A stretch of 64,000 nucleotides of DNA from Ignavibacteria bacterium. GTDB taxonomy: Bacteria; Bacteroidota; Ignavibacteria; Ignavibacteriales; SURF-24. Of this stretch, positions 1 to 64,000 are shown piece after piece (the stretch's first letter is position 1; each line of letters starts with the position of its first letter). The position numbers and the translations under genes were made by a program. The stretch lies in the NCBI GenBank assembly GCA_025612375.1, contig JAAXKN010000007.1, forward strand, positions 1 to 64,000. The letters are read 5' to 3'. The notes beneath the pieces are model-generated. The model searched no databases and was not told the DNA's origin. It worked only from the letters and a program-made list of their open reading frames with translations.

Positions 1-10
1 GAATAAAATC

Positions 11-505
11 ATGAAAAGTTTATTAGATCAGGAATTTTCAGACAGTAACATTGTCATTACAAAAACAGAGGATTTGCTGAACTGGGCCCGTTTATCGTCA
101 GTCTGGCAGCTTGGATTTGGCCTTGCCTGCTGCGCAATCGAAATGATGGCTACATCGGCCTCACATTACGATTTCGACAGGTTTGGAGTCATTCCCCGTG
201 CAACACCCCGCCAGGCTGATGCCATAATCATTTCAGGCACTGTTACTCTCAAGATGGCCACACGTATCAAGCGTCTCTACGAACAGATGCCCGATCCCAA
301 ATATATAATCTCAATGGGAAGCTGCTCCAATAGCGGCGGACCGTACTGGGAGCACGGCTATCACGTATTAAAAGGAATTGACAGGGTCATTCCGGTTGAC
401 GTTTACGTTCCCGGCTGCCCCCCCAGGCCTGAGGCTTTGTTAGAAGGCCTGTTAAAACTACAGGAAAAAATCAGAAACGAATCACTGGTTAAGAAAACCG
501 CATGA
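11..505 (+). CDS. nuoB: NADH-quinone oxidoreductase subunit B
   Basis: This is the complex I subunit that carries the terminal [4Fe-4S] cluster N2, the last electron donor before quinone, in the peripheral arm on the cytoplasmic face. The four expected cluster cysteines are visible: the adjacent pair Cys40-Cys41, Cys105 in [10 protein letters not shown] and Cys136 in VPGCPPRPE. The length of 164 residues is normal for the family. It is the first gene of the nuo run in the window; nuoA would be expected just left of the edge. Its stop overlaps the nuoC start by four bases (ATGA), so translation is probably coupled. The assignment is certain at family level. Confidence 0.97.
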
Positions 506-1029
506 AAACTAGAGAAGAAATTTTTAATATCCTGAAACAGGAATTTCCGGAGGATGTTTTTGAACTCCTCAACCAGCCCTCTGAACCGATAATTATGGTT
601 GACCCGAAGGCAATTCATAAGATCTGCTTTTATCTGAGGGATACCGAAGGGCTGAAGTTTGACTCTTTAATGGTCCTTTCCGGCGCTGACGATGCAAACG
701 GTGAAAAAGTTACCGATGCAGACGGTTCAGTTACAATTAACGGCGGCACACTGAGCGTATACTATCACCTGGAATCAATTCAACTCGGACAGAAAGCAAC
801 CTTAAAGGCTGCAACTCCAAGGGATAACCCTGAAGTTGAATCAGTTGAAGGCGTCTGGAAAAGTGCCAACTGGCATGAAAGAGAAGCCTACGATATGTTT
901 GGCATCAAATTCCTGCACCACCCGGATCTCAGAAGAATCTTAATGCCATACGACTGGGAGGCAGGATATCCACTCAGAAAAGATTATAAGAATCCGGAAT
1001 TCTATCAGGGCATGAAGGTTCCCTACTGA
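502..1029 (+). CDS. nuoC: NADH-quinone oxidoreductase subunit C
   Basis: This is the 30-kDa peripheral-arm subunit that packs against NuoD and helps form the quinone-reaction module. The family signature is seen near the C-terminus (about residues 123-150: [13 protein letters not shown] followed by [13 protein letters not shown]). At 175 residues it is a free-standing NuoC, not the NuoCD fusion of enterobacteria. It starts inside the nuoB stop codon. A 66-base gap follows before nuoD, the longest gap in the first part of the operon after the nuoJ-nuoK gap; no convincing promoter or terminator is visible in it. Confidence 0.96.
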
Positions 1030-1095
1030 TTTAATCCGGCATAAAATAAAACAAATTCCGGTAAAAACTATTGATAATGATTTAGCGAATAAAAA

Positions 1096-2211
1096 ATGGC
1101 ATTAAAAACTGAAGAAATGGTATTAAACATGGGGCCCCAGCACCCTTCAACACACGGCGTGCTGCGGCTTGAAGTTGAACTTGACGGCGAGCTGATTGTC
1201 AACGTAAAACCCCATATCGGATATTTACACCGCTGCTTTGAAAAACATGCTGAGGCGATGAACTATAACCAGGTCATCCCCTATACAGACAGGCTTGACT
1301 ATCTGGCTGCCATGTATAACAGCTTCGGCTACGTGATTGGAGTTGAAAAGCTGCTCGGAATCCAGGTCCCTGAAAGAGTTGAATATATCAGGGTCATAAT
1401 GGGAGAGCTTCAGAGAATTGCATCCCACCTGGTTGCAGTAGGAACATATGGCGTCGATATTGGTGCCTTTACCCCCTTCCTTTACGGCTTCAGGGACAGG
1501 GAAAAAATACTGAGCCTGTTTGAAATGACCTGCGGCGCACGCATGCTTTATAATTATAACTGGGTTGGCGGACTCTCGCACGACCTGCACCCGGATTTTG
1601 TGCCGATGGCAAGGGAGTTCCTGAAGTATTTCAAGGGAAGCCTTGTAGAATTTAACAACCTTCTTTCATACAATAAGATCTTTATTGAACGTACTGCCAA
1701 CGTTGGCGTTCTGCCCCTGGATACTGCCATAAGCTACGGCATCACAGGTCCTAACCTTAGAGCAAGCGGAATCAAGTGGGATTTAAGAAAGAACGATCCA
1801 TATTCTGTTTATGACAGGTTTGATTTTGAGATCCCTATGGGTTCGGGCGAGAAAGGTACAACAGGCGACTGCTGGGACCGTTACTACGTCCGCATTAGAG
1901 AAATGGAAGAAAGTGTTAAGATAGTAGAGCAGGCTCTGGATCAGCTGCCTGAAGGTGACGTGCACGCGGCTATTCCAAAGAGAATTAAACCTGCCGTAGG
2001 TACTATCTACAGCCGTGTGGAAAACCCGAAAGGAGAATTAGGATATTTCATCATCAGCGACGGATCAGTGAATCCTTATAGAATGAAGGTCAGAGGTCCA
2101 TCCTTTGTTAACCTTGCAGTCTTGGGTGAATTGTGCAAAGGTCATCTTGTTGCTGACGTAATAGCAATTTTAGGTAGTATAGATATAGTTCTGGGAGAGG
2201 TGGACAGATAA
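1096..2211 (+). CDS. nuoD: NADH-quinone oxidoreductase subunit D
   Basis: This is the 49-kDa subunit, related to the large subunit of NiFe hydrogenases. Together with NuoB it forms the quinone-binding site. The N-terminal GPQHPSTHG loop (residues 13-21), the downstream GYLHRCFEKHAE segment and the conserved C-terminal GEVDR end are all present, so the gene is full length at 371 residues. There is no obvious Shine-Dalgarno sequence before the ATG. Its stop overlaps the nuoH start by one base (TAATG). In a 14-subunit operon nuoE, nuoF and nuoG would come next; here nuoH follows directly. Confidence 0.97.
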   Translation: MALKTEEMVLNMGPQHPSTHGVLRLEVELDGELIVNVKPHIGYLHRCFEKHAEAMNYNQVIPYTDRLDYLAAMYNSFGYVIGVEKLLGIQVPERVEYIRVIMGELQRIASHLVAVGTYGVDIGAFTPFLYGFRDREKILSLFEMTCGARMLYNYNWVGGLSHDLHPDFVPMAREFLKYFKGSLVEFNNLLSYNKIFIERTANVGVLPLDTAISYGITGPNLRASGIKWDLRKNDPYSVYDRFDFEIPMGSGEKGTTGDCWDRYYVRIREMEESVKIVEQALDQLPEGDVHAAIPKRIKPAVGTIYSRVENPKGELGYFIISDGSVNPYRMKVRGPSFVNLAVLGELCKGHLVADVIAILGSIDIVLGEVDR

Positions 2212-3281
2212 TGTATAATCTATTAAACAATCTTATCGGCAATGAATACGTTGCTGCCGTAATTGCTGCAGCTCTTCCATTATTCGTATTTATTCTGCCC
2301 TTCGCACTTGCAGCAGTTCTTCTTGAAAGAAAAGTCTCGGCATTTATGCAGGACAGGCTCGGGCCTAACCGTACAGGTTACCGCGGACTTCTGCAGACAG
2401 TGGCTGATATTTTGAAACTCATTCAGAAAGAAGACATCACTGCTACGGATGCCGACAAAAAGCTCTTTAATTTGGCTCCGGTCCTCGTTTTTGCCGGCTG
2501 TTATGCCGCCTTTGCTGCAATTCCTTTCTCAGGCGCTTATATCGGAGCCGACATTGACCTTGGAATGTTCTTTATCGTGGCTATTTCAAGCCTTGTTGTT
2601 GCCGGCATCTTAATGGGCGGCTGGGCTTCGAATAATAAATATTCTCTGATCGGCGCCATGAGAAGTGCCGCCCAGATGATAAGCTATGAAATACCAACAG
2701 CTCTTGTAATTCTTTCACTTGTTCTTGTAACAGGCACATTAAGCCTTCACCAGATAAGCGAACAGCAGACTGCTTATTTCTGGAACTGGAACATTTTAGG
2801 CGGTGCGGGACTTGGATTTTCAAAGCTCCTGCTTATCCCCTTCATGATTGTAGGCTTTATAATCATTTACATCAGCTCTCTTGCTGAAGTAAACAGAACA
2901 CCTTTTGATATTCCTGAGGCAGAAAGCGAGCTCGTAGCGGGTTTCCACACAGAATATTCAGGTATGAAATTCGCAATGTTCTTCCTTGCTGAATACGCAA
3001 ACATGTTTGCAGTTTCATCAGTTGTGGCAGCACTTTTCTTCGGCGGCTATCAGTCTCCTTTTGGATATCTGGGCAACACGCTCGGCATCTCATGGCTGGT
3101 TCCGCTTGAACAGTTCTTCTGGTTCACGGCAAAAGGAATGTTCTTTGTGCTTGTACAGATGTGGCTCAGATGGACTCTTCCGCGTCTGAGAGTTGACCAG
3201 CTGATGACTGTCTGCTGGAAATATTTAATCCCTTATGCTTTTGTTAATTTGATCATCGTAGGTCTAATAACTTTACTTTAA
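2211..3281 (+). CDS. nuoH: NADH-quinone oxidoreductase subunit H
   Basis: This membrane subunit forms the entrance of the quinone chamber and links the peripheral and membrane arms. The 356-residue sequence has about eight or nine hydrophobic helices. It carries the family motifs ERKVSAFMQDRLGPNRTG near residues 39-56 and the acidic loop NRTPFDIPEAESELVAGFHTEYSG around residues 228-251, written here as two adjoining parts, NRTPFDIPEAE and SELVAGFHTEYSG. Translation is coupled to nuoD through a one-base stop/start overlap, and nuoI begins three bases after its stop. Confidence 0.96.
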   Translation: MYNLLNNLIGNEYVAAVIAAALPLFVFILPFALAAVLLERKVSAFMQDRLGPNRTGYRGLLQTVADILKLIQKEDITATDADKKLFNLAPVLVFAGCYAAFAAIPFSGAYIGADIDLGMFFIVAISSLVVAGILMGGWASNNKYSLIGAMRSAAQMISYEIPTALVILSLVLVTGTLSLHQISEQQTAYFWNWNILGGAGLGFSKLLLIPFMIVGFIIIYISSLAEVNRTPFDIPEAESELVAGFHTEYSGMKFAMFFLAEYANMFAVSSVVAALFFGGYQSPFGYLGNTLGISWLVPLEQFFWFTAKGMFFVLVQMWLRWTLPRLRVDQLMTVCWKYLIPYAFVNLIIVGLITLL

Positions 3282-3284
3282 TAT

Positions 3285-3872
3285 ATGAAACAATATCTTA
3301 AAAATACCTGGGAAGCCATATGGACCGTTTTAGTGGGAATGAAAATTACGCTAAAGCACTTGTTTATGCCTTCCGTAACAATTCAATACCCTGACGTTAA
3401 GGTTCAACTTCCTGACAGGGCACGTAACAGATTATACGTTAATATTGACGACTGCATCGGCTGTGACCAGTGCGCAAGAGCATGTCCGGTAAGCTGCATC
3501 TCAATTGAAACAGTAAAGGGAATGCCCACAGAAGATTTAGGCAAAACTTCCAACGGCAAGAAAAAAGCTCTTTGGGTAACCCAGTTTAATATAGATATTG
3601 CAAAGTGCTGCTTCTGCAGTTTATGCACATATCCCTGCCCTACCGAATGCATAAAGATGACTGATGTTTATGAGTTTTCGGAATATGAGAGAGCTAATCT
3701 ATTATACAAATTCTCTAATATGACTGAAGAAGAAGTTGCCGTAAAGAAAGAGAATTTTGCAAAAATGGAAGCCGAAAAAGCAGCAGCAAAAGCAGCCGCC
3801 GCAGCAGCTCCCAAGGTGCCGAAACCAGCTCCGGCAGCAGAGGCAACTAAAACAGATACAGAAAACAAATAA
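3285..3872 (+). CDS. nuoI: NADH-quinone oxidoreductase subunit I (2x[4Fe-4S] ferredoxin subunit)
   Basis: This peripheral-arm subunit carries clusters N6a and N6b and passes electrons to NuoB. Both CxxCxxCxxxCP motifs are intact: Cys57/60/63/67 and Cys108/111/114/118. The core ends near residue 150. Beyond it is a low-complexity tail of about 45 residues rich in Ala, Lys, Pro and Glu, which is not part of the conserved fold and is probably disordered. The 195-residue length reflects this tail. The gene lies between nuoH and nuoJ with very short gaps, as in other nuo operons. Confidence 0.96.
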   Translation: MKQYLKNTWEAIWTVLVGMKITLKHLFMPSVTIQYPDVKVQLPDRARNRLYVNIDDCIGCDQCARACPVSCISIETVKGMPTEDLGKTSNGKKKALWVTQFNIDIAKCCFCSLCTYPCPTECIKMTDVYEFSEYERANLLYKFSNMTEEEVAVKKENFAKMEAEKAAAKAAAAAAPKVPKPAPAAEATKTDTENK

Positions 3873-3891
3873 TAAAACGGTGAAATTATAA

Positions 3892-4398
3892 ATGAACATC
3901 TATGATATAGTATTCTATCTGTTTGCAGCTATCACACTGGCCTCGGCCTTTGTGGTTGTAACTGCCAGAAATATAATCTATTCAGCCTTCAGCCTGCTCT
4001 TTACATTCTTCGGCATTGCGGGTTTGTATGTACTGCTCGGTGCCGACTTTATAGCAGTTGTACAGCTGATGGTTTATGTTGGTGGCATTCTTGTTTTAAT
4101 TCTCTTCGGTGTCATGCTGACAAATAAAATAACCAGCGTCCAGATCAAGACCGGTACACTGCAGGTTATTCCTGCAATACTTGGTACGGCTCTCATGGCA
4201 GGTGTTTTAATTAAGATCTTTACGGGTACAAACTGGCATTCACAAATGGCACAGTACCCTACGAAAACGACGGCATATGCACTGGGACACATACTTTTAA
4301 CAGATTATGTACTGATATTTGAACTTCTTGGAATTCTTTTGCTCATTGCCCTGATCGGTGCGGCTACAATAGCAAGAAAAGAAGAAAAAGCAAGCTAA
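3892..4398 (+). CDS. nuoJ: NADH-quinone oxidoreductase subunit J
   Basis: This is a membrane-arm subunit of five predicted helices lying between NuoH and the antiporter-like subunits. It is recognised by its position, its 168-residue length and the typical segment VVQLMVYVGGILVLILFGVML (about residues 56-76), given here as VVQLMVYVGG then ILVLILFGVML. The last residues are charged (RKEEKAS). A 75-base gap separates it from nuoK; no hairpin terminator was found there, so the operon probably continues. Confidence 0.94.
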   Translation: MNIYDIVFYLFAAITLASAFVVVTARNIIYSAFSLLFTFFGIAGLYVLLGADFIAVVQLMVYVGGILVLILFGVMLTNKITSVQIKTGTLQVIPAILGTALMAGVLIKIFTGTNWHSQMAQYPTKTTAYALGHILLTDYVLIFELLGILLLIALIGAATIARKEEKAS

Positions 4399-4473
4399 AG
4401 CAGTTTTAAGCAAGTTCTTTCTCTGAACAAATTTTATAAACAGTTATTTCAAAATTAGATTCCGGAGCCTGAA

Positions 4474-4785
4474 TTGGTTCAAGTTGGATTAACCCATTTT
4501 TTAGTAGTAAGTGCAATTCTTTTCTCACTGGGAATTTTCGGCATTGTAACACGCAAGAATGCCGTTATGGTACTGATGGGACTGGAACTGATCCTGAATT
4601 CAGCCAACATTAACTTTGTCGCTTTTTCAAGGTTTGGTAATTTTGGACTGAACGGACAGGCCGTAGCACTTTTTGTTATTGTATTGGCGGCTGCTGAAGC
4701 TGCTATTGCATTAGCCATTGTATTAAACATTTACAAAACTTTCGCCACAGTAAACGTGGATGAAATTGACAAACTAAAAGAATAG
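4474..4785 (+). CDS. nuoK: NADH-quinone oxidoreductase subunit K, TTG start
   Basis: This small three-helix membrane subunit contains two conserved membrane glutamates, one in [17 protein letters not shown] and one in [13 protein letters not shown]. The start is a TTG codon, chosen because a GGAG Shine-Dalgarno sequence lies seven bases upstream (4464-4467) and because the resulting N-terminus ([16 protein letters not shown]) matches the family. The next ATG would remove the first helix. The length of 103 residues is standard. nuoL starts four bases after its stop. Confidence 0.95.
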
Positions 4786-4789
4786 CTCT

Positions 4790-6922
4790 ATGACTGAAGC
4801 ATCATTATTAAATATTTCGTTGGCAATATTACTACTGCCTGTCATCGGATTTGCAGCACTGATATTGTTTGGTAAAAAGATTCCCGGATCACACTGGCTC
4901 GAAACTATACTCATATTTTCGGCCCTGTGCCTGTCGATTTATGTGGGCTTTGGGAAGCTTGCCTTCTTTGCCGGCAAGAACCTCATTTTGGAAGCTACAT
5001 GGATCCACTTGTGGAATGTCCCGGTACTGGGTAACATTACAATGGACCTGGGGATCAAGATCGACAACCTGACAGCCATTATGCTGTTCGTTGTAACGCT
5101 GATCAGCTTTTTGGTTCACGTATTCTCGCTGGAATATATGAAAGGCGACGCGAGATTTTCCCGCTACTATGCTTACTTGGGAATATTTACCTTCTCCATG
5201 CTGGGCATTGTCCTTACACATAATATTCTTATGATGTACATCTTCTGGGAACTGGTTGGAATTTCATCATATCTCCTTATCGGTTTCTGGTTCGAGAAGA
5301 AATCTGCTTCAGACGCCAGCAAGAAAGCTTTTCTTGTAAACAGAGTCGGTGATACCGGTATGTTCATCGGAATTATGATACTTTTTACAAACTATCATAC
5401 ATTCACCTTTGACACAATTTTTGCTCAGATTGCGGCCGGACACCTTCCCTTTAACAGCGGCGCATGGCTTACAGCAGCAGGATTACTGATCTTTATGGGA
5501 GCTGTCGGAAAATCGGCCCAGTTCCCTCTGCATGTATGGCTTCCTGATGCAATGGAAGGCCCAACACCGGTATCTGCTCTCATTCATGCCGCTACCATGG
5601 TTGCTGCAGGTGTTTATCTTGTAGCTAGAGTATTTGTTATGCTTACGGCCGACGCAATGCTTACAATTGCAATTGTCGGTATGGTAACTTCTTTCGTAGC
5701 GGCTACAATAGCGCTTACACAGAACGATATTAAAAAGGTACTTGCCTATTCAACCGTAAGCCAGCTTGGCTACATGATTATGGCAATGGGTGTGGGAGCA
5801 TACCAGTATGCATTCTTCCACCTTATTACACACGCTTTCTTCAAAGCATGCTTGTTCCTAGGCTCTGGGTCCGTTATTCATGCAATGCACCACGAGCAGG
5901 ATATAAGAAAGATGGGCGGTTTAAGGAAAAAGCTTCCTATAACCTATGCCGCGTTCCTTATTTCAACACTTGCTATCTCTGGTGTTCCGTTTACTTCAGG
6001 TTTCATGAGTAAAGACGGCATTTTAGCAGGCACTTTGGCTTTCGGAAGCCTTACGGGCCACTGGCTCATTCCGGTGGTAGCCTTCCTGGTTGCAATGATG
6101 ACGGCATTCTATATGTTCCGCCTCGTTATTGTCACTTTCCACGGAACTCCCAGAGACGAGCACAAGTACGAACATGCCCATGAGTCCCCTTTTGTAATGG
6201 CAATGCCTCTGGTTGTACTGTCTTTGCTTTCAGTATTCTTCTGGTACGGTGCCAACCCGGTTAACGCCTCATCAGGATGGTTCCTTAACAAATGGGTTAA
6301 GACTCCATCTACAATTGTACCCCAGGTGCAGAGGTTTGACTTCATGAAGACTGAGGCAAAAGAGGCTTCAGCTGAAGCTTCTGCTGTTGAGCACTCAGCC
6401 CCTCAGGCCGAAGCGGAAACAGTCGTGCATTCAGAACATTACATGCATGCAATGCACCAGGCTCACTACCCTGCCATGGGACTTTCACTTGTCCTGGGCG
6501 GACTTGGAATACTGCTTGCGTTCTCGATGTACCAGTGGAAGAAAATTGATCCTGATAAGCTGGCCGAAAGGCTTGGACCTCTTTACAGGTTCTCACTCAA
6601 CAAATGGTACATTGACGAACTCTACGGCGCAACGTTTATCGGCGGAGCCCTTGCGTTCAGCCGCTTCCTGGCATGGTTCGATAGCAAAGTTGTCGACGGT
6701 ATCGTAAACGGGGTTGCTACATTGACACGCGGCCTTTCAAACCTTGGCGGGATGTTTGACAAATACGTTGTAGACGGCCTGGTTAACGGGGCGGCATACT
6801 TAAGCGGTTTTATTGGAATATTTTTCAGGAGGTTCCAGACAGGCAGAGTTCAGACCTACGTTGTCTTTGTAATCTTCTCAGTCTTGATATTATTGTTTAT
6901 TTTCAGGCCATTTAGTTTCTAA
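4790..6922 (+). CDS. nuoL: NADH-quinone oxidoreductase subunit L (antiporter-like)
   Basis: This is the distal proton-pumping subunit with the long lateral helix that couples the membrane arm. The antiporter core is clear: the TM5 glutamate in MYIFWELVGISSYLL, the TM7 lysine in GAVGKSAQFPLHVWLPDAMEG, and the PTPVSALIHAATMVAAG segment. An unusual stretch at about residues 515-563, between the late core helices and the lateral helix, is rich in Ala, Glu and His (for example AKEASAEASAVEHSAP and HSEHYMHAMHQAHYP). It is predicted soluble and is not part of the conserved fold. The total of 710 residues is on the long side because of this insert. Confidence 0.96.
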   Translation: MTEASLLNISLAILLLPVIGFAALILFGKKIPGSHWLETILIFSALCLSIYVGFGKLAFFAGKNLILEATWIHLWNVPVLGNITMDLGIKIDNLTAIMLFVVTLISFLVHVFSLEYMKGDARFSRYYAYLGIFTFSMLGIVLTHNILMMYIFWELVGISSYLLIGFWFEKKSASDASKKAFLVNRVGDTGMFIGIMILFTNYHTFTFDTIFAQIAAGHLPFNSGAWLTAAGLLIFMGAVGKSAQFPLHVWLPDAMEGPTPVSALIHAATMVAAGVYLVARVFVMLTADAMLTIAIVGMVTSFVAATIALTQNDIKKVLAYSTVSQLGYMIMAMGVGAYQYAFFHLITHAFFKACLFLGSGSVIHAMHHEQDIRKMGGLRKKLPITYAAFLISTLAISGVPFTSGFMSKDGILAGTLAFGSLTGHWLIPVVAFLVAMMTAFYMFRLVIVTFHGTPRDEHKYEHAHESPFVMAMPLVVLSLLSVFFWYGANPVNASSGWFLNKWVKTPSTIVPQVQRFDFMKTEAKEASAEASAVEHSAPQAEAETVVHSEHYMHAMHQAHYPAMGLSLVLGGLGILLAFSMYQWKKIDPDKLAERLGPLYRFSLNKWYIDELYGATFIGGALAFSRFLAWFDSKVVDGIVNGVATLTRGLSNLGGMFDKYVVDGLVNGAAYLSGFIGIFFRRFQTGRVQTYVVFVIFSVLILLFIFRPFSF

Positions 6923-6978
6923 TGGCAACTATATAGAACGGGTTTTGTAATTAAAAATATTAGAGGTTAAAGTTCATC

Positions 6979-8583
6979 ATGGCATATTTCCCAATTTTGT
7001 CATTTATCACTTTCCTTCCTGTTCTGGGAATGTTAATTATTTTGTGCCTCCCGGGAACACAGGAAAAACTAATCAAAGGATTGACTGCAGCAGTTACAGC
7101 TACTCAGGTAGTGCTGGCAGGAATAATACTTCACAGCTATAACTACTCACTTAGCGGGGTATTCCAGCAGAATTCTTTTCAGTTCATTGAAAAGTTCAGG
7201 TGGATTGAGATTTCAGGCTTATCCTGGCTGGGAACAGTAAAAGTAGACTATTTCCTTGGCATTGACGGCATCAGCGCCCCAATGGTTCTTTTAACTGCTT
7301 TAATCTCTTTTATTGCTACACTCTCTTCCTGGAACATCTCAAAGTCAGTAAAAGGATTTATGGCCCTCTTCCTCCTGCTCGATACAGGTATGATGGGCGT
7401 CTTTGTTTCACTGGACTTCTTCCTGTTCTATGTGTTCTGGGAACTCATGCTTCTTCCGATGTACTTCCTTATCGGTGTCTGGGGCGGCCCAAGAAAAGAA
7501 TATGCTGCTATTAAGTTCTTTATCTATACTTTAGTCGGCAGCGTGTTTATGCTTCTTGTAATGATAGGGCTTTACTTCAGCGCCAAAGAGCTACTTCCAA
7601 ACGGAACAAGCGCATTTACATTTAATTTACTTTCTTTAATGGATCCTAAGAACTATACCGCAACAGGTATTCTTTCTCCGTTAAATCCTCACAATCTGAG
7701 ATTTGTGGCTTACATAGCTCTTTTCATCGGCTTTGCAATAAAAATACCGATGTTCCCGTTCCATACATGGCTGCCTGATGCACACGTTGAAGCCCCTACA
7801 CCAATAAGCGTTATTCTTGCCGGTGTTCTTCTTAAGATGGGTACTTATGGCATCATAAGAATCAGCTATCCGATATTCCCTGAAATTACACGTCAGCTGG
7901 CCTGGTACATTGCACTCTTTGGTATGATAAATATCATCTACGGTGCACTTTGCGCTTTGGCACAGAAAGACTTCAAGAAGATGATAGCTTATTCATCTGT
8001 ATCGCATATGGGCTACGTGCTCTTAGGTATGGCTTCACTTACAACGGTCGGTATAAACGGAGCCATCTTCCAGATGTTCAACCACGGTACAATTACAGCA
8101 ATGCTCTTCCTTATTGTTGGCGTTGTCTATGACCGTACACATACAAGAGGTCTTGATGATTTCGGCGGCCTTGCTCTCAAGATGCCGGTTTATACTTTCT
8201 TCGTTACAATAGCATTCTTTGCCGCAATCGGACTTCCTTCGATGAGCGGATTTATATCTGAATCTTTTGTATTCCTGGGAAGTTTCAGCGTTGACAGCAT
8301 AAGAATAATTACCATGTTCTCGACACTCGGCATACTGCTTGGTGCAGGCTACATGCTCTGGGCATTACAGAGAGTTTTCTTAGGCAAGTTCAATGAAAAA
8401 TGGAATATGCTTACAGATCTTACTGTAAGAGAATACTTAATGTTCATTCCTTTGACAATTGTTATCTTCCTGCTTGGAATTTATCCTTCAGGCATGCTTA
8501 ACATAATGAATACATCTGTTAATAGTCTGGTAGACTTTATGAATAAGATGCCGGCTAATTTCTCTATGTTAGGAAAATTTTAA
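6979..8583 (+). CDS. nuoM: NADH-quinone oxidoreductase subunit M (antiporter-like)
   Basis: This is the second proton-pumping antiporter-like subunit, 534 residues and about 14 helices. Key features are the TM5 glutamate in FYVFWELMLLPMYFLIGVWGG, read as FYVFWELMLLPM then YFLIGVWGG, and the TM7 region KIPMFPFHTWLPDAHVEAPTP. An AGAGG-like ribosome binding site lies about 12 bases before the ATG. It follows nuoL after 56 bases and precedes nuoN by 18 bases, the standard L-M-N order. Confidence 0.96.
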   Translation: MAYFPILSFITFLPVLGMLIILCLPGTQEKLIKGLTAAVTATQVVLAGIILHSYNYSLSGVFQQNSFQFIEKFRWIEISGLSWLGTVKVDYFLGIDGISAPMVLLTALISFIATLSSWNISKSVKGFMALFLLLDTGMMGVFVSLDFFLFYVFWELMLLPMYFLIGVWGGPRKEYAAIKFFIYTLVGSVFMLLVMIGLYFSAKELLPNGTSAFTFNLLSLMDPKNYTATGILSPLNPHNLRFVAYIALFIGFAIKIPMFPFHTWLPDAHVEAPTPISVILAGVLLKMGTYGIIRISYPIFPEITRQLAWYIALFGMINIIYGALCALAQKDFKKMIAYSSVSHMGYVLLGMASLTTVGINGAIFQMFNHGTITAMLFLIVGVVYDRTHTRGLDDFGGLALKMPVYTFFVTIAFFAAIGLPSMSGFISESFVFLGSFSVDSIRIITMFSTLGILLGAGYMLWALQRVFLGKFNEKWNMLTDLTVREYLMFIPLTIVIFLLGIYPSGMLNIMNTSVNSLVDFMNKMPANFSMLGKF

Positions 8584-8601
8584 TCAAATAAACTGAAGAC
8601 C

Positions 8602-10113
8602 ATGGAATTTAACACCATTTATAATAATCTATTTTACCTGGTTCCTGAAATTGCAGTTTCTGCATTCCTGGTGCTTGTAGTGCTTGCTGATCTGATACTC
8701 GGGAATAATAAAAAGTTGCTTCCTTATTTGTCAATTGCAGGAATGCTCGTTGCCGGCTTCTGCGTCATGAACCAGATGACCTTCTCGGGCGCTGTGTTTT
8801 CCCTCTCGGGTCAGTCGAAGAGCTTCGGGATGGTCACGGTTGACTCATTTGGGGCTTTCTTCAAGCTTCTTGTAGTTGTTTCAACTGTTCTGGTAGTGTT
8901 CTTCTCTTTCAGTTCGGAGGAGATAAAAAAGAGCACTTCAAGGCACGGAGAATACTACACGCTTATCCTGGGAATGGTACTTGGTATGTTCCTCATGGTA
9001 TCGGCAACGGACTTGATACTGATCTATCTTTCCCTTGAGCTGATGTCACTTTCATCCTATGTACTTGCGGGCTTTACAAAGCTTAAGGACCGCAACAGCG
9101 AGGCAGCACTTAAATACATCATTTACGGCGCTGTTTCTTCAGGACTCATGCTTTTTGGTATCTCCATAGTTTATGGACTTACAGGAACCACAAATCTTTA
9201 TGTAATTAACACACTGCTGCAGGCCCCGCAGATAAATCTTCTTGCACTTGCATTTGCAGGCATACTGATCTTTGCCGGTATCGGATATAAAATATCCACT
9301 GCCCCGTTCCACTTCTGGACGCCAGATGTTTACGAAGGGGCGCCAATTACCATTACGGCATTCCTTTCAGTTGCCTCTAAGGCAGCAGGTTTCGCACTCC
9401 TGGTAAGATTTATAAAAGTAACCTTTGTCTCTTCTGTTGCGCCCTCAGGACACTGGATGATGATCCCGGTTTTCCCGTGGAAAGAGTTCCTGATTGTAAT
9501 TGCAATACTGACCATGACGCTCGGAAACTTTACAGCGCTCTGGCAGACTAACTTAAAAAGACTGCTTGCTTACTCAAGCATTGCACACGCAGGTTATCTT
9601 CTTCTAACGGTTGCAGTGCTTTCAAACCAGGGGCTCATTGCAATGCTGGTTTACTTCGGCATCTATGCCTTCATGAACCTGGGCGCATTCTTTATCGTAA
9701 TGATTATAGCCAATAAGATTGGAAGCGAGAACCTGGAAGACTATAAAGGCCTGGGCTACTCAATGCCCTTCCTTGGAGTCACCTTCGGTATGTTCCTTGT
9801 TTCCTTAACCGGCCTTCCGCCGGCGGCTGGATTTATTGGCAAACTCTACCTCTTCATAGCACTGGTAGACTCGAATATGATAGCCGTGGCTGTTATTGCT
9901 CTTCTTAACACGGTTGTTTCTTTGTACTACTACATGAAGGTATTAAAGGAAATGTTCCTCTCAAAGCCGACCGGAGAGCCGGTTTCAATAAGGCTTTCAC
10001 CTTTAAGCCTTATTCTGATTCTTGTTATGCTGGCTCCAATTGTTATCTTCGGTGTTTACTTCACACCGATTGTTGAATTTGCAAAGAGCTGCATTACGAT
10101 TTTAGGCATGTAA
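8602..10113 (+). CDS. nuoN: NADH-quinone oxidoreductase subunit N (antiporter-like)
   Basis: This is the third antiporter-like subunit of the membrane arm, with 503 residues and about 14 helices. The family is shown by the segment IYLSLELMSLSSYVLAGF (TM5 glutamate), the STAPFHFWTPDVYEGAP loop and the TNLKRLLAYSSIAHAGYLL segment after the antiporter lysine. It is the last gene of the nuo run. A strong rho-independent terminator begins 25 bases after its stop, which fixes the 3' end of the operon. Confidence 0.96.
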   Translation: MEFNTIYNNLFYLVPEIAVSAFLVLVVLADLILGNNKKLLPYLSIAGMLVAGFCVMNQMTFSGAVFSLSGQSKSFGMVTVDSFGAFFKLLVVVSTVLVVFFSFSSEEIKKSTSRHGEYYTLILGMVLGMFLMVSATDLILIYLSLELMSLSSYVLAGFTKLKDRNSEAALKYIIYGAVSSGLMLFGISIVYGLTGTTNLYVINTLLQAPQINLLALAFAGILIFAGIGYKISTAPFHFWTPDVYEGAPITITAFLSVASKAAGFALLVRFIKVTFVSSVAPSGHWMMIPVFPWKEFLIVIAILTMTLGNFTALWQTNLKRLLAYSSIAHAGYLLLTVAVLSNQGLIAMLVYFGIYAFMNLGAFFIVMIIANKIGSENLEDYKGLGYSMPFLGVTFGMFLVSLTGLPPAAGFIGKLYLFIALVDSNMIAVAVIALLNTVVSLYYYMKVLKEMFLSKPTGEPVSIRLSPLSLILILVMLAPIVIFGVYFTPIVEFAKSCITILGM

Positions 10114-10137
10114 AAATTAAGGTGAACTTTTTATATT

Positions 10138-10171
10138 AAAAGGCGAATCATTTCTGTGATTCGCCTTTTTT
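10138..10171 (+). terminator. Rho-independent terminator of the nuo operon
   Basis: A perfect 13-bp stem (AAAAGGCGAATCA paired with TGATTCGCCTTTT) encloses a 6-base loop and ends in a T-run. It sits directly downstream of nuoN and upstream of the cysteine desulfurase gene, so the Fe-S cassette is probably transcribed separately. Confidence 0.92.
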
Positions 10172-10208
10172 ATATTAAGCACCGGAAAGATGTGACGTAT
10201 CTAAAGTT

Positions 10209-11366
10209 ATGAAACTTCCTATTTACCTCGACAACCATTCAACAACCAGGACCGATAAAAGGGTCATTGAAGCAATGCTCCCCTATTTTGACGAATACTA
10301 CGGTAATCCCTCAAGCATGTCGCACCCCTACGGATGGGCTGCATCTTCTGCCGTGGAAAGCGCAAGGGAAAAGGTTGCAGATTTTATCGGGGCAAAGCCG
10401 GAAGAGATAATTTTTACAAGCGGAACAACAGAAAGCAACAACCTTGCTCTTAAAGGGCTGGCTCTTTCCCCGCTAAATAAAAAAAGGCATATAGTTACAA
10501 CTGAGGCCGAGCATCCCTCGGTGCTGAATGTAGTGCGGTTTCTGGAAAGATCAGGCTTCCTGGTTACTTATCTGAAGCTGGATCAATACGGGATGTTTGA
10601 CCCAGGTGAGTTTGAAGGGGCAATAAAAGACGATACTCTCATGGTATCTTTAATGGCTGCAAATAATGAAATCGGGACCATTTACCCTTTAAGCGAAATT
10701 GCTGCAATATGCCAAAAGAAAGGAGTCCTTTTTCATACTGATGCCGCACAGGCAATTGGTAAAATGGATTTCAATGTAAGCAGCATTGCTCTTGACATGG
10801 CTTCTTTCAGCGCCCACAAGAACTACGGCCCCAGGGGAACCGGCGCCTTATATGTTAGACAAAAGTCCCCTAAAATCCGCCTCACCCCCCTGTTGCAGGG
10901 CGGAGGGCAGGAAAAGGACTTACGCTCAGGCACACTGAACACCCCGGCAATTGTGGGCTTTGCCAAGTCGCTTGAAATCTCAAAAGAGGAAATGCCCGTG
11001 GAAACTGAAAGGATAAGGCTTTTACGGGACCGTCTTAAAGAAGGGATATTCAGGGCTCTGGATGATATATATCTTAACGGTCATCCTGAAAAAAGGCTTG
11101 TCAATAATTTGAATATCAGCATTAAAAACATTAATATTGATCATCTTTTAAGCGAGTTAAGGGACCTTGCCCTCTCCACCGGCAGCGCCTGCGCCTCCGG
11201 CAGCCCCGAGGGCAGTCACGTCTTAAAAGCTATCGGGCTGGATCAGTCCCTGATGAAAGCTTCCGTAAGGTTCGGCCTTGGGCGGTTCAATACAGAAGAA
11301 GAAATAGATTATACAATATCCAGGTTTACCGGGGCCGTAAAAAAGGTCCGGAATAAAAACCTGTAA
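10209..11366 (+). CDS. iscS: Cysteine desulfurase, IscS/NifS type (class I)
   Basis: This PLP enzyme takes sulfur from L-cysteine, forming an enzyme persulfide used to build Fe-S clusters and other thio-cofactors. The PLP-binding lysine is Lys204 in SAHKNYGP. The catalytic cysteine is Cys328 in TGSACASGSPEGS, on a longer class I active-site loop. The N-terminus (IYLDNHSTTRTD) and the TEAEHPSVLN segment are typical. The gene starts 38 bases after the nuo terminator and leads a cassette with a small unknown gene and an A-type carrier. No IscU scaffold is in the window. The exact name (iscS or nifS) cannot be settled from sequence alone. Confidence 0.93.
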   Translation: MKLPIYLDNHSTTRTDKRVIEAMLPYFDEYYGNPSSMSHPYGWAASSAVESAREKVADFIGAKPEEIIFTSGTTESNNLALKGLALSPLNKKRHIVTTEAEHPSVLNVVRFLERSGFLVTYLKLDQYGMFDPGEFEGAIKDDTLMVSLMAANNEIGTIYPLSEIAAICQKKGVLFHTDAAQAIGKMDFNVSSIALDMASFSAHKNYGPRGTGALYVRQKSPKIRLTPLLQGGGQEKDLRSGTLNTPAIVGFAKSLEISKEEMPVETERIRLLRDRLKEGIFRALDDIYLNGHPEKRLVNNLNISIKNINIDHLLSELRDLALSTGSACASGSPEGSHVLKAIGLDQSLMKASVRFGLGRFNTEEEIDYTISRFTGAVKKVRNKNL

Positions 11367-11414
11367 TAAACAGAATTAAATATTTTTTTAAGAATCAAAC
11401 AATTGGGGTTCAAA

Positions 11415-11759
11415 ATGAATAAAGATGCAGCATTTGACTATCTGAAAAACAATCTGGATCTGTTCTTCGGCTTTATGAAGGAGAAATATCCGTTTTTTAA
11501 CAAGTCAAACGTATTTATAAGAGACCTGCAGTACGGAGTAAAGAACTTTTTTGAGAGAAAATCGGTTAAATTATCATATAAGGATGTTGAGGAAACTGCT
11601 TCCAGGCTGATTCAGACGCTGGAAAAAGACGGAATTCTCTTTAAGGTTAGTGAAAATGCCTGGAAATTAAACTATGTTCCCAAAGAGGAGCCGAAGCCTG
11701 AAGAGGCAAAACCTGCAGAAGGAGCAAAGCCTGAGGAAGGCAAAGCAGAAAACGCATAG
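11415..11759 (+). CDS. Small protein of unknown function with KPEE-rich tail
   Basis: I do not recognise this 114-residue protein. Residues 1-85 look folded and mainly helical, with a wing-like segment (TLEKDGILFKVSENAWKLNY) that could suggest a small winged-helix fold. The last 25-30 residues are repeats of Lys-Pro-Glu-Glu-Ala type and probably disordered. The ATG start was preferred over an in-frame TTG four codons upstream because a GGGG ribosome binding site lies seven bases before it. It lies between the desulfurase and the A-type carrier, which suggests, but does not prove, a link to Fe-S assembly. Confidence 0.7.
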   Translation: MNKDAAFDYLKNNLDLFFGFMKEKYPFFNKSNVFIRDLQYGVKNFFERKSVKLSYKDVEETASRLIQTLEKDGILFKVSENAWKLNYVPKEEPKPEEAKPAEGAKPEEGKAENA

Positions 11760-11822
11760 TTTTCCGGATTTTACTGGTGTAGTTCTTAAATAATTTCTTA
11801 CATAGAAAGGAAATGACGAGGT

Positions 11823-12176
11823 ATGGCAAATACAACCGTTGATTCATCCGAAATAAAGGTAACAGATAAAGCTGTAAATCAGATTAAACAGGTGATGAAG
11901 GAGAACAGTATTCCTGAGGAATATGGCCTTAGAGTAGGCGTCAAAGGAGGCGGATGCTCAGGGCTTACATACTCTTTAGGCTTCGACTCTTCTCCGCGTG
12001 AAGGCGATAAAGTAATTGAATCAAATGGAGTAAAACTCTTTGTTGACGGAAAGAGCCTTTTTTATCTGATGGGTACCGAACTTGATTTTTCTGACGGCCT
12101 GAACGGCAAGGGCTTTGTCTTTAACAATCCCAATGCTGTTAAAACCTGCGGATGCGGCAACTCTTTTGGAGTATAA
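11823..12176 (+). CDS. A-type Fe-S carrier (IscA/SufA/ErpA/HesB family)
   Basis: Proteins of this family receive Fe-S clusters from the scaffold and deliver them to target enzymes. The three cluster-binding cysteines are present: Cys45 in KGGGCSGLTY, and Cys109 and Cys111 in KTCGCGNSF. The 117-residue length is usual. A GAGG ribosome binding site lies just before the ATG. It ends the cassette that starts with the cysteine desulfurase, and a strong bidirectional terminator follows. Position next to the complex I operon would fit supply of clusters to Nuo proteins, but that is inference. Confidence 0.93.
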   Translation: MANTTVDSSEIKVTDKAVNQIKQVMKENSIPEEYGLRVGVKGGGCSGLTYSLGFDSSPREGDKVIESNGVKLFVDGKSLFYLMGTELDFSDGLNGKGFVFNNPNAVKTCGCGNSFGV

Positions 12177-12183
12177 GGTCATT

Positions 12184-12219
12184 AAAAAAGGCAGAGATTA
12201 AGAAATCTCTGCCTTTTTT
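12184..12219. terminator. Bidirectional rho-independent terminator
   Basis: A perfect 15-bp stem (AAAAAAGGCAGAGAT paired with ATCTCTGCCTTTTTT) has a 6-base loop. The A-run and T-run flank it symmetrically, so it can stop the A-type carrier transcript on the plus strand and the convergent thioredoxin-fold gene on the minus strand. Confidence 0.9.
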
Positions 12220-12237
12220 GTAAAATATCTCAGAGGC

Positions 12238-12732
12238 CTACTTCCCTTTCATATAATCTTCAAAATTCTGGTTCTTATATGCACCTTCATTTATAAATTT
12301 CAGAATATTAAGAAACTGTTTGTCATCCAGGTATCCCGGGACAACAGTTATAGGCTGCTGCTTTTCATCAAAGAATATTGTGGAAGGAAATCCGGTTACA
12401 CCGAAGCCTTGTGCAAGCTGCTGCTCAGTATAGCTTTCTCCCATAAATTTCACCTTTGAGGCCGATTCTGCATTTAATTTAACCGCAATAAAATTATCAG
12501 CCATATATTTTGCCACTTCAGAGTTCTTGTAGGTAGATGCGTCCATCTTTTTACACCAGCTGCACCAGTCGGTATAAACGTCCACAACAACCTTTTTATT
12601 CTCCTTTTTGCTGGCCTCTAACCCCTTGTCGAAATTTGTCCATTTTACCTCTTCCGGCGCCGGATAATAAAAAGCGGCCGATCCCAGAAGTGCAATTACA
12701 AATACAATAAGTAACGTTATTTTTCTTTTCAT
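12238..12732 (-). CDS. Exported thioredoxin-fold protein with CSWC motif
   Basis: This 164-residue thioredoxin-like protein has an N-terminal hydrophobic segment (residues 4-20) acting as signal peptide or anchor, so it likely works outside the cytoplasm. The redox motif is Cys57-Ser-Trp-Cys60, and the cis-proline loop is seen in GVTGFPSTIFF. The family resembles the Thioredoxin_7/DUF255-like group that supplies reducing power to exported proteins. The start at MKRKITLL was chosen over an ATG nine codons upstream because an AGAGGG ribosome binding site lies just before it. It ends close to the shared terminator and appears to be a single-gene unit. Confidence 0.85.
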   Translation of the reverse strand: MKRKITLLIVFVIALLGSAAFYYPAPEEVKWTNFDKGLEASKKENKKVVVDVYTDWCSWCKKMDASTYKNSEVAKYMADNFIAVKLNAESASKVKFMGESYTEQQLAQGFGVTGFPSTIFFDEKQQPITVVPGYLDDKQFLNILKFINEGAYKNQNFEDYMKGK

Positions 12733-12810
12733 AAGATTCCCTCTCAGGTTAAAAAACAATATTCAGTCTGTTAGATTAAAGTAAACGAAAAAAGATTCCG
12801 GTATACGGCC

Positions 12811-13860
12811 TTAAAAATCCGGTGAAAGTGGTGCAGCTGTAACATAGTTCTCAATAGACAATATATTCATAATTTCAGAATAAACCTTTTCGCTGCTGAT
12901 GCCGTGGGTGCCTTCAAAGGTGCACTTTTTGGGATCCTGACTGCAGGAAGTATCGCAATAATTCCCGATTGGAAGCATTATATGCGCCTTATTGCCTTTC
13001 GGACCCCAGAGTTTGGGTGAACAGGCTGTCATGGGACAGAAAAGCGACAAGGTCCTGACTTTTAATGCGGCACACAGATGCATGGGCCCGGTGCTTGCGG
13101 AAACTAAAAGGTCCAGAGCCGCAAAGTTTACAATTGATTCTCTTAAATCTTTGTTAACGTTAGGATAAATGACATCCGGAATGTCACTTAGTTCATCCGG
13201 CACGAAATTGTCTGTAACGGCTATTTTTATATTACTAAGTTTCTTTAATTTTAGCAGCAGTCTGCGGTATTCCGAAGCCTTCCAGTTTGGAGCCGAATTT
13301 CCGCTTGAGGCATGAAGTCCGATAAGAAATTGCCCTTCCGGGGCGTTCTGCTTCCTGAATTCAAAAACGCTGTGTATCTCGTCCTTTGTAAGGTGAATCT
13401 CAGTATCCAGGTTATCTGTCTTAACGCCAATCTTCCTGACTGTGTCCATGCAGTAATCCGCCTCATGCCTTAAGGGAATATACTTTTTCCTGTCCACATA
13501 TTTGGTAAACGTTAAAAACTGGTATAACTTATGCCCTACCCCAATCCTTGTTTTTATACCCGCAAAAAATAGGAGATAGTTGATTTTTTCATTTGGCAGG
13601 AGCATTACGGCATGTGTAAAGTTATGAGAGCGGATTTGTCTTACCATGTCCCAGAACTGGTCTTTCCGGTCCTCAGGATCGTAGACAATTATCTCATCTA
13701 CATAGGGATTATTCAGATAAATATCTCTTGTATATGGCTTTAAGAGGACGGCTACATAACTGTCCGGGAACTGCTTTTTAATCTCCCTCGGAATGGGAGT
13801 AGAGACAACCACGTCACCGATTCTATCAGGCCGGGAAATTAAAATTCTTAATTGAGACAT
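12811..13860 (-). CDS. Glycosyltransferase family 9 (heptosyltransferase-like)
   Basis: GT9 enzymes transfer heptose or other sugars to lipopolysaccharide core on the cytoplasmic side of the inner membrane. The N-terminal RPDRIGDVV motif holds the conserved Asp. The C-terminal donor site shows GLHASSGNSAPNWK and STGPMHLCAALKV. At 349 residues it is full length. The gene is divergent from the GT4 gene, with only 42 bases between the two starts. The true donor and acceptor are unknown. Confidence 0.88.
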   Translation of the reverse strand: MSQLRILISRPDRIGDVVVSTPIPREIKKQFPDSYVAVLLKPYTRDIYLNNPYVDEIIVYDPEDRKDQFWDMVRQIRSHNFTHAVMLLPNEKINYLLFFAGIKTRIGVGHKLYQFLTFTKYVDRKKYIPLRHEADYCMDTVRKIGVKTDNLDTEIHLTKDEIHSVFEFRKQNAPEGQFLIGLHASSGNSAPNWKASEYRRLLLKLKKLSNIKIAVTDNFVPDELSDIPDVIYPNVNKDLRESIVNFAALDLLVSASTGPMHLCAALKVRTLSLFCPMTACSPKLWGPKGNKAHIMLPIGNYCDTSCSQDPKKCTFEGTHGISSEKVYSEIMNILSIENYVTAAPLSPDF

Positions 13861-13902
13861 TAAAGCTTTATATAATATTCTAAAATTTATTATCTTTAGG
13901 CC

Positions 13903-15030
13903 ATGAAGAAAAAAGTCGTTTTACTCACTTCAGGCCATCCGCCAAAAGACGAGAGAATTTTCCACAAAATAGGAAGGACTCTTGAAAAGTCCGGGTTTTC
14001 TGTGGCAATAATCTCTTCGGTCCAGGAGGCAGATTTTACAGAGAACAACATTCATATTGCCGGTTTTAAAGGGAATAACTTAAATAAAAAAGAAAAGATA
14101 TTCAACTTAAAAGCTTTTCTTACCTCTGAAGATCCGGATGTCATAATCTGCTCTGAGCCTCTAACAGTTCTTGCCGCCTGGCGTTATAAAAAAAGCCAAC
14201 AGAAGAAGATAAGGATTATTTCCGACATAACCGAATGGTACCCGGAGAATGTTGCGCTAAAGCAAAATGGCTTAAAGAGGGTGATAACCTACATCACACT
14301 ATTTCTTTTTAACATTTATGCCACCAGCCTGGCAGACACACTGATAATAGGCGAAAAAAATAAGCTCAGGCGCTACAGGCTGATAGCTCCTTTTAAGAAG
14401 AAGACAGTTATAGGCTACTACCCGGTTCTGGAATTCTTCACCTACTCCCCTCCTCCTTTTGACGGGAAAAATCTTACGCTCTGCTACGCAGGCGTCATTT
14501 CTTTTGAACGTGGCATACTCAACATACTTAAGGCCGCAGCAAAAACGGCTGAAGAAAACCCGGGGGTTTCCGTTACATTAAAAATAATTGGACGTTTCCA
14601 GTACGAAGCAGAAGAAAAGATTTTTCAGGAGATGGCGTCTAAAGAAAAAAGCATAAGGCTTGTTATGGTCCCCTGGGGAAAATATGAGGAGATCTCTCAA
14701 AAGCTTATGGATGCCGATATATGCCTGGACCTCAGGAATTATTCTTTCGTTTACAGGAATTCACTTCCAATTAAAATATTTGAATATATGGCCTCAGGCA
14801 AGCCGGTAATTTATTCTGATATCAGGCCTATCAGAGATGAAATGGACGTCTCAAAGTTCGGCTTCCTGGTAAATCCCACCAATATTGACGGGATTTCGTC
14901 CAAGATATCTGAATACATAAAAAACCCACGGCTCTTACGTCAGCATTCAGAAAACGCGCGTCAGATGGCTGAAACGCGTTTTAACTGGGCGTGCCTGGAA
15001 GGTGAACTCATAAGTCTCGTCTCAGAATAA
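13903..15030 (+). CDS. Glycosyltransferase family 4 (GT-B fold)
   Basis: This 375-residue retaining glycosyltransferase lacks transmembrane helices. The C-terminal donor-binding domain shows the EX7E-type region in LPIKIFEYMASGKPVIYSD, preceded by KIIGRFQYEAEE. The N-terminal domain begins with KVVLLTSGHPPKDERIFHKIG, written as KVVLLTSGHPP then KDERIFHKIG, a pattern seen in GT4 proteins of surface-polysaccharide clusters. It is divergent from the GT9 gene and convergent with the flippase gene, ending 15 bases from it. The sugar specificity cannot be read from sequence. Confidence 0.87.
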   Translation: MKKKVVLLTSGHPPKDERIFHKIGRTLEKSGFSVAIISSVQEADFTENNIHIAGFKGNNLNKKEKIFNLKAFLTSEDPDVIICSEPLTVLAAWRYKKSQQKKIRIISDITEWYPENVALKQNGLKRVITYITLFLFNIYATSLADTLIIGEKNKLRRYRLIAPFKKKTVIGYYPVLEFFTYSPPPFDGKNLTLCYAGVISFERGILNILKAAAKTAEENPGVSVTLKIIGRFQYEAEEKIFQEMASKEKSIRLVMVPWGKYEEISQKLMDADICLDLRNYSFVYRNSLPIKIFEYMASGKPVIYSDIRPIRDEMDVSKFGFLVNPTNIDGISSKISEYIKNPRLLRQHSENARQMAETRFNWACLEGELISLVSE

Positions 15031-15045
15031 AGTGCTTCCTTATTT

Positions 15046-16449
15046 TCATCCTGCTTTTAATTTCATCAGGTTCAAAGATCTCTGAATTACAATTGTAAAT
15101 CCCACGACAAGAACGAGGTTCATCCAGAAATTGTCCGCAAGACGCCCCAAAAGATAAAATGCCACCGCATAGAGAATGAGCGTAAGGAGCTCTTTTATCT
15201 GATATGTAACTTTTAAGGGCCTTGAAATAACGAACAGATAAATAAATCCTGCAAAGAAGCTTATCATTGTTGCCAGCGCAGCACCCATTATGCCGTATTT
15301 CGGAATAAGTATAAAGTTCAAAGCTACGTTTACTATAAAAGCCGCAAGGTCACTTATCAGGAAGTGATAGCTTTTCCCCGACTGATAAGGATAGACTGAG
15401 TAAAATGAAACGAGCCCGCTGAACAAATACCCCATAAGAACAAGAGGAATAATAATAATCCCCGGCGTATACTCGGGATTAAATAAGGTTGTGCCGCCCA
15501 GATGAAAGCTGAAAAGGTCTTTTATAAAAAGAGATACACCAAGAAAAATAAGGAGGCTTATGGCAAGAAGCCTGGTCAGACTGTGCCCGAACAAGATGCT
15601 GTAGTTTTTCTCCTGCCTTAAAAGGCGCAGGGAGTAAGGCGTCCATGCGGTCCTGAAGGATATCACAAATATGTTCATCACCATGGCAATTCTGTAAGAA
15701 AAGCTGTATATGCCGACCAGCTTTTTATCCAGGAAATGGTCAAGAATAAACCGGTCCGCCACGTCAACAAACGTTGAGAGGATCCCTGCAATAAGAAGAG
15801 GGAAAGAAAATATCAGAATATTCCTTATGACAGCGTTATCCTTTTTAAGGCTGAAATTTTCCTTTAATACGCCCGCCATAATTACCACAATTACGCCTCC
15901 TGAGAACAGCTGTGCCAGGAAAATCCCTTCAACTCCCCGCCTTAAATAAAAAACAAAGAAGAAGTTGAGAATAAGGTTAAACAGGGCCGAAAGCGATGTG
16001 TAATAAATGACCTGCCTTGATTCTTCTTTTGTCTTAAGGAGATGAAGTACTGTAAGAAAAATGGTGTCAATAAAAAGCATCCATGCCGTAAGAAGTACTA
16101 GCTTTCCATATTCCCATGAACCCAGCAGTAAAAAAGAAACGTTCCTGTTTAAGAGGGTTGCCAAAACTGTAATTACAAGGCTTATCAGAAATATTAGTGA
16201 AAAGCAGGAAGTAAATATTTTCTTTCTTTTACTTTCATCATCTGCCTCCAGGAAATACTTTGAAAACCCGGGGAAAAGTCCCCCCTGGTAAACTGCACTC
16301 ATTACGGCGTAAGCCGACATTAAAAGCGCATAGCGCCCGAAGTCCTCGGCCGGTATCAAGTTTGAATAAAACGGAAGCAGAATAAATCCCAGTGAACGGG
16401 CGAACAGGTTACCTAATGTGTACCACGCAGTTGATTTAAATAGGCTCAT
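15046..16449 (-). CDS. Polysaccharide flippase (Wzx/MATE-like)
   Basis: This 467-residue integral membrane protein has about 12-14 hydrophobic helices and no soluble domain. The N-terminus (FKSTAWYTLGNLFARSLGF) and the helix pattern match the MOP-superfamily flippases that carry lipid-linked glycan units across the inner membrane. It closes a long minus-strand run and lies 17 bases after a glycosyltransferase gene, as expected for a lipid-linked glycan pathway. No Wzy polymerase was recognised nearby. Confidence 0.85.
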   Translation of the reverse strand: MSLFKSTAWYTLGNLFARSLGFILLPFYSNLIPAEDFGRYALLMSAYAVMSAVYQGGLFPGFSKYFLEADDESKRKKIFTSCFSLIFLISLVITVLATLLNRNVSFLLLGSWEYGKLVLLTAWMLFIDTIFLTVLHLLKTKEESRQVIYYTSLSALFNLILNFFFVFYLRRGVEGIFLAQLFSGGVIVVIMAGVLKENFSLKKDNAVIRNILIFSFPLLIAGILSTFVDVADRFILDHFLDKKLVGIYSFSYRIAMVMNIFVISFRTAWTPYSLRLLRQEKNYSILFGHSLTRLLAISLLIFLGVSLFIKDLFSFHLGGTTLFNPEYTPGIIIIPLVLMGYLFSGLVSFYSVYPYQSGKSYHFLISDLAAFIVNVALNFILIPKYGIMGAALATMISFFAGFIYLFVISRPLKVTYQIKELLTLILYAVAFYLLGRLADNFWMNLVLVVGFTIVIQRSLNLMKLKAG

Positions 16450-16466
16450 TTATACTTTTAATGTTA

Positions 16467-17543
16467 TTAAATTACGTTTTTTTCTTTGTAGAGATCATAG
16501 AGTCTCTTGTTTACGCTTTCATAGCCGTGGTATTTCTTAAGCCACAGCTTCCCCTTCTCTCCAAGCGTAAGCCTCAGCTCTCTGGACTCAAGGAGCTCAC
16601 TAAGCTTATTATAAAGCTCCCGGGCATTATTAGCTACAACAAACGGGTTCTCGGGCAGCCACTTTTCATATTCTAGCGTCATATTTGTAACAGTAGGTAT
16701 CCCTATTCCGATTGTTTCGATTCCTGCCTTCCCGTAGCCCGTTCCCCCCATTGTGCCGCCCACCTGGTCTATACAGATATCTGACCGGCTTTTTGCACTA
16801 AGAACTTCAGCGCGAGGCATGTTTTCCAGGAGCAGGAAGCGGATCTTTCTCTCCTTTTTAATCTTATCAATTACAGACAGTATTAGATCCGTACCTTTAT
16901 ATTTCCTGTTTGTCGGGGAGTGCACGATTACGGGCACGTCGTTTTCGGTACTGCTTTTTTCGGGCAGTTCCCCGGGGTCGTAGGGATAGAAAACATATTC
17001 GAGATCTTTTTTCAGGGCCAGGTGGTCATATTCCGAAGTTATGTTAAGATCCGATATTTTATCCAGATCTCTTATTATTCCCCGGGTCCTTAGATCGCTC
17101 CCGTAGTAGCAGCAGACTATCTTTTTCCCTTCTTTTTTCCATTTTTTTGCCTGCCTTGCGTCACGGAAGAAATCAAGGCCTGCATCGTAATGAATAATTT
17201 CAAACTCGTTCAGGTTAAACTCACTGATGAGCCTTTCAACCTTGGGTGCCCTCGTCAGGTCAGTAAATGAAAAGTACCAGCTTTCTAAAATGTTCTTCGG
17301 CTTAAAGACTGGCGCGGCATTGTTTAATGAGGCTTCCCTTAAGGCTACCTTCTTTTTTCTCCACAAAGAAGCAACCTTAAAGCGCGGAAGGGGCCAGTTC
17401 AGGCATATATCTTCCGGAAAATCGCGCTCATTTTTATGAAAAGTAATGATGCGGGAGTCATCACCGCATTTAAGATGCATATCATAAAAGCTGTAAGGGA
17501 CTCCCGCATAATTCATTGGAGCAATGTGTAGGATCTTGTGCAT
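16467..17543 (-). CDS. Glycosyltransferase, GT-B fold, probably GT4-related
   Basis: This 358-residue protein begins with a Rossmann-like KILHIAPMNYAGVPYS strand-loop and has a C-terminal donor-site pattern: a VIVHSPTNRKYKGTD start of the second domain and a GIETIGIGIPTV loop where GT4 proteins carry the EX7E region. The second glutamate region is less standard, so family placement is less sure than for the 13903 gene. It lies between the flippase and FemAB-like genes in the same minus-strand run, which supports a role in surface glycan assembly. Confidence 0.75.
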   Translation of the reverse strand: MHKILHIAPMNYAGVPYSFYDMHLKCGDDSRIITFHKNERDFPEDICLNWPLPRFKVASLWRKKKVALREASLNNAAPVFKPKNILESWYFSFTDLTRAPKVERLISEFNLNEFEIIHYDAGLDFFRDARQAKKWKKEGKKIVCCYYGSDLRTRGIIRDLDKISDLNITSEYDHLALKKDLEYVFYPYDPGELPEKSSTENDVPVIVHSPTNRKYKGTDLILSVIDKIKKERKIRFLLLENMPRAEVLSAKSRSDICIDQVGGTMGGTGYGKAGIETIGIGIPTVTNMTLEYEKWLPENPFVVANNARELYNKLSELLESRELRLTLGEKGKLWLKKYHGYESVNKRLYDLYKEKNVI

Positions 17544-17564
17544 ATTGCTTTAAAGAAGGGGGCT

Positions 17565-18539
17565 TTACTTCAGGTCTTTATAGAAGTAATCCCTGAATAT
17601 ACCTCTCGACCCGAAATTTTCCTTAAAGCGGCCAAGGCCCCAATTGGGCTCCATGTTGACCGTAAAGATACCGAAATCGAGGTACTTAAAGCCTTCGTCC
17701 TGGTATTTTTTCATTATTTCGTAGAAAAGAAGATTTACTGCGCGGTATTCCTGGTACTCCTCGTCATGGCTTATGTAGAATGCAAGCACCACTTTCGGAT
17801 TAACACTGAAATTGCATACGCCGGCAATCAGTTTTTCTCCCACAAATGCACCCCAGAGCCTGATCTTTTTCGGGAACATATACTTCAGTTTCAGAAGCTC
17901 GTCCAACGTATGCGTCGGCGTAACACCGTGCCTCATCTTAAGGTTCTTCTTCAGAATTTCATAGTACTCTTCAAAGCGTTCGCATTCAACAACCTCAACG
18001 CCCTGCTTTATTGCCTTCTTAAGGGCTGTTCTGGCTTCGGGACGGTAGGTATAAATCAGCTTGTCGCGTTCTGTGTCAAGCTGCACTACGCTTGAGACTT
18101 CCCTTTTGAGGTATGAAAATCCGTTTCTTACAAGCGCAAAGTCTATATAATTGCTAAGCTTCGACTGATAGATAATTGGCGGAGGGGTCACCTGGATCCT
18201 GTCCACCTTAAGTTTTTTTGCATGATCCAGGAGTATGTCAACCAGTTCATGCGCATCCTGAAAATTCAGATCAGAGCGGTAGGCAAAGCTGCCGTAGGAG
18301 GCCCCTCCGTGTGAGGACAGGATTTTTTTGCCGTCGCGTTCAAGTATTACAGCCGGAAGAACCGAGAAAAGATTGTTCTTTCTTCTTACAACAATTGATG
18401 CATCCTGGAATCTTCCTTCAGGATGGTAAGAAAGAAATTTTCTGGTATGAAAGATTGTACCGTTATCCGACTCTTCAACAAACTCGTCCCATTCGTGCTG
18501 GGATACGTTAGAAGACTTAAAAGGAGAATATTCAATCAT
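17565..18539 (-). CDS. FemAB/GNAT-like acyltransferase
   Basis: This 324-residue protein resembles the double-GNAT acyltransferases of the FemAB/Acetyltransf_6 group. The diagnostic region is the second half: RPEARTALKKAIKQGVEV, then a GAFVGEKLIAGVCNF strand pair and YLDFGIFTVN. Family members add amino acids or acyl groups to cell-wall or exopolysaccharide precursors, often aided by aminoacyl- or acyl-donor molecules. It has no signal peptide. It lies six bases downstream of a PorV-like gene and upstream of a glycosyltransferase, so glycan modification is a reasonable but unproven role. Confidence 0.78.
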   Translation of the reverse strand: MIEYSPFKSSNVSQHEWDEFVEESDNGTIFHTRKFLSYHPEGRFQDASIVVRRKNNLFSVLPAVILERDGKKILSSHGGASYGSFAYRSDLNFQDAHELVDILLDHAKKLKVDRIQVTPPPIIYQSKLSNYIDFALVRNGFSYLKREVSSVVQLDTERDKLIYTYRPEARTALKKAIKQGVEVVECERFEEYYEILKKNLKMRHGVTPTHTLDELLKLKYMFPKKIRLWGAFVGEKLIAGVCNFSVNPKVVLAFYISHDEEYQEYRAVNLLFYEIMKKYQDEGFKYLDFGIFTVNMEPNWGLGRFKENFGSRGIFRDYFYKDLK

Positions 18540-18545
18540 GGTATT

Positions 18546-19442
18546 TTAGAATTTAAATTTTAAGGAAATAGTGTGAGATGATCCCAAATTCAGCAGAAAC
18601 GGTGTATAAGCATAATCGAAGCTCAGGTTGTACCACTTGAGCCCAAGGCCCGCTGTGAAGCCTTTGGATTCAAATCCTGTCTGATATCCTGCTCTTAAAG
18701 CAATCATATCATCGTAGAGAAGCTCCCCGCCAAAGTTAACGTGTGTATCTTTAGCTACAAGATACTTCTGCACTTCTGCTCCTAATGTAAAGCTCGAATT
18801 AAGCTCATTTAAAAGATCACTATAGAGTGCCCCAAAACGGAAGTCGGAGGGAAGCTTTGTAGCTTCTGTCCTCAAGCCGTTCATGCTGCCCAGGTTTCTG
18901 AATGCGGCACCAAAGTTCAGGCCTTCGACTGGGCTTTCATAAAACATTCCAAGATCAAAGCCGAGTCCGTTCGATTCGTCTGAAAGCAGCCCTTCGTAGA
19001 GGTATTTTACAGTAGCACCGACAGAAATGTGGCTTGTTATACCGAAGCCTGTGGACAGGCTTCCGGCAAAATAATTCGCGTTAAACTTCCCTTCAACTTC
19101 TCCTGGGCGCGTTCTAACTTCAATGTCACTTATTGTAGTGGTATTGACTCCAACTGCCCACGGAAGCCCTAAGAGCTTAAAGCTAACGCCCAGGTATTCG
19201 CTTCTTGTGTCTTCAATCCACTGGTTGTGTGTAAAAAGAATTTCAGGAGATGAAAACCCGGAAAGCATTGCCGGATTATAGTTCAGCGCTGTCACGTCCG
19301 TGGAGTTTACAACCCCCAGGTCACCCATGGCGACATTCCTGGCGCCAAAGCCGAGCTTCAGAAAAGACAAGCCGCTTTTGCCTGCCGTCTGAGCCGAAAT
19401 ATATGTGGAAAATAATAAGAAAACTAAAATTGTTTTTTTCAT
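18546..19442 (-). CDS. PorV/PorQ-family outer-membrane beta-barrel protein
   Basis: This 298-residue exported protein has a signal peptide ending near ISA-QTAGKS. The N-terminal signature LKLGFGARNVAMGDLGVVNS and the NYNPAMLSGF segment are typical of PorV/PorQ proteins, which are FadL-related barrels linked to type IX secretion. The rest alternates in short amphipathic strands, and the final residue is Phe, as in many outer-membrane barrels. The start at MKKTIL is preferred to an in-frame ATG 17 codons upstream, because only this start gives a clean signal peptide. It is the second of two tandem homologues. Confidence 0.85.
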   Translation of the reverse strand: MKKTILVFLLFSTYISAQTAGKSGLSFLKLGFGARNVAMGDLGVVNSTDVTALNYNPAMLSGFSSPEILFTHNQWIEDTRSEYLGVSFKLLGLPWAVGVNTTTISDIEVRTRPGEVEGKFNANYFAGSLSTGFGITSHISVGATVKYLYEGLLSDESNGLGFDLGMFYESPVEGLNFGAAFRNLGSMNGLRTEATKLPSDFRFGALYSDLLNELNSSFTLGAEVQKYLVAKDTHVNFGGELLYDDMIALRAGYQTGFESKGFTAGLGLKWYNLSFDYAYTPFLLNLGSSHTISLKFKF

Positions 19443-19519
19443 ATAATACCAAAAGTTCCTTACAAAATTACCTTTTGTTAAACCAATAAGCAACTGTTCT
19501 AAAAATCACAAACTAAGCA

Positions 19520-20521
19520 TTAAAAGTTGACGTTAATGCCAAGTATGTGCTCTCCGGAGGATGAATAAGGCTCCGGTACAAATGCGTAGTCAATTCCCGC
19601 AATAAAACCTGAGAGCTTCTTAAAGTAAGAAAAACCAACTGCAGGGCGTGCAGGATAATCCTTATTGCTTAAATTAAGCTTGTCTATGCCGCCCCTTAAG
19701 AAGAGCTGGTCGTAGATATTGTACTCTGCCCCGAACCTCAGGAAATTTGCCCCTTTGCCGTAGCCTTCAAATTCAGCTGAGGCAATTATTTTATACTCAG
19801 GGATGCGGTAGCTTAAGCCCACTTTTTTCCCTATCGGGAATTTATTCTCTGTCGTTTTCCCGCTTTCCTGCCTTACAGGCGCGGTATCCCATTTGTACTT
19901 GCTGTTTAAGTCAGTAAGGACTAAAGACAGGTTCATTCTTCCGCTCAATGTGTAAAGGGCTCCAATGTCAAAGCCGATTCCGCTCGTTGTAATCTTTTCA
20001 TAGAGCTTAAAGTAGTAGAATTTAACTGCAAGGCCGATGGCAAGTTTTTCAGAAAACCTGTTTGAAAAGCTCAGGAAAAACTGATTTTCGGAGGTGGACA
20101 GGTCTCCGGTCTGCATACCCTGATTATCACGTCCGTCAATTTTTGTCACGCCGGCATTAATAATTCCGAAGCTCAGGCCCGGCGTCCTTACTTGTCTTTT
20201 TGCCGTATCCTGGCTTTTTGATTTAAGCTCAAACCTTTTGGTAAAATTCAAAAAGTTCAGCGTCCTGTCGAGCGAAAGGAAAGAATAAGAGGCGGCAAAT
20301 GAATTATCCTGCTGGAAAGCAGAAAGTGCCGGGTTATAATAGGAAACCAGGTTGCCTTCTGTTATTGAAGACATTGCGTTTCCCATGCCTATTCCTCTTG
20401 CGCCAAAACCCAGGCGGCTGAATGCCCCGGGCATACTGCTTATTTCGCTATAGCCCGCCTGAGGGAATAATGAGGATGCCATTAAAAAGAAGAAAACTGA
20501 AATTATAATGGGCTTTTTCAA
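19520..20521 (-). CDS. PorV/PorQ-family outer-membrane protein, TTG start
   Basis: This 333-residue homologue of the next gene has a signal peptide (residues 1-20, MKKPIIISVFFFLMASSLFP), a LGFGARGIGMGNAMSSIT signature, a YYNPALSAFQ segment and a terminal Phe. The start codon is TTG; a GAGGT ribosome binding site lies five bases before it and no upstream ATG fits. Proteins of this family act in type IX secretion or in sorting of secreted surface proteins. The gene directly follows a secreted propeller with a type IX-like C-terminus, so the two may work together. Confidence 0.84.
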   Translation of the reverse strand: MKKPIIISVFFFLMASSLFPQAGYSEISSMPGAFSRLGFGARGIGMGNAMSSITEGNLVSYYNPALSAFQQDNSFAASYSFLSLDRTLNFLNFTKRFELKSKSQDTAKRQVRTPGLSFGIINAGVTKIDGRDNQGMQTGDLSTSENQFFLSFSNRFSEKLAIGLAVKFYYFKLYEKITTSGIGFDIGALYTLSGRMNLSLVLTDLNSKYKWDTAPVRQESGKTTENKFPIGKKVGLSYRIPEYKIIASAEFEGYGKGANFLRFGAEYNIYDQLFLRGGIDKLNLSNKDYPARPAVGFSYFKKLSGFIAGIDYAFVPEPYSSSGEHILGINVNF

Positions 20522-20563
20522 TAGGACCTCAAAATATTGTATTAAAATCTGTTTGCTAAAATG

Positions 20564-22153
20564 TTATAATAAAACTATTACTTTGCCGAAAACCGGGTCA
20601 CCCGAGCCTTTATCGATCCTGTAGAAGTAAACTCCGTTTGGAACAATTTTGCCGTTTTCATCGCGCCCGTCCCAGTAGTCTATAACACCGTTACTGATAT
20701 TGCTCTGCCCTTCAACGGCATGAAAGCTGGCACCTCTTTCTGCATTCTGAATAACCGTCCTGACGAGGTTCATTCCAAAGTCAAAGATCCTGATGGTGAC
20801 GTTTGTCCTGGTGCCGCCAGTCGAGTACTTAATGCTTAACCTTTCCACGTCTGGCGAAAATGGGTTCGGAAACGCATAGGCTTCATTTTGAGAGGAAAGA
20901 GGCTGTGTAGCATAAAAAAGCTTCCAGTCTCCCTGCCACATTGAACCAGTCTCATTCAGCCTTGCAAGCCCGGCCTCTGTTCCAATCCATACTGTGTTAT
21001 CCTGTGAGGCCGCGGCATAATAAACTGTATTCTGAAGTGAAATGCCCGACTGCTTATCCACGATCTGCCCGGGAAGTATCCACGACTGCCCCATGTTACT
21101 GGACCTGAAGGGCCCGTTGTCGGCTGTTGCAATGACGTCCTGACCTTTAAAGCCGAAGTTATGCACCTTCTCGTCCTCCAGTGTTGTCTGCCAGGAGCTT
21201 CCGCCATCTTTTGAATAGCTTACTGCGTAGAATTCCGAGGTCTCCTCAGCCTTCCAGGTTGCAGCCCATATGGAGCTTGTTTCAGTGTTGTAGCCCATTG
21301 CGACCACAAAGTTACCGCTTATGGGAGAGGGCTGATTCTGATGTGTAAATTTCTGCCAGCTTATGCCGCCGTCGGTTGATTTATTTATTCCGCCCGCAGT
21401 CCCGGCGTATAAATTGTTGCCCGCGTCAGTTATTACAGAAAACACTCTGTGGTTCAGGTTGCTCTCGGAGCCGAAGTTGCCCGCAACGGGCTGAAGCGCA
21501 AAATGCAGTGTGTCTGTGGGCATAATGCTGTCCAGCCTGTCCGGAGGAAGCACCACCCTCTGCCAGGTTTTACCCATGTCAGTACTTTTTCTTAAGCCCC
21601 CGGCATATGAAGATATCCAGACCGTCCCGGGCGTAAGTGCAATGTCGTAAGCGAGGTTGTTAACGGCAACCGTAACAGGGAGGGCTCTTAACCTGTTTAT
21701 GCCGTAATTAATAACAGAATCCCCGGGGGCATCAACAGGCTGAGGAACTGCGTTCCACGTATTTCCGTTGTCTTTGGAATACCTGAGGCCGCTTCCTTCT
21801 GAAAGACTCTGCCCGTCTTTTTCGACGCTGTGTGCCGTTGCGGCCCAGATAACGCCGTTTGAATATGCTAGAGCCGAAATGCTTTCACTTCCAAAGGCCT
21901 CAGTGCCGTAATAGTTTGTCCAGTTCTCCCCTCTGTCGGTAGAACGGCTTAAGCCGCGGCTTGTGCCAACCCATACGGTATCCCCAACGGTCAGAATGTC
22001 GCTTATGCTGTTGCTTATTGGTGTTAAAGATGAAGTCTTCTGTATTTTCTCCCTCTTCATGCCATACGACTCAGGGCTGATCTGGGCATATCCCATGCCG
22101 GTCAAAAAAAGAAGAAGGGTCAGAACTATCGGGAAAAGGGTTTTAATTTTCAT
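20564..22153 (-). CDS. Secreted beta-propeller protein with FlgD-like/type IX C-terminal domain
   Basis: This 529-residue exported protein has a signal peptide (residues 1-24). Residues 40-410 contain repeats of the BNR/sialidase-type propeller (SxDxGxxW: STDRGENWTNY, SKDNGNTWNAV, STDMGKTWQRV, STDGGISWQKF, SKDGGSSWQTT). The last 100 residues match the FlgD-like Ig/type IX sorting domain: AYAFPNPFSPD, then DYWDGRDENGKIVPNGVYFY. The start overlaps the end of the lipoprotein gene by four bases. It is probably a surface or secreted protein; the propeller may bind polysaccharide or protein, and no catalytic residues were recognised. Confidence 0.83.
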   Translation of the reverse strand: MKIKTLFPIVLTLLLFLTGMGYAQISPESYGMKREKIQKTSSLTPISNSISDILTVGDTVWVGTSRGLSRSTDRGENWTNYYGTEAFGSESISALAYSNGVIWAATAHSVEKDGQSLSEGSGLRYSKDNGNTWNAVPQPVDAPGDSVINYGINRLRALPVTVAVNNLAYDIALTPGTVWISSYAGGLRKSTDMGKTWQRVVLPPDRLDSIMPTDTLHFALQPVAGNFGSESNLNHRVFSVITDAGNNLYAGTAGGINKSTDGGISWQKFTHQNQPSPISGNFVVAMGYNTETSSIWAATWKAEETSEFYAVSYSKDGGSSWQTTLEDEKVHNFGFKGQDVIATADNGPFRSSNMGQSWILPGQIVDKQSGISLQNTVYYAAASQDNTVWIGTEAGLARLNETGSMWQGDWKLFYATQPLSSQNEAYAFPNPFSPDVERLSIKYSTGGTRTNVTIRIFDFGMNLVRTVIQNAERGASFHAVEGQSNISNGVIDYWDGRDENGKIVPNGVYFYRIDKGSGDPVFGKVIVLL

Positions 22154-22932
22154 TTAACATAGATGTTATGGGTAATAATATTGCTTAAGGAATCGCTTCT
22201 GTCTACTGCCTGAAAAACAAACTGTCTTGTTTTTCCTTTTGTTTCCAGAGTAAAATAATTGCTGAATGAGTAAATGTCGTCGCCTTTTACCTCATCGCCA
22301 TGCAGAAGCTCCCCGTCGTTCCACATGTCCACGTTAGGCGAAGCAGATCCGTCTTCCAGGCGTATAAACTTGAAATATACTTTCTTCACGTCGGTAAGGC
22401 CGTTTTTGTCTGTTACCCTGACAGAAAAGTTAAAAGGTACGCCTGCGTTAACCGTATCGGGCATTACGAGATCGGACAAAACAGGAGGATAATCCGTTTG
22501 TTTATTATCATACTTAAAAGTGTGTTCGGCAACTTTATTTGTCAGACCATCAGTACTTTGTACAAAATATTCAATTTTGTATATGCCGTTGACGTAGCTT
22601 TGCGAAAACGGATACCGGTTGGAAAAAACGTTATCACCTTTGGCTGTATCCCCAAGTGCCTTATTGCCGTTATCTGCAAGCTGGAAAGGCCTTTCATTCA
22701 TCTTTGTCCCGTCGGGAGAATAAACGTCAATCCAGACCTGCTCGATGTCGCTTGATGAATTAAGCTTTAAGGTCACTGTGAAAGATGAATCGGCATTGTC
22801 AAAAACGAAATCCGCCGGAGCATCCATTCCCGTCACCTCATAGCTGCTTTCGTGTACATCGCTTACTCCGGATGGAATCTTATCGCAGCCGAAAAACAGG
22901 GCTAAACAAAACAGGATAATATAATTTTTCAT
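22150..22932 (-). CDS. Putative lipoprotein of unknown function
   Basis: This 260-residue protein has a short signal peptide ending in ALFFGC, with Cys16 as likely lipid-attachment site, although the lipobox is not ideal. Two Ig-like stretches follow, each with a similar pattern: FTVTLKLNSSSDIEQVWIDV then DNGNKALGDTAKGDNVFSNR, and FNFSVRVTDKNGLTDVKKVY then NDGELLHGDEVKGDDIYSFS. The repeated GDxxKGDxxxS segment suggests an internal duplication. The last four bases overlap the start of the propeller gene (ATGA), so the two proteins are probably made together. No function is assigned. Confidence 0.78.
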   Translation of the reverse strand: MKNYIILFCLALFFGCDKIPSGVSDVHESSYEVTGMDAPADFVFDNADSSFTVTLKLNSSSDIEQVWIDVYSPDGTKMNERPFQLADNGNKALGDTAKGDNVFSNRYPFSQSYVNGIYKIEYFVQSTDGLTNKVAEHTFKYDNKQTDYPPVLSDLVMPDTVNAGVPFNFSVRVTDKNGLTDVKKVYFKFIRLEDGSASPNVDMWNDGELLHGDEVKGDDIYSFSNYFTLETKGKTRQFVFQAVDRSDSLSNIITHNIYVK

Positions 22933-22975
22933 TGGGTTAGTTTAAGTTTAAATTTAAAATATATCAAGCTCTAAA

Positions 22976-23989
22976 TCAGGAACCCGCTGCAATTGTGATC
23001 GGCGAAGGAGAAAAAGACAGAATCAGAATTGCAATACTGACAAGTCCTATAATCATCCTTGTCCTGTCCAGCTTGTGAAAGTACATGACCGGCGGATGCT
23101 TTACCTTAATTACAAAGAATAGAACTATTCCCCAAACGAGCCACCCCGTCCAGCCAATTCCAAAGCTGAAGTTGAAAAGTTCCCCGGAAAGGCCCATGAG
23201 ACCCAGCACAAGGAGCACAACTAAAGAGGCCCAGCTTAGAACTTTGTGTTTTTCGGCACCTAACATGCTGTATATTACGTGCCCGCCGTCCAGCTGTCCT
23301 ACCGGAATCATATTCATGGAAGTTACAAAAAGTCCGAACCATCCGACACACAAATATGGATAATGATAAATTTCAGACATAGGAGGCACAAACTGACTGC
23401 TATTTGTGAAAATATGCCTTAAAAATGAAAAGAGCAAAGTATCCCCGAATTTAAGGTTCAGCCCCTGAGTGCCGTAAGTAGAAGTAAAGTAATCCGGATG
23501 AATAGCCAGAATATAGCCCACCCCCGGAAGGTGTGTAAAGCCGTATATGAGCACAATCAGGCTTGCAATAAATCCAGCTATTGGCCCCGCCACACCGATG
23601 TCAAACATCGCCTTATTGTCCGGCACAGCAGTTTTAGTTCTTATAACGGCACCCATGGTACCGAAATTTAAGAACATCCCGGAGAACGACGGCAGAGGAA
23701 TAAAGTAAGGCAAAGTGGCCTTCACCCTGTGGTATCTTGCCGCAAAATAATGCCCGAACTCGTGTGAAGCCAGTATAAATAAAATTGAGATAGAATATGG
23801 CAATCCTACCCTCAGGCTGCTGAGCTCATAGGGGCCCGCGCTGCCAGTAATCCATTCCATTCCTGCCATAGTTGTAGTAAAAAATGTTACCACAAACAAA
23901 AGGAGGTGGACGGCAATTTTATTTTTTTCTTTTCTTTCCGCCTTTTCGAGGTTTAAAGAAAAGTAAGGATCACGGAATTCTTCTGACAT
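22976..23989 (-). CDS. Membrane M50-family metalloprotease (site-2 protease-like)
   Basis: This 337-residue membrane protein has about seven helices. The zinc motif HEFGH (residues 76-80) lies in a helix, and the second family motif GQLDGGHVIY appears about 160 residues later, both required for activity. Such proteases cut membrane segments of anti-sigma factors or other regulators. The closest match appears to be the M50 group without PDZ domains. The gene starts two bases before the end of the upstream exported-protein gene, inside the long minus-strand run. Substrates are unknown. Confidence 0.87.
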   Translation of the reverse strand: MSEEFRDPYFSLNLEKAERKEKNKIAVHLLLFVVTFFTTTMAGMEWITGSAGPYELSSLRVGLPYSISILFILASHEFGHYFAARYHRVKATLPYFIPLPSFSGMFLNFGTMGAVIRTKTAVPDNKAMFDIGVAGPIAGFIASLIVLIYGFTHLPGVGYILAIHPDYFTSTYGTQGLNLKFGDTLLFSFLRHIFTNSSQFVPPMSEIYHYPYLCVGWFGLFVTSMNMIPVGQLDGGHVIYSMLGAEKHKVLSWASLVVLLVLGLMGLSGELFNFSFGIGWTGWLVWGIVLFFVIKVKHPPVMYFHKLDRTRMIIGLVSIAILILSFSPSPITIAAGS

Positions 23990-23991
23990 TT

Positions 23992-24822
23992 TTACAAATC
24001 CAAATTAAATCCGATTGCATTATAAGATTTTAGATAGTCAAAGTATTCGCCGTGCATGCTCATTCCCGAATAATATGAATAATAAAGGCTGAATCCCCTG
24101 CCCTCAGAGTGCCCTACCTTTATTCCAAGGTTAAACGTGTTCTCTGCAGAATACTTGCGTATTTTAACCATCTTTATGTCATAAGCAGCAAATGGCGTAA
24201 CATAATTAAATAATTTATTCTTCAGGAAATAATCAAAACCCGCCTGATAGTTATATTTCCCAAGATAAGTCGGATCGATATGGAAAATATATGTAAGTCC
24301 CGCGTAGACTCTTAAATTATTCATCCTGTAGAACGGAATAAACTCCAGGAACTCACGGCTATATACCCTCGGGTTCTGGTTATCGCGCCAGATCAGATTC
24401 TTAAAATCATAGTGCCCGTCTGCAAAATGCGCGCTTATGTGGCTTAGGCGGAACCTGAGCCCGTATTCGCCGTCTTCAATTGTTTTCTTGTATCCGGCAT
24501 TTACGCCGAAAAGGTAATCTACGGCATCTACAGGAAAATGGAAATCCTTTTCGCCTCTAAGCAGTGTATAGGTAAAGAAATCTGCACCAATGGAGAGGTT
24601 TTCTTTCTCACTTAGGGAGAAATTAACCAGATCCATGGAGCTTCCTATATCGAGCCTTAGTTCATTATTATTTACATGAAACAGAACCCCCATTCTGGGT
24701 TCAAGAGCATTAGCGGTAAATGGCTGAATATTTAATTTATCGGGGAACAGTTTTACTTCCGTCTGTGAGTAAGCCATCACATTAAAAAAGAACAGAGCTG
24801 TTATAACTGAAATAATTCTCAT
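23992..24822 (-). CDS. Exported protein of unknown function, paralogue of 31178 gene
   Basis: This 276-residue protein has a signal peptide (residues 1-19). It contains the segments LEPRMGVLFHV, LRLDIGSSMDLV and FRLSHISAHFADGHYD, which recur in the protein encoded at 31178-32047. The His/Asp-rich segment recalls the DUF1207 family (a family of unknown function with a related HxSxHxGD motif), but that is only a resemblance. The alternating strands and aromatic residues suggest a beta-barrel. It lies 19 bases downstream of the radical SAM gene and two bases upstream of the M50 protease gene. Confidence 0.72.
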   Translation of the reverse strand: MRIISVITALFFFNVMAYSQTEVKLFPDKLNIQPFTANALEPRMGVLFHVNNNELRLDIGSSMDLVNFSLSEKENLSIGADFFTYTLLRGEKDFHFPVDAVDYLFGVNAGYKKTIEDGEYGLRFRLSHISAHFADGHYDFKNLIWRDNQNPRVYSREFLEFIPFYRMNNLRVYAGLTYIFHIDPTYLGKYNYQAGFDYFLKNKLFNYVTPFAAYDIKMVKIRKYSAENTFNLGIKVGHSEGRGFSLYYSYYSGMSMHGEYFDYLKSYNAIGFNLDL

Positions 24823-24841
24823 AATAGAAATAATTAAATGT

Positions 24842-25822
24842 TTAGTTTTGAAAATTCTTCTTTACTTTCTGAACGATTAGCTTGTTAAAGCTGTATTTTA
24901 GTTTTGAACCTAAACTTTGTATTGAATAAATATCCAAAGGGAATGCAAATGACGGCTCAAAGTAGCAGTTCACCGTGCATCCTGAGCAAAACTGAAAGCG
25001 CCCTTCCATTTCCATGTATTTTTTTAATTCTTCTGACTTTCTGATCTCTTTAAGCGGCCTGTCAATCGGAACGGTTTTATTGGCAAAGTGATAGCACGGC
25101 AGCACAATTTTATTATCCGGGGATATAACTATTACGCGTGAAACAGCCTTGCAGCTGGGCTTATTTATATCATTGCCGCCATTTTTCCGGAGCCTTAAGA
25201 ATGCCCCGTTCATATAAACGTCCAGCTTCCCCTTGATAAACTCTTCCAGGTATTCAATTGCTTCCTCATTCAGCCCCGGGTTGTCGAAATAAGAGAATAC
25301 AGGGTTAATTATCAGAACCAGCCCGTACTTCTGCGTAATTTCATACATTCGCGGAAGCTTCCTGAAGTTCTCGTTTGTTGCCGTAAAGAGAATATCGGGA
25401 TATTCACCAAGCGACTTTGCAATTTCAATGCTCTTAAAAATGCTCTTAAAGCATTTTACCCTTCTTATACTGTTGTGCTCTTCTTCATCCGGAGAATCCA
25501 TTGAGAAATGCAGAAGGTTGATTTTACCCGCCAATTTATCGGCATATTTGGGATAAAGCAAGGTATTTGTCGTTATACTTGTCTGCATCCTCAGGCTGCG
25601 GGCAAAGCCGGCCATTTCTGCTATATCTTTATTCAGAAGAGGTTCACCCCCCGTAAGATCAATGAATTTTACGCCGAGACGGGCAAGCTGGCTGACATTA
25701 TTCTTAAAATCCTGGAGAGATGCTTCCGGGAAAGTACTAAATTTCTCGTGATCGGCAAAATGACAGAACTCACAAGAGGAATTGCACTTGTAGGTAACAT
25801 AATAATTACAAAGTAAGAGCAT
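24842..25822 (-). CDS. Radical SAM protein with C-terminal SPASM-like cysteines
   Basis: This 326-residue enzyme uses a [4Fe-4S] cluster to cleave S-adenosylmethionine into a radical. The cluster motif is Cys13-x3-Cys17-x2-Cys20 (CNSSCEFC), followed by the SAM-binding DLTGGEPLL. The C-terminal part holds more cysteines (CKAVSRVIVISPDNKIVLPC and CSGCTVNC), as in SPASM/twitch domains binding an extra cluster. The substrate is not predictable. Its start overlaps the stop of the upstream GT2 gene by one base (TGATG), a strong hint of shared function, possibly modification of an envelope product. Confidence 0.86.
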   Translation of the reverse strand: MLLLCNYYVTYKCNSSCEFCHFADHEKFSTFPEASLQDFKNNVSQLARLGVKFIDLTGGEPLLNKDIAEMAGFARSLRMQTSITTNTLLYPKYADKLAGKINLLHFSMDSPDEEEHNSIRRVKCFKSIFKSIEIAKSLGEYPDILFTATNENFRKLPRMYEITQKYGLVLIINPVFSYFDNPGLNEEAIEYLEEFIKGKLDVYMNGAFLRLRKNGGNDINKPSCKAVSRVIVISPDNKIVLPCYHFANKTVPIDRPLKEIRKSEELKKYMEMEGRFQFCSGCTVNCYFEPSFAFPLDIYSIQSLGSKLKYSFNKLIVQKVKKNFQN

Positions 25823-26913
25823 CAGTAATTCCTGCCTTTCCAGACTACTTTTCTACTGGGAATAACTATGAAAGGTAATAAAAGGACGTAAATTATAAAA
25901 TAGACTTCAAAGCTCGCAAAATACTTCAGCTTTTTAACGAGGTTAAATTTCTTAAGCACCGGATATAAAACAAAAAAGTCCGTACTTATCTTAAAGACCA
26001 CAAGATAAAGAGCAGTGGCACTGAAGAAAAACGGCGTCAGTACTGTAAATAGATTTGCCAGAAATCCGCTGGCCATGACAAGGAATCCTTTGATATCGCT
26101 GTCCAGTCCGCCTACACCCCACCTTTTCTTCTGCCAGAAAAGGGACTTAAAGTCGTAGCACGGTTTGGATTCAACTAAAGCTCCTGCCTCAAGAGGATAG
26201 ATAATCTTATACCTGCCCAGTTTGAACATTGCCTTAAGGAGGTTAAAATCCTCCGTCACGCTGAACTTGAGCGCCTCATAGCCGCCAATTTCCTTGTAAG
26301 CCGACTTTCTGTATGACATGTTGTTGCCAATACAGCTTAGAGGAAAATTAAGATTCATAGATCCTGCTGCAACAGTAAGCAGGTACATAAAATCCAGCAT
26401 CTGCATTCCGCTGAACTGATCTGTCGCCTCCTGCGTCGTATAACCGCATACCATGGCAACATCCTCTTCGTAATATGAGGCAATTGACCTTGCCCATTCC
26501 GGCTGTACCTGGCAGTCGGCATCGGTTGTCAGAATCACTTCGCCCTTTGCTATTTCAATAGCATTGGCGAGCGCGTTTGTTTTCCCTTTCAGGTGGTCTA
26601 CTTTATGCGTCGTGCAAATGCACTTAAACTTCGGCTTTCCGGAAATAAAATCTTCAACAATTTTACGCGTGCTGTCCGTGGAACTGTCATCTACAATAAT
26701 TATCTCAATTTTACCTTCGGGATATTCAAGACGATCGAGCGAACTCAGGCACCTTCCGATATTCTCCTCTTCGTTTCTTGCAGCAACTATTACACTGACT
26801 GAAGGAAGTTTTTCGTAAGGAATCTTTTTATATCTTTTGCCAGCTCCAACAAGCAGCATAAACGACTGCAGGAAATAAAGGCCTACTGCTATTAAAAAAA
26901 TAGTTTCAAACAT
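25822..26913 (-). CDS. Membrane glycosyltransferase family 2 (processive type)
   Basis: This 363-residue enzyme has one N-terminal helix, a cytoplasmic GT2 domain and about three C-terminal helices. Its catalytic motifs are complete: IIVDDSSTDST, TTDADCQ, VTEDFNL and QKKRW. The QxxRW motif and membrane helices are typical of processive synthases such as those making poly-N-acetylglucosamine or related glycans. It lies directly upstream of the radical SAM gene with a one-base overlap. The product cannot be inferred more precisely. Confidence 0.88.
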   Translation of the reverse strand: MFETIFLIAVGLYFLQSFMLLVGAGKRYKKIPYEKLPSVSVIVAARNEEENIGRCLSSLDRLEYPEGKIEIIIVDDSSTDSTRKIVEDFISGKPKFKCICTTHKVDHLKGKTNALANAIEIAKGEVILTTDADCQVQPEWARSIASYYEEDVAMVCGYTTQEATDQFSGMQMLDFMYLLTVAAGSMNLNFPLSCIGNNMSYRKSAYKEIGGYEALKFSVTEDFNLLKAMFKLGRYKIIYPLEAGALVESKPCYDFKSLFWQKKRWGVGGLDSDIKGFLVMASGFLANLFTVLTPFFFSATALYLVVFKISTDFFVLYPVLKKFNLVKKLKYFASFEVYFIIYVLLLPFIVIPSRKVVWKGRNY

Positions 26914-27034
26914 CTGTCAAAGGTCCCGGCACTATTAAAGAAGAATACGTAATTATTTATTAAGTCAATCGGAATTTTTTTTTGTAAATGTACTAATATT
27001 TGAGCTATAAGTGAAGAAAATTAACTCACTAAAT

Positions 27035-27691
27035 TCATCTTTTCGAAAGGCTTGTTCCTGCCGTCCCGAACTTATAGCCCTTCAAAGAAGCCTCTTCAGC
27101 GATTAGCTCAATTGAGTCCCTGAGCACCCCTTTGCTTTTGGAGTTGTCGTGGAGTACAATAATGGAATTCTGCCTTAGGCTTTTCTTAATCCCCTTTTTA
27201 ACCACGCTGAAGTTATTCTGAAAATCATACGTAAGGAGCGACCAGAGGACCATGTAAAGCCCGTTACTTTTTGCAATTCTGTGTGTCATATGGTCGAACT
27301 TGCCGTACGGGGGGCGGAAGAATTTCATCCTGCGGCCAAACTTGTCCATGGCTGCACTGTTTGTACTCTCAATTTCATCAGATACAACCTTTTTGTCCAG
27401 AAATGAAAGCTTCCTGTGGTTATAAGTGTGGTTGCCGATTTCGTGCCCCTCGCTTAAAATTTCACCAAGCAGGGAGCTGTAACGGTTGACATTATTGCCC
27501 ACGCAAAAGAATAGTGACTTAATTCCATATTTATTCAGCGCCTGGAGAATAATTCCTGTTGTATCAGGATTCGGCCCGTCATCAAAGGTCATCATGATGC
27601 GGTTATCCGTAGTGTTCCAGTAGAAAAAAGGAAGCGCTTTTTTTATAATCAGAGGAGGGTCATAAACGTACATAAACTTCTGTCTTTCCAT
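27035..27691 (-). CDS. Polysaccharide deacetylase (NodB domain)
   Basis: This 218-residue enzyme belongs to the carbohydrate esterase 4/NodB group, which removes N-acetyl groups from glycans. The metal and catalytic motifs are clear: TFDDGP (residues 35-40) for motif 1, HEIGNHTYNH for motif 2 and RPPYG for motif 3. There is no signal peptide, so it may act in the cytoplasm on lipid-linked precursors, or use an unusual route. The first 43 bases overlap the end of the upstream GT2 gene in another frame, so the pair is co-translated and probably works on the same glycan. Confidence 0.9.
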   Translation of the reverse strand: MERQKFMYVYDPPLIIKKALPFFYWNTTDNRIMMTFDDGPNPDTTGIILQALNKYGIKSLFFCVGNNVNRYSSLLGEILSEGHEIGNHTYNHRKLSFLDKKVVSDEIESTNSAAMDKFGRRMKFFRPPYGKFDHMTHRIAKSNGLYMVLWSLLTYDFQNNFSVVKKGIKKSLRQNSIIVLHDNSKSKGVLRDSIELIAEEASLKGYKFGTAGTSLSKR

Positions 27692-28815
27692 TTAATCTTG
27701 CCAACGAGTGAAAAGGGCTGGAGCACAATTGTATAAGGAAATACCAGGAGTTCTGTAAAGAGAACTTCAAGGAGATTATACCTGTCGTGCAGGAGCCTTG
27801 AACCCAGGTCAAGCACAAAAATATCAATTAGGACTTTCAGCATGAAAACAACGGCCGCAATCTTAAGAAGCGGAATGTTAAGCGTAAAAAGTGACCAGGC
27901 CAGGCATATGAAAAGCACCGCAATAAAAGAGAACACAAGGGCTCCCAGCGCGATTAAATCGTATGAATAGTGCTTTGTTATAGCCATGTGCCTTTTTTTC
28001 CTGTTGATGTAGTTGTCATTCTTAAGAATGGACTTTACGACAGAATCTTTTGAAGTTGCATAGGCAACTTTTGTAACTTTTGAGGCCTTCTGTACAAAAA
28101 GGTCGTCATCCCCTGCCGCAATTACGGCATTTTCACCAAAGCCGCCAAGCTTATAGTAGAGATCCTTCCTGTATGAGAAATTGCCGCCGCCTGCAATGTA
28201 AGGCTTTTTAAGCCCTATAAACGACATTGCAATAATCGCCATGGCAAGGCTTTCGAGGCTTTTTAGCTTTTCAAGAAAGCCCGGCCTGTGAGATTCAAGT
28301 CTCGTGTAGCCGGCAACGCATCCAACGCCGTCTTCATAAAAAGAAACGATCTGGCTTATCCAGTCTTTTGAAGGGCGGCAGTCGGCATCCGTAGTAAGAA
28401 TAATTTCACCTTTGCTTGATTCAATTCCGGTGTGCAGTGCGTTTTTCTTCGGTCCCCAGTTAAGCACATTCTTTCTTGCCGGAATTACTCTCGCCTCAGG
28501 AGTGCCCGCAGATTTATCTTTAAGCTTTATTTCTTTTGCAATTACTCTTTCGGCAAAGTTCCTTGTCCTGTCTGTTGAATTATCGTCAACAATAATTACT
28601 TCATATTCAGTGTATGTCTGATGCAAAAGAATTTCAAGTAAGTCCTCAATATTATCCTCCTCATTTCTTGCTGCAACTATGACTGAAACAAACGGGCTTG
28701 TCTTTAAGGCGGAACGTTTTTTTCCTGAAGTCCGGTTAATCCCGAAACTGACAAGGAAGCCGATGATGGCATAAACCAGCAGTCCTGCAAACAGCAAATA
28801 TATTAGTATGTCCAT
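27649..28815 (-). CDS. Membrane glycosyltransferase family 2, divergent QxxRW motif
   Basis: This 388-residue GT2 has one N-terminal helix and about four C-terminal helices. The nucleotide-sugar motifs IIVDDNSTDRT and TTDADCRP and the base region AAGDDDLFVQ are present, but the final motif reads RKKRH in place of QxxRW, replacing the tryptophan that lines the acceptor channel. It may use a different acceptor or transfer a single sugar. It overlaps the NodB gene, so its product is probably the substrate for that enzyme. No obvious purine-rich ribosome binding site precedes the ATG. Confidence 0.86.
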   Translation of the reverse strand: MDILIYLLFAGLLVYAIIGFLVSFGINRTSGKKRSALKTSPFVSVIVAARNEEDNIEDLLEILLHQTYTEYEVIIVDDNSTDRTRNFAERVIAKEIKLKDKSAGTPEARVIPARKNVLNWGPKKNALHTGIESSKGEIILTTDADCRPSKDWISQIVSFYEDGVGCVAGYTRLESHRPGFLEKLKSLESLAMAIIAMSFIGLKKPYIAGGGNFSYRKDLYYKLGGFGENAVIAAGDDDLFVQKASKVTKVAYATSKDSVVKSILKNDNYINRKKRHMAITKHYSYDLIALGALVFSFIAVLFICLAWSLFTLNIPLLKIAAVVFMLKVLIDIFVLDLGSRLLHDRYNLLEVLFTELLVFPYTIVLQPFSLVGKIKWKDRSLCTFMTLL

Positions 28816-28984
28816 AAAAGAAGGATGATAAAAATTATCAGAAATCAGTTAAATAATTAACACAGATGAACTGTATATTTGAAATGCTAATTTAATAATA
28901 AACCTGAAATAAATGGAACATTTTTTATTTCAGCTTTATTTGTTATGTTTATTTTCCTAATTATATCACTCCGGAAACATATTT

Positions 28985-30127
28985 ATGACAATCAGCATAG
29001 TATTTCTTTTTCTTTCACTTTTCTATCTTACTTTTACGCTTTGGGTAAGGCACGGGGTCGCGAGGCTGAAGAATGCCCCTCTTAAAGCTATAGGTGAGCT
29101 GCCAACGGTCTCAGTTTACGTACCTGCAAGAAATGAAGAAGCCAACTTACACAGGACTTTAACCTCACTGGAAAACCAGACCTATCCGAAAGAGAAGCTG
29201 ACTGTTGTAATGATTAACGACCGTTCCACAGATTCAACTGAAGAGGTAATGAAGGAATTTGCCTCCAGGAATGCTAACTTCAGGCTTATCAATATAGAGA
29301 GCTTGCCGGCAGGTATTGCACCAAAGAAGCACGCCCTCATGAATGCCATTGCCCGGACGGATTCAGAAATAATCGTAACAACTGATGCCGATTGCATTCA
29401 CTCCCCCGCGTGGCTGATGAATATGATCAGTCACTTTAACGATGGCGTGGCGCTTGTGACGGCACTCACGGTTTTTGATCCGGATGACTACACCGTATTC
29501 CATGAGCTTCATACGCTTGACTTCCTTTCCCAGGCCGTTGTCTCAGCCGGCGCAATGGGTCAGGGCCTTCCTCTTATGTGTTCAGCTCCAAACCTGGCGT
29601 ATAAAAGGAAAGTCTTTAATGAAGTTGGGGGCTATGGCGATAGTTCCAGCTGCGTCTCGGGTGACGACAACCTCTTCCTGCAGAACCTGGTAAAAAACGG
29701 GAATTATAAAACCGCCTTTGCCTTGGGCAAAGATACAATTGTAAAGTCACTTCCACCCAAAAGCGTCAAAGGCGTGTGGCATCAGCGCCTGCGCTGGGGC
29801 ACACAGGGAGCTTTCTATCCCTTAAAGATCAAGCTTGCCGGGGCAGTCGTTTTCCTTTATTATCTGTCAATTGTACTTTCTCCCCTGTTCTATCTTCTTG
29901 GCGTGAGCCTCAGTGTTCTATTAGCCCTGGGAATTGTTAAAGTTGCGGCGGACTTTTTTGTAATTAAATATGGATTCAAAGTCCTCGGTATTAAATTCAA
30001 GACAAAGATTTTCATTCTGCTGTCTTTGATTCATCCCCTGCTTATTATAGCAACACTCTTAAGCTCTCTTACAATCCCATTTGACTGGAAAGGATCGAAC
30101 CTGAGGCCGAAGGTAAAAGAAGCTTAA
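28985..30127 (+). CDS. Membrane glycosyltransferase family 2 (plus strand)
   Basis: This third GT2 of the locus has 380 residues, one N-terminal helix and about three C-terminal helices. Its motifs are complete: MINDRSTDST, TTDADCIH, VSGDDNLFLQ and QRLRW. It is transcribed opposite to its two paralogues and divergent from the one at 27649, with 169 bases between them that presumably hold both promoters. It is convergent with the LPG-synthase-type gene. The three GT2 proteins share the same layout and probably arose by duplication. Confidence 0.88.
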   Translation: MTISIVFLFLSLFYLTFTLWVRHGVARLKNAPLKAIGELPTVSVYVPARNEEANLHRTLTSLENQTYPKEKLTVVMINDRSTDSTEEVMKEFASRNANFRLINIESLPAGIAPKKHALMNAIARTDSEIIVTTDADCIHSPAWLMNMISHFNDGVALVTALTVFDPDDYTVFHELHTLDFLSQAVVSAGAMGQGLPLMCSAPNLAYKRKVFNEVGGYGDSSSCVSGDDNLFLQNLVKNGNYKTAFALGKDTIVKSLPPKSVKGVWHQRLRWGTQGAFYPLKIKLAGAVVFLYYLSIVLSPLFYLLGVSLSVLLALGIVKVAADFFVIKYGFKVLGIKFKTKIFILLSLIHPLLIIATLLSSLTIPFDWKGSNLRPKVKEA

Positions 30128-30145
30128 AAGAGCGAAGAAAATGAG

Positions 30146-31153
30146 CTAATCTTCTATTTTGTTTTCAGATGCGGCAGCACTGGCTTTTGCTGAGCCTTTA
30201 GTGTTAAATAGCAGCAGCACGCCCGGGATGGAAGGAAGAAGAACGTTTATAAAGAAAAGAAATATCGCAGCGTTAAATCCGACTGCCGAGCTCAGGCCCA
30301 GCTTTACGGCAAAGAACACAGAAGCGCTTTCCCTTATTCCAAGTTCCCCGAATGTTACAGGCGGAATAACCGCCTTGGCAAAGAATATCAGCATGCCAAG
30401 CCAGAAATAAGTCATTATATCCCACCCGTTTGAAAAAGCAGCAACCAGGAATCCATACTGCGCAATATATGTAAGATATGTAACAAAAGTGTTTAATGAG
30501 ATGTCAAGAGAAGTTCTGCCGCTTAAGAGCTTAAATGTCCTGAGCCCGTCCATAAACTCCGTCAGGCGTCTGGATTTTGAAGTTAACCTTATAATCATCC
30601 TTTCCCAGAAATCCGTTTTCAGCACCGAGTACAGGTAGAAAAATAAGGATAGAAGAATAACCGCTAGAAGCACCAGGAGCCATGCTTTCCCTATTCCATA
30701 GGAACTATATAGGAATACCGCGCTTGCAACAGCACCGATGAAAAACACCGGCACAAATGCAAAGAATTTATCTATAAGCGTTGCAAGCGTCACTTTAAGC
30801 GCTTTTTTGCCCTTAAAGGCAAGTGCGCGCCCCACATACTCACCAAGCCTGAATGGCGTAATTATGCCGGCTGAAAAACCGTATAAAAGAGAGTTAAGGA
30901 TAATCTTTCTTTCTCTCTCTTCAACAATCTCCCGGCACAGAATTTTCCACTTCCAGTACTGCAGGTATATATTTAAGAAACTCAGAATGCAGGCTGCTGC
31001 AATCATAAAATAATTTGCGCCGTTAAGTGCCGCCATTATTTCCCTGAAGCTTACGGCGCTGATTAGATAAATCAGCAGTCCAATAGCTATCAGGACCTTC
31101 AGAAAAGAGACAGCTCTGCCTTTATATTTTTTTGCGAAAATTACTTTATTCAT
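30146..31153 (-). CDS. LPG-synthase-type membrane protein (UPF0104/flippase-like)
   Basis: This 335-residue membrane protein has about eight helices and matches the transmembrane part of lysylphosphatidylglycerol synthase/MprF, seen in many envelope clusters (for example in AglD-like proteins). Typical segments are FRLGEYVGRALAFKG and PPVTFGELGIRESASVFF. The aminoacyl-transferase domain is absent, so it is not an LPG synthase itself. Family members are thought to move lipid-linked sugars. It ends with a short polar tail. The start is 24 bases from the end of the exported-protein gene at 31178. Confidence 0.84.
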   Translation of the reverse strand: MNKVIFAKKYKGRAVSFLKVLIAIGLLIYLISAVSFREIMAALNGANYFMIAAACILSFLNIYLQYWKWKILCREIVEERERKIILNSLLYGFSAGIITPFRLGEYVGRALAFKGKKALKVTLATLIDKFFAFVPVFFIGAVASAVFLYSSYGIGKAWLLVLLAVILLSLFFYLYSVLKTDFWERMIIRLTSKSRRLTEFMDGLRTFKLLSGRTSLDISLNTFVTYLTYIAQYGFLVAAFSNGWDIMTYFWLGMLIFFAKAVIPPVTFGELGIRESASVFFAVKLGLSSAVGFNAAIFLFFINVLLPSIPGVLLLFNTKGSAKASAAASENKIED

Positions 31154-31177
31154 AAATTAAGTCTGAATCTGGCTGCC

Positions 31178-32047
31178 TTAAAGAAAATCAATAGAAAAGC
31201 CGATGCCGAACCTTTGTATATTATCCTTAAAATACTCGCTGAACATGTTGTTGCCGGTATAGTAGTTTAAGTAAAGGAGTATCCCTTTGTCGAACCACTG
31301 TCCGAATTTAACGCCGGCCACCAAATTATTGTTGCCATGAAAGACAGGAGTACCAAGTATATTTATGTAGTAAGCGGCAAACAAGTTGAAATCCTTCCGG
31401 AAAACCTGTCCGAAAGGGTTATAGAAAGCGTATTCAAACCCCGAGCTGAAGGAATATTTTTTTATTTCAAGAGGTCTTACCAGTGTAGAGTAGGCCGGGC
31501 CTCCAAAGATCCTGAAGGAGTAGTTTTTCTTAAAAGCCTCATAGCCAAGTAATAGCTCCCCGAAATCCCTCGTAAAAGGGATTGGTGTCTTTGAACCTCT
31601 CCAGACCCCCTGCTCCACGTCGTAATGCCCGTCAACAAGGTGGGCGCTGTTGTGGATGATCCTGAACCTTGAAATGAGCCTTCCTTCATCATAGCTTTTT
31701 GAAAAAGCAGCATTGCCGCCGAAAAATCCGTCGAGAGCGTCTATCTGAAGCCTGTGCCCGCTGTAGCTTGTAGAGTAGGCATAAGCCATAAACTCTACCC
31801 CGAAGGTCAGCACTCCCCTTGATGAGGGGAATTTAAGCTTCAGAAGGTCAACCGAGTTGCCAATATCCACCTTCAGGTTGGCGTCAGACGGATAATACAG
31901 AATACCCATCCTTGCCTCCTGGTAGCTTGCCTTCAAAGGCATAAAATGAAGCCCCGAAGGCGCAAATTCATAATTAACCGATGCAGAATCAGTCTGACTG
32001 AATAAGAGGCATGGGAACAGCACTAAGAGTAAAACGGACCTAAACAT
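31178..32047 (-). CDS. Exported protein of unknown function, paralogue of 23992 gene
   Basis: This 289-residue protein has a signal peptide (residues 1-17) and shares with the 23992 protein the segments EARMGILYYP, LKVDIGNSVDLL and FRIIHNSAHLVDGHYD. The two paralogues stand at the outer ends of the GT2/radical SAM block and share a His/Asp motif like that of DUF1207. The ATG start was used; a TTG four codons upstream is in frame, but nothing favours it. A beta-rich, barrel-like pattern suggests an outer-membrane location, which is inference. Confidence 0.7.
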   Translation of the reverse strand: MFRSVLLLVLFPCLLFSQTDSASVNYEFAPSGLHFMPLKASYQEARMGILYYPSDANLKVDIGNSVDLLKLKFPSSRGVLTFGVEFMAYAYSTSYSGHRLQIDALDGFFGGNAAFSKSYDEGRLISRFRIIHNSAHLVDGHYDVEQGVWRGSKTPIPFTRDFGELLLGYEAFKKNYSFRIFGGPAYSTLVRPLEIKKYSFSSGFEYAFYNPFGQVFRKDFNLFAAYYINILGTPVFHGNNNLVAGVKFGQWFDKGILLYLNYYTGNNMFSEYFKDNIQRFGIGFSIDFL

Positions 32048-32137
32048 ACTAATGCTCAAAAATTGTGGAGTTTATAACATGGCAAAGATAAGAAATAATT
32101 ATAAATACTTCATGAGCGCTCATCATAATTTATCCCG

Positions 32138-32188
32138 GCGCCCTGGTTTCAAAGGCGCCCTGGTTTCAAAAGCGCCCTGGTTTCAAAA
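32138..32188. repeat. Three tandem 17-bp repeats upstream of bshC
   Basis: Three head-to-tail copies of GCGCCCTGGTTTCAAAR occur in 51 bp (32138-32154, 32155-32171, 32172-32188); copies two and three are identical and copy one differs only at the last base. They lie in the 239-base gap between the divergent exported-protein and bshC genes. The unit length is not a multiple of three, so the tract is not coding. Confidence 0.9.
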
Positions 32189-32286
32189 GCAATTTTCACG
32201 TATTAGCCCTCCGTTCTTTCTTTCATTAAGGCCGCATTTTTTATATATTATAAGCACTCAACAGAAAAATGTAACAGGAGAGGAAA

Positions 32287-33912
32287 ATGTTCGTAAATTT
32301 CAGTGATCTTCCCGGTCAGCAGAACCTGTTTCTGGATTATATGTATGAATTTGAAAGCGTTAAGGATTTTTATCATAAGGATTTCCGGGATACTGAAGCA
32401 TTCAGAAGCCATTTTGCTGAGGTTGCAGGCAAAAAAAGAAACCACCGCACCCTTCTTAGCAGCATATTACACGACCAGTATGAAAACCTGACTCCGTCTA
32501 AAAAGACTCTGGAAAACATAGATCTTCTTTCATCAGATAAAACACTGGCCGTAGTTACAGGACAACAGCTGGGGCTCTATGGAGGCCCTTTATATACATT
32601 CTATAAAATTATTACCGCAATTAAGCTTTGCTCATTCTTGAAGGATAAGTACGAGGCCTACCGCTTTGTGCCTGTATTCTGGCTTGAAGGAGACGACCAC
32701 GATTTTGATGAGGTACGCTCGGCTAACCTGATTGGTGAAAGTAATGACGTAGTAAATGTGGTGTATAATGACGGAGAACCTTCAGAGGTGAACCGCGGAA
32801 GCATGGGGAAACTCACCTTCAACAGCAGCATCTCGCAGACAAACGAAGAGGTCAACAGCATACTGAGGGACAATGACTTTAAGCCCCGGATTATGGAGAA
32901 GCTGAAGAACTATTATAAGGAAGGTGAAACTTTCAAAAGCTCTTTCAGAAAACTCTTATTTGACATTTTTGATGAATACGGAATTATATTTTTTGACCCT
33001 CAGGACGGCAGGATCAAGGAGCTCTTAAGACCCGTATTCAGGCAGGAGCTTGAGAACTTCAGCGACCATACGAAAGAATTGGTCCAGATAAGTGCCGAGC
33101 TTGAAGAGGTTTACCATGCACAGGTTAAGGTAAACCCTATTAACCTGTTCTATAGTGACGAGGACGGCAGATACCTAATTGAACCCGCAGATGACGACTT
33201 CAGGCTGAAATCCAAGAGGAAGAAGATATTAAAGCACACAATAATGGAAATGCTGGACTCGAATCCCGATAAATTCAGCCCTAATGTTCTTCTGAGGCCC
33301 ATCTGCCAGGATTACATACTCCCTACCGCTTTTTACGTTGGCGGCCCCGGAGAAATCTCTTACTTTGCACAGGTAATCCCGCTGTATAAATTTTATAACG
33401 TTCCGCAGCCCGTTGTTTATCCCAGGTCATCGCTCACAATAGTTGAAAAGAACATACAGAAAACTATAGACAAATACAGTCTCAGGTTCAACGATTTCTT
33501 TAATGACAAGGAAACTTTATTTGAGAATGTAATTAAATCAATTTCAGATATGGAATTTGAGTCTGAATTTCAGGCCTGTGAGCGTGAGATCCAGCAGTCG
33601 CTGGACAAGCTCAAAGGAAAGCTTCTTTCAATTGACAAAACATTAAATGATGCCGTATCTAAGGTTAACGAGAGGGTCGACCAGTCGCTTAAGATCCTGA
33701 AAGATAAGACAAACGAGGCGCAGAAGAAAAAGCATGAATCCACCATCCGGCAGCTTAACAAAGCCTCAAACGTTTTGTTTCCCAACGGAAATTTTCAGGA
33801 GCGTGAGTTGTCTTTTATCTATTTTGCACACAAATACGGTTTGGATATTATAAAGTGGATGTTCAGCGAACTGGCCATCAACAGGTTCGAGCACCAGATA
33901 ACGGAACTTTAA
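32287..33912 (+). CDS. bshC: Bacillithiol biosynthesis cysteine ligase BshC
   Basis: BshC joins cysteine to glucosaminyl-malate in the last step of bacillithiol synthesis; the thiol protects against oxidants and electrophiles. The family is shown by VTGQQLGLYGGPLYTFYK, then FWLEGDDHDF, RPICQDYILPTAFYVGGPGE and a long C-terminal coiled coil (about residues 420-510). At 541 residues it is full length. A GGAGAGG-like ribosome binding site precedes the ATG. Neither bshA nor bshB is in the window. In green sulfur bacteria the product is N-methylated, and a similar thiol might be used here. Confidence 0.94.
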   Translation: MFVNFSDLPGQQNLFLDYMYEFESVKDFYHKDFRDTEAFRSHFAEVAGKKRNHRTLLSSILHDQYENLTPSKKTLENIDLLSSDKTLAVVTGQQLGLYGGPLYTFYKIITAIKLCSFLKDKYEAYRFVPVFWLEGDDHDFDEVRSANLIGESNDVVNVVYNDGEPSEVNRGSMGKLTFNSSISQTNEEVNSILRDNDFKPRIMEKLKNYYKEGETFKSSFRKLLFDIFDEYGIIFFDPQDGRIKELLRPVFRQELENFSDHTKELVQISAELEEVYHAQVKVNPINLFYSDEDGRYLIEPADDDFRLKSKRKKILKHTIMEMLDSNPDKFSPNVLLRPICQDYILPTAFYVGGPGEISYFAQVIPLYKFYNVPQPVVYPRSSLTIVEKNIQKTIDKYSLRFNDFFNDKETLFENVIKSISDMEFESEFQACEREIQQSLDKLKGKLLSIDKTLNDAVSKVNERVDQSLKILKDKTNEAQKKKHESTIRQLNKASNVLFPNGNFQERELSFIYFAHKYGLDIIKWMFSELAINRFEHQITEL

Positions 33913-33919
33913 CTAAAAG

Positions 33920-33946
33920 AAAAGGCTCCCTAATAAGGGCCTTTTT
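33920..33946 (+). terminator. Rho-independent terminator after bshC
   Basis: AAAAGGC and CCC pair with GGG and CCTTTTT across a 6-base loop, leaving one bulged T in the stem; a T-run follows. It begins seven bases after the bshC stop. The reverse strand also has a T-rich end, so it could in part serve the convergent aroA gene. Confidence 0.78.
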
Positions 33947-34019
33947 CATAAAACCTGGGTTGTATCAAATTAACAATTGATGCTTCCTATAAGCTTACTT
34001 CTGCCATAAAACATCTCTT

Positions 34020-35297
34020 TCATTTTGTTATGGACTTAAGCTGATTTAAAAAATCGGGGTTAGAGATACCTACGCAATCAAAATCAATTACCTTCCCGCC
34101 GCTATCAAGCAGTGATGAAAGCACCCCGAAGGCCATAGCAATGCGGTGGTCGCCGTAGCTTTTGAACGTGGGATTCTGATTTTTTATCCGGCCTGCAATT
34201 TCAAAGCCGTCCTCATTTTCAGTTACATCCAGGCCAAGCACTTTCATGTTTTCACATATTGCACTGATCCTGTCCGTTTCCTTTACCCTTAGCTCGTGTG
34301 CATCTGAGATCCTGAAATTACCATCTGCAAGAAGGCCTGCAATACTTAATACCGGAATCTCATCAATTACATTAGGTATAATCTCTTTGGGAATATCTAT
34401 GTTATGTAGGTCACTATAGGAGACGATAAGATCGCCGTATTGTTCACCCATCGTAACCTTAACATTATCCTCCTCAATCCTGGCTCCCATAGCTCTTAAA
34501 ACTTCAAGTATACCTGTTCTTGTTTTGTTAAGGCTGATATTTTTTATAACAAGATGAGATTCTTTGGATAATAATGCCAGCACAATGAAGAACGCTGCAG
34601 TTGAAATATCCGAAGGAACAAAATATTCATTTGCCCAAGGGTAATCTTTTTTTGAAACAAAGATCCGTCTTTCCGTACCAGTGTCTTCTGTCCTAAGTGA
34701 AAGGAGCTTTTCGGTGTGGTCCCTTGACGGCGTAAATTCCACAACGGTTGTTTCTTCTTCCAGGTGAAGCCCTGCCAACATAACGGCGCTTTTTACCTGT
34801 GCGCTGGCAACAGGAAGATTATATTCAATTGCATGAAGGTTTTCTGAAGGCGAAATTTTAATTGGAAGTGTAAACTTCGGGGTTGTTGAAATCAATCCCC
34901 CCATTTCTGCCAGAGGGTCAACAATCCTTTTCATCGGGCGCGATGAAAGCGATTCATCGCCCGTAATAACAGAAGTAAATTGCTGTGCAACTAGAATACC
35001 GCTCAAAAGGCGCGAAGTGGTGCCTGAATTCCCGGCATATAAAACTTCAGGCTCTTTGAATTTCTTAAATCCCTTTCCCGTAACCAATAGCCTGCCTTCG
35101 GACTTCTTAAATGAGCAGCCCAGCTGTTCAAAACAGCTTATTGTGGACTTTACGTCCTCGGCGTCTGAGAGGTTTTCAATTGATGAGGTCCCTTCGGCCA
35201 AGGCTGAGAATATTACAGACCTGTGTGAGATAGACTTATCGCCCGGGAGCTTTAGAACACCTTTAACCTTTTCAACTTTCTGGAAGCTTTTATCCAT
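34020..35297 (-). CDS. aroA: 3-phosphoshikimate 1-carboxyvinyltransferase (EPSP synthase)
   Basis: This is the sixth shikimate-pathway enzyme, joining phosphoenolpyruvate to shikimate 3-phosphate on the way to aromatic amino acids and chorismate. It has 425 residues, with LPGDKSISHR at residues 17-26, a AGNSGTTSRLLSGIL region and GDESLSSRPMKR. The catalytic Asp/Glu/Lys residues in the second half (DEIPVLSIAG, KETDRI) are present. The start overlaps the trmH stop by one base (TAATG). Other shikimate genes are absent; it is the last gene of a four-gene operon with deoC, hicB and trmH. Confidence 0.96.
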   Translation of the reverse strand: MDKSFQKVEKVKGVLKLPGDKSISHRSVIFSALAEGTSSIENLSDAEDVKSTISCFEQLGCSFKKSEGRLLVTGKGFKKFKEPEVLYAGNSGTTSRLLSGILVAQQFTSVITGDESLSSRPMKRIVDPLAEMGGLISTTPKFTLPIKISPSENLHAIEYNLPVASAQVKSAVMLAGLHLEEETTVVEFTPSRDHTEKLLSLRTEDTGTERRIFVSKKDYPWANEYFVPSDISTAAFFIVLALLSKESHLVIKNISLNKTRTGILEVLRAMGARIEEDNVKVTMGEQYGDLIVSYSDLHNIDIPKEIIPNVIDEIPVLSIAGLLADGNFRISDAHELRVKETDRISAICENMKVLGLDVTENEDGFEIAGRIKNQNPTFKSYGDHRIAMAFGVLSSLLDSGGKVIDFDCVGISNPDFLNQLKSITK

Positions 35298-35887
35298 TAC
35301 TTTTTACACCACTCGTCAATAAATTTGTCAATTTCCTCTTCATTTAGTTCAGGCTTGTCGTACATCCCGCTTATGAGCCTCTGCCTTTGAGCCTCATAGA
35401 GTATTACGGCATTGGCGACCGAAACATTCAGGCTCTGCACCATTCCGTGCATCGGTATAAAGAAAAGGCCGTCGGCGCTCTGGGCGGCTTCCTCTGAAAT
35501 GCCCCTGTGCTCGTTTCCAAGCACAACAGCAGCTTTTTGCGTAAAATCTATGTCGTAGAGGCTTATTGAATGCTCCGCAAGTGAACTTGCATAAATCTTA
35601 AAGCCCTCATTATGCAGGTTATCGAAGCATTCCTTTACATCGCGGTACCTCTCTCTTTCCACCCACTTAATCGCGCTGGCAGAACTAGTGCGGTTTAGTT
35701 TAGGAAATTTCTCAACATTGTAAACCAGTGATACCTTTGCTATTCCAACGGCATCACAGGTGCGTAAAATTGCGCTAACGTTGTGCGGGTCGTGAATATT
35801 TTCCATGACCACACTCAGCGAATGCTGGCGCTTTTTGATGACTTCAATAATTTTATTGAGGCGTGAGCCTGTTTTGAATTCTCTCAC
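35297..35887 (-). CDS. trmH: SpoU/TrmH-family tRNA 2'-O-methyltransferase
   Basis: Enzymes of this family methylate the ribose of a guanosine in tRNA, G18 in the best-known case, or in rRNA. The knotted SPOUT fold is shown by its three motifs: NIHDPHNVSAILRTCDA, VVLGNEHRGIS and IPMHGMVQSLNVSVANA. The 196-residue length fits TrmH rather than the longer RlmB. It is translationally linked to aroA (one-base overlap) and follows the HicB-like gene by six bases. The exact target nucleotide is not certain. Confidence 0.87.
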   Translation of the reverse strand: MREFKTGSRLNKIIEVIKKRQHSLSVVMENIHDPHNVSAILRTCDAVGIAKVSLVYNVEKFPKLNRTSSASAIKWVERERYRDVKECFDNLHNEGFKIYASSLAEHSISLYDIDFTQKAAVVLGNEHRGISEEAAQSADGLFFIPMHGMVQSLNVSVANAVILYEAQRQRLISGMYDKPELNEEEIDKFIDEWCKK

Positions 35888-35893
35888 AAAAAA

Positions 35894-36118
35894 TCACTTT
35901 TTGTTAAAGATAATTTTATAGAATGACTTATTCCCTGTTCTTCTTATCTTGTCCATCGCAAAGTAGGACTGCTCGAGCTTCAGATAAAAAGCAACGAGGT
36001 CCAGAGTCTTATCTATTACCGTATCTTCGTCGTGAGCCCAGCTTTCACATCCTTTAATTGTAGGAACTTCCGCCGTAAAGCCGTCATCGGTTTTGGTAAC
36101 TACCATTGTTAATGTCAT
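35894..36118 (-). CDS. HicB-like protein (solitary)
   Basis: This 74-residue protein matches the partial RNase H-like fold of HicB antitoxins: VTKTDDGFTAEVPTIKGCESWAHDEDTVIDKTLDLVAF, read in two parts as VTKTDDGFTAEVPTIKGC and ESWAHDEDTVIDKTLDLVAF. The C-terminal DNA-binding domain of full HicB proteins is absent. No HicA-like partner lies beside it, so it is not a complete toxin-antitoxin pair. The start shares one base with the deoC stop (TGATG). Its role in this metabolic operon is unknown. Confidence 0.72.
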   Translation of the reverse strand: MTLTMVVTKTDDGFTAEVPTIKGCESWAHDEDTVIDKTLDLVAFYLKLEQSYFAMDKIRRTGNKSFYKIIFNKK

Positions 36119-36987
36119 CAGTACCCGTCTTTCGTGGATTTTTCACCTGTAACAATCTTAACGCTGGCGCTTGCGCCTATTCTGTCTGCGCCGCTTTGAA
36201 TCATCGCCTCTGCATCTTCAAGCGTGCGTATGCCGCCTGAGGCCTTAACGCCAATGGCAGTACCTACAACGTAGCGCATAAGGGCTACATCGCCCACGGT
36301 TGCGCCGCCCTTGCTGAAGCCGGTTGAAGTCTTTACAAAATCGGCTTTGGCGCTCTTGCAGATTAAGCAGGCTCTTACCTTTTCCTCATCGCTCAGAAGA
36401 GCTGTTTCAAGGATCACCTTGCATACGGCATTATATTTTTTTGCCTCCAGCACTACCTGGTTAATATCGTTAAAGACGTACTCGTTATCACCCTGCTTCA
36501 GGCGTCCGACGTTCAGCACCATGTCAATTTCCTGCGCCCCGCTTTGAAGCGCCTGCTCGGCTTCAAATCTTTTTGTTTCTGTAGTTGTTGCTCCCAGAGG
36601 AAAGCCAATTACTGTGCATACCTTGACGCTCGTTCCTTTTAAGAGCTCTTTGCAAAGAGGAACAAACGAAGGGTTAACGCACACAGAGGCAAATGAATAT
36701 TCCCTTGCCTCCTGGCACAGTTTCTTTACCTCGTCGGTTGTGGCCTCAGGCTTCAGAAGAGTATGATCGATCATGCGGGCAAGGTTCTTGTCGCTTATCC
36801 CGCCGCCTACTCCCGGGCCCGCTGCAATTCTTTCAGCTCCCTGCTTGATAATGCTTTTAACTGCCGTCGGCTGGTCAATTACGTTCTTTTCCCAGCCGGC
36901 ACACGTGTTTCCCACACAATAAAAATCTCTTAGCGCTTTCTCAATAAAAACCTGTGAAACAACTTTATCTATTGTTGATGAATCCAT
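36118..36987 (-). CDS. deoC: Deoxyribose-phosphate aldolase with N-terminal extension
   Basis: DeoC splits 2-deoxyribose 5-phosphate into glyceraldehyde 3-phosphate and acetaldehyde in deoxynucleoside breakdown. The TIM-barrel core starts near residue 66 with [17 protein letters not shown] and contains the catalytic Asp (EIDMVLNVG), the Schiff-base lysine ([11 protein letters not shown]) and the second lysine ([10 protein letters not shown]). The first 64 residues (beginning [20 protein letters not shown]) are not part of the usual 220-residue enzyme. They hold a likely amphipathic helix, a Cys-containing linker and a second helix. The gene heads the operon deoC-hicB-trmH-aroA. Confidence 0.93.
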
Positions 36988-37045
36988 TTTACCATTAAAA
37001 ATTTTATTTTATAAATATTTACTTGTATTCTTAAGAGGACAAATA

Positions 37046-37924
37046 TTAACTCTTGTTCCTCATTAAATATGCCTTGTAAGTGTTCTTTAGAAGCATTGCA
37101 ATTGTCATTGCGCCAACGCCTCCGGGAACGGGAGTTATATAAGATGACTTTGGAGCCACACTTTCAAAGTCCACGTCTCCCACAATCCTGTAGCCCTTGG
37201 GGCTGTCGTCAGGGACCCTGTTAATTCCGACGTCAACAACAACCACACCGTTTTTTACCATTTCGGCAGTAATGAAATTAGCCTTTCCGATTGCAGCAAT
37301 TAAAATGTCGGCCGATTTTGTGTACTGCGTGAGGTCTTTTGCCGCCGAGTGGCATACAGTTACAATGGCATTTGCATACGGCTTTTTCTGCAGCATAATG
37401 TTTGAAACCGGCTTTCCAACAATGTTGCTGCGCCCCACAACAACGACGTGCTTGCCTTTGGTTTCAATCTTGTAGTATTTAAGCAGTTCCTGAACGCCTG
37501 CCGGTGTGCAGGGATAGAGTGTGTCCTGTCCTATTACCAGCCTGCCGACGTTTATTGGGTGAAACCCGTCCACGTCCTTTTCAGGCAATATTGCATTTAT
37601 GACCTTATCCTCATTGATGTGCCCGGGCAAAGGAAGCTGCACCAGTATTCCGTCAAAGTCGTTGTTCCTGTTGTAGGAATCAATCATTTCAAGGAGCGCG
37701 TCTTCTGAAGTTGATTCGTCCAGCTTCTCAAGCTTTGAGACCATACCAACCTCACCAGAGGACTTGACCTTGCTTTTTACATAGCTCTGTGAAGCCGGGC
37801 TATCGCCCACAAGAATAGTCACGAGTCCCGGAACCCTCCGGCCTTCTTCTTTAAGGCGGGAAACATCTTTTTTAAGCTCTTCCTTGATCTCGGAAGCTAC
37901 TTTCTTTCCGTCAATTAAGTTCAT
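37046..37924 (-). CDS. folD: Methylenetetrahydrofolate dehydrogenase/cyclohydrolase
   Basis: FolD oxidises 5,10-methylene-tetrahydrofolate and hydrolyses the methenyl form, feeding purine and formyl-methionine synthesis. The 292-residue sequence has the catalytic YVKSKVKSSGEVG region (conserved Tyr and Lys), the substrate segment QLPLPGHINED, the VVVVGRSNIVGKPVSNIML dinucleotide-binding loop and the C-terminal PVPGGVGAMTIAMLL. Upstream, a TAnnTTTG promoter box lies 34-41 bases before the ATG. It precedes deoC by 58 bases and may share transcripts with that operon. Confidence 0.96.
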   Translation of the reverse strand: MNLIDGKKVASEIKEELKKDVSRLKEEGRRVPGLVTILVGDSPASQSYVKSKVKSSGEVGMVSKLEKLDESTSEDALLEMIDSYNRNNDFDGILVQLPLPGHINEDKVINAILPEKDVDGFHPINVGRLVIGQDTLYPCTPAGVQELLKYYKIETKGKHVVVVGRSNIVGKPVSNIMLQKKPYANAIVTVCHSAAKDLTQYTKSADILIAAIGKANFITAEMVKNGVVVVDVGINRVPDDSPKGYRIVGDVDFESVAPKSSYITPVPGGVGAMTIAMLLKNTYKAYLMRNKS

Positions 37925-37957
37925 AATGTTCTGGTCTGTTTATGAAATTTTTGTTTC

Positions 37958-37965
37958 AAATATAA
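37958..37965 (-). promoter_or_regulatory. folD: TAnnTTTG promoter box upstream of folD
   Basis: On the minus strand the sequence TATATTTG matches the -7 element of Bacteroidota-type promoters. It ends 34 bases before the folD start codon. The -33 TTG element is weak here, so the call is tentative. Confidence 0.5.
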
Positions 37966-37999
37966 AGATAATAAAAACGAATTGCACGTACTTATTCAC

Positions 38000-38989
38000 C
38001 TACCTAAGCGCCCCCTCCTGTGAGTAACGGCTCTTCAGGTAATCCAGAATAATTTTGTTTCCTATTATCTCAGCGGCAAAGGGATTGGAATTCTGCCACC
38101 CGGTTTTACCTAAGGTCCTGTACCTTTCCAGGCGGCGGAGCGTAATTTCGCAGAAGACGGGGTTGATATCAATTGTCGAGCAACGCCTTTCGGCTCTTTC
38201 CGAGGCCAGAAGTGTTGTGCCTGAATGTGAAAAGAAGTCAATTATTAGGTCACTTTTGCGGCTTCCGGAATGAATGATTCTTTCAATTGCCTTGAGCGGC
38301 TTCTGTGCGTAGCAGCCACTTACATTCTCCTCCATCCTGTAGAAAACCTGCTGTATGTCGATCCAGATGTTCCCGGCACGCGTGAAGCTGGACTTGCTTC
38401 TTTCCATGTTTTCTGTCACGCGTCCGTTTACCTTCTTGTAGTATCCCCTTACAACCTTCGGGATGCCCGTGTAAACGGCTTTTACGTTGAAATACGGATC
38501 ACCTTTTATGTAGTAAAGCAGTTCCTGCCTTACGGCCATCCAGTTCTTCTGTGTGCCGTAGCCTCTCTGATTGCGCATGCTTATAAAGCTCCGGCTTTCA
38601 AAATTTGTATCTTTCATCATTATGATGAATTCACCGAAGGGCTGGAAATGGTTTTTCTGATCGGCTCCAAGCCAGATATAGAGCGAAGAGTTGTCCTGCA
38701 GAAAGAGGTCCGTGTTATCGACCCAGTTTTTTGACCAGCTTACAAATTCCCCGGAGGTCATCTCCCCGAATGCAACCATGTTATAAGGCGGATCATGGAT
38801 TGCCATTACCGCCTTTTCACTTTCCATAAAAAGCTTAAGTGCCTCAATGTCTAAGGCATCGAGGCAGCCTATTTTATGCCTTCCTTTAGGATCGCACCAC
38901 ACTTCACCCGGTTTTATCCTGCAGTAAGGCAGAAGCATCCGGCAGAGTTCCTCATCCCTGTCCAGCCTGGGCAGAGTCATCTTTTCCAT
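38000..38989 (-). CDS. Orphan DNA methyltransferase (DPPY, beta-like motif order)
   Basis: This 329-residue protein is an S-adenosylmethionine-dependent DNA methyltransferase of the N6-adenine/N4-cytosine group. Its catalytic motif IV, DPPYN, is at residues 66-70, and the SAM-binding motif I lies later, at about residues 250-260, as in beta-class enzymes. Motif I reads DFFSHSGTT where DxFxGSGTT is usual, so the glycine is replaced by His. No restriction enzyme or specificity subunit lies beside it, so it is probably a solitary methylase. There is no sign of a recent transfer in the flanks. Confidence 0.85.
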   Translation of the reverse strand: MEKMTLPRLDRDEELCRMLLPYCRIKPGEVWCDPKGRHKIGCLDALDIEALKLFMESEKAVMAIHDPPYNMVAFGEMTSGEFVSWSKNWVDNTDLFLQDNSSLYIWLGADQKNHFQPFGEFIIMMKDTNFESRSFISMRNQRGYGTQKNWMAVRQELLYYIKGDPYFNVKAVYTGIPKVVRGYYKKVNGRVTENMERSKSSFTRAGNIWIDIQQVFYRMEENVSGCYAQKPLKAIERIIHSGSRKSDLIIDFFSHSGTTLLASERAERRCSTIDINPVFCEITLRRLERYRTLGKTGWQNSNPFAAEIIGNKIILDYLKSRYSQEGALR

Positions 38990-39073
38990 AACCTGATTCA
39001 GCCTGTCTATAGTTATTATTCAGCCCGACTTAGTAATTAATTCAGCGTATCTTAATCAATTTACTTAAAACAC

Positions 39074-39877
39074 TTATTCAGACTGTTTTACGAACTCCGG
39101 CAGCATAATCCTGCTTATTTCAACTGTTTTTCCCGTTTCTGAATCAATCTTCAGAAAAAGTCCGCAGAGATGGAGGTCATTTTCCGCGGTCTGGTATTTC
39201 TGCGGCGTCTGATAGAGGAAGCGGTTTATTGCGGCTTCGGTTTTCATGCCGATTACAGAGTCATAAGGCCCCGTCATCCCGACGTCGGTGATATAGCCTG
39301 TTCCCTTGGGCAGAATGCGTTCATCGGAGGTCTGTATGTGCGTGTGAGTCCCAACAAATCCGCTTATCTTCCCGTCAATATAGTTTGCCAGTGCAATTTT
39401 CTCTGCCGTTGCCTCGGCGTGAAAATCCACGATAATTACTTTCGTCTCCTGCTTTATTTTCTCAATTGCCCAGTCGGCCGTTCTGAACGGGCAGTCGATA
39501 GTAGCCATAAATGCACGTCCCTGCAGATTAAGCACCCCAATTTTCCCCTTTGGGGTGTCTGCAATATAGTACCCGCGTCCAAAAGTCCCTCTGGGATAAT
39601 TCTGGGGACGGATGTAACGCTCCTCTGTCTTAAGATAGTCCTGCGACTGGTGTTTATCCCAGGTATGGTTGCCCCCGGTAATTACGCCGGCACCCATCTC
39701 AAAAAGCGCTTTCCCCTCTTTATCCGTGCATCCTTTTCCGTCGGATGCATTCTCTCCGTTTATAATAATAAAATCAGCTTTGTATTTTTTTTCCAGTCCG
39801 GGCAGCCATGTTCTTACCATATCCATGCCCGGCTTTCCAATGATGTCGCCGATAAAAAGTATGTTAATAAGAGCCAT
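39074..39877 (-). CDS. YmdB-family metallophosphoesterase
   Basis: This 267-residue enzyme belongs to the YmdB/TIGR00282 group of calcineurin-like phosphoesterases; the Bacillus enzyme hydrolyses 2',3'-cyclic nucleotides and affects biofilm fate. The metal ligands are in FIGDIIGKPG, NGENASDGKG, TGGNHTWDK, FHAEATAEK and GTHTHIQT, so the metal centre is complete. There is no signal peptide. It forms a single-gene unit: upstream is a divergent gap holding the promoter of the DnaQ-UvrC fusion gene. Confidence 0.9.
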   Translation of the reverse strand: MALINILFIGDIIGKPGMDMVRTWLPGLEKKYKADFIIINGENASDGKGCTDKEGKALFEMGAGVITGGNHTWDKHQSQDYLKTEERYIRPQNYPRGTFGRGYYIADTPKGKIGVLNLQGRAFMATIDCPFRTADWAIEKIKQETKVIIVDFHAEATAEKIALANYIDGKISGFVGTHTHIQTSDERILPKGTGYITDVGMTGPYDSVIGMKTEAAINRFLYQTPQKYQTAENDLHLCGLFLKIDSETGKTVEISRIMLPEFVKQSE

Positions 39878-40044
39878 AATTCCAATATATTTGATTACAG
39901 AATAGTTGTTTTTCCTGCTTTTCCGCTAAATAAGAAAAGTTTAATAAGTTATAATACTAAATTTATTGCTGGGATTCCTGAAAATATTCGGATTTATTGA
40001 CCAGGACGCCTTAAATACTTTCGCGGGTATAAATAATTGTACAA

Positions 40045-40073
40045 TTTTGTATCGTCTTTAATTATTATATTTG
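40045..40073 (+). promoter_or_regulatory. TTG-N16-TAnnTTTG promoter before the DnaQ-UvrC gene
   Basis: TTTTG (40045-40049) and TATATTTG (40066-40073) are 16 bases apart, close to the TTG-N17-23-TAnnTTTG promoter of the Bacteroidota group. The second box contains the TTG that could be misread as a start codon. Transcription would begin near 40080, before the ATG at 40098, leaving a short leader. Confidence 0.6.
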
Positions 40074-40097
40074 AACCTAAAATTCAGATTTTTAGTG

Positions 40098-41810
40098 ATG
40101 TCGCCCAAAAACCTAACAGATATACCCTTTGAGAATGCAGAATTCTGCGTCGTTGACGTTGAAACTACAGGCATGAGCCCATCTACCTGCCGCATTATTG
40201 AAGTCGGTATGGTCAGGATCAGAAAGCTCAAGATAGTTGAGACTTACCAGACGTTTGTCAATCCCGGAATGGAAATACCGTATTTTATTACGACCCTGAC
40301 CGGAATTTCAAATTCCGACGTTTACGACGCCCCGTATTTTGACGAAATAGCCAACCGTGTCAAGGAATTCATGGACGACAGCATTTTAATCGGCCATAAC
40401 CTGCAGTTTGACGTTTCTTTCCTCAGGCGTGCCTTTGAGGACTGCGGAAGCGAAAAATTTGCCAATCCCCTTTTGTGCACGCTGAAGCTGGCAAGGAAGA
40501 TGTATCCCGAACTTTCCAGTAAGTCGCTCTCGTCAGTGATAAAACACCTTAAAATTCGCAATAAGAACGTCCACAGGGCACTTTCAGATGCCACGGCGAC
40601 TGGTAAGGTGCTCCTTAAGATGATAAAGGAACTGAAGGCAAAGGAAGGCTATAAAACCGCGGCGGAAATTATAGATTTCCAGAGCTCGCCTTTTAAGGAA
40701 CCGGACTACATGCTTACAAAGAAAAAGCTGGCCAGTGACGTTGCAAGGCTTCCCGATCTTCCGGGAGTATATTTCTTCAAGAACTCCAAAGAGGAAATTA
40801 TTTACGTCGGCAAGGCCAAAAGCCTGAAGACCAGGGTCAAGCACTATTTTTCAAGTACTGCCCCGTCAAAAAGCAGGAAGATAGTGCGTCAGGCCGAGCG
40901 CCTGGGCTTTATGACAACAAATTCCGAACTAACGGCGCTCATTGCCGAAAGCGAACTGATAAAGATTCATAACCCGGTTCATAATGTTCTCTTAAAGAAG
41001 TTCGGAAACAATTTTTTCCTTAAAGTGCTAAGGCAGGATGAGTACCCGAAGGTTGAGATGGCGCGCAGGTTTGATTTTGACGGGGATGATTATTTCGGTC
41101 CTTACACGAACAAGGACTCGGTTAAGAACATGGTGAAGCTTGTTCATAGCACTTTTCAGTTAAGGGAATGTTCCGACCGGGAGTTTAACAAGCACAGGGG
41201 CTGCTATCTTACACAGATCTACCGCTGCGTTGCCCCGTGCATGAAGGATTTTGACCCGGCTGAATACGAAAAAGAGCTGGATAAAGTATATGAATTCTTA
41301 TCAGGTAAGAACCAGTATGCCTTAGACAGCCTCATTGCAAAGATGAAGTATTTTTCAGAAAAGCAGAGGTTTGAGGAAGCCTCGGAGACTAGGGATTTAA
41401 TTAACCTCGTCCTGGCGCAGATCCACAAGACATCGATTTTATCTGAACCCGTAAACTCAACAAAGGTCCTGATCGAGGTAAGGACGACGGGCAAAAAGGA
41501 TTTTGTTCTGCTACTTTCGGGCAGGATATATATCAAAGATTACATTGTTGGAGACGATGACCATTTTGACGAAGCACTTGACGACTATTTTGACAACACT
41601 ATAAATTACCATATGGAAGCCGACAGGCGTGATTTGGACAAAATAAAAATTGCCCTAAACTGGCTCATCCGAAACAGGAACAATGTACGTGTATTTTACC
41701 TGAAAGACTTCCAGAGCAAACACGAGCTTTTCAAGCACATCCAGTCCGGCTTGACAGGCAAGATCAAGCGCCCCTCAAAAGGATACCAGCTGAAAGATTT
41801 CATGCAGTAA
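40098..41810 (+). CDS. DEDDh exonuclease-GIY-YIG (DnaQ-UvrC N-terminal) fusion
   Basis: This 570-residue protein joins two nuclease domains. Residues 14-180 are a DnaQ-type 3'-5' exonuclease (ExoI Asp20/Glu22 in FCVVDVETTG, ExoII GHNLQFDVSF, ExoIII HRALSDA). Residues 219-300 are a GIY-YIG nuclease as in UvrC (LPGVYFFKN, then IIYVGKAKSLKTRV). A UVR-like helix (about 413-434) is present, but the UvrC C-terminal RNase H-like domain and the helix-hairpin-helix part are absent. The combination recalls Cho-like proteins used in repair. The ATG was chosen since an upstream in-frame TTG lies in a promoter box. Confidence 0.86.
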   Translation: MSPKNLTDIPFENAEFCVVDVETTGMSPSTCRIIEVGMVRIRKLKIVETYQTFVNPGMEIPYFITTLTGISNSDVYDAPYFDEIANRVKEFMDDSILIGHNLQFDVSFLRRAFEDCGSEKFANPLLCTLKLARKMYPELSSKSLSSVIKHLKIRNKNVHRALSDATATGKVLLKMIKELKAKEGYKTAAEIIDFQSSPFKEPDYMLTKKKLASDVARLPDLPGVYFFKNSKEEIIYVGKAKSLKTRVKHYFSSTAPSKSRKIVRQAERLGFMTTNSELTALIAESELIKIHNPVHNVLLKKFGNNFFLKVLRQDEYPKVEMARRFDFDGDDYFGPYTNKDSVKNMVKLVHSTFQLRECSDREFNKHRGCYLTQIYRCVAPCMKDFDPAEYEKELDKVYEFLSGKNQYALDSLIAKMKYFSEKQRFEEASETRDLINLVLAQIHKTSILSEPVNSTKVLIEVRTTGKKDFVLLLSGRIYIKDYIVGDDDHFDEALDDYFDNTINYHMEADRRDLDKIKIALNWLIRNRNNVRVFYLKDFQSKHELFKHIQSGLTGKIKRPSKGYQLKDFMQ

Positions 41811-42222
41811 GCCCATTTTCCATTTAATTTTCCCCATAAAAGAGTCCTGGAAGGATCAGCCGCGGCTGATTTGTAGCCCGGCGGTGACAAACCCCCAAGG
41901 GGTGCCGGAACCCCGGGAACCAAATCCCCCACCACCCCGGAGCTCCGGAGGAGCGGAATATAATTAGGTGAATAATTGAGAAAAGACAACAGGCGTAGAA
42001 AAGACAATAGGCGTGGTGTCGTCTATTTACAAGTCGCCTCGTCCGAGGCTCTATGGGAATTTGGGGACCATTTTTTCCTACAGACAAGTTGCCTCTCCGA
42101 GGCTCTTTGGGAAATAAATTCCTTTCATCAGGGACAACAGACAATGAACTGTTAACGCAGTTTTTAAAATAGATGTGCCAGGCTTTGCCTGGCACGGGAA
42201 TCAATTGCAAATGTAAGAGGTT
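41811..42222. repeat. Gene-free mosaic of short palindromes (REP-like)
   Basis: This 412-bp gap between two unrelated genes has no credible gene. It holds a 16-bp perfect palindrome ATCAGCCGCGGCTGAT (41855-41870), ACCCCCAAGGGGT-type inverted repeats (41890s), GCTCC-GGA-GGAGC (41942-41954), two tandem 18-mers starting AAAAGACAA (41981-42016), two dispersed 30-31 base copies starting ACAAG and ending GGGAA with a GCCTC...GAGGC stem (42029-42059 and 42084-42113), and a final perfect hairpin. GC is higher than the surroundings in the first half. The look is that of REP-like interspersed elements common in Bacteroidota. No transposase lies beside it. Confidence 0.8.
42175..42195. terminator. Perfect hairpin downstream of htpG
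   Basis: GTGCCAGGC, a 3-base loop TTT, and GCCTGGCAC form a 9-bp stem. On the minus strand it lies 28 bases after the htpG stop and is followed by ATCTATTTT, a modest T-tract, so it could terminate htpG. It could equally be the end module of the REP-like mosaic. Confidence 0.55.
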
Positions 42223-44130
42223 TTATTTCTTTGCAGCCAGATGCCACTCGCTCGACTTTTCAAGGATGTCCTTGATGCGGTTTACAAGCTTGTGCGGATC
42301 ATTCAAGTAGCCTTCAAGAAGAAGTGAAGACTCATATAGCTGCTCTGTTACCTGCTTAATGTATTCATCTGAGGGATCCTGAGTGTATATCTTCAGCAGA
42401 TTCCTAATCAGCTTGTGATCCTTGTTGACTTCAAATACCTTCTTCGGAATGGAGGCGTCCTTGTTAACCATGTGCATTATCTTTTCCATCTGACTGGTCA
42501 TCTGCCCCGATGGATTTGCAAGAACTGAGGGGCTTTCACTCAGCCTTTCTGACACCCTGACCTCTGTTACACGGTCACCTAAAATTTCCTTCATGTACTT
42601 TAAGAGATCCTGGAACTTCTTGTCTTCACCTTCGGTAAGCGGCTCTTGCACCGTTTCCTTGCTTTCTTTATTCTCAAACTTCTCAAGCTCTTTGGGATCT
42701 GCGTGCTCAACAGACTTCAATGAAAAGTCCTTGTATTTGTAAAGCGAATCCATGACAAATTCATCAATCGGATCATAAAGGTAAAGCACCTCAAGCCCCT
42801 TGTTCTTAAAGATCTCCAGGTGCGGATCGGCACTTATGGCTTCCCTTGAAGCTCCCGATGCATAATAGATTTCCTTCTGACCGGGTTTCATTCGGGCCGC
42901 ATAATCCGCAAGTGAGATCAGTTCGTCCGCATCCTTGCATGCTGAAGAGTTAAATCTTAATAGCTCGGCAAACTTCTCACGGTTAGAGTAGTCGCTGTAG
43001 CCCAAACGGAAAATCTTGCTGTGCTCTTTCCAGAACTGGTTGTATTTTTCCACATCATCTTTTGCCATCTTGCTTAAGTGAGTGAGCACCTGTCCTGTTA
43101 TGCTCGTGGAGATTTTATTAAATATTACGTTCTCCTGCAGAGTCTCCCTTGAAATGTTAAGCGGAAGATCCTCGCTGTCTACAACACCCTTTACAAACCC
43201 GAGGTACTCAGGAAGTATGTCTTTATTCTGATGCTGGATCATTACGCGCCTTACATAAAGATCCAGACCGTACTCGTGACGGCTGAAGCCGAAGAGATCC
43301 ATATTCTTCTTCGGAATATAAAGAAGGCTGTTAAACTGGATCGGGGCGTCAACCGATGTATGGATTATATCCAGCGGCTCCTCAACGTCGTAGCTTAAGT
43401 ATTTATAGAACTCATTATACTGCTCTTTTGTAACCGATGACTTCGGCTCCCTCCAGATGGCAGTCAGTGTATTTATTCTTTCTTTTTCAAGATAGATCGG
43501 GAAAGTGATGAAGTTGGAGTGCGTTTTAATAATCGTTTCCAGGCGGTACTTCTCTGCAAACTCATATGCGTCTTCCCTTAAGTGAATTTCAATTGTTGTG
43601 CCGCGCTTTAAGTCCTCATCTATCTGCTCAATGTCATATGATCCAAGCCCGTCGGAGGTCCACTTCATTGCGGGCTCACCCGGCTTAAATGACTTTGTCT
43701 TTAATTCGACTTCTGAGGCCACCATAAAAACTGAATAAAACCCAACGCCGAACTTACCTATGATGTTCGATACGTCCTTATTTGCGTCAGTTACTTTCTT
43801 TAAGAACTCAGCCGAACCGGAGCGGGCAATTGTGCCTATATTGCTTATAATTTCTTCTTTTGTCATGCCAATTCCGGTATCGGAAATGGTGATGGTGTGT
43901 TTATCCTTGTCAAAAGAGATATTAATCTCCAGCGGAAGATCGCTGTCCTGAACGTCTGTTCCTGAAATCGACTCGAACCTCAGCTTGTCAAGTGCATCCG
44001 ATGCGTTCGAAATAAGCTCCCTCAGGAAAATATCCCTGTTTGTATACAAAGAATGCACAAGAATATTTAATAGCTGCTTTACCTCTGCCTTAAATTCATA
44101 GTGATTAGCTGCCGTATTTTCAACTGCCAT
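42223..44130 (-). CDS. htpG: Chaperone HtpG (Hsp90)
   Basis: HtpG is the bacterial Hsp90, an ATP-driven dimeric chaperone of the cytoplasm. The 635-residue sequence has the N-terminal GHKL ATPase domain (ELISNASDALDKLR, DTGIGMTKEE, GKFGVGFYSVFM), a middle client domain (residues 240-500) and a C-terminal dimerisation domain. The charged linker of eukaryotic Hsp90 is absent and the C-terminal MEEVD is missing, as expected. An AAGGAGGT ribosome binding site precedes the ATG; translation is probably strong. Confidence 0.97.
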   Translation of the reverse strand: MAVENTAANHYEFKAEVKQLLNILVHSLYTNRDIFLRELISNASDALDKLRFESISGTDVQDSDLPLEINISFDKDKHTITISDTGIGMTKEEIISNIGTIARSGSAEFLKKVTDANKDVSNIIGKFGVGFYSVFMVASEVELKTKSFKPGEPAMKWTSDGLGSYDIEQIDEDLKRGTTIEIHLREDAYEFAEKYRLETIIKTHSNFITFPIYLEKERINTLTAIWREPKSSVTKEQYNEFYKYLSYDVEEPLDIIHTSVDAPIQFNSLLYIPKKNMDLFGFSRHEYGLDLYVRRVMIQHQNKDILPEYLGFVKGVVDSEDLPLNISRETLQENVIFNKISTSITGQVLTHLSKMAKDDVEKYNQFWKEHSKIFRLGYSDYSNREKFAELLRFNSSACKDADELISLADYAARMKPGQKEIYYASGASREAISADPHLEIFKNKGLEVLYLYDPIDEFVMDSLYKYKDFSLKSVEHADPKELEKFENKESKETVQEPLTEGEDKKFQDLLKYMKEILGDRVTEVRVSERLSESPSVLANPSGQMTSQMEKIMHMVNKDASIPKKVFEVNKDHKLIRNLLKIYTQDPSDEYIKQVTEQLYESSLLLEGYLNDPHKLVNRIKDILEKSSEWHLAAKK

Positions 44131-44337
44131 TTTTTACTTACCTCCTTTTAGTATAAATGTAAGATATTTTGTGCAATATTTTTTAAACATACAAAATTTT
44201 CTGTTTCTTTTTCAATTTGCTGAAACAGGATATGCTGATCGATATTGGCCAATCTGTAAGCTTATTTGGTATAACAGATAAAGCCAAAAAAAACGAAGGT
44301 TACATAGATAATGATACTGGTATAAGAAAGCCTGCTC

Positions 44338-44631
44338 TTAAAGGTTCCAGTCAGACCGCTTTAAGACAGACCACACAACAAATCCTGCAGCCAGAATTAT
44401 AAGTCCGTAGTAAAACAAATTCAACAGTGACCTTGAAGTGAAAACAACTTTGGCACGGTATCCTCTCCAGCCGCATTCTTTGCAGCGGTAAAGGCCATAT
44501 GGTGAAACTTTCTTTACAATTTCTTCTTTAATATTCCTCGTTCTTGATCTGTGGAGCACGCCGGTTTTTCTGCAGCTCGGGCATCTGTCGAATGTTGGAT
44601 TCTTAAAGTTAAAAATTGCAAGATTTTTCAT
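44338..44631 (-). CDS. Zinc-ribbon protein with one membrane helix
   Basis: I do not recognise a named family for this 97-residue protein. It has two CxxC pairs about 30 residues apart (CPSC at residues 17-20 and CKEC around 50-53), which likely bind zinc, and one hydrophobic helix (LFYYGLIILAAGFVVWSVL) near the C-terminus. The basic residues between the pairs suggest nucleic-acid or lipid contact, which is only a guess. It is a single gene between htpG and the S41 protease, on the same strand. Confidence 0.75.
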   Translation of the reverse strand: MKNLAIFNFKNPTFDRCPSCRKTGVLHRSRTRNIKEEIVKKVSPYGLYRCKECGWRGYRAKVVFTSRSLLNLFYYGLIILAAGFVVWSVLKRSDWNL

Positions 44632-44722
44632 ATTAAAAGTCTTAAAGTTACCAAAATAGTTAATTCAGTTCCAAAGGCCTTCATTTGGAAGACAAAAATA
44701 CCATAATTTTTTAAAATATAAA

Positions 44723-44754
44723 ACCCCCGGTGAGCAAAATTGCTCACCGGGGGT
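44723..44754 (-). terminator. Rho-independent terminator after the S41 protease gene
   Basis: A perfect 15-bp GC-rich stem (ACCCCCGGTGAGCAA with TTGCTCACCGGGGGT) has a 2-base loop. On the minus strand it lies 24 bases after the protease stop and is followed by TTTTATATTTT. It closes the ybbR-tmk-S41 operon. Confidence 0.9.
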
Positions 44755-44778
44755 AAATTTATGCTCTACTTCTTTTTA

Positions 44779-46422
44779 CTAGTGGTGCGTCAGAAGGTGC
44801 GAATAAACGTCGTTGTTACTTGCCACTCCAAGAGCCGCAAGAAACTGCTTATCGCTCTTCAGATTCTCTTTTATCCTTCCGGTCGACCCGTCATACCGCG
44901 AAGCAAGCTCGCTTCTTATGGAGCTGATCATTTCAGACTTATGTTCTTTAAGTTCATACTGCTTCATTTCCTTAAACCTGCCCTTCAATGCAGAAAGCTG
45001 GTCAATGAGCTGCCTGTTATAGTTCTCTTTTTCGGATGAAGCAATCAGCCCGTTAAGCTGTTTTTCTGTAGCAGGAACGTAATCGAACTTTTCTTTTTTC
45101 AGAAAATCCATAAAGGTCAAATAAAGCACGTCCGGATTCATCCTGAAATAATCTGCCTTACTGTGCATATTTGAATATTCGGTTGCAAACTTGAAGAACA
45201 GCCCCCTTGAAGAAAGCTCGTTTACAACATTTGACTGCGAGTCGCTCGCAACAACAGTATCGGGCTTAATCCCTCCGTAGGCTATAACGGTCCTGTTATG
45301 ATCGGTCTTGTAGCTCCTCTGAACGTCTGAATCGGGATTTGAAAATACCTTATTGTTTTTGGAGTAGTCAATTTTCTGTATGCAGCGGCCGCTCGGCGTA
45401 TAATACTTTGCAGTCGTAATTTTAAGCGATGTGTTGTACGACAAGGGAATTACAGTCTGCACGAGCCCTTTTCCAAATGAGTCGGTTCCAAGGATTACAC
45501 CCCTGTCGTGATCCTGTATTGCTGCCGCCACAATTTCCGAGGCCGAGGCCGAGCCGCTGTCAATTAAAACCACCAGGTTGGAATTGCCGTATACGGGCTC
45601 TTCTGTTGACTTATAGCTCTTAAAGTTTGAGCTGTCGCGCCCCTTAATCGTAACTATTAGCTGATTTTGCTTTAAGAATTTCTCACAGACGTCAACAGCC
45701 GCGTCCAGAAGCCCTCCCGGGTTTCCCCTTAGATCCAGTATAACGGAATTAACTGATTTTTTACTCTTTAAGGATACGAGGCTTTTCTGGACCTCCTCGC
45801 CTGCCGTTCTCGTAAAGCCCGTTAGCTTCAGGTAGACGTTATTGCTGTTTTCGGGCACAAAATCGGCAAATGTAACGTTTTTAATTTTCACTTCCTCGCG
45901 CAGCAGGTTAAATGTCAGCTGATCGGTGCCGTCCCTTAAAATTAAGAGCTGGACTTCCGTTCCGGGATCACCTTTAACGAGCGAGGAAATATCGTCAAAG
46001 TTATCCTTTGTAATTTCCTGGTTATTTATCTTTGTAATCACATCGCCAATTCTTAAACCCTGGCGCTGGGCAGAATACCCGTCAATAATATCCACAATTG
46101 TAACTTTCTCGTTTCTCAGGCCGATTGACACGCCTATTCCCCCGTACTTTCCGCTGGTAAGAAGATCTATATCTCCTTTCCTTTTTTCATCAATAAACGT
46201 AGTGTAGGGGTCGAGTGCCGAAAGCATTCCGGTTATTCCCGACAGCATAAATTCCTCAGGGTTCAGCTCATCAACATAGTTGAAGGAAACCTCCTTATAC
46301 ACCTTCCCGAAAACGTCTATGCTCCTGGAGATCTGGAAGTATATGTCGGCATCCCCTTTAAAAAATCCCGAAAAAATTACTACCGCTGCCGGTATTGACA
46401 GTATTCTCACCCATTTCCACAT
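44779..46422 (-). CDS. S41-family C-terminal processing peptidase (CtpA/Prc type)
   Basis: This 547-residue exported protease cleaves proteins near their C-termini, typically in the periplasm. It has an N-terminal hydrophobic anchor (residues 1-20), a PDZ domain (about 85-175, GIGVSIGLRNEKV then LRIGDVITKINN) and the S41 core. The catalytic Ser is in SGSASASEIV (around residues 290-298) and the Lys in FGKGLVQ (around 317), so the Ser-Lys dyad is intact. The last 170 residues are long and charged, beyond the usual core. It is the last gene of an operon after tmk. Confidence 0.9.
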   Translation of the reverse strand: MWKWVRILSIPAAVVIFSGFFKGDADIYFQISRSIDVFGKVYKEVSFNYVDELNPEEFMLSGITGMLSALDPYTTFIDEKRKGDIDLLTSGKYGGIGVSIGLRNEKVTIVDIIDGYSAQRQGLRIGDVITKINNQEITKDNFDDISSLVKGDPGTEVQLLILRDGTDQLTFNLLREEVKIKNVTFADFVPENSNNVYLKLTGFTRTAGEEVQKSLVSLKSKKSVNSVILDLRGNPGGLLDAAVDVCEKFLKQNQLIVTIKGRDSSNFKSYKSTEEPVYGNSNLVVLIDSGSASASEIVAAAIQDHDRGVILGTDSFGKGLVQTVIPLSYNTSLKITTAKYYTPSGRCIQKIDYSKNNKVFSNPDSDVQRSYKTDHNRTVIAYGGIKPDTVVASDSQSNVVNELSSRGLFFKFATEYSNMHSKADYFRMNPDVLYLTFMDFLKKEKFDYVPATEKQLNGLIASSEKENYNRQLIDQLSALKGRFKEMKQYELKEHKSEMISSIRSELASRYDGSTGRIKENLKSDKQFLAALGVASNNDVYSHLLTHH

Positions 46423-46423
46423 C

Positions 46424-47053
46424 TTATCCTGCTCCTTTCATCTCTTCAACCTTTGTTACTTCTTTTATGATTCTCTCGTGAATTTCCTCAATAGACATGA
46501 GGCCGTCAATTCTGATAAAGCGCTTTTCCCTCTCCGATAAATAAATATAACCCTGGCGGACCCTTTCATAAAAGCCATTTTTTGAGACTTCTATTCTGTC
46601 CAGTTCCTCAGAATTCCTGGCAGATTTTCTTCTGTCCGACTCTTCGACGGGAATGTCAATAAAGAATGTTAAATCCGGTACCGTGTCACCGATTGCAAAC
46701 TGCGTAATTGTGTCCACAAACTCCAGTGGGATTGACCTGCCGAAACCCTGGTAAGCCGTTGTAGAATCATGGAACCTATCAGATATTACGTAATAATTCA
46801 TAGTTAAAAAAGGACGAATTATTTCTCTGACTACTTGCGCGCGGGCAGCCGAGAAGAGAAGGATCTCTGTTTCAATGAACATCCTGTCATTTTTTTTGTC
46901 CAGCAGCACATCCCTGATCTTTTCTGAAATGACTGTCCCTCCGGGCTCCCTTATAATTTTTACGTTTTTATTCTTCTTTACGAGGTATTCTTCAAGCAAA
47001 GCTACCTGTGTGGATTTCCCGCAGAAATCAATTCCTTCGAATGTAATAAACAT
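46424..47053 (-). CDS. tmk: Thymidylate kinase
   Basis: This enzyme phosphorylates dTMP to dTDP for DNA synthesis. It has 209 residues. The P-loop is GIDFCGKST (residues 7-15), which fits GxxxxGKS but lacks the usual Gly-Ala/Ser pair of GxDGxGKST. Other motifs are present: REPGGT, ISDRFHDSTTAYQG (the DRx/LID-contact region) and a LID with Arg residues (DRRKSARNSEELDRIE). It lies one base from the S41 gene and three bases from ybbR, so the three genes are one operon. Confidence 0.94.
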   Translation of the reverse strand: MFITFEGIDFCGKSTQVALLEEYLVKKNKNVKIIREPGGTVISEKIRDVLLDKKNDRMFIETEILLFSAARAQVVREIIRPFLTMNYYVISDRFHDSTTAYQGFGRSIPLEFVDTITQFAIGDTVPDLTFFIDIPVEESDRRKSARNSEELDRIEVSKNGFYERVRQGYIYLSEREKRFIRIDGLMSIEEIHERIIKEVTKVEEMKGAG

Positions 47054-47056
47054 AGA

Positions 47057-47977
47057 TTAGTACTTTTTAATTATATATTGTAATTGGTTTGGTTTTTTAT
47101 CAATAACTGTAATGTAATCAGGGACCTTTATCTCGGGCTCAATTATCCCGAGTGTATCCTTAATTACCTGATTGTAATCAACGAAAGGATGCACGTCCTC
47201 ACTTTTGAGTTTGCCCAGTATATTAATGCCGCCCCTGAGGACAACTGTAATGCTGTTTGGAAAGACCACCAGATCCTCACCCCTCGGCGTATTTCTTACT
47301 TCAACTTCAAGGTTTTCGAAAGCCTTGTCCACAATCTTCTGTACGTCAAAGCGGATTACACAGCTGCCGGTCGAATAGCTGAGGCCCGGTATATTTTTCA
47401 GATCTACCCTCTCCAGAACTTTATCATCCAGACTCTTAAATATCCTGCTTACAGTAGGAACAGCTTCAAGGCTGTTTACAATACTCCCGGGACCGTAAAC
47501 AACAACCGAATCGGGAATAACTTTTATGCCTGATACAAGCCCAAAATCCGCCTTGAAATTCATGCTCAGTTCAGGCCTGATCTTAAGCTTTCTTTCCGTA
47601 ATCTTCTCCATGCTGACAGAAAGAAGATCAGGGTAAAGGTCAAAGAGCTGAATTCCCGAAGAAAGCCACGTGTTTTCACCCAGGGCGTTTCTAAGATTTA
47701 TAGTTTTCGACTGGCTGTCCAGCCCGGCAGAAACAAAGTACTCGAGGTTGTTGCTTAAGATGAGTGAAGCCAGTCGCCACCCTTCCCCTTTTATTCTTAA
47801 ATTCACTTCGTTAATAGACATCCTGGAGACCGCATATCCCTTGGGAAGATTGGTCAGGCGCACAGGGACTTTTAGTGTAGTGTAGTAAGAATTGGAAAGA
47901 GTAACAGAACCCCACAGTATAAAAGAAAATAAAACGGCTAAAACTATAGAGAATACTTTTTTATTTACTTTCGGCAT
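47057..47977 (-). CDS. YbbR-domain membrane-anchored protein
   Basis: This 306-residue protein has an N-terminal membrane helix (residues 8-26) followed by about three YbbR-like beta domains in the periplasm or on the outside. YbbR proteins (CdaR in Firmicutes) often sit beside diadenylate cyclases and regulate them, but no cyclase lies here. Repeated segments of the type VPVRLTNLPKGYAVS and VRNTPRGEDLVVFPNSITVV are seen. It heads the operon with tmk. The function in this species is not known. Confidence 0.83.
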   Translation of the reverse strand: MPKVNKKVFSIVLAVLFSFILWGSVTLSNSYYTTLKVPVRLTNLPKGYAVSRMSINEVNLRIKGEGWRLASLILSNNLEYFVSAGLDSQSKTINLRNALGENTWLSSGIQLFDLYPDLLSVSMEKITERKLKIRPELSMNFKADFGLVSGIKVIPDSVVVYGPGSIVNSLEAVPTVSRIFKSLDDKVLERVDLKNIPGLSYSTGSCVIRFDVQKIVDKAFENLEVEVRNTPRGEDLVVFPNSITVVLRGGINILGKLKSEDVHPFVDYNQVIKDTLGIIEPEIKVPDYITVIDKKPNQLQYIIKKY

Positions 47978-48094
47978 CGGTTTTCTTTAGAATAATTCAA
48001 TAGTAAGTGTGCAAAAAATGGAAAACACTGATTATTATTACAATAATAATCAATAAAAGACTGGCAGTAAATATAATTTCAAATAAAAATAAAA

Positions 48095-48117
48095 AACTCC
48101 ACAATAATTGTGGAGTT
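48095..48117 (-). terminator. Rho-independent terminator after the BMC operon
   Basis: A 10-bp stem (AACTCCACAA with TTGTGGAGTT) has a 3-base loop. On the minus strand it is followed by TTTTATTTTTATT. It lies 28 bases after the end of the second BMC gene. Confidence 0.83.
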
Positions 48118-48144
48118 CTTAAATAAATTACTGAACACTAAAAA

Positions 48145-48723
48145 CTATTTGAGCTTTTTGAAGTGATCGAGAAGAACCTGTTTGTTGGCCTTTGAGATCT
48201 CCCGCCCTTTTATAGGGAACTGGCTAAGCCCCCTGGCAAGACTCCTCAACCTGTGAACATTCATCTGTTCCAGCTCTTCGAAGCTGATCGACTGAATGTC
48301 CATAATCTCAACTCCGCCGTTTTCTTCGGCTTCATCGTCCGGGTCGTCACCCGAGGGTTCATCGCTTTCTTTGGAAGGCTCAAAACCGCCATCAGCCTCA
48401 GAAATGACTGCAGTATCTTTAGCGGAGTCTTCAGACTCAGAAGGTCTAAGGGAATTATCGTATAAAATACTATCCAGCTGATCGTCAGGACGGGGTATAA
48501 TATGCACCGAGACAAGCTGTCCTACCCTCTGTGCAGCAGCAGCACCTGCATCCAGGGCAGATCTGACGGCTGCAACTTCTCCTGTTATCTTTATAGTAAC
48601 AAGAGCAGCTGTAATTTTTTCCTTACTGATAACTCTAACATCTGCTGCCTTAGCCATAGCATCGGCAGCTTCAATTGCTCCAACAAGTCCTTTTGTTTCA
48701 ATAAGGCCAAGTGCTAGCTGCAT
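48145..48723 (-). CDS. BMC-domain shell protein with acidic linker and C-terminal SAP/Rho-N-like segment
   Basis: Residues 1-90 form a bacterial-microcompartment hexameric shell domain (BMC-H/PF00936 type: [42 protein letters not shown], each given in part). Unlike a plain 90-residue shell protein, it continues for about 100 residues: a Glu/Asp/Ser-rich stretch (about 100-140) and a final helical segment (ISFEELEQMNVHRLRSLARG, then ISKANKQVLLDHFKKL) that resembles SAP/Rho-N-type nucleic-acid binding helices. EutK of ethanolamine compartments also has a C-terminal DNA/RNA-binding domain. It is cotranscribed with the plain BMC-H gene, five bases away. Confidence 0.86.
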   Translation of the reverse strand: MQLALGLIETKGLVGAIEAADAMAKAADVRVISKEKITAALVTIKITGEVAAVRSALDAGAAAAQRVGQLVSVHIIPRPDDQLDSILYDNSLRPSESEDSAKDTAVISEADGGFEPSKESDEPSGDDPDDEAEENGGVEIMDIQSISFEELEQMNVHRLRSLARGLSQFPIKGREISKANKQVLLDHFKKLK

Positions 48724-48728
48724 ATGTT

Positions 48729-49013
48729 TTAAACTTTTGGTCTTTTAGGAAGGATAAGCTCCACGTCGCTGTGAGGACGCGGAATGACATGCACGGACAC
48801 CAGCTCGCCTACTCTCTGAGCTGCAGCAGCTCCGGCATCTGTAGCTGCCTTAACGGCACCAACATCACCTCTTACCATAACAGTAACATAACCGCCGCCG
48901 ATTGTCTCTTTGCCGATTAATTCTACCTTGGCTGCCTTTACCATGGCATCAGCAGCTTCAACTGCACCAACCAAACCTTTGGTTTCTATCATTCCAAGTG
49001 CATCAAGTGTCAT
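48729..49013 (-). CDS. BMC-H microcompartment shell protein (EutM/PduA-like)
   Basis: This 94-residue protein is a canonical single-domain hexamer-forming shell protein. It has [20 protein letters not shown], a [20 protein letters not shown] region and [21 protein letters not shown]. The pore-loop segment GGG (residues 38-42) faces the pore in such hexamers. An AGGAG ribosome binding site precedes the ATG. It is the first gene of the two-gene operon behind a sigma70-like promoter. No pentamer (BMC-P), trimer (BMC-T) or cargo-enzyme gene lies beside it. Confidence 0.93.
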
Positions 49014-49047
49014 AAAGTGCTCCTAATTTCGTTTATTTGTAGCATCG

Positions 49048-49076
49048 AAAATAATTTATAAAGGAATAAATGTCAA
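49048..49076 (-). promoter_or_regulatory. Sigma70-type promoter of the BMC operon
   Basis: On the minus strand TTGACA, a 17-base spacer and TATTTT lie 35 bases upstream of the BMC-H start. The -35 box is perfect and the -10 box matches five of six consensus bases. This is different from the TAnnTTTG type seen elsewhere in the window. Confidence 0.62.
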
Positions 49077-49111
49077 GAAGCCAGATAGCCTAATTTCTGA
49101 ATCCCTGTAAT

Positions 49112-49555
49112 TCACCCCTTTTTCGGATTTTCATCCAGATAATCCTGCAAAATTATGGACGCGGCATTTTTATCCAGAAGTCCTTTATCCCTTCTTTTCT
49201 TTTTACTTTTTACACTTTCAATTATGCGCTCTTTGGCAATGGCTGATGTGTATCTTTCGTCTCTTAATATAACCGGGAGCTTTGCCAGGCCTTCAAGTTC
49301 CGTCTTAAACTTCTCTACGGCTTCGGTAACGTCTGTCTTCATGCCGTTTTCCTTTAACGGGTAGCCTAAAAGTATCAGGCTCACACTGTTTTCCTTTATG
49401 ATAGAAAGAAGGTTCGTCCTGAAATTCCGGTCGTTCAATATTGTCTTAAACGGGTATGCAAATATTCTTAAAGGATCGCAAAGGGCAAGGCCTACTCTTT
49501 TTTCGCCATAGTCAATTGCCATTATCCTCTCTTCACCCGGGGAATTGAAATCCAT
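49112..49555 (-). CDS. ruvX: RuvX/YqgF-type Holliday junction resolvase
   Basis: This 147-residue RNase H-like protein belongs to the YqgF family, involved in 16S rRNA 5' processing or recombination. The motifs IMAIDYGEKRVGLAL near the N-terminus, LLGYPLKENG in the middle and LRDERYTSA followed by DKNAASIILQDYL near the end hold the conserved acidic residues. The longer start was kept because the strand before AIDYG is part of the fold; a shorter ATG 11 codons downstream has a better ribosome binding site (GAGAGGA). Confidence 0.9.
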   Translation of the reverse strand: MDFNSPGEERIMAIDYGEKRVGLALCDPLRIFAYPFKTILNDRNFRTNLLSIIKENSVSLILLGYPLKENGMKTDVTEAVEKFKTELEGLAKLPVILRDERYTSAIAKERIIESVKSKKKRRDKGLLDKNAASIILQDYLDENPKKG

Positions 49556-49598
49556 AAAACTCTTACTTTGTTAACAGTTACAGCTTAGAAATTACAGC

Positions 49599-51779
49599 TT
49601 AGACAAGATTTGTACTGTCAAAGCGCTCGACAGTATAAATCCCCTTGTTCTTCTTTAGCCTTTCAATTATCCTGGAAAGGTGATCCAGGTTCTTCACGTA
49701 AAGCGTTATTGTGCCCTTAAACATGGAGTTGTTGGCAACAATGTTTACAGACTTAATATTTGTGTTCTGATAAGATGTAATGCTGTGAGAGATATCTTTT
49801 AATATGCCGGGTACATCCTCACCAACAATTGTAAGCCCTGCAACAAAAAGGTTGCTGTCCACAGTCGGCCACTGCACAGGTACAAGCCTGTTTTCCCCTT
49901 TTTTTACAATATTTATCAGGTCGTCACAAGTCTTTCTGTGTATCTTGATCCCCTCGCCGATTGTAATGTATCCCACTATCGGATCTCCCGGAATCGGGTT
50001 GCAGCATTTGGCAAAACTGTACATCACGTTTTCACTCTTGCCGTCGACAAGAATTCCTCCGAGGTCCGTTCTTGCTATGTTGGCAAAGCTGTCAAATTCC
50101 ATTTCGGAGATCGATTCCTTGGCTTCCTTATCCTTCTTTGGAGCAAGGACTTCATCCAGGTTTACCTTTTCCTGTGCAATTGCCTTAAAAAGCTGCCCTG
50201 AGCCGTCATATTTCAGGCTCTTTGCCAGCTTTATCGTGTCGTCAGCGCTGAAAGAGAGCTTCAGCTTCTTTACTTTCTTCTCCCAGAGCTCTTTGCCCGA
50301 CTGCACGAGCTGCTCTTCTTCCTTGTTGATCCACCTTCTTATTGCAGCCTTGGCCTTGTGGGTTGTAACAAACATTGCCCAGCTCCTGTTAGGGTGCTGG
50401 TTCTTGGAGGTAATAATCTCAAGCTGGTCGCCGCTGTGCAGAATTGTATCCAGAGGAACAATCTTGCCGTTAACCTTGGCACCAATGCAGTGATAACCCA
50501 CCTTGCTGTGGATTTCAAAGGCAAAGTCCACTGGAGTGGAGTTAACAGGAAGCCTTCTTAAATCCCCTTTCGGTGTAAAAACATAAATTTCATCCTGGTA
50601 TAGGTTCAGCTTAAAGCTGGCAAGAATTTCCTTGCTTGCTTCATCTTTTGATGCGTTCTCAAAAACGTCCCTTATCCAGTTAACCCATTCTTCCAGCTCG
50701 GAATCGGAGGTAAACTTGTTTTCCTTGTACTTCCAGTGAGCCGCCACACCTTTTTCAGCTACTTCGTGCATTTTTCGCGTGCGGATCTGCACTTCAACAA
50801 GCTTGCCCTCGGGACCGATTACAGTTGTATGAATTGACTGGTAGTTATTTGTCTTTGGTATGGAAACATAATCCTTAAAGCGGTCGGGTACAGGAATATA
50901 TATCTGGTTTATAATACCAAGCACATAATAGCATTCATTTGAATCGTTAGATTCAAGAATAATTCTAACTGCAAAAAGGTCGTAGATTTCCTCAAAAGGC
51001 TTGTTCCTTTTTATCATCTTCCTGTAGATGCTGTAAAGGTGTTTCGGGCGCCCTGATACTTCGAACTTTAAGCCGTGCTCTTTCAGCTTCTCCATTATAG
51101 GAGTATTAAACCTGTTTATGTAATTTTCCCTTTCGCGCCTTTTATTCTTTATTTTGCGCGCCAGGTCGTCGTAGGCTTCCTTATTCAGGTACTTAAAAGA
51201 CAGGTCTTCCAGTTCCCACTTAACGCGGGCAAGACCAAACCTGTGTGCAAAGGGAGCGTAGATTTCAAGAGTTTCCCTGGCAATTCTCCTCTGCTTTTCA
51301 GGATTTACAAATTCCAGCGTGCGCATATTGTGCAGGCGGTCGGCAAACTTAACAAGTATTACCCTTACGTCCTTTACCATTGAAAGGAGCATCTTGCGGT
51401 AATTCTCTGCCTGTGTTATGTCCTGCCCTTTAAAGACCCCGCCCATTTTTGTAACGCCGTCCACAATTTCGGCAACTTCTTTACCGAATTCCTTGGCAAT
51501 AAAGGAGATATCAATGTCGGTATCTTCCACAACGTCGTGCAGAAGCGCGCTTATGACCGAAATATCGTCTAGAGGAATCTCCTTTGCCACAATCATGGCA
51601 ACTTCGTAAGGATGGTTAAAATATGGCTCTCCCGATGCCCTGAAGTCGTTTTTATGGGCCTCATAGCTGAGCTCAAATGCCTTTTTCAGCATTGCCTCAT
51701 CCACGCTCGGAAGATTATGCTTGCAGGTCTCCAGCAGATCTTCAAAAATCCGTTTGTTTTTAGTAACTCCTAATGCCAT
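49599..51779 (-). CDS. Bifunctional (p)ppGpp synthetase/hydrolase (RelA/SpoT)
   Basis: This 726-residue RSH protein makes and degrades the alarmone (p)ppGpp. The N-terminal HD hydrolase domain (residues about 30-185) keeps its HPYEVAMIVAK and LLHDVVEDTD motifs, so it is probably active. The synthetase domain (about 235-345) contains the RxKH-type YSIYRKMIKRN and DLFAVRI regions. TGS (about 395-455, VFTPKGDLRRLP) and C-terminal ACT (about 650-720, LTIVGEDVPGILKDISHSI) domains complete the layout. It is 43 bases upstream of ruvX on the same strand. Confidence 0.95.
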   Translation of the reverse strand: MALGVTKNKRIFEDLLETCKHNLPSVDEAMLKKAFELSYEAHKNDFRASGEPYFNHPYEVAMIVAKEIPLDDISVISALLHDVVEDTDIDISFIAKEFGKEVAEIVDGVTKMGGVFKGQDITQAENYRKMLLSMVKDVRVILVKFADRLHNMRTLEFVNPEKQRRIARETLEIYAPFAHRFGLARVKWELEDLSFKYLNKEAYDDLARKIKNKRRERENYINRFNTPIMEKLKEHGLKFEVSGRPKHLYSIYRKMIKRNKPFEEIYDLFAVRIILESNDSNECYYVLGIINQIYIPVPDRFKDYVSIPKTNNYQSIHTTVIGPEGKLVEVQIRTRKMHEVAEKGVAAHWKYKENKFTSDSELEEWVNWIRDVFENASKDEASKEILASFKLNLYQDEIYVFTPKGDLRRLPVNSTPVDFAFEIHSKVGYHCIGAKVNGKIVPLDTILHSGDQLEIITSKNQHPNRSWAMFVTTHKAKAAIRRWINKEEEQLVQSGKELWEKKVKKLKLSFSADDTIKLAKSLKYDGSGQLFKAIAQEKVNLDEVLAPKKDKEAKESISEMEFDSFANIARTDLGGILVDGKSENVMYSFAKCCNPIPGDPIVGYITIGEGIKIHRKTCDDLINIVKKGENRLVPVQWPTVDSNLFVAGLTIVGEDVPGILKDISHSITSYQNTNIKSVNIVANNSMFKGTITLYVKNLDHLSRIIERLKKNKGIYTVERFDSTNLV

Positions 51780-51863
51780 ATTTATCCTAAATTCAAGCTT
51801 AATTTACAGGTTATTTTGTCAAAATCAACTGCTTTTTGGGGATTATTTACCTGATAAACAATT

Positions 51864-52898
51864 TTACTGCTGCAATAGTTCTTCTTTGAATTTCCTGACC
51901 TTATCCATCCGGTCATCCAGCTTGTCCTTGACCCATTCGGAAAGCTGCGTGGTGGCAAGAATTTCGTTACATAGCCTTACAGCCTTTTTGTCGTCTCCTG
52001 TTTCATGGAAAAGTATTGCCAGCCTGTGCTTCAAAATAATTTCATTATAGTGGTTATTATATCTCTGGTCTGTAAAAGACTTCAGAAGCGCCGTATATAC
52101 CTCAATTGACTTCGGCTTATTTATCCTTTGCAAAGCCTGCCCCAAGCCCCACTTGAAAGACCTGTTTTCAGGGTATTCCCTTAATACGTTTTCTGCCAGA
52201 GAGGCAGCCCTATGATAATCCTTCTGGTTCAGATATATCCACAGAAGTGAATTCTCTGCCAGGACGAAATTATAAGTCCTTTTCGACATGGCCATCTTCA
52301 GGTATTTAATACCTAACTCCTTTTCATCATTTACAAAAGGCAGCCACTTTAAGAACTCGGTTTTTGCGCTTTTCCAGTACTTATAGGACCCAATGGCAAT
52401 GTATGCTTCGTAGAATGAGGAATCAAGTTTCAGGCATTTTTCAAATTTTGAAACTGAGGAAAGACCGTTGGAAAAAGCAGAAAAGTAATCCTTGTTTAAG
52501 GCCTTGTAGTAAGCATAATACCCCTTGGCCAAAGCCGCGAAGTACTGGTTCCAGGGGTTATTCTCATTTTTAGCCAGGAGCTTTTCTATCTGCTTTTCTG
52601 CCTGGTTAAACTTAGAATTTATATATCTCTCGTCAAAAGCTTCCCCGTTATCCACGGCAATTGCAATCTTATTGGCCGCAAGATAAATATTGCCCAGAGG
52701 AAGGTCGGGATAGCTCTGGCTCAGTTTCAGAAACATCTGCTCTGCTTCGCCATAATCTTCAGACATAATTTTATTTATGCCTCTTTTAAGCAGATAATCC
52801 ACCTTCTGGTCGGGATACTGCTGACAAAAAAGCGGTCCTGATAGTACCAGGACCCAAAGCCACGCTTTATAAAGTACCAAACGTCCTGTCACCGGCAT
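51864..52898 (-). CDS. Exported TPR-repeat protein
   Basis: This 344-residue protein has an N-terminal signal (residues 7-25, LYKAWLWVLVLSGPLFCQ) and several tetratricopeptide-type helical repeats, for example IMSEDYGEAEQMFLKLSQSY and EAYIAIGSYKYWKSA. TPR proteins mediate protein-protein contacts; no enzymatic motif is visible. Its first 32 bases overlap the end of upp in another frame, so the two are likely cotranscribed. I assign no specific function. Confidence 0.8.
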   Translation of the reverse strand: MPVTGRLVLYKAWLWVLVLSGPLFCQQYPDQKVDYLLKRGINKIMSEDYGEAEQMFLKLSQSYPDLPLGNIYLAANKIAIAVDNGEAFDERYINSKFNQAEKQIEKLLAKNENNPWNQYFAALAKGYYAYYKALNKDYFSAFSNGLSSVSKFEKCLKLDSSFYEAYIAIGSYKYWKSAKTEFLKWLPFVNDEKELGIKYLKMAMSKRTYNFVLAENSLLWIYLNQKDYHRAASLAENVLREYPENRSFKWGLGQALQRINKPKSIEVYTALLKSFTDQRYNNHYNEIILKHRLAILFHETGDDKKAVRLCNEILATTQLSEWVKDKLDDRMDKVRKFKEELLQQ

Positions 52899-53502
52899 CC
52901 CCTAATCCTGGAAGAATGTAGCCCCTATCGTTTAATGTCCTATCCAATGCAGCCGAGTAGACTTTAACATCCGGATGCACGCTTTCAATTTTCTTAATTC
53001 CCTGCGGTGAGGCAACAAGGCAGGCAAAAATACACTCAACAGCACCTCTTTTCTTTAAGAAGTTAAGCGCTGCGGCCCCGCTGCCGCCCGTGGCAAGCAT
53101 AGGATCCAGGAGAATAACCTTTGCTATATCAATATTTTTTGGAGTTTTGTAGTAGTAGTCCACCGGCTCTAAGGTAACCTCATTTCTCTGGATTCCGATA
53201 TGCCCAACCTTTGCTTCCGGAATTATTTCCAGGAACGCGTTTACCATGCTTAATCCGGCCCTTAGGACTGGAACAAGCACAATATCCTGAGCCAGTTTAT
53301 AGCCGTCAGTTTTTTCAAGCGGCGTTTCAATCTCAAATGTGTCTACCTTAAAGCTTTTGCTGATTTCAAAGGCAAGAATTGAGGATACCCTTCTTAAAGC
53401 AATCCTGAAATTGTTCTGATCCGTGTCTTTGTCTCTTAATATGGTCAGATCCCTTTTTATCAGCGGATGATCTACCAGGTTAAAATTATTAAATTCCTGC
53501 AT
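52867..53502 (-). CDS. upp: Uracil phosphoribosyltransferase
   Basis: This enzyme converts uracil and phosphoribosyl pyrophosphate to UMP in pyrimidine salvage. The 211-residue sequence has the PRPP-binding loop ILLDPMLATGGSGAAAL and the uracil-binding ILPGLGDAGDRTFGTL end. The upstream VPVLRAGLSMVNAF segment is typical too. The gene overlaps the next, TPR gene by 32 bases. It follows the RNA methyltransferase gene on the same strand after a gap of 111 bases, which may hold its promoter. Confidence 0.95.
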   Translation of the reverse strand: MQEFNNFNLVDHPLIKRDLTILRDKDTDQNNFRIALRRVSSILAFEISKSFKVDTFEIETPLEKTDGYKLAQDIVLVPVLRAGLSMVNAFLEIIPEAKVGHIGIQRNEVTLEPVDYYYKTPKNIDIAKVILLDPMLATGGSGAAALNFLKKRGAVECIFACLVASPQGIKKIESVHPDVKVYSAALDRTLNDRGYILPGLGDAGDRTFGTL

Positions 53503-53613
53503 ATATCTGAAAAACCCTTAAATTGTATTTTTGTTGTCCCAAGTTAATGAAATTATTGATTTAATGAAAAAATATTAGAAAAGAAGATGAAGGACTCCCT
53601 TTTCACATGGATT

Positions 53614-54810
53614 TTACTCATCCAAAGTCTCTTGTTCCCCGTTCAGCCTTGGGCCTTTTCTCGATCCTTCATAAAGCTCAAATTCCAGGAGCCTGCAGTC
53701 AATTTTCCCGTTGAAGAACGGGATTCTTCTTTTTGTCCTGAGCCCGATCTTCTTAGCAAGATTCATGTTGCCCGTAAAAACGTAGCCCGTATAGCCAAGG
53801 CATTTCTGCTTAAAGAAGTCCCCGATCCCCTTATAAATTGCCTCCAGTTCCCTTTCCTCTCCAAGCCTTTCGCCGTACTCCGGATTCAGGAAGACTTTGC
53901 CTCCGCCGATAGGGACTTCGGTTTCCCTGAAATCGCACACCTTAAATTCAATCAGGTGATCGACACCGGCTGTTTTAGCATTCTGAATGGATGCCTTAAT
54001 GGCTTCCTTACTTATATCTGTAGCAATAATTTTACCTTCTAACTTCTTCTTTCCCTGGAGCCTTGCTTCCTGCCTTACTTTATTCCAGGCTTCCTTGTCA
54101 AAGCCTTTTATGTGCATAAAAGCGTAGTCGCTTCTTAAGAGTCCGGGAGCCTTGTTTAATGCCATGAGGGCTGCTTCAATTGCAAGAGTCCCGCTTCCGC
54201 ACATTGGGTTTACAAAATTGCCTTCCCCGTTCCACCTGCCGGCAGTTAAAACGGCAGCTGCCAGCGCCTCCTGCATAGGAGCCTTATAGGGAATTTTCCT
54301 GTAGTTTCTTTTAGTCAGCGTTACGCCCGAGGTGTCAAAGAAAACCGAGCAGCGGTTGGCTACCCAGTAGAAATAGATCATTACGCCTTTTCTTTCCGAA
54401 CCCGAATCGGGCCTGACACCAAACTTATCCCTGAAGCGGTCAACAATTGCATCCTTGGCCTTAAGGTTTGGAAACCTTGTATCCTTAACCGAAGGATGCT
54501 CGGCATAAGAAGATATACTTATGTAGCCGTCTTTGTCTATATAGTCCTCCCACTGAATCCTTTTGAACCCTTTATAAAGGGCATCCGGCGTTGGAGCCGG
54601 AAACTCTTCCAGGAAAAAAAGCACCCTGTGGGCGGTCCTGATAAAAAGGTTAAGCCTCATCGTATCTTCAAAAGTCCCCTCAGTCTCGACAAAAGTCTCT
54701 GACTCAGAGACTACAGGATAGCCGAGGCTTAAAACTTCCTCTTTTAATATGGGAGCAATTCTCTGCGGGCAGCTTACTAAAATTTTTCTTTTTTCCTGAA
54801 GTATAGACAT
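53614..54810 (-). CDS. THUMP-domain RNA methyltransferase (RlmL/Trm14-like)
   Basis: This 398-residue protein methylates RNA guanine or a related base using SAM. The N-terminal THUMP-type RNA-binding part (about residues 50-160) is followed by a Rossmann methyltransferase domain with the SAM motif FVNPMCGSGTLAIEAAL. The catalytic tetrad reads NPEY (residues 309-312, in NPEYGERLG) rather than NPPY of the RlmL family. The 23S rRNA G2445 enzyme RlmL is the nearest named relative, but the C-terminal RlmK half is absent. Confidence 0.84.
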   Translation of the reverse strand: MSILQEKRKILVSCPQRIAPILKEEVLSLGYPVVSESETFVETEGTFEDTMRLNLFIRTAHRVLFFLEEFPAPTPDALYKGFKRIQWEDYIDKDGYISISSYAEHPSVKDTRFPNLKAKDAIVDRFRDKFGVRPDSGSERKGVMIYFYWVANRCSVFFDTSGVTLTKRNYRKIPYKAPMQEALAAAVLTAGRWNGEGNFVNPMCGSGTLAIEAALMALNKAPGLLRSDYAFMHIKGFDKEAWNKVRQEARLQGKKKLEGKIIATDISKEAIKASIQNAKTAGVDHLIEFKVCDFRETEVPIGGGKVFLNPEYGERLGEERELEAIYKGIGDFFKQKCLGYTGYVFTGNMNLAKKIGLRTKRRIPFFNGKIDCRLLEFELYEGSRKGPRLNGEQETLDE

Positions 54811-54895
54811 AAATATTTTCTCTCTTAATTATCCTCTGATTATAAAATGGGACTTTCTTCCTGCCCGTTTGTTCTTACTTTTTAATTTTTAATTT

Positions 54896-56740
54896 TTAAT
54901 TGCTCCTCAGGAGCATCACGCTTCCATCCATTGTAGTAACGACAACATTTTTTCTGTCCTTAACGGCAATGTTGTTTACCAGTGCCGGGCCTGTGCGGTA
55001 AGCCCACTTTGTCTTACCCGACTTTTCATCCAGGGCATAGACAAAACCGTTTTTTGTGCCGAAGAAAACAGATCCCTGTTTTTCAACCGGCATATTGGGG
55101 TCAATGTCATAACCATACTTGACATCCGAAACCCACACGGGAGTAAAGCTGTTCTGGGAGGCCGAGACGGAAATGACAGTGTCAGTCATGCATCTTGCAA
55201 AAACTGATTTCCCGTCCCCCGAGATCCCGATTGATTCGCGCACTAAAAATTTATTAGTCCTCCATACCATTTTTCCTGTTGCGGCATCAAGAGCAGTCAT
55301 ATACCTGTCAGGGGCTACAACAAATACTTTCCCCATCGAGGCTACAGGATAGCATGCCGAAGGAGAATAAAGTATTTCATCTTTTCCGTTATTCCACTTC
55401 CATAAAAGTTTTCCGCTCTTCACGTCCAGAGCATAGAGATATGAATCCCAGGCGCCGAAGATTACCCTGCCTTCATAGATTAAGGGTTTTGCTTCCACAA
55501 ATCCCTTCAGGCCGTCAAACTCCCACTTTAGTTTTCCAGTTAATAAATCAATAGCCCTGAACTTATGATCGCTGCTTCCAATAAAGACCGTATTGTTTGA
55601 AACTACAGGTACGGCAACAACAGATGCCCCGGTTTTATATTTCCAGAGAAGTTTTCCATTCTTAAGGTTCAGGCAGTAAACGTTGCTGTCGCATGATCCG
55701 AAAACCACCCTGGTGCCTGAGACCTCAGGCGTTGAATAAACGGCGCCTTTGGCCTTAAATGTCCACAGGGTTTTGCCGTCTTTAAGTGAAAAGGCAAATA
55801 CACTTCCGTTTGAATTTCCTGTTACGGCAAGGTCTTTTACTACAGCCGGAGCAGATGCAATTGTGTATCCGGTCTCTTTCCTCCAGACGACTTTAGTATC
55901 AGGATAAAGACTGTTAATTGAATAGTCCGGGCGTTCATATTTTACCGTGTCGGCCAGGTAGTTTACTGTCTTTAGAGATATTCTGTTCCAAATGGGGAGT
56001 GTTTTTTCTCCTGGGGTGCGTTCACTAAAACGCATGCTGTCGCCTTCAGCCTCAACCAGGTTATAGCCCCCTGTTTTTTTACCTCCCCTCAGGTTCGAGC
56101 GCCCCATGATCCCTTTAATTCCCTCAAAGTCAAGTTTCCTGTTCTGGTGTCCGTGGCCAACCAGAATGCACTTAACATTAAACGGCTTTATCCTTTTTAG
56201 CAGTTCAAACCAGTTGTCGATCTGTGAATCAACCGGGTAATGTGTAACAATAATAACGGGTTCATCTTTCTTTACTTTTGCAAGCGTTGAGTCAAGCCAC
56301 CTCAGGTCTTCAGGCGCAAAGTGCCCGTCTGCCATTCTCATTAAGGGTCCTTCATGAAGTCCTAAAAATAAGATCCCTTCGCAGCGGAATGTAAAGCGGT
56401 CCTGCCCCCAGTATTTTATGAAGTCAGTTGCCCCCGATTCAGACCACTTGGTATCGTGATTTCCCGGAATTATATAATAAGGTTTTTTCAGATCATCTAA
56501 AATGGATTTTGCAAGGCGGAGATCGCTTCCTTTGCCGCTTTGTGAAATGTCGCCGGAGACGATAGTAAAGTCTATCCCGTCAAGGCGGTTAATATCGTCT
56601 ACGGATCTTTTTAAGTCCTCTTCTCCCGTTCCGCTTCCCACGTGCAGATCGCTCATCCATGCAAAGCGGAAAGGCTTTATCTGTGCAAAGCCGGTAGTAA
56701 AAATTAACAGAACAAATATTAACAGTAGTTTTGTTTTCAC
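54896..56740 (-). CDS. Exported calcineurin-like phosphoesterase fused to PQQ-type beta-propeller
   Basis: This 614-residue protein has a signal peptide (residues 1-20) and then a metallophosphoesterase domain (about 25-250). The metal ligands are in WMSDLHVGSG (Asp31, His33), VSGDISQSG, PGNHDTKW, VTHYP and VGHGHQNRK. The rest (about 290-614) is a PQQ-type propeller with repeats like GKTLWTFKAKGAVYSTPEV and GKLLWKYKTGASVVAVPVV, as in BamB-like proteins. The GTG start is the only plausible one. The pairing of the two domains is unusual. The gene is preceded by the MutS-like gene. Confidence 0.87.
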   Translation of the reverse strand: MKTKLLLIFVLLIFTTGFAQIKPFRFAWMSDLHVGSGTGEEDLKRSVDDINRLDGIDFTIVSGDISQSGKGSDLRLAKSILDDLKKPYYIIPGNHDTKWSESGATDFIKYWGQDRFTFRCEGILFLGLHEGPLMRMADGHFAPEDLRWLDSTLAKVKKDEPVIIVTHYPVDSQIDNWFELLKRIKPFNVKCILVGHGHQNRKLDFEGIKGIMGRSNLRGGKKTGGYNLVEAEGDSMRFSERTPGEKTLPIWNRISLKTVNYLADTVKYERPDYSINSLYPDTKVVWRKETGYTIASAPAVVKDLAVTGNSNGSVFAFSLKDGKTLWTFKAKGAVYSTPEVSGTRVVFGSCDSNVYCLNLKNGKLLWKYKTGASVVAVPVVSNNTVFIGSSDHKFRAIDLLTGKLKWEFDGLKGFVEAKPLIYEGRVIFGAWDSYLYALDVKSGKLLWKWNNGKDEILYSPSACYPVASMGKVFVVAPDRYMTALDAATGKMVWRTNKFLVRESIGISGDGKSVFARCMTDTVISVSASQNSFTPVWVSDVKYGYDIDPNMPVEKQGSVFFGTKNGFVYALDEKSGKTKWAYRTGPALVNNIAVKDRKNVVVTTMDGSVMLLRSN

Positions 56741-56779
56741 TTTTTTTTCTTTCAGATTTGTTTAACAGTTTATTTTAAG

Positions 56780-58612
56780 CTAAAAATTTTCATCTATTGG
56801 AAGCCCCTCAAGCCTCATTATTTTGAGCGCATTTGTCGTAGGGCACGGACCTTCTCTAAGCTGGTAGTCAAACGTCATGACGTTTTCTGAAACCTTCTCC
56901 CTGAAGTGAAAATTTCTTGCCGAAGAAATCTCACCAGCGATTTTTGTCAGTTCCAGGTCATGCGTCGTTATAGCCCCGAACCCGTTCTTCCCTTCCAAGG
57001 CCTTAATGAAGGACCTGCTACCGACGAGCCTTTCCACGTTGTTTGTCCCCTTAAAGATCTCATCAATCAGAAAGAATACAGGCAGTTCTTCCCCATCATC
57101 GAGCATAAGGAGCAATGTTTTAAGTCTTTTTACTTCGGCATAAAAGTAGGAAATTCCGTCTGTTACGGAATCCGTTACCTTGATGCAGGTAAAAAGCCTT
57201 GAGAGCCTGAGCTCCATTTTTGAGGCATCTACGGGAGCACCCGCAAGTGCAAGCGCGGAGTTTATGCCCAGTGTCCTGAGGAATGTGCTCTTACCCGACA
57301 TATTGGAACCCGTAATAAGGTTGATCTTATTTTCCTGATCCAGCACGAAGTCATTCCTCACCTTCTGCCCTTCAGGAATTAGCGGATGCCCGAGGTTTTC
57401 GACAGTAATAAAACTCTTTCCGCTTTTTCCATCATTTACTTCAGGAAACGCATAGCCGGGATTCAGGTACGCAAAATTGGCTAAGGACGACAAAGCTTCC
57501 AGACTGTGCCAGACCCGAAGCCACTCCGGCAGAAGGCGCGAAATTTCTTTTTTCAGCTTTCCCAGCTCTATTGCACAAAGATAGTCCAGAGGGGTGACTA
57601 GTATGATTAAGAACCAAATTAATGGATTACCCCTGAGCTGCATGGTATAGATAATCCGTTTTATCTTTTTCATAAAAGATGAAGGACCAGCCTCAAGGCT
57701 GTGAAAAGGCCGGCACAACTCTTTAAGACCAGGAGATTTTGAGAACCTGTTTGTTTCAATATTTCTGAATATACGGCTCAGGCTTCCAAGCTCTTTTTTT
57801 AATATATCGGTCTCATCAGGAATGTCTTCCATGTTCTTCTGATTCATGTAGTAGACCGAAAGATAAATGGCCGTGGAAATAACCCAGTAAGTTGGAATTA
57901 TGTTCCAGATATTAAGCAGTATGAGTATAATATTTACGGGCGCCAGAACAGAAAGCACCACTGCCGCACGCCTGAGCTTTCTTTCTTTTCCGTCCCTCTC
58001 TTTTTCCAGCCAGGAGAGTATTGCGCTTCCGTCTGAAGGCTTGCCCGAGAATAAGGCAGAAACAATCAGGTTTTCCCTGAATTTCACCATCGGAATGAGC
58101 TCTTTAACGAGATCCTGCCTTTTATAAATTAAAGGGATCGAAAGTTCAGGCTCTTTCAGCCACTGCCTTAATATTCCGCTTCCCTCTTTGGAAGTGGCGG
58201 TATCCATCAGTAAATGAAGCGACTCCTCACCAACAAGGTTCAGGTCGGTTTCCCTAAAGTCTGCCTTATAGTCCGCCCCGGAGTAACTTTTGATGTTTTT
58301 CCAGTCGAGACTGAGCCTTGCAATATTCGACTGCTTGACGTAGAGTGCTATCCTGTAAAACTTAAGCTTTGAGAGGATCTTGCTGTGCCTGTGGGATAAG
58401 AAAAAAAGCGCCCCAAAAGAAAGTATTAATACGGCTGCTGAGGCATATCCGTACCTGAGGACATAAAGCACGAGGCCGCCTGCAATTCCGGTTAAAAATG
58501 CCGAGAGCCTGCAGAACGAAAACCGCCTGTCTATAGACATCAGCTTTTCTATAATCCTGCCCAGCCTCAGCTCAACATTTTTCAGCTCTTCAAGCCGGAT
58601 GCTCATTGACAT
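56780..58612 (-). CDS. Membrane MutS-like ATPase
   Basis: This protein has the C-terminal ATPase domain of MutS (Walker A GSNMSGKST, Walker B FFLIDEIFKGTN with the following signature, and a THDLEL motif), but lacks the N-terminal mismatch-binding domains. The first 300 residues contain about four hydrophobic helices in two pairs, so it is a membrane protein, unlike mismatch-repair MutS. The start at the ATG (M6 of the longest reading frame) was chosen because a GAGGA ribosome binding site lies seven bases before it; an upstream TTG is in frame. Function is not known. Confidence 0.83.
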   Translation of the reverse strand: MSMSIRLEELKNVELRLGRIIEKLMSIDRRFSFCRLSAFLTGIAGGLVLYVLRYGYASAAVLILSFGALFFLSHRHSKILSKLKFYRIALYVKQSNIARLSLDWKNIKSYSGADYKADFRETDLNLVGEESLHLLMDTATSKEGSGILRQWLKEPELSIPLIYKRQDLVKELIPMVKFRENLIVSALFSGKPSDGSAILSWLEKERDGKERKLRRAAVVLSVLAPVNIILILLNIWNIIPTYWVISTAIYLSVYYMNQKNMEDIPDETDILKKELGSLSRIFRNIETNRFSKSPGLKELCRPFHSLEAGPSSFMKKIKRIIYTMQLRGNPLIWFLIILVTPLDYLCAIELGKLKKEISRLLPEWLRVWHSLEALSSLANFAYLNPGYAFPEVNDGKSGKSFITVENLGHPLIPEGQKVRNDFVLDQENKINLITGSNMSGKSTFLRTLGINSALALAGAPVDASKMELRLSRLFTCIKVTDSVTDGISYFYAEVKRLKTLLLMLDDGEELPVFFLIDEIFKGTNNVERLVGSRSFIKALEGKNGFGAITTHDLELTKIAGEISSARNFHFREKVSENVMTFDYQLREGPCPTTNALKIMRLEGLPIDENF

Positions 58613-58715
58613 ACTAAGATTCCTCAAATTTTAGGTATAAATATAACGTAATTTATCTGTTTTAAGATAGTCCCGGGGCGCCTTTTTTCTAAGTTCCAAG
58701 TTATTTTGTTTAACA

Positions 58716-58743
58716 TTGACAAATTACATAAAAAAGCTATTAT
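58716..58743 (+). promoter_or_regulatory. Sigma70-type promoter before the small membrane protein
   Basis: A perfect TTGACA (58716-58721), a 16-base spacer and TATTAT (58738-58743) lie 145 bases before the ATG of the small membrane-protein gene. The resulting leader would be about 140 bases long; it contains a weak GACTA...TAGTC hairpin followed by CTTTT. The intergenic region of 276 bases shows nothing else. Confidence 0.6.
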
Positions 58744-58888
58744 ATATAAGAGACGTATGACTTAAGACTAGTTTTGAGATAGTCCTTTTATGTTCTACAG
58801 CATACTCCATAAGAGGCGATTGGTGAATCGTTACTAGTTGGTTATGATGCATTTAGTAATTATGTATAATTAACAACAGGAGTACAAC

Positions 58889-59038
58889 ATGATTTGGGCC
58901 ATTATCGGAATTTTGTTTGTGCTTTGGCTGCTGGGACTTATCCTCAAAGTAACAGCCGGTGGATTAATTCATTTGCTGCTTGTAGTAGCTGTAATTATTG
59001 CATTGGTCAGGCTTTTCAGCGGACGTCGCGTGGTCTAG
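58889..59038 (+). CDS. Small hydrophobic membrane protein, lmo0937-like
   Basis: This 49-residue protein has two hydrophobic helices (AIIGILFVLWLLGLI and LIHLLLVVAVIIALV) separated by a KVTAGG turn and a basic C-terminal GRRVV, matching the lmo0937/DUF5670 group of short stress-linked membrane proteins. An AACAGGAGTA ribosome binding site lies just before the ATG. It precedes the PRC-barrel gene by 78 bases and probably shares a transcript from the sigma70-type promoter. Too short for strong statistical support, but the family pattern is clear. Confidence 0.82.
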   Translation: MIWAIIGILFVLWLLGLILKVTAGGLIHLLLVVAVIIALVRLFSGRRVV

Positions 59039-59116
59039 GTTAGCTATTGGCAACTAAAAAACATTCCTTATTTAAGAGGAAATCAGGCTCTGTTATAAAA
59101 AGCACAAGGAGGTAGG

Positions 59117-59476
59117 ATGAAAAACTATCATTTATTATCCGCAAGTACAATTACTGGCGATGATGTTAAGAATACTATGGGTGAGGACCTGGGAAAAATA
59201 GAAGAAATCATGATCGATGTTAATTCAGGCAGGATTGCATATGTGGTTTTGTCATTCGGAGGATTTCTTGGCATTGGCGACAAATATTTTGCAATTCCGT
59301 GGGAATCTTTAAGACTCTCGACTGAAGAACATGCGTTCTATCTGGATGTTCCGAAGGAAAAACTTGAAAATGCCCCCGGTTTCGACAAGGATAACTGGCC
59401 GGATAACCCGGATCAGCAGTTTGTTTCCGATATATACAGCTATTATGGCTACCGTCCTTACTGGGACATAGAATAA
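59117..59476 (+). CDS. PRC-barrel domain protein
   Basis: This 119-residue soluble protein has a PRC-barrel domain (about residues 10-85) typified by ITGDDVKNTMGEDLGKIEEI, YVVLSFGGFLGIGDKYFAIP and a W/Y-rich tail. PRC-barrels occur in RimM, in photosynthetic reaction centres and in stress proteins such as YrrD. The AGGAGGT ribosome binding site is strong. With the small membrane protein upstream it forms a likely stress-response pair. Confidence 0.87.
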   Translation: MKNYHLLSASTITGDDVKNTMGEDLGKIEEIMIDVNSGRIAYVVLSFGGFLGIGDKYFAIPWESLRLSTEEHAFYLDVPKEKLENAPGFDKDNWPDNPDQQFVSDIYSYYGYRPYWDIE

Positions 59477-59495
59477 ACTTTTCCCGCAATTAAGG

Positions 59496-59549
59496 TTAAG
59501 AGCAGAAAATTAAAAAAAGCACAGCTTTCTGCTCTTAACTCTTTTTTTC
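59496..59549 (+). terminator. Rho-independent terminator after the PRC-barrel gene
   Basis: TTAAGAGCAGAAA (59496-59508) pairs with TTTCTGCTCTTAA (59526-59538) over a 17-base loop, followed by CTCTTTTTTTCT. It separates the pair of stress-type genes from the tRNA. Confidence 0.82.
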
Positions 59550-59602
59550 TATTTTTCTGCAAATTTTGCACTGTTTTAGCTTTATTTGACTGCCTGCAGC
59601 TA

Positions 59603-59633
59603 TTGTATCTGTAACGTTAAAATGTTATATTTG
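59603..59633 (+). promoter_or_regulatory. TTG-N20-TAnnTTTG promoter before tRNA-Arg
   Basis: TTG (59603-59605), 20 bases and TATATTTG (59626-59633) match the Bacteroidota-type promoter. The tRNA starts 16 bases after the second box, which fits an initiation site close to its 5' end. Confidence 0.65.
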
Positions 59634-59648
59634 AAAACAATTTTTGAT

Positions 59649-59722
59649 GCACCCGTAGCTCAACTGGATAGAGCATCTGACTACGGATCAGAAGGTTTGG
59701 GGTTCGAATCCCTACGGGTGTA
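59649..59722 (+). tRNA. tRNA-Arg (anticodon ACG)
   Basis: The 74-base sequence folds as a full cloverleaf: 7-bp acceptor stem GCACCCG/CGGGTGT, D stem GCTC/GAGC, anticodon stem TCTGA/TCAGA with loop CTACGGA (anticodon ACG), and T stem TGGGG/CCCTA around TTCGAAT. The discriminator is A. CCA is not encoded. The adenosine at position 34 is the substrate of TadA, encoded 61 bases downstream on the same strand. Confidence 0.95.
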
Positions 59723-59782
59723 CAAATGATCCTGCGTTTTCAAAAGAAATGCAGGATTTGTTTTTTTAAAGCCGGAGAAATA

Positions 59783-60253
59783 ATGCTGTTTTCTGAAGAG
59801 GTTTACAGGTTCATGTATGCCGCCTTAAGCGAGGCTGAAAAGGCGCTGGAGGAAAATGAAGTCCCCATTGGCGCCGTCGTAGTCCATAAAAACAGGATAA
59901 TCGGCCGGGGCTACAACCAGACCGAAAGGCTAAAAGACCCTACGGCACACGCTGAAATTCTTGCCATTACCTCAGCTGCAAACCACCTCCAGAACTGGAG
60001 GCTTAATGAATGCGACATTTATGTAAACGTCGAACCCTGCGTAATGTGCACGGGAGCCATGATAGCTGCACGCATAGACTCACTCTACTTTTCCACTTAT
60101 GAACCCAAATTCGGTGCCTGCGGCTCTTTATACAATATAGCAGAAGACGGACGCCTCAACCACAAGATTAAAGTCTACTCAGGTATATATGCCGAGGAAA
60201 GCCGGATGTTGATGAAAGAATTCTTTCAAAAAACAAGATCTTCGGGCAATTAG
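59783..60253 (+). CDS. tadA: tRNA-specific adenosine deaminase TadA
   Basis: TadA converts adenosine 34 of tRNA-Arg(ACG) into inosine so that one tRNA reads CGU, CGC and CGA. The 156-residue protein carries the zinc and catalytic residues His56 and Glu58 (HAE) and Cys86/Cys89 (PCVMC). The start was set at the second in-frame ATG because GGAG lies five to six bases before it; an upstream ATG would add 19 residues starting in the tRNA tail. The gene lies just after its substrate tRNA, with no terminator between them. Confidence 0.95.
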   Translation: MLFSEEVYRFMYAALSEAEKALEENEVPIGAVVVHKNRIIGRGYNQTERLKDPTAHAEILAITSAANHLQNWRLNECDIYVNVEPCVMCTGAMIAARIDSLYFSTYEPKFGACGSLYNIAEDGRLNHKIKVYSGIYAEESRMLMKEFFQKTRSSGN

Positions 60254-60330
60254 CTACTATTTTATTGAATTATATATTCTCTTTGTATTAGATTACATTA
60301 ACAGAAAATAATTTTTCAGGACATAAAACA

Positions 60331-60975
60331 ATGAGAATAGTAATTTTCGGGGCTCCCGGTGTGGGCAAAGGGACTCAGGCTCATATCCTGGCGGAAAAAC
60401 TCGGGATTCCTCATATTTCAACCGGTGACATTCTAAGAAATGCTATAAAAAATGAAACGGCCCTGGGGCTTGAAGCAAAAAAAATTGTTGAAAGCGGCAA
60501 CCTCGTGCCGGACGATATCATGGCAGGCATCGTTAAGGATGCCCTTTCAGATAAAACATGCGCTAAGGGATTTATACTGGACGGATACCCAAGAACACTC
60601 GACCAGGCAAAACTCCTGGACGAAATCTTAAAAACCCTACCTGAAGACAGTGAATACTTCCTGGCTATAGACGTCAATGACGAAGTTATTGTTCAGAGGC
60701 TCACAAACAGACTGACCTGCAAAATCTGCGGCAATATCTTTAATATTAGCGACATTAAGGACCTGAAGATTTGCCCCAAATGTAACGGCGTCGACAGCCT
60801 GTTTAAGAGAAAAGATGATGAAGAAAGCGTTATAAGGCAGAGGCTGAAAGTTTTTCATTCAACAACAGAACCGGTTCTGGACTACTATTCCTCACAGGGC
60901 AGGCTCAAATTTGTTGACGGGACCATGCCGGTCGACAAGGTTGCCGAAGAGCTTCTTGCAGAAATAAAAGCATGA
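60331..60975 (+). CDS. adk: Adenylate kinase
   Basis: This enzyme equilibrates ATP, ADP and AMP. The 214-residue sequence has a P-loop GAPGVGKGT (residues 7-15), GFILDGYPRT and a long-type LID with a zinc-binding set of four cysteines (LTCKICGNIF and KICPKCNG). The C-terminal arginine cluster (RQRLKVF) is present. It is the last plus-strand gene before a convergent terminator shared with ftsE. It is 77 bases after tadA. Confidence 0.96.
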   Translation: MRIVIFGAPGVGKGTQAHILAEKLGIPHISTGDILRNAIKNETALGLEAKKIVESGNLVPDDIMAGIVKDALSDKTCAKGFILDGYPRTLDQAKLLDEILKTLPEDSEYFLAIDVNDEVIVQRLTNRLTCKICGNIFNISDIKDLKICPKCNGVDSLFKRKDDEESVIRQRLKVFHSTTEPVLDYYSSQGRLKFVDGTMPVDKVAEELLAEIKA

Positions 60976-60994
60976 AAAAATGTTTTATAAATAA

Positions 60995-61027
60995 AAAAAG
61001 GCCAGACTGCATAAATCTGGCCTTTTT
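60995..61027. terminator. Bidirectional terminator between adk and ftsE
   Basis: AAAAAGGCCAGA pairs with TCTGGCCTTTTT over a 9-base loop. A-run and T-run on both sides make it useful for adk (plus) and ftsE (minus), whose 3' ends face each other here. Confidence 0.88.
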
Positions 61028-61065
61028 CATATAAAAAATCATAACACTTCTGTAAATTTCCTGAT

Positions 61066-61752
61066 CTATGAATCTACTGTGCTGCTTTTCTGCTTCAGTG
61101 TAACCTTAAGCGCCCTGCCCCCTTCAAGCTTAATTATCCCAGCGCTGAATTTTCTTACCAGGTCGTAATTATGCGTGGCAAAAATCACAGAATTGCCCCG
61201 GGCATTCAGCTTCTTAAAAAGCTCCATTATCTCAAGCGATGTTTCAGGATCAAGGTTTCCTGTCGGCTCATCTGCCAGAATAAGCATAGGATCATTGATA
61301 ATTGCGCGCGCAATGGAAACTCTCTGCTGCTCTCCGCCCGAGAGCTCATAAGGCATGCTCATCTGCTTGTGCGACAGGCCCACTTCAGCCAGTGCCTTAA
61401 ACACCTTTCTTTTTATCTGTTTACGCGGCGTTCCAGTAACTTCAAGCACAAAAGCCAGGTTATCGTAAACGTTTCTGTCCATTAAAAGCCTGAAGTCCTG
61501 GAACACAATCCCGATCTTCCGCCTTAAGTCGGGCAGATTTTTATCTTTAAGAATTGACGAGTCATATTCATTAAAGCGCACGGTGCCTTTATCGGGCCGG
61601 ACATTCATGTAAATCAGCTGAAGGAATGTGCTTTTTCCGGCGCCGCTTTTGCCTATAAGAAATGTAAACTCCCCTTCATCCAGCCTGAAGTTCAGGTTTT
61701 CAAATACAGGCTGTTTGGAATAGCTAAAGGAAACGTTATTAAAGACTAGCAT
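61066..61752 (-). CDS. ftsE: Cell-division ABC transporter ATPase FtsE
   Basis: FtsE is the ATPase that partners FtsX and links cell division with peptidoglycan hydrolases. It has 228 residues, Walker [10 protein letters not shown] (34-42), a [14 protein letters not shown] signature and Walker [14 protein letters not shown]. It matches FtsE rather than the lipoprotein-export LolD by the [16 protein letters not shown]-loop region. No ftsX lies beside it. It follows the methyltransferase gene on the same strand by five bases and may be cotranscribed with pdxA. Confidence 0.9.
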
Positions 61753-61757
61753 ACACT

Positions 61758-62489
61758 CTACTTTACTTTTAATGCTATGAACTGCGCTCTTTCGGCATTC
61801 ATATCCGCGTCTTCAAATGAAAACGCATTGAAGCATTCTTTGATTAAAAATCTATTCCTGGCCAGAAGCTCAAAATAAACTTCCAGAGGAAATATTTTCT
61901 GTTTGTGAATTTCCGTAAAAACGGTCCCATTAGCAAGCCTGATGTCAAATATATTGGTATGAATTCTTCTTTCCTTGTCGTACCTGCTCTTCTGAACGTA
62001 GCGGATCCCTTTATATGCCCCTTTCCGGTTTAGGTACCTTATGTTCTTAATGCTGTTTGTCTCCAGGCTCACGTCAAATGAGAAGATGCCGCCGGGCTTA
62101 AGAGAAGAATATACTTCGCTAAAAAACTGATTTATCGATTTTCTCGTCAGTAAATAATTAACGCTGTCGAATGCCGAGACAATGAGGTCAAACTTTTTCT
62201 TAAAAGGAAGTGCCATCATGTTGCAGCATACTTTTTTGAGTTCGGCGTCTTCTGACTGCAGAAGCATTTCATACGACAGGTCGGAAACTATTACGTCCTG
62301 GTAATACTTCTTTAGTCTTGAAGAAAGCTTGCAGTTGCCCCCTGCCAGCTCAAGCACGCTGCTTTCAGGCGGAATATAATCCTTTGTAAGCATGTAATAG
62401 TATTCAGCCCATTCATCGTAGCTAATAAAGCGCATGAGGTGGGAATATATTTCCGCAATCAGTTTATAAGGCTTGACTTCTTCAGACAT
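61758..62489 (-). CDS. Class I SAM-dependent methyltransferase
   Basis: This 243-residue protein has the Rossmann methyltransferase core: VLELAGGNCKLSSRLKK (motif I), DVIVSDLSYEML (motif II), FDLIVSAFDSVNYLL (motif IV) and SLKPGGIFSFDVSL (motif V/VI). The substrate is not predictable. It overlaps the end of pdxA by eight bases and precedes ftsE by five, so the three are probably one transcript. The link among them is unclear. Confidence 0.85.
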   Translation of the reverse strand: MSEEVKPYKLIAEIYSHLMRFISYDEWAEYYYMLTKDYIPPESSVLELAGGNCKLSSRLKKYYQDVIVSDLSYEMLLQSEDAELKKVCCNMMALPFKKKFDLIVSAFDSVNYLLTRKSINQFFSEVYSSLKPGGIFSFDVSLETNSIKNIRYLNRKGAYKGIRYVQKSRYDKERRIHTNIFDIRLANGTVFTEIHKQKIFPLEVYFELLARNRFLIKECFNAFSFEDADMNAERAQFIALKVK

Positions 62490-63483
62490 TTTGCCTCTTG
62501 CGGTTTCTTACAATCCTGCGGGCAAGAAGAAATGCCTGCAGCATGCTGCTCTCGTCGGCAACATACCTGCCAGCAATGTCAAATGCCGTCCCGTGGTCAG
62601 GACTTGTCCTTACAACGGGAAGCCCTGCCGTAAAGTTGACTCCAGAGGAGAAGTTCAAAAACTTAAAAGGAATTAGGACCTGGTCGTGATACATTCCTAT
62701 TACAACGTCGTACTTCAAATAAAGCCTGTTCGCAAAGAAGGCGTCGGGCACAAAAGGCCCTGAGGCCATATCACTGAAGCCTGAAGTTTTTATGGCAGGC
62801 GTAATTACTTCCAGTTCCTCCAGGCCAATTCTGCCATTTTCACCGGCATGGGGGTTAAGCCCGAGGACTGCAACTCTGGGACTTATTATATTAAAATCAC
62901 GCCTCAGCGAAGAAATTACCACCTTAAGCGTCCTCTGTATGCTTTCTGTGGTAATAAGCTTAGGAACCCTTTTTACAGGTTCATGGATTGTCACAAGGGC
63001 GCACTTCATTTTTTTTGACCAGAACATCATAACAAAGTCTTTTACCCTGCTCCATTCGGCATACATTTCCGTGTGCCCCGGGAAGTCTATTTTAGCCATG
63101 CCGAGCGCTTCTTTTGAAATTGGCGCCGTTATTATGGCATCGGCAAGCCCGCGCGAAGCAATTTCAAATGACCCCTTTATTGCCCTGAAGCTTACAATGC
63201 CCGAGATGGCAGTAGGCTTGCCGGGCTCCTGAATAAATCCGTCTTCTTTGATGTTAATTATTTCCACCGGGCCTTTCTTTCGGACAGGTGCCTCAGGAAT
63301 CTTATTTTGTATCTCGTAGGCAAAATCGGGCGGGATCTTCTCCGATATCCTTTCAAAGACCTCTGCCGGGCACAGGTAGTAAATTTTGAGGTTTCCCTGG
63401 CCGGAAATCCTGTTTATTGTCTTCTGGACAATCTCAGGTCCTATGCCGTTAATGTCGCCGCAGGTAAAGACAAAGTTATTCAT
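62482..63483 (-). CDS. pdxA: 4-hydroxythreonine-4-phosphate dehydrogenase
   Basis: PdxA oxidises 4-phosphohydroxy-L-threonine in the deoxyxylulose-dependent vitamin B6 pathway. The 333-residue protein has TCGDINGIGPEIV near the start, the metal-binding His regions PGHTEMYAE, LNPHAGENGRIG and MYHDQVLIPFKF, and a TSPDHGTAFDIAG end. Its start overlaps the upstream GWxTD gene by four bases. It is the middle member of a minus-strand run that continues to the methyltransferase and ftsE. Confidence 0.95.
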   Translation of the reverse strand: MNNFVFTCGDINGIGPEIVQKTINRISGQGNLKIYYLCPAEVFERISEKIPPDFAYEIQNKIPEAPVRKKGPVEIINIKEDGFIQEPGKPTAISGIVSFRAIKGSFEIASRGLADAIITAPISKEALGMAKIDFPGHTEMYAEWSRVKDFVMMFWSKKMKCALVTIHEPVKRVPKLITTESIQRTLKVVISSLRRDFNIISPRVAVLGLNPHAGENGRIGLEELEVITPAIKTSGFSDMASGPFVPDAFFANRLYLKYDVVIGMYHDQVLIPFKFLNFSSGVNFTAGLPVVRTSPDHGTAFDIAGRYVADESSMLQAFLLARRIVRNRKRQNV

Positions 63484-64000
63484 AGCTTCCCGCTTAAGAT
63501 GAAGTTTCCAAGGCCCGACTTGTCAACAAAAACAAACTGCCTCTCAGGCTCGTCATAGACCCAGACTTCACGCACATCTTTTGAACCGGTGTATATTCTT
63601 TCAACCGACTTAGGCTTTCCGAATTTAATGTAAATCTTTCCCCTGTCCGTTTCCGCGCCATCAGGGTTACTGATTAGTGAAAAGCTCGCTGCAGCGTAAT
63701 CAACCCTTTTGTAAAACTCAGCCATCAGCTCGTTATATGCCGTCTCAGGCGTTGGATCAAACCTCTTCCAGTAATTTACGAGCTGTGTATAGTCCATTTT
63801 GCTTTGGGCTATATTTTTCTTTTGCTTTTCGTCCGCGTCAATATTCTTAAGGACTTTCACTGCATATTCAAGATTATTAAGTGAGCGGGGTTTGTTGTAC
63901 CAGGTAACAGAGCGCCTGAAAAGAGTTTTTTCTTTATTTCCGCTTAAAAGGCTTATTGTAAGCGTCCCTTCCTGAAGCTTTTCATTGAACTTATGCAGAA
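63480..64000 (-). CDS. GWxTD-domain protein, 5' end beyond the window
   Basis: The reading frame runs without a stop to the right edge of the window, so only the C-terminal part is visible. The visible end holds a GWxTD-type domain: FDPTPETAYNELMAEFYKRV, DRGKIYIKFGKP and VWVYDEPERQFVFV. Such proteins occur in several Gram-negative phyla with no defined role. A GTG codon at 63860 is in frame but is not the true start, since the frame upstream continues with similar sequence. The stop overlaps pdxA by four bases. Confidence 0.84.
   Translation of the reverse strand, partial: LHKFNEKLQEGTLTISLLSGNKEKTLFRRSVTWYNKPRSLNNLEYAVKVLKNIDADEKQKKNIAQSKMDYTQLVNYWKRFDPTPETAYNELMAEFYKRVDYAAASFSLISNPDGAETDRGKIYIKFGKPKSVERIYTGSKDVREVWVYDEPERQFVFVDKSGLGNFILSGKL

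Follow-up and report, generated by a model that had tools for sequence, protein, structure and literature searches.

The HpnI-HpnK-HpnJ pathway is among the described systems closest to the locus reported here; in it a GT2 glycosyltransferase attaches N-acetylglucosamine to a lipid, a deacetylase exposes the amine, and a radical SAM enzyme completes the head group (PMC12583986). Another is the Wbp/Vim pathway, which supplies the linking sugar of the type IX secretion system (T9SS), where VimE is a CE4 deacetylase and VimA matches the NCBIfam family TIGR03019 (PMC7468200), and the linking-sugar pathways are reported to differ among species (PMC11969387). The phospholipase OMPLA (PldA, PF02253) provides a further reference point, with a His142-Ser144-Asn156 triad on the exterior of its barrel (PMC5043575). 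The locus discussed in this article appears to be a compact glycolipid cassette from a little-studied lineage of Bacteroidota. The first-pass annotation knew of no described pathway joining its elements, and in the open papers searched neither a matching pathway nor this gene combination was found described.

The window is the whole stretch of DNA that was analysed, 64,000 nucleotides (positions 1-64,000, forward strand) of contig JAAXKN010000007.1 in assembly GCA_025612375.1, from an Ignavibacteria bacterium (Ignavibacteriales; SURF-24). All genes named in the first-pass annotation were recovered as open reading frames with domain matches; they are listed here together with two adjoining glycosyltransferase genes, the last two entries:

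31178-32059, minus strand: DUF1207b, paralogue of DUF1207a, predicted outer-membrane barrel associated with the LPG_TM-GT2-NodB module (PF06727, E 2.5e-6)
30146-31153, minus strand: LPG_synthase_TM (LPG_TM), flippase-like integral membrane protein (PF03706, E 2.8e-21)
28985-30127, plus strand: GT2a, membrane glycosyltransferase, divergent (PF00535, E 2.7e-23)
27649-28815, minus strand: GT2b, membrane glycosyltransferase, overlapping NodB (PF00535, E 8.7e-26)
27035-27691, minus strand: NodB/CE4 polysaccharide deacetylase (PF01522, E 6.9e-34)
25822-26913, minus strand: GT2c, membrane glycosyltransferase (PF00535, E 1.7e-28)
24842-25822, minus strand: radical SAM enzyme (PF04055, E 3.2e-21)
23992-24822, minus strand: DUF1207a, predicted outer-membrane barrel (PF06727)
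22976-23989, minus strand: M50 site-2 protease-like membrane protein (PF02163, E 2.2e-19; HEFGH, LDGGH)
22150-22932, minus strand: lipoprotein (lipobox LFFGC; weak Ig-like match)
20564-22153, minus strand: secreted BNR propeller (BNR/Sortilin-Vps10 matches; weak type IX-like C-terminal domain)
19520-20521, minus strand: PorVb, PorV/PorQ-like outer-membrane protein (NF033709, 80.6 bits)
18546-19493, minus strand: PorVa, PorV/PorQ family outer-membrane protein (NF033709, 158.9 bits)
17565-18539, minus strand: FemAB/GNAT-type acyltransferase (PF13480, E 5.2e-10)
16467-17543, minus strand: glycosyltransferase, GT1/GT4-like, variable tail (PF13524, E 4.9e-5, just under cut-off)
15046-16449, minus strand: Wzx-type flippase, variable tail (PF01943, E 2.6e-24)
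13903-15030, plus strand: GT4 glycosyltransferase, convergent, variable tail (PF00534, E 4.1e-19)
12811-13860, minus strand: GT9 heptosyltransferase-like (PF01075, E 2.1e-9)

The eleven collinear minus-strand frames from 26913 to 15046 are separated, on the listed starts, by gaps of 43 bases or less or overlap by 1-4 bases, and the overlapping GT2b/NodB pair, the divergent GT2a, LPG_synthase_TM and the second copy of an exported protein that the earlier reading had left without a name were likewise confirmed upstream. Judged by domain match, this exported protein belongs to DUF1207 (PF06727), its two copies scoring 38.4 and 27.2 bits, above the gathering cut-off of 22, and sharing 33% identity. 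The gap between NodB and GT2c is 121 bases here; most relatives have in its place an overlap of about 13 bases. Neither the promoter nor the terminator scan was informative, and an Rfam scan returned nothing usable. The TrmH-AroA-BshC genes next to the locus are also syntenic in many genomes.

The order of the genes is strongly conserved in relatives. GT2c, the radical SAM gene where present, DUF1207 and M50 are grouped in 57 of 59 Ignavibacteriales genomes, far above the local background; a GT2c orthologue occurs in 58/59 genomes of the order, DUF1207a in 57/59, and M50 adjoins DUF1207a in 57/59. The order goes beyond chance, since the block is intact in four complete relatives while most of the remaining genes of the 64-kb window are dispersed in relatives, most lying in these four no closer than about 100 kb to the block. 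Among the scored loci, immediate adjacency was invariable for LPG_synthase_TM-GT2 (21/21, within the order), NodB-GT2c (27/27), radical SAM-DUF1207a (17/17), DUF1207a-M50 (40/40), lipoprotein-propeller (38/38) and propeller-PorVb (37/37), and DUF1207b directly precedes LPG_synthase_TM in 8 of 10 scored loci of the order. Block boundaries are disrupted repeatedly in these loci, and the interior stays intact.

The earlier view of the eleven genes as a single collinear locus thus holds for their order and fails for their uniformity, because the core cassette stands alone elsewhere, its link to the PorV block does not extend beyond the class, and the tail is variable. Three layers can be distinguished: a core cassette of LPG_synthase_TM, GT2, NodB, GT2 and the radical SAM enzyme; a DUF1207-M50-lipoprotein-propeller-PorVb-PorVa block that is fixed within the order; and a variable FemAB-glycosyltransferase-flippase tail. 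The core cassette, including LPG_synthase_TM, forms tight overlapping operons in four genomes of a distant Bacteroidota family outside the class (f28), with neither DUF1207 nor PorV genes, and the M50-lipoprotein-propeller-PorV block is linked to it only within the class. The NodB-GT2c pair, with or without the radical SAM gene, reaches other families of the class.

The catalytic features of the core cassette are largely preserved. By alignment, GT2a, which is inverted in the genus of the source bacterium and has transmembrane helices at residues 3-21, 296-314 and 342-360, retains TDAD and QRLRW; GT2b has RKKRH where QxxRW is expected; and GT2c has QKKRW, the QxxRW motif being retained in nearly all of its copies. 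The architecture of GT2c resembles PgaC and HpnI, yet it falls below both cut-offs: its best NCBIfam match, PgaC/IcaA, reaches 96.9 bits against a cut-off of 422, and the GT2 match to HpnI reaches 60.5 bits against 310. GT2 scores against ArnC are also far under the cut-off. NodB exceeds the PF01522 cut-off with 116.9 bits, its CE4 residues (TFDD, H88, H92, RP and H181) are invariant in 12 sequences, and neither a signal peptide nor a transmembrane helix was found in it. LPG_synthase_TM is a candidate translocator of the lipid-linked sugar.

Both CxxxCxxC and a C-terminal CxxCxxxC are present in all 34 radical SAM orthologues. The nearest solved structure, by profile (E 2.7e-16) and by fold, is BlsE, and the best NCBIfam matches include HpnH/BlsE, HpnJ not being among the best 25 matches listed. 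The gene is missing from about half of the order, and in several distant genomes it is located apart from the cassette. Thirty genomes that bear it also have NodB and one does not, a raw association (Fisher 4e-5, ignoring phylogeny) that loses its significance when phylogeny is taken into account, and a dependence of the radical SAM enzyme on NodB was not retained; in genome G227 the radical SAM gene is present and NodB was not found.

DUF1207, of which no mention was found in the open papers searched, is predicted to be an outer-membrane barrel closest in fold to OMPLA. The AlphaFold2 model of DUF1207a is a 12-strand barrel (pLDDT 84.6), for which OMPLA occupies ranks 1-6 of the fold search (Z 17.1-17.6; next chain 15.6) with TM scores of 0.57-0.58, most of the other matches listed lying near 0.4. 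Among the other barrels listed, autotransporters, FadL, KdgM and LpxR all score below OMPLA. Barrel folds converge easily, and homology by sequence is unsupported: an hhalign comparison with true OMPLA falls short of significance (0.9% probability), and a Pfam scan of 19 DUF1207 members gave no PLA1 (PF02253) match. H128, S130, H132 and D135 (HxSxHxxD) are invariant in 70/70 sequences, the motif is retained in 19/19 further members, and its place corresponds to that of the HxS active site of OMPLA. At position 157, the candidate third triad residue, the DUF1207a type has E and the DUF1207b type D, N or E. In other genomes, DUF1207 is also found without a GT2 nearby.

The neighbours of the core cassette allow several readings. 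One holds that the locus makes the glycolipid anchor of type IX-secreted proteins, with NodB, as VimE, exposing an amine, FemAB, as VimA, adding an amino acid, and the PorV/PorQ-like proteins presenting cargo such as the propeller. PorVa exceeds the curated NF033709 (PorV/PorQ family) cut-off of 90 bits and PorVb falls just short of it; the gene immediately after PorVa is FemAB in 25 of 36 loci, and the only NCBIfam match of FemAB is TIGR03019, which VimA matches too, at a weak 64.3 bits against a cut-off of 260. The C-terminus of the propeller is weakly similar to PorZ, PorU and Por_Secre_tail, all below cut-offs, and its identification as PorZ was rejected, the top-scoring match being limited to the C-terminal domain and far under the cut-off. 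This reading is unlikely, considering that PorU and Wbp genes are absent from the locus, that many loci lack FemAB or carry another subtype of it, and that the core cassette outside the class lacks PorV genes. A rather improbable alternative is that GT2, NodB and LPG_TM make a polyprenyl-phosphate amino-sugar donor that decorates lipid A or the LPS core in the style of ArnC/ArnD or NaxD, adding positive surface charge. Comparable pathways are known elsewhere, a membrane GT2 lies side by side with a probably cytosolic deacetylase of the CE4 type and with a flippase-like protein, and a homologue of the GT9 heptosyltransferase-like gene stays near the block in 4/4 complete relatives; however, the ArnC scores are low, an ArnT-like final transferase is absent from the locus, and the radical SAM enzyme and DUF1207 are left unexplained.

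The radical SAM enzyme is equally unexplained if GT2c processively polymerises a poly-GlcNAc-like exopolysaccharide that is partly deacetylated and for which DUF1207 serves as the outer-membrane exit pore. The PgaC/IcaA match, the QxxRW motif, the adjoining NodB and the barrel would suit such a system, but GT2c scores far too low for PgaC, NodB does not appear to be exported, and DUF1207, with its invariant motif, is nearer an enzyme fold than a pore, which makes this proposal highly improbable. It is also very unlikely that these envelope genes are unrelated in function and kept together by common ancestry and slow rearrangement only: the synteny of neighbouring TrmH-AroA-BshC speaks for that view, but the repeatedly broken boundaries around an intact interior, the dispersal of surrounding genes and the recurrence of the cassette outside the class argue against it.

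The reading preferred here, at a probability of about one half, is that the conserved inner-membrane cassette (LPG_synthase_TM, GT2, NodB, GT2 and radical SAM) makes a tailored amino-sugar lipid and that DUF1207 acts at the outer membrane; the surface-glycan idea of the first-pass annotation is borne out to the extent that a surface glycan or glycolipid role fits best. To the gene content, conserved order, intact motifs, barrel fold model and invariant HxSxHxxD described above we add an inferred scheme of reactions, with its substrate, transport direction and link to the PorV block. The membrane GT2 enzymes would transfer a HexNAc-type sugar to polyprenyl phosphate or a lipid, NodB would strip the N-acetyl group in the cytosol to free the amine, the radical SAM enzyme would modify the sugar, and the LPG_TM protein may carry the lipid-linked sugar across the inner membrane. 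The DUF1207 barrels may then hydrolyse or transacylate the product lipid, or lipids next to it, as serine enzymes resembling OMPLA. The M50 protease is co-inherited with the lipoprotein, the propeller and the PorV-family proteins; together they would be a block for surface export that probably makes use of the product or senses it, and FemAB, the glycosyltransferase, Wzx and GT9 would lengthen a strain-variable glycan.

The analysis thereby puts forward a role for DUF1207, so far a domain without an assigned function. If the proposal is true, it would extend radical SAM steps in outer-membrane glycolipid synthesis beyond hopanoids, make DUF1207 a second OMPLA-like family of lipid enzymes, and inform the question of which glycolipids serve as anchors for type IX-secreted proteins, whose linkers are known to vary among species. 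A bolder version, in which a dedicated and hitherto undescribed Ignavibacteria pathway produces a radical SAM-modified amino-sugar glycolipid that anchors these proteins and is finished by DUF1207 as a new OMPLA-like enzyme family, is speculative and rather unlikely as a whole.

Compared with known systems, the locus shares with HpnI-HpnK-HpnJ the order of enzyme types, from glycosyltransferase through deacetylase to radical SAM, whereas it scores under the Hpn cut-offs and has DUF1207 in addition. HpnK belongs to another deacetylase family. A hopanoid pathway was rejected because squalene-hopene cyclase was detected in 0/59 relatives' genomes at E 1e-20. BlsE, a radical SAM cytosylglucuronate decarboxylase, acts on a sugar and is the closest solved structure to the radical SAM enzyme, but the two share only about 19% identity and nucleoside pathway genes are absent from the locus. 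ArnC/ArnD and NaxD also combine a membrane GT2 with a deacetylase for a lipid-linked amino sugar, and differ in the final transferase that the locus lacks and in ArnC scores that its GT2s do not approach. DUF1207 resembles OMPLA, its best fold match, in the modelled 12-strand barrel and the HxS motif, may resemble it in a polar residue (E, D or N in DUF1207) starting the next strand, and differs in HxSxHxxD against HxSNG and in undetectable sequence homology. Unlike Wbp/Vim, the locus has no Wbp genes and adds GT2s, LPG_TM, the radical SAM enzyme and DUF1207, but it shares with that system a CE4 deacetylase with intact catalytic residues and PorV-family neighbours, and its FemAB acyltransferase, with a weak TIGR03019 match, may correspond to VimA.

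The window lies in a 5.23-Mb assembly, and all the genes named by the first-pass annotation were found where it had placed them, with Pfam and NCBIfam support. The eleven minus-strand open reading frames are separated by gaps of 43 bases or less (on the listed starts), and the exported protein and its second copy, 33% identical to each other, both belong to DUF1207, with scores above the PF06727 cut-off.

26913-15046, minus strand: GT2c, radical SAM enzyme, DUF1207a, M50 protease, lipoprotein, BNR propeller, PorVb, PorVa, FemAB, glycosyltransferase, flippase
27035-27691: NodB deacetylase
27649-28815: GT2b
28985-30127, plus strand: GT2a
30146-31153: LPG-synthase-type membrane protein (LPG_TM)
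31178-32059: DUF1207b

The collinearity proposed for the locus was borne out in relatives, where the order is kept. The conserved order forms an island and does not reflect synteny at large, because all four complete relatives compared keep the row from GT2c to PorVa unbroken, while the majority of other window genes are absent from the 200 kb around their loci. The sole non-block gene with a homologue close to the block in all four is the GT9 heptosyltransferase-like gene (12811-13860); one relative, G026, additionally retains TrmH-AroA-BshC and some further neighbours. These three genes (32287-35887; BshC, bacillithiol) form a separately conserved neighbourhood by the DUF1207b/LPG_TM end, and genomes of f28, a distant Bacteroidota family outside the class, likewise have a BshC homologue in the vicinity of the cassette (loci L116-L119).

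Among 59 Ignavibacteriales genomes, GT2c has an orthologue in 58, DUF1207a in 57, M50 adjoining DUF1207a in 57, and the radical SAM enzyme in 31. As exceptions, DUF1207a is missing from G005, where M50 lies at another site; G053 lacks GT2c, DUF1207a and M50, retaining LPG_TM, GT2, NodB and DUF1207b. Immediate neighbours in 41 annotated loci are nearly fixed inside the block, namely LPG_TM-GT2 (21/21), NodB-GT2c (27/27), radical SAM-DUF1207a (17/17), DUF1207a-M50 (40/40), M50-lipoprotein (38/39), lipoprotein-BNR (38/38), BNR-PorVb (37/37) and PorVb-PorVa (34/36), and looser at its edge (PorVa-FemAB, 25/36; FemAB-glycosyltransferase, 9/28).

Beyond the order, the radical SAM orthologue occurs in 12 genomes of a 247-genome phylum sample (47-53% identical). 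Four of these, all f28, carry a six-gene, mostly overlapping operon, GT2-LPG_TM-GT2-NodB-GT2-radical SAM, with the last-named gene at its end and Pfam support for each member; DUF1207 was not found in these four. In several more genomes the radical SAM gene is isolated, and some of them have LPG_TM, GT2 and NodB at other sites. A NodB-GT2c-DUF1207 row that lacks the radical SAM gene occurs in other families of the class, and a single f13 genome has the entire row LPG_TM-GT2-NodB-GT2c-radical SAM-DUF1207-M50. The locus hence divides into three layers: a core cassette with a proposed role in glycolipid synthesis, the DUF1207/M50/PorV block, which is specific to the class, and a FemAB-glycosyltransferase-flippase tail that varies. 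In family f19 (L172:4513-7241, L175, L177), GT2c and DUF1207 are separated by a GT28-like gene and by a protein of some 540 residues; this protein has 338 residues in L177, and Pfam gives no match for the 541-residue form of L172.

A simple hydropathy scan places one transmembrane helix at the N-terminus and two at the C-terminus of both GT2c and GT2a, which also have QxxRW. This motif is lost in GT2b, a genus-level change also seen in the same-genus locus L033 beside an inverted GT2a. The arrangement at 27649-30127 is genus-specific, relatives having one colinear GT2. NodB is probably a cytosolic enzyme whose substrate is a lipid-linked sugar, because its CE4 residues are kept and no transmembrane segment is predicted.

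The radical SAM enzyme is 84% identical to that of the nearest named relative, an Ignavibacteria MAG. CxxxCxxC and a C-terminal CxxCxxxC are present in all 34 orthologues scanned, and DUF3463 matches the C-terminus weakly. The gene is confined to genomes that carry NodB (30 have it, 1 does not; Fisher p 4e-5), an association that is not significant when tested on the tree, few independent changes underlying it. In many relatives LPG_TM is directly preceded by another radical SAM protein, distinct from this one (about 25% identity) and absent from the window locus (L039:5174-6184; also L036, L037, L094-L102, L153), which suggests a paralogous tailoring step.

The AlphaFold2 model of DUF1207 is a 12-strand barrel (pLDDT 84.6), for which outer membrane phospholipase A (OMPLA) takes places 1-6 among solved structures (Z 17.1-17.6, next chain 15.6; rmsd 3.2-3.5 over 205-214 residues). 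R123, R125, H128, S130, H132 and D135 are invariant in 70/70 sequences of both paralogue types, and HxSxHxxD is kept in 19/19 more distant members; position 157, where the next strand begins, is E in DUF1207a and mostly D/N in DUF1207b. The OMPLA triad, His142-Ser144-Asn156, lies on the barrel exterior (PMC5043575). Our best guess is that DUF1207 may be an OMPLA-like lipid hydrolase or transacylase, in the sense of working like OMPLA and not of being one, because sequence homology is undetectable.

The order of chemistry resembles that of HpnI-HpnK-HpnJ, which comprises GT2, deacetylase and radical SAM (PMC12583986); this pathway was ruled out because no hopene cyclase was detected in the 59 genomes and the locus scores far below the Hpn cut-offs. 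By profile and by fold, the closest solved relative of the radical SAM enzyme is BlsE, a sugar decarboxylase. The other close parallel, offered only as a lead, is Wbp/Vim, the pathway that makes the linking sugar in type IX secretion, in which VimE is a CE4 enzyme and VimA matches TIGR03019 (PMC7468200): the locus likewise has a CE4 NodB, a FemAB protein whose only NCBIfam match is TIGR03019, and adjoining PorV-family proteins.

Follow-up and report, generated by a model that had tools for sequence, protein, structure and literature searches.

The window, meaning the whole stretch of 64,000 nt of Ignavibacteria DNA that was analysed, contains a single tRNA gene called by ARAGORN. The gene encodes tRNA-Arg(ACG), the canonical substrate of TadA (A34), and is followed directly by tadA on the same strand, as a preliminary description of the region had stated. 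The following features define the locus:

59626..59633, + strand: TATATTTG, putative -7 promoter element of tRNA-Arg(ACG), an exact TAnnTTTG match
59649..59723, + strand: tRNA-Arg(ACG), called by ARAGORN, Rfam tRNA 65.7 bits
59728..59767, + strand: intrinsic terminator, 13-bp hairpin and T-run, from a scan and folding against shuffled sequences
59783..60253, + strand: tadA, tRNA(Arg) adenosine-34 deaminase, 156 aa, NCBIfam NF008113
60331..60975, + strand: adk, adenylate kinase, after tadA, where several other phyla have tRNA-Ser

The window TadA is the predicted A34 deaminase of tRNA-Arg(ACG). The protein scores 160 bits with NCBIfam NF008113, above the model's cut-off of 150, and contains the H-A-E and P-C-x-x-C motifs, with columns H56, A57, E58, P85, C86 and C89 invariant in a 12-sequence alignment (A1). 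The tadA gene of a sister species (locus L010) is 88% identical. The ATG at 59783 was picked by alignment of homologues, and a longer in-frame open reading frame begins at 59726. Measured from the ARAGORN 3' end of the tRNA, the ATG is 59 nt away on the same strand. The close spacing described earlier is hence correct, with the figure of 61 bases to be amended. The canonical tRNA-Arg(ACG) has a single pattern match in the window's genome. A same-strand tRNA-Arg(ACG) is found within 300 nt before tadA; no same-strand tRNA-Ser is found within 300 nt after it, and adk is there instead.

The tRNA gene looks like an ordinary, self-contained unit of promoter, tRNA and terminator. The TATATTTG element starts 23 nt 5' of the tRNA and is unchanged in the sister species in a comparison by eye. 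TAnnTTTG, which we take to be the Bacteroidota-type -7 promoter element, precedes 14 of the 34 other tRNA units of the genome at a distance of at most 80 nt, compared to 40 of 1598 background windows of 80 nt. Given this enrichment, TATATTTG is probably the promoter of tRNA-Arg(ACG), in agreement with the earlier proposal that the tRNA has its own TAnnTTTG promoter. The 13-bp hairpin on the other side spans 59728-59758 and is followed by a T-run, TGTTTTTTT. Its folding energy is -16.1 kcal/mol (z -4.1), with none of 200 shuffles equally good. In the sister species, this position also carries a hairpin and T-run, the stem of which differs in sequence (-17.7 kcal/mol, z -2.5, 1 of 200 shuffles equally good). 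Such a terminator, a hairpin with a T-run, also occurs within 90 nt after 23 of the 34 other tRNA units of the genome. The terminator scan and the folding rule out the earlier view that the gap between tRNA and tadA has no terminator. With a promoter before it and a terminator after it, the tRNA appears to be its own transcription unit.

A motif scan of the gap between tRNA-Arg(ACG) and tadA found no exact TAnnTTTG. A single site with one mismatch is present, and 537 of 900 windows of equal length contain a site of this kind. Given the terminator and the lack of an exact motif in the gap, tadA probably relies on readthrough or on a promoter missed by this motif. Because of the hairpin and T-run at 59728-59767, the gap is not terminator-free and we do not class the window pair as an operon. 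The terminator disfavors the proposed cotranscription of tRNA and tadA in the window, and it leaves the proposed coupling of enzyme and substrate supply unsupported there.

Relatives in the window's order largely share the relative position of the two genes, less so their close spacing. Among 59 related genomes, 58 contain tadA and 53 have one pattern match for tRNA-Arg(ACG), with none in 6. tRNA-Arg(UCG), which lacks A34 and is not a TadA substrate, has one match in 36 of the 59 and none in the window's genome. Both tRNA-Arg(ACG) and tadA are on one contig in 37 genomes (on different contigs in 15 of 52). The tRNA is upstream of tadA in 36 of these 37 and downstream in 1. Among the 36, 19 have the tRNA on the same strand within 0.7 kb, 14 on the same strand at 2.0-81.7 kb, and 3 on the opposite strand. 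tRNA-Arg(UCG) shares the tadA contig in 30 genomes. In 24 of these it precedes tadA within 0.7 kb on the same strand, in 4 it is on that strand at a greater distance upstream, and in the other two it is either upstream on the opposite strand (1) or downstream (1). At the scale of 300 nt, 13 of 54 loci have a same-strand tRNA-Arg(ACG) before tadA, and the nearest same-strand tRNA is tRNA-Arg(UCG) in 23 and tRNA-Arg(ACG) in 7 of 30 loci. The adjacency of tRNA-Arg(ACG) and tadA is seen in three families of the order. Terminators were detected in 4 of 30 gaps, with 0.4 expected by chance; the count is a minimum, because the finder used for gap counts is blind to imperfect stems such as that of the sister species. 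Downstream of tadA, a match to adk is found in 51 of 58 loci (presence within flanks of 1.5-2 kb, with side and strand not set per locus), and none of 54 loci has a same-strand tRNA within 300 nt. The ancestral order in this group was probably Arg(ACG)-Arg(UCG)-tadA-adk, which would later have been split by gene insertions in many species.

Several observations concern the sequence between the separated genes. Open reading frames were listed at 10 loci, covering nine same-strand pairs and the inverted pair of G018 (G023, G017, G020, G010 and G029 are not among them). By eye, these look like ordinary chromosomal genes together with one transposase-like open reading frame. On this inspection by eye, insertion of a mobile island with an integrase between tRNA and tadA is unsupported. 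In the nine listed pairs (L134-L142), among the 14 of 37 genomes with a spacing of 2-82 kb, the intervening blocks look like differing ordinary genes. The stretch between separated tRNA-Arg(ACG) and tadA is possibly an insertion hotspot. At four loci (L065, L053, L045 and L048), no more than 8-25 nt separate the end of tRNA-Arg(UCG) from the point where the tadA alignment begins, so that a promoter would have scant room. What appear to be defective additional tRNA-Arg genes, interrupted or cut short by small palindromic inserts, were seen by eye upstream of tadA at L012, L045 and L052. L045 also carries a tandem repeat upstream of tadA, again judged by eye.

Outside the order, the arrangement is nearly absent from the window's phylum. 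In the phylum survey, 107 of the 109 genomes proved to contain tadA, and the 59 loci examined consist of 14 from other orders of the class, 44 from outside the class and 1 repeated member of the window's order. Upstream sequence among the 44 is limited to 286 nt in L128 and to less than 470 nt in L101 and L102. Of 14 loci from the other orders of the class, 4 have a same-strand tRNA-Arg(UCG) 187-1095 nt ahead of tadA, and none has tRNA-Arg(ACG) there. Outside the class, tRNA-Arg(ACG) is found beside tadA in 1 of 44 loci (L093, f18). The congener L129 lacks it, and an independent gain in L093 is possible. The only named Chlorobiota locus (L231) has no tRNA within 3 kb of tadA. Conservation across Ignavibacteria and Chlorobi, suggested earlier as a check, is hence found in the window's order and not at the one named Chlorobiota locus, is nearly missing from the rest of the phylum, and extends to bacteria beyond the groups named.

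Distant bacteria carry tadA within larger tRNA arrays. A pattern search with the TadA alignment provided a named set of the best 80 matches listed, which is an uneven sample. With a flank of more than 300 nt needed, 75 of the 80 loci were usable upstream and 77 downstream. The nearest tRNA within 300 nt upstream is on the same strand in 16 of 75 loci, on the opposite strand in 3, and 56 have none. At points more than 2 kb away in the same loci, the background is 25 of 4214. The 16 same-strand tRNAs comprise Arg(ACG) in 11 cases, Arg(CCT) in 2, and Arg(UCG), Glu(CTC) and Ser(GGA) in one each. Downstream within 300 nt, 21 of 77 loci have a same-strand tRNA, in all cases tRNA-Ser, and one further locus has tRNA-Ser on the opposite strand. 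The 11 loci with Arg(ACG) are labelled Omnitrophota (3), WOR-3 (2), and Atribacteria, Calditrichota, KSB1, Candidatus Scalindua, Puniceispirillum and Elusimicrobia (one each), the Puniceispirillum record being a doubtful bin. L173, with a Saprospiraceae label, is perhaps a mis-binned contig, and the label of L206 seems doubtful. Three pairs of identical loci (L172/L234, L188/L261 and L183/L291) are each counted in two sets.

Three groups were sampled more densely. The KSB1 phylum, defined here by the KSB1-labelled genome G165, is represented by 39 genomes, of which 34 contain tadA; 30 of these loci were read. For Omnitrophota, tadA is present in 27 of 38 genomes, and 26 of the 27 loci, all of which were read, have enough upstream sequence. 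For Bacillota, taken as the phylum to which the Clostridium genome G169 belongs, tadA is present in 37 of 41 genomes, and 27 of the 30 loci that were read have enough upstream sequence. Gap and terminator counts leave out loci with less than 310 nt upstream, i.e. 4 of 58 in the window's order, 1 of 27 in Omnitrophota, 3 of 30 in Bacillota and 0 of 30 in the KSB1 phylum. A same-strand tRNA-Arg(ACG) lies within 300 nt before tadA in all 30 KSB1-phylum loci, being the nearest tRNA in each, in 12 of 26 Omnitrophota loci and in 11 of 27 Bacillota loci, with Arg(CCT) interposed in 10 of the 11. The fullest KSB1 array reads Gln(CTG)-Arg(TCG)-Glu(CTC)-Arg(ACG)-tadA-Ser(CGA)-Ser(GGA)-Ala(CGC), and the order Arg(ACG)-(Arg(CCT))-tadA-Ser(CGA)-Ser(GGA) is repeated in KSB1, Calditrichota, Scalindua and Bacillota loci. 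To our knowledge, the tRNA-Ser, tRNA-Glu, tRNA-Gln and tRNA-Ala of these arrays are not TadA substrates. The gap to the nearest upstream tRNA is at most 50 nt in 24 of 30 KSB1-phylum, 8 of 12 Omnitrophota and 10 of 15 Bacillota loci. Terminators in these gaps number at least 4 of 30, 1 of 12 and 0 of 15, respectively (shuffle expectations 0.6, 0.3 and 0.4). At 5 of 29, 1 of 20 and 3 of 22 loci, the tadA stop codon falls within the tRNA gene that follows. Judged from these short and mostly terminator-free gaps, a tRNA-mRNA-tRNA cotranscript is plausible in the three groups, where the cotranscription suggested for the window would have a better basis.

A tree of 104 TadA sequences informs on how the arrays spread. 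Across 7 groups the tree requires 14 label changes compared to a shuffled mean of 69.6, and it is built from few columns, with weak deep forks and an unsettled bootstrap. The clustering of TadA sequences by group argues against one recent transfer of a cassette. The KSB1 rows need 5 changes. The Calditrichota locus L181 sits among the TadAs of the KSB1 phylum, hence Calditrichota may be no independent phylum in this comparison. With tRNA-Arg(ACG) beside tadA in a single outside-class locus of the phylum and only tRNA-Arg(UCG) in the other orders of the class, connecting the window's order to the deeper arrays depends on outgroups and requires losses or a regain.

We suggest that the pair in the window is likely an eroded remnant of an old and widely shared same-strand array of tRNA genes and tadA. 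The shared order across phyla, the near-constant orientation and the group-following TadA tree favor an old array as the source. In the ancestral cluster, by presumed common descent, tadA would have been located within a same-strand tRNA array with Arg(ACG) in front and tRNA-Ser behind. Arrays of the KSB1 phylum, Omnitrophota and Bacillota would produce one transcript of tRNA, tadA mRNA and tRNA, which tRNA-processing nucleases would cut. The window lineage has no tRNA-Ser behind tadA, having adk instead, and tRNA-Arg(UCG) is absent. The tRNA would now be a unit of promoter, tRNA and terminator, with tadA, and perhaps adk too, fed by readthrough or an unrecognised promoter. The remnant reading is supported by the 33 of 37 same-contig genomes of the order with tRNA-Arg(ACG) upstream of tadA on the same strand. 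Speaking against it are the low share of order loci with this tRNA within 300 nt on the same strand (13 of 54) and the 56 of 75 loci of the best-80 named set without a tRNA within 300 nt upstream.

An alternative, to which we give even chances, is that a tadA of low need and without a promoter of its own borrows the promoter of any upstream tRNA, and that the arrangement persists by inertia. The identity of the nearest upstream tRNA varies (ACG, UCG, CCT, Glu, Ser) and the strand is nearly constant, with same to opposite strand ratios of 30:2, 12:1, 15:1 and 30:0 in the group samples and 16:3 in the best-80 named set. Many gaps between tRNA and tadA are also too short for a promoter, and the gap in the window is without an exact TAnnTTTG. 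Borrowing would leave the excess of Arg(ACG) across phyla unexplained except by common descent, however, and the terminator in the window would cut such a supply. Inertia of this kind accounts for the pattern in the order at least as well as selection for coupled supplies.

Such coupling, in which selection holds tadA behind its substrate tRNA because one transcript sets both supplies, we consider doubtful overall. The predominance of Arg(ACG) among upstream tRNAs (11 of 16 in the best-80 set) speaks for coupling, as do the KSB1 loci, where the substrate is always the nearest tRNA, gaps are mostly at most 50 nt and terminators are few. The single tRNA-Arg(ACG) match in most relatives (53 of 59) also fits. 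Yet a terminator separates the two genes in the window, the nearest tRNA in the order is mostly tRNA-Arg(UCG) with tRNA-Arg(ACG) often kilobases off, Arg(CCT) is interposed in nearly all Bacillota loci with Arg(ACG), and the arrays include several non-substrate tRNAs. For intact arrays, coupling is a possible and reasonable hypothesis; in the window the terminator contradicts it, and in the order the frequent occurrence of tRNA-Arg(UCG) weakens it.

TilS is a tRNA-modifying enzyme with tRNA-Ile2(CAU) as its single known substrate, and tilS of the KSB1 phylum was chosen as a negative control (L321-L350; TilS passes the cut-off in 34 genomes, and 30 loci were read). At 17 of the 30 loci, the gene immediately before tilS, in the same orientation, is a tRNA with a CAT anticodon, and tRNAs of other kinds are absent upstream of tilS at all 30; tilS is thus not a clean negative control. 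Were this tRNA Ile2, tilS would provide another enzyme-substrate pair in support of coupling; were it Met, a tRNA before the gene of a modifying enzyme need not be its substrate, and coupling for tadA would be weakened. Compared to E. coli, the tilS tRNAs match Ile2 slightly better (52-54 of 73 positions) than Met (48-52 of 73). Against the window's genome, they are nearer to the Met-like CAT tRNA (59-65 of 73) than to the Ile2-like one (49-54 of 73), labels that depend on differences of 3 and 4 bases. The gaps between tRNA and tilS show hairpins with T-runs by eye, which also speaks against coupling. The control leaves the odds of coupling versus the other readings unchanged.

Chance adjacency confined to the window's lineage would fit the terminator that splits the two units and the single case among 44 outside-class loci, and is ruled out for practical purposes, at a very low residual probability, by the recurrence across three of the order's families and, within a larger array, in several distant phyla.

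Going further, an operon of tRNA-Arg(ACG), tadA and tRNA-Ser might have existed deep in bacterial evolution, with the tadA mRNA, in lineages that retain the operon, excised between the tRNAs by tRNA-processing enzymes and enzyme supply tracking tRNA supply; we regard this as a tentative and rather unlikely proposal. If true, a tadA stop inside the downstream tRNA gene would make mRNA and tRNA compete for one transcript. Should the arrays be real operons, a wobble-editing enzyme would be tied to its substrate at the transcript level, and coupling would become testable. The arrays could also mark ancient gene order in bacteria, and the window lineage and KSB1-type arrays would provide a natural comparison for the loss of such an arrangement.

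Known systems resemble parts of this arrangement. In E. coli, secG is not known to be related to the tRNA in its transcript. According to the title of Mohanty and Kushner (2008), secG leuU forms a polycistronic tRNA-mRNA transcript with RNase P processing and involvement of a terminator (PMC3985628). The likeness lies in a protein gene and a tRNA gene standing together, there in one transcript; here, in contrast, the protein is predicted to edit the upstream tRNA, the arrangement recurs across phyla, cotranscription is a proposal, and in the window a terminator lies in between. Decoding of CGN codons in Mollicutes involves the same players, TadA, tRNA-Arg(ACG) and tRNA-Arg(UCG). There, TadA was lost and tRNA-Arg(UCG) gained, the latter perhaps by duplication of the ACG gene, in the portions of that account available (PMC3711424). 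Here, tadA is retained and the ACG and UCG genes often stand as a pair before tadA in relatives, an adjacency unmentioned in those portions (PMC3711424). The yaaJ gene of B. subtilis corresponds to tadA, a Bacillota TadA acting on tRNA-Arg, and the accessible sections of the report do not discuss neighbouring tRNA genes (PMC10454642). Among literature mostly outside subscription journals, we found no account of tRNA genes beside tadA, and such genes are unmentioned in the available parts of PMC11472039, PMC3711424, PMC10454642, PMC7387457, PMC12255301 and PMC3985628. Searches of protein-gene neighbourhoods can miss tRNA genes, hence a cross-phylum tadA array could have escaped notice. A tRNA-Ser gene presumably adjoins yaaJ in B. 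subtilis.

The window's genome contains a second tRNA-like gene with the anticodon ACG, called by ARAGORN on contig C29 and lacking U33. The gene is part of a cluster of low-scoring tRNA-like genes (L379, C29:36600-38800), which is possibly part of a mobile element.
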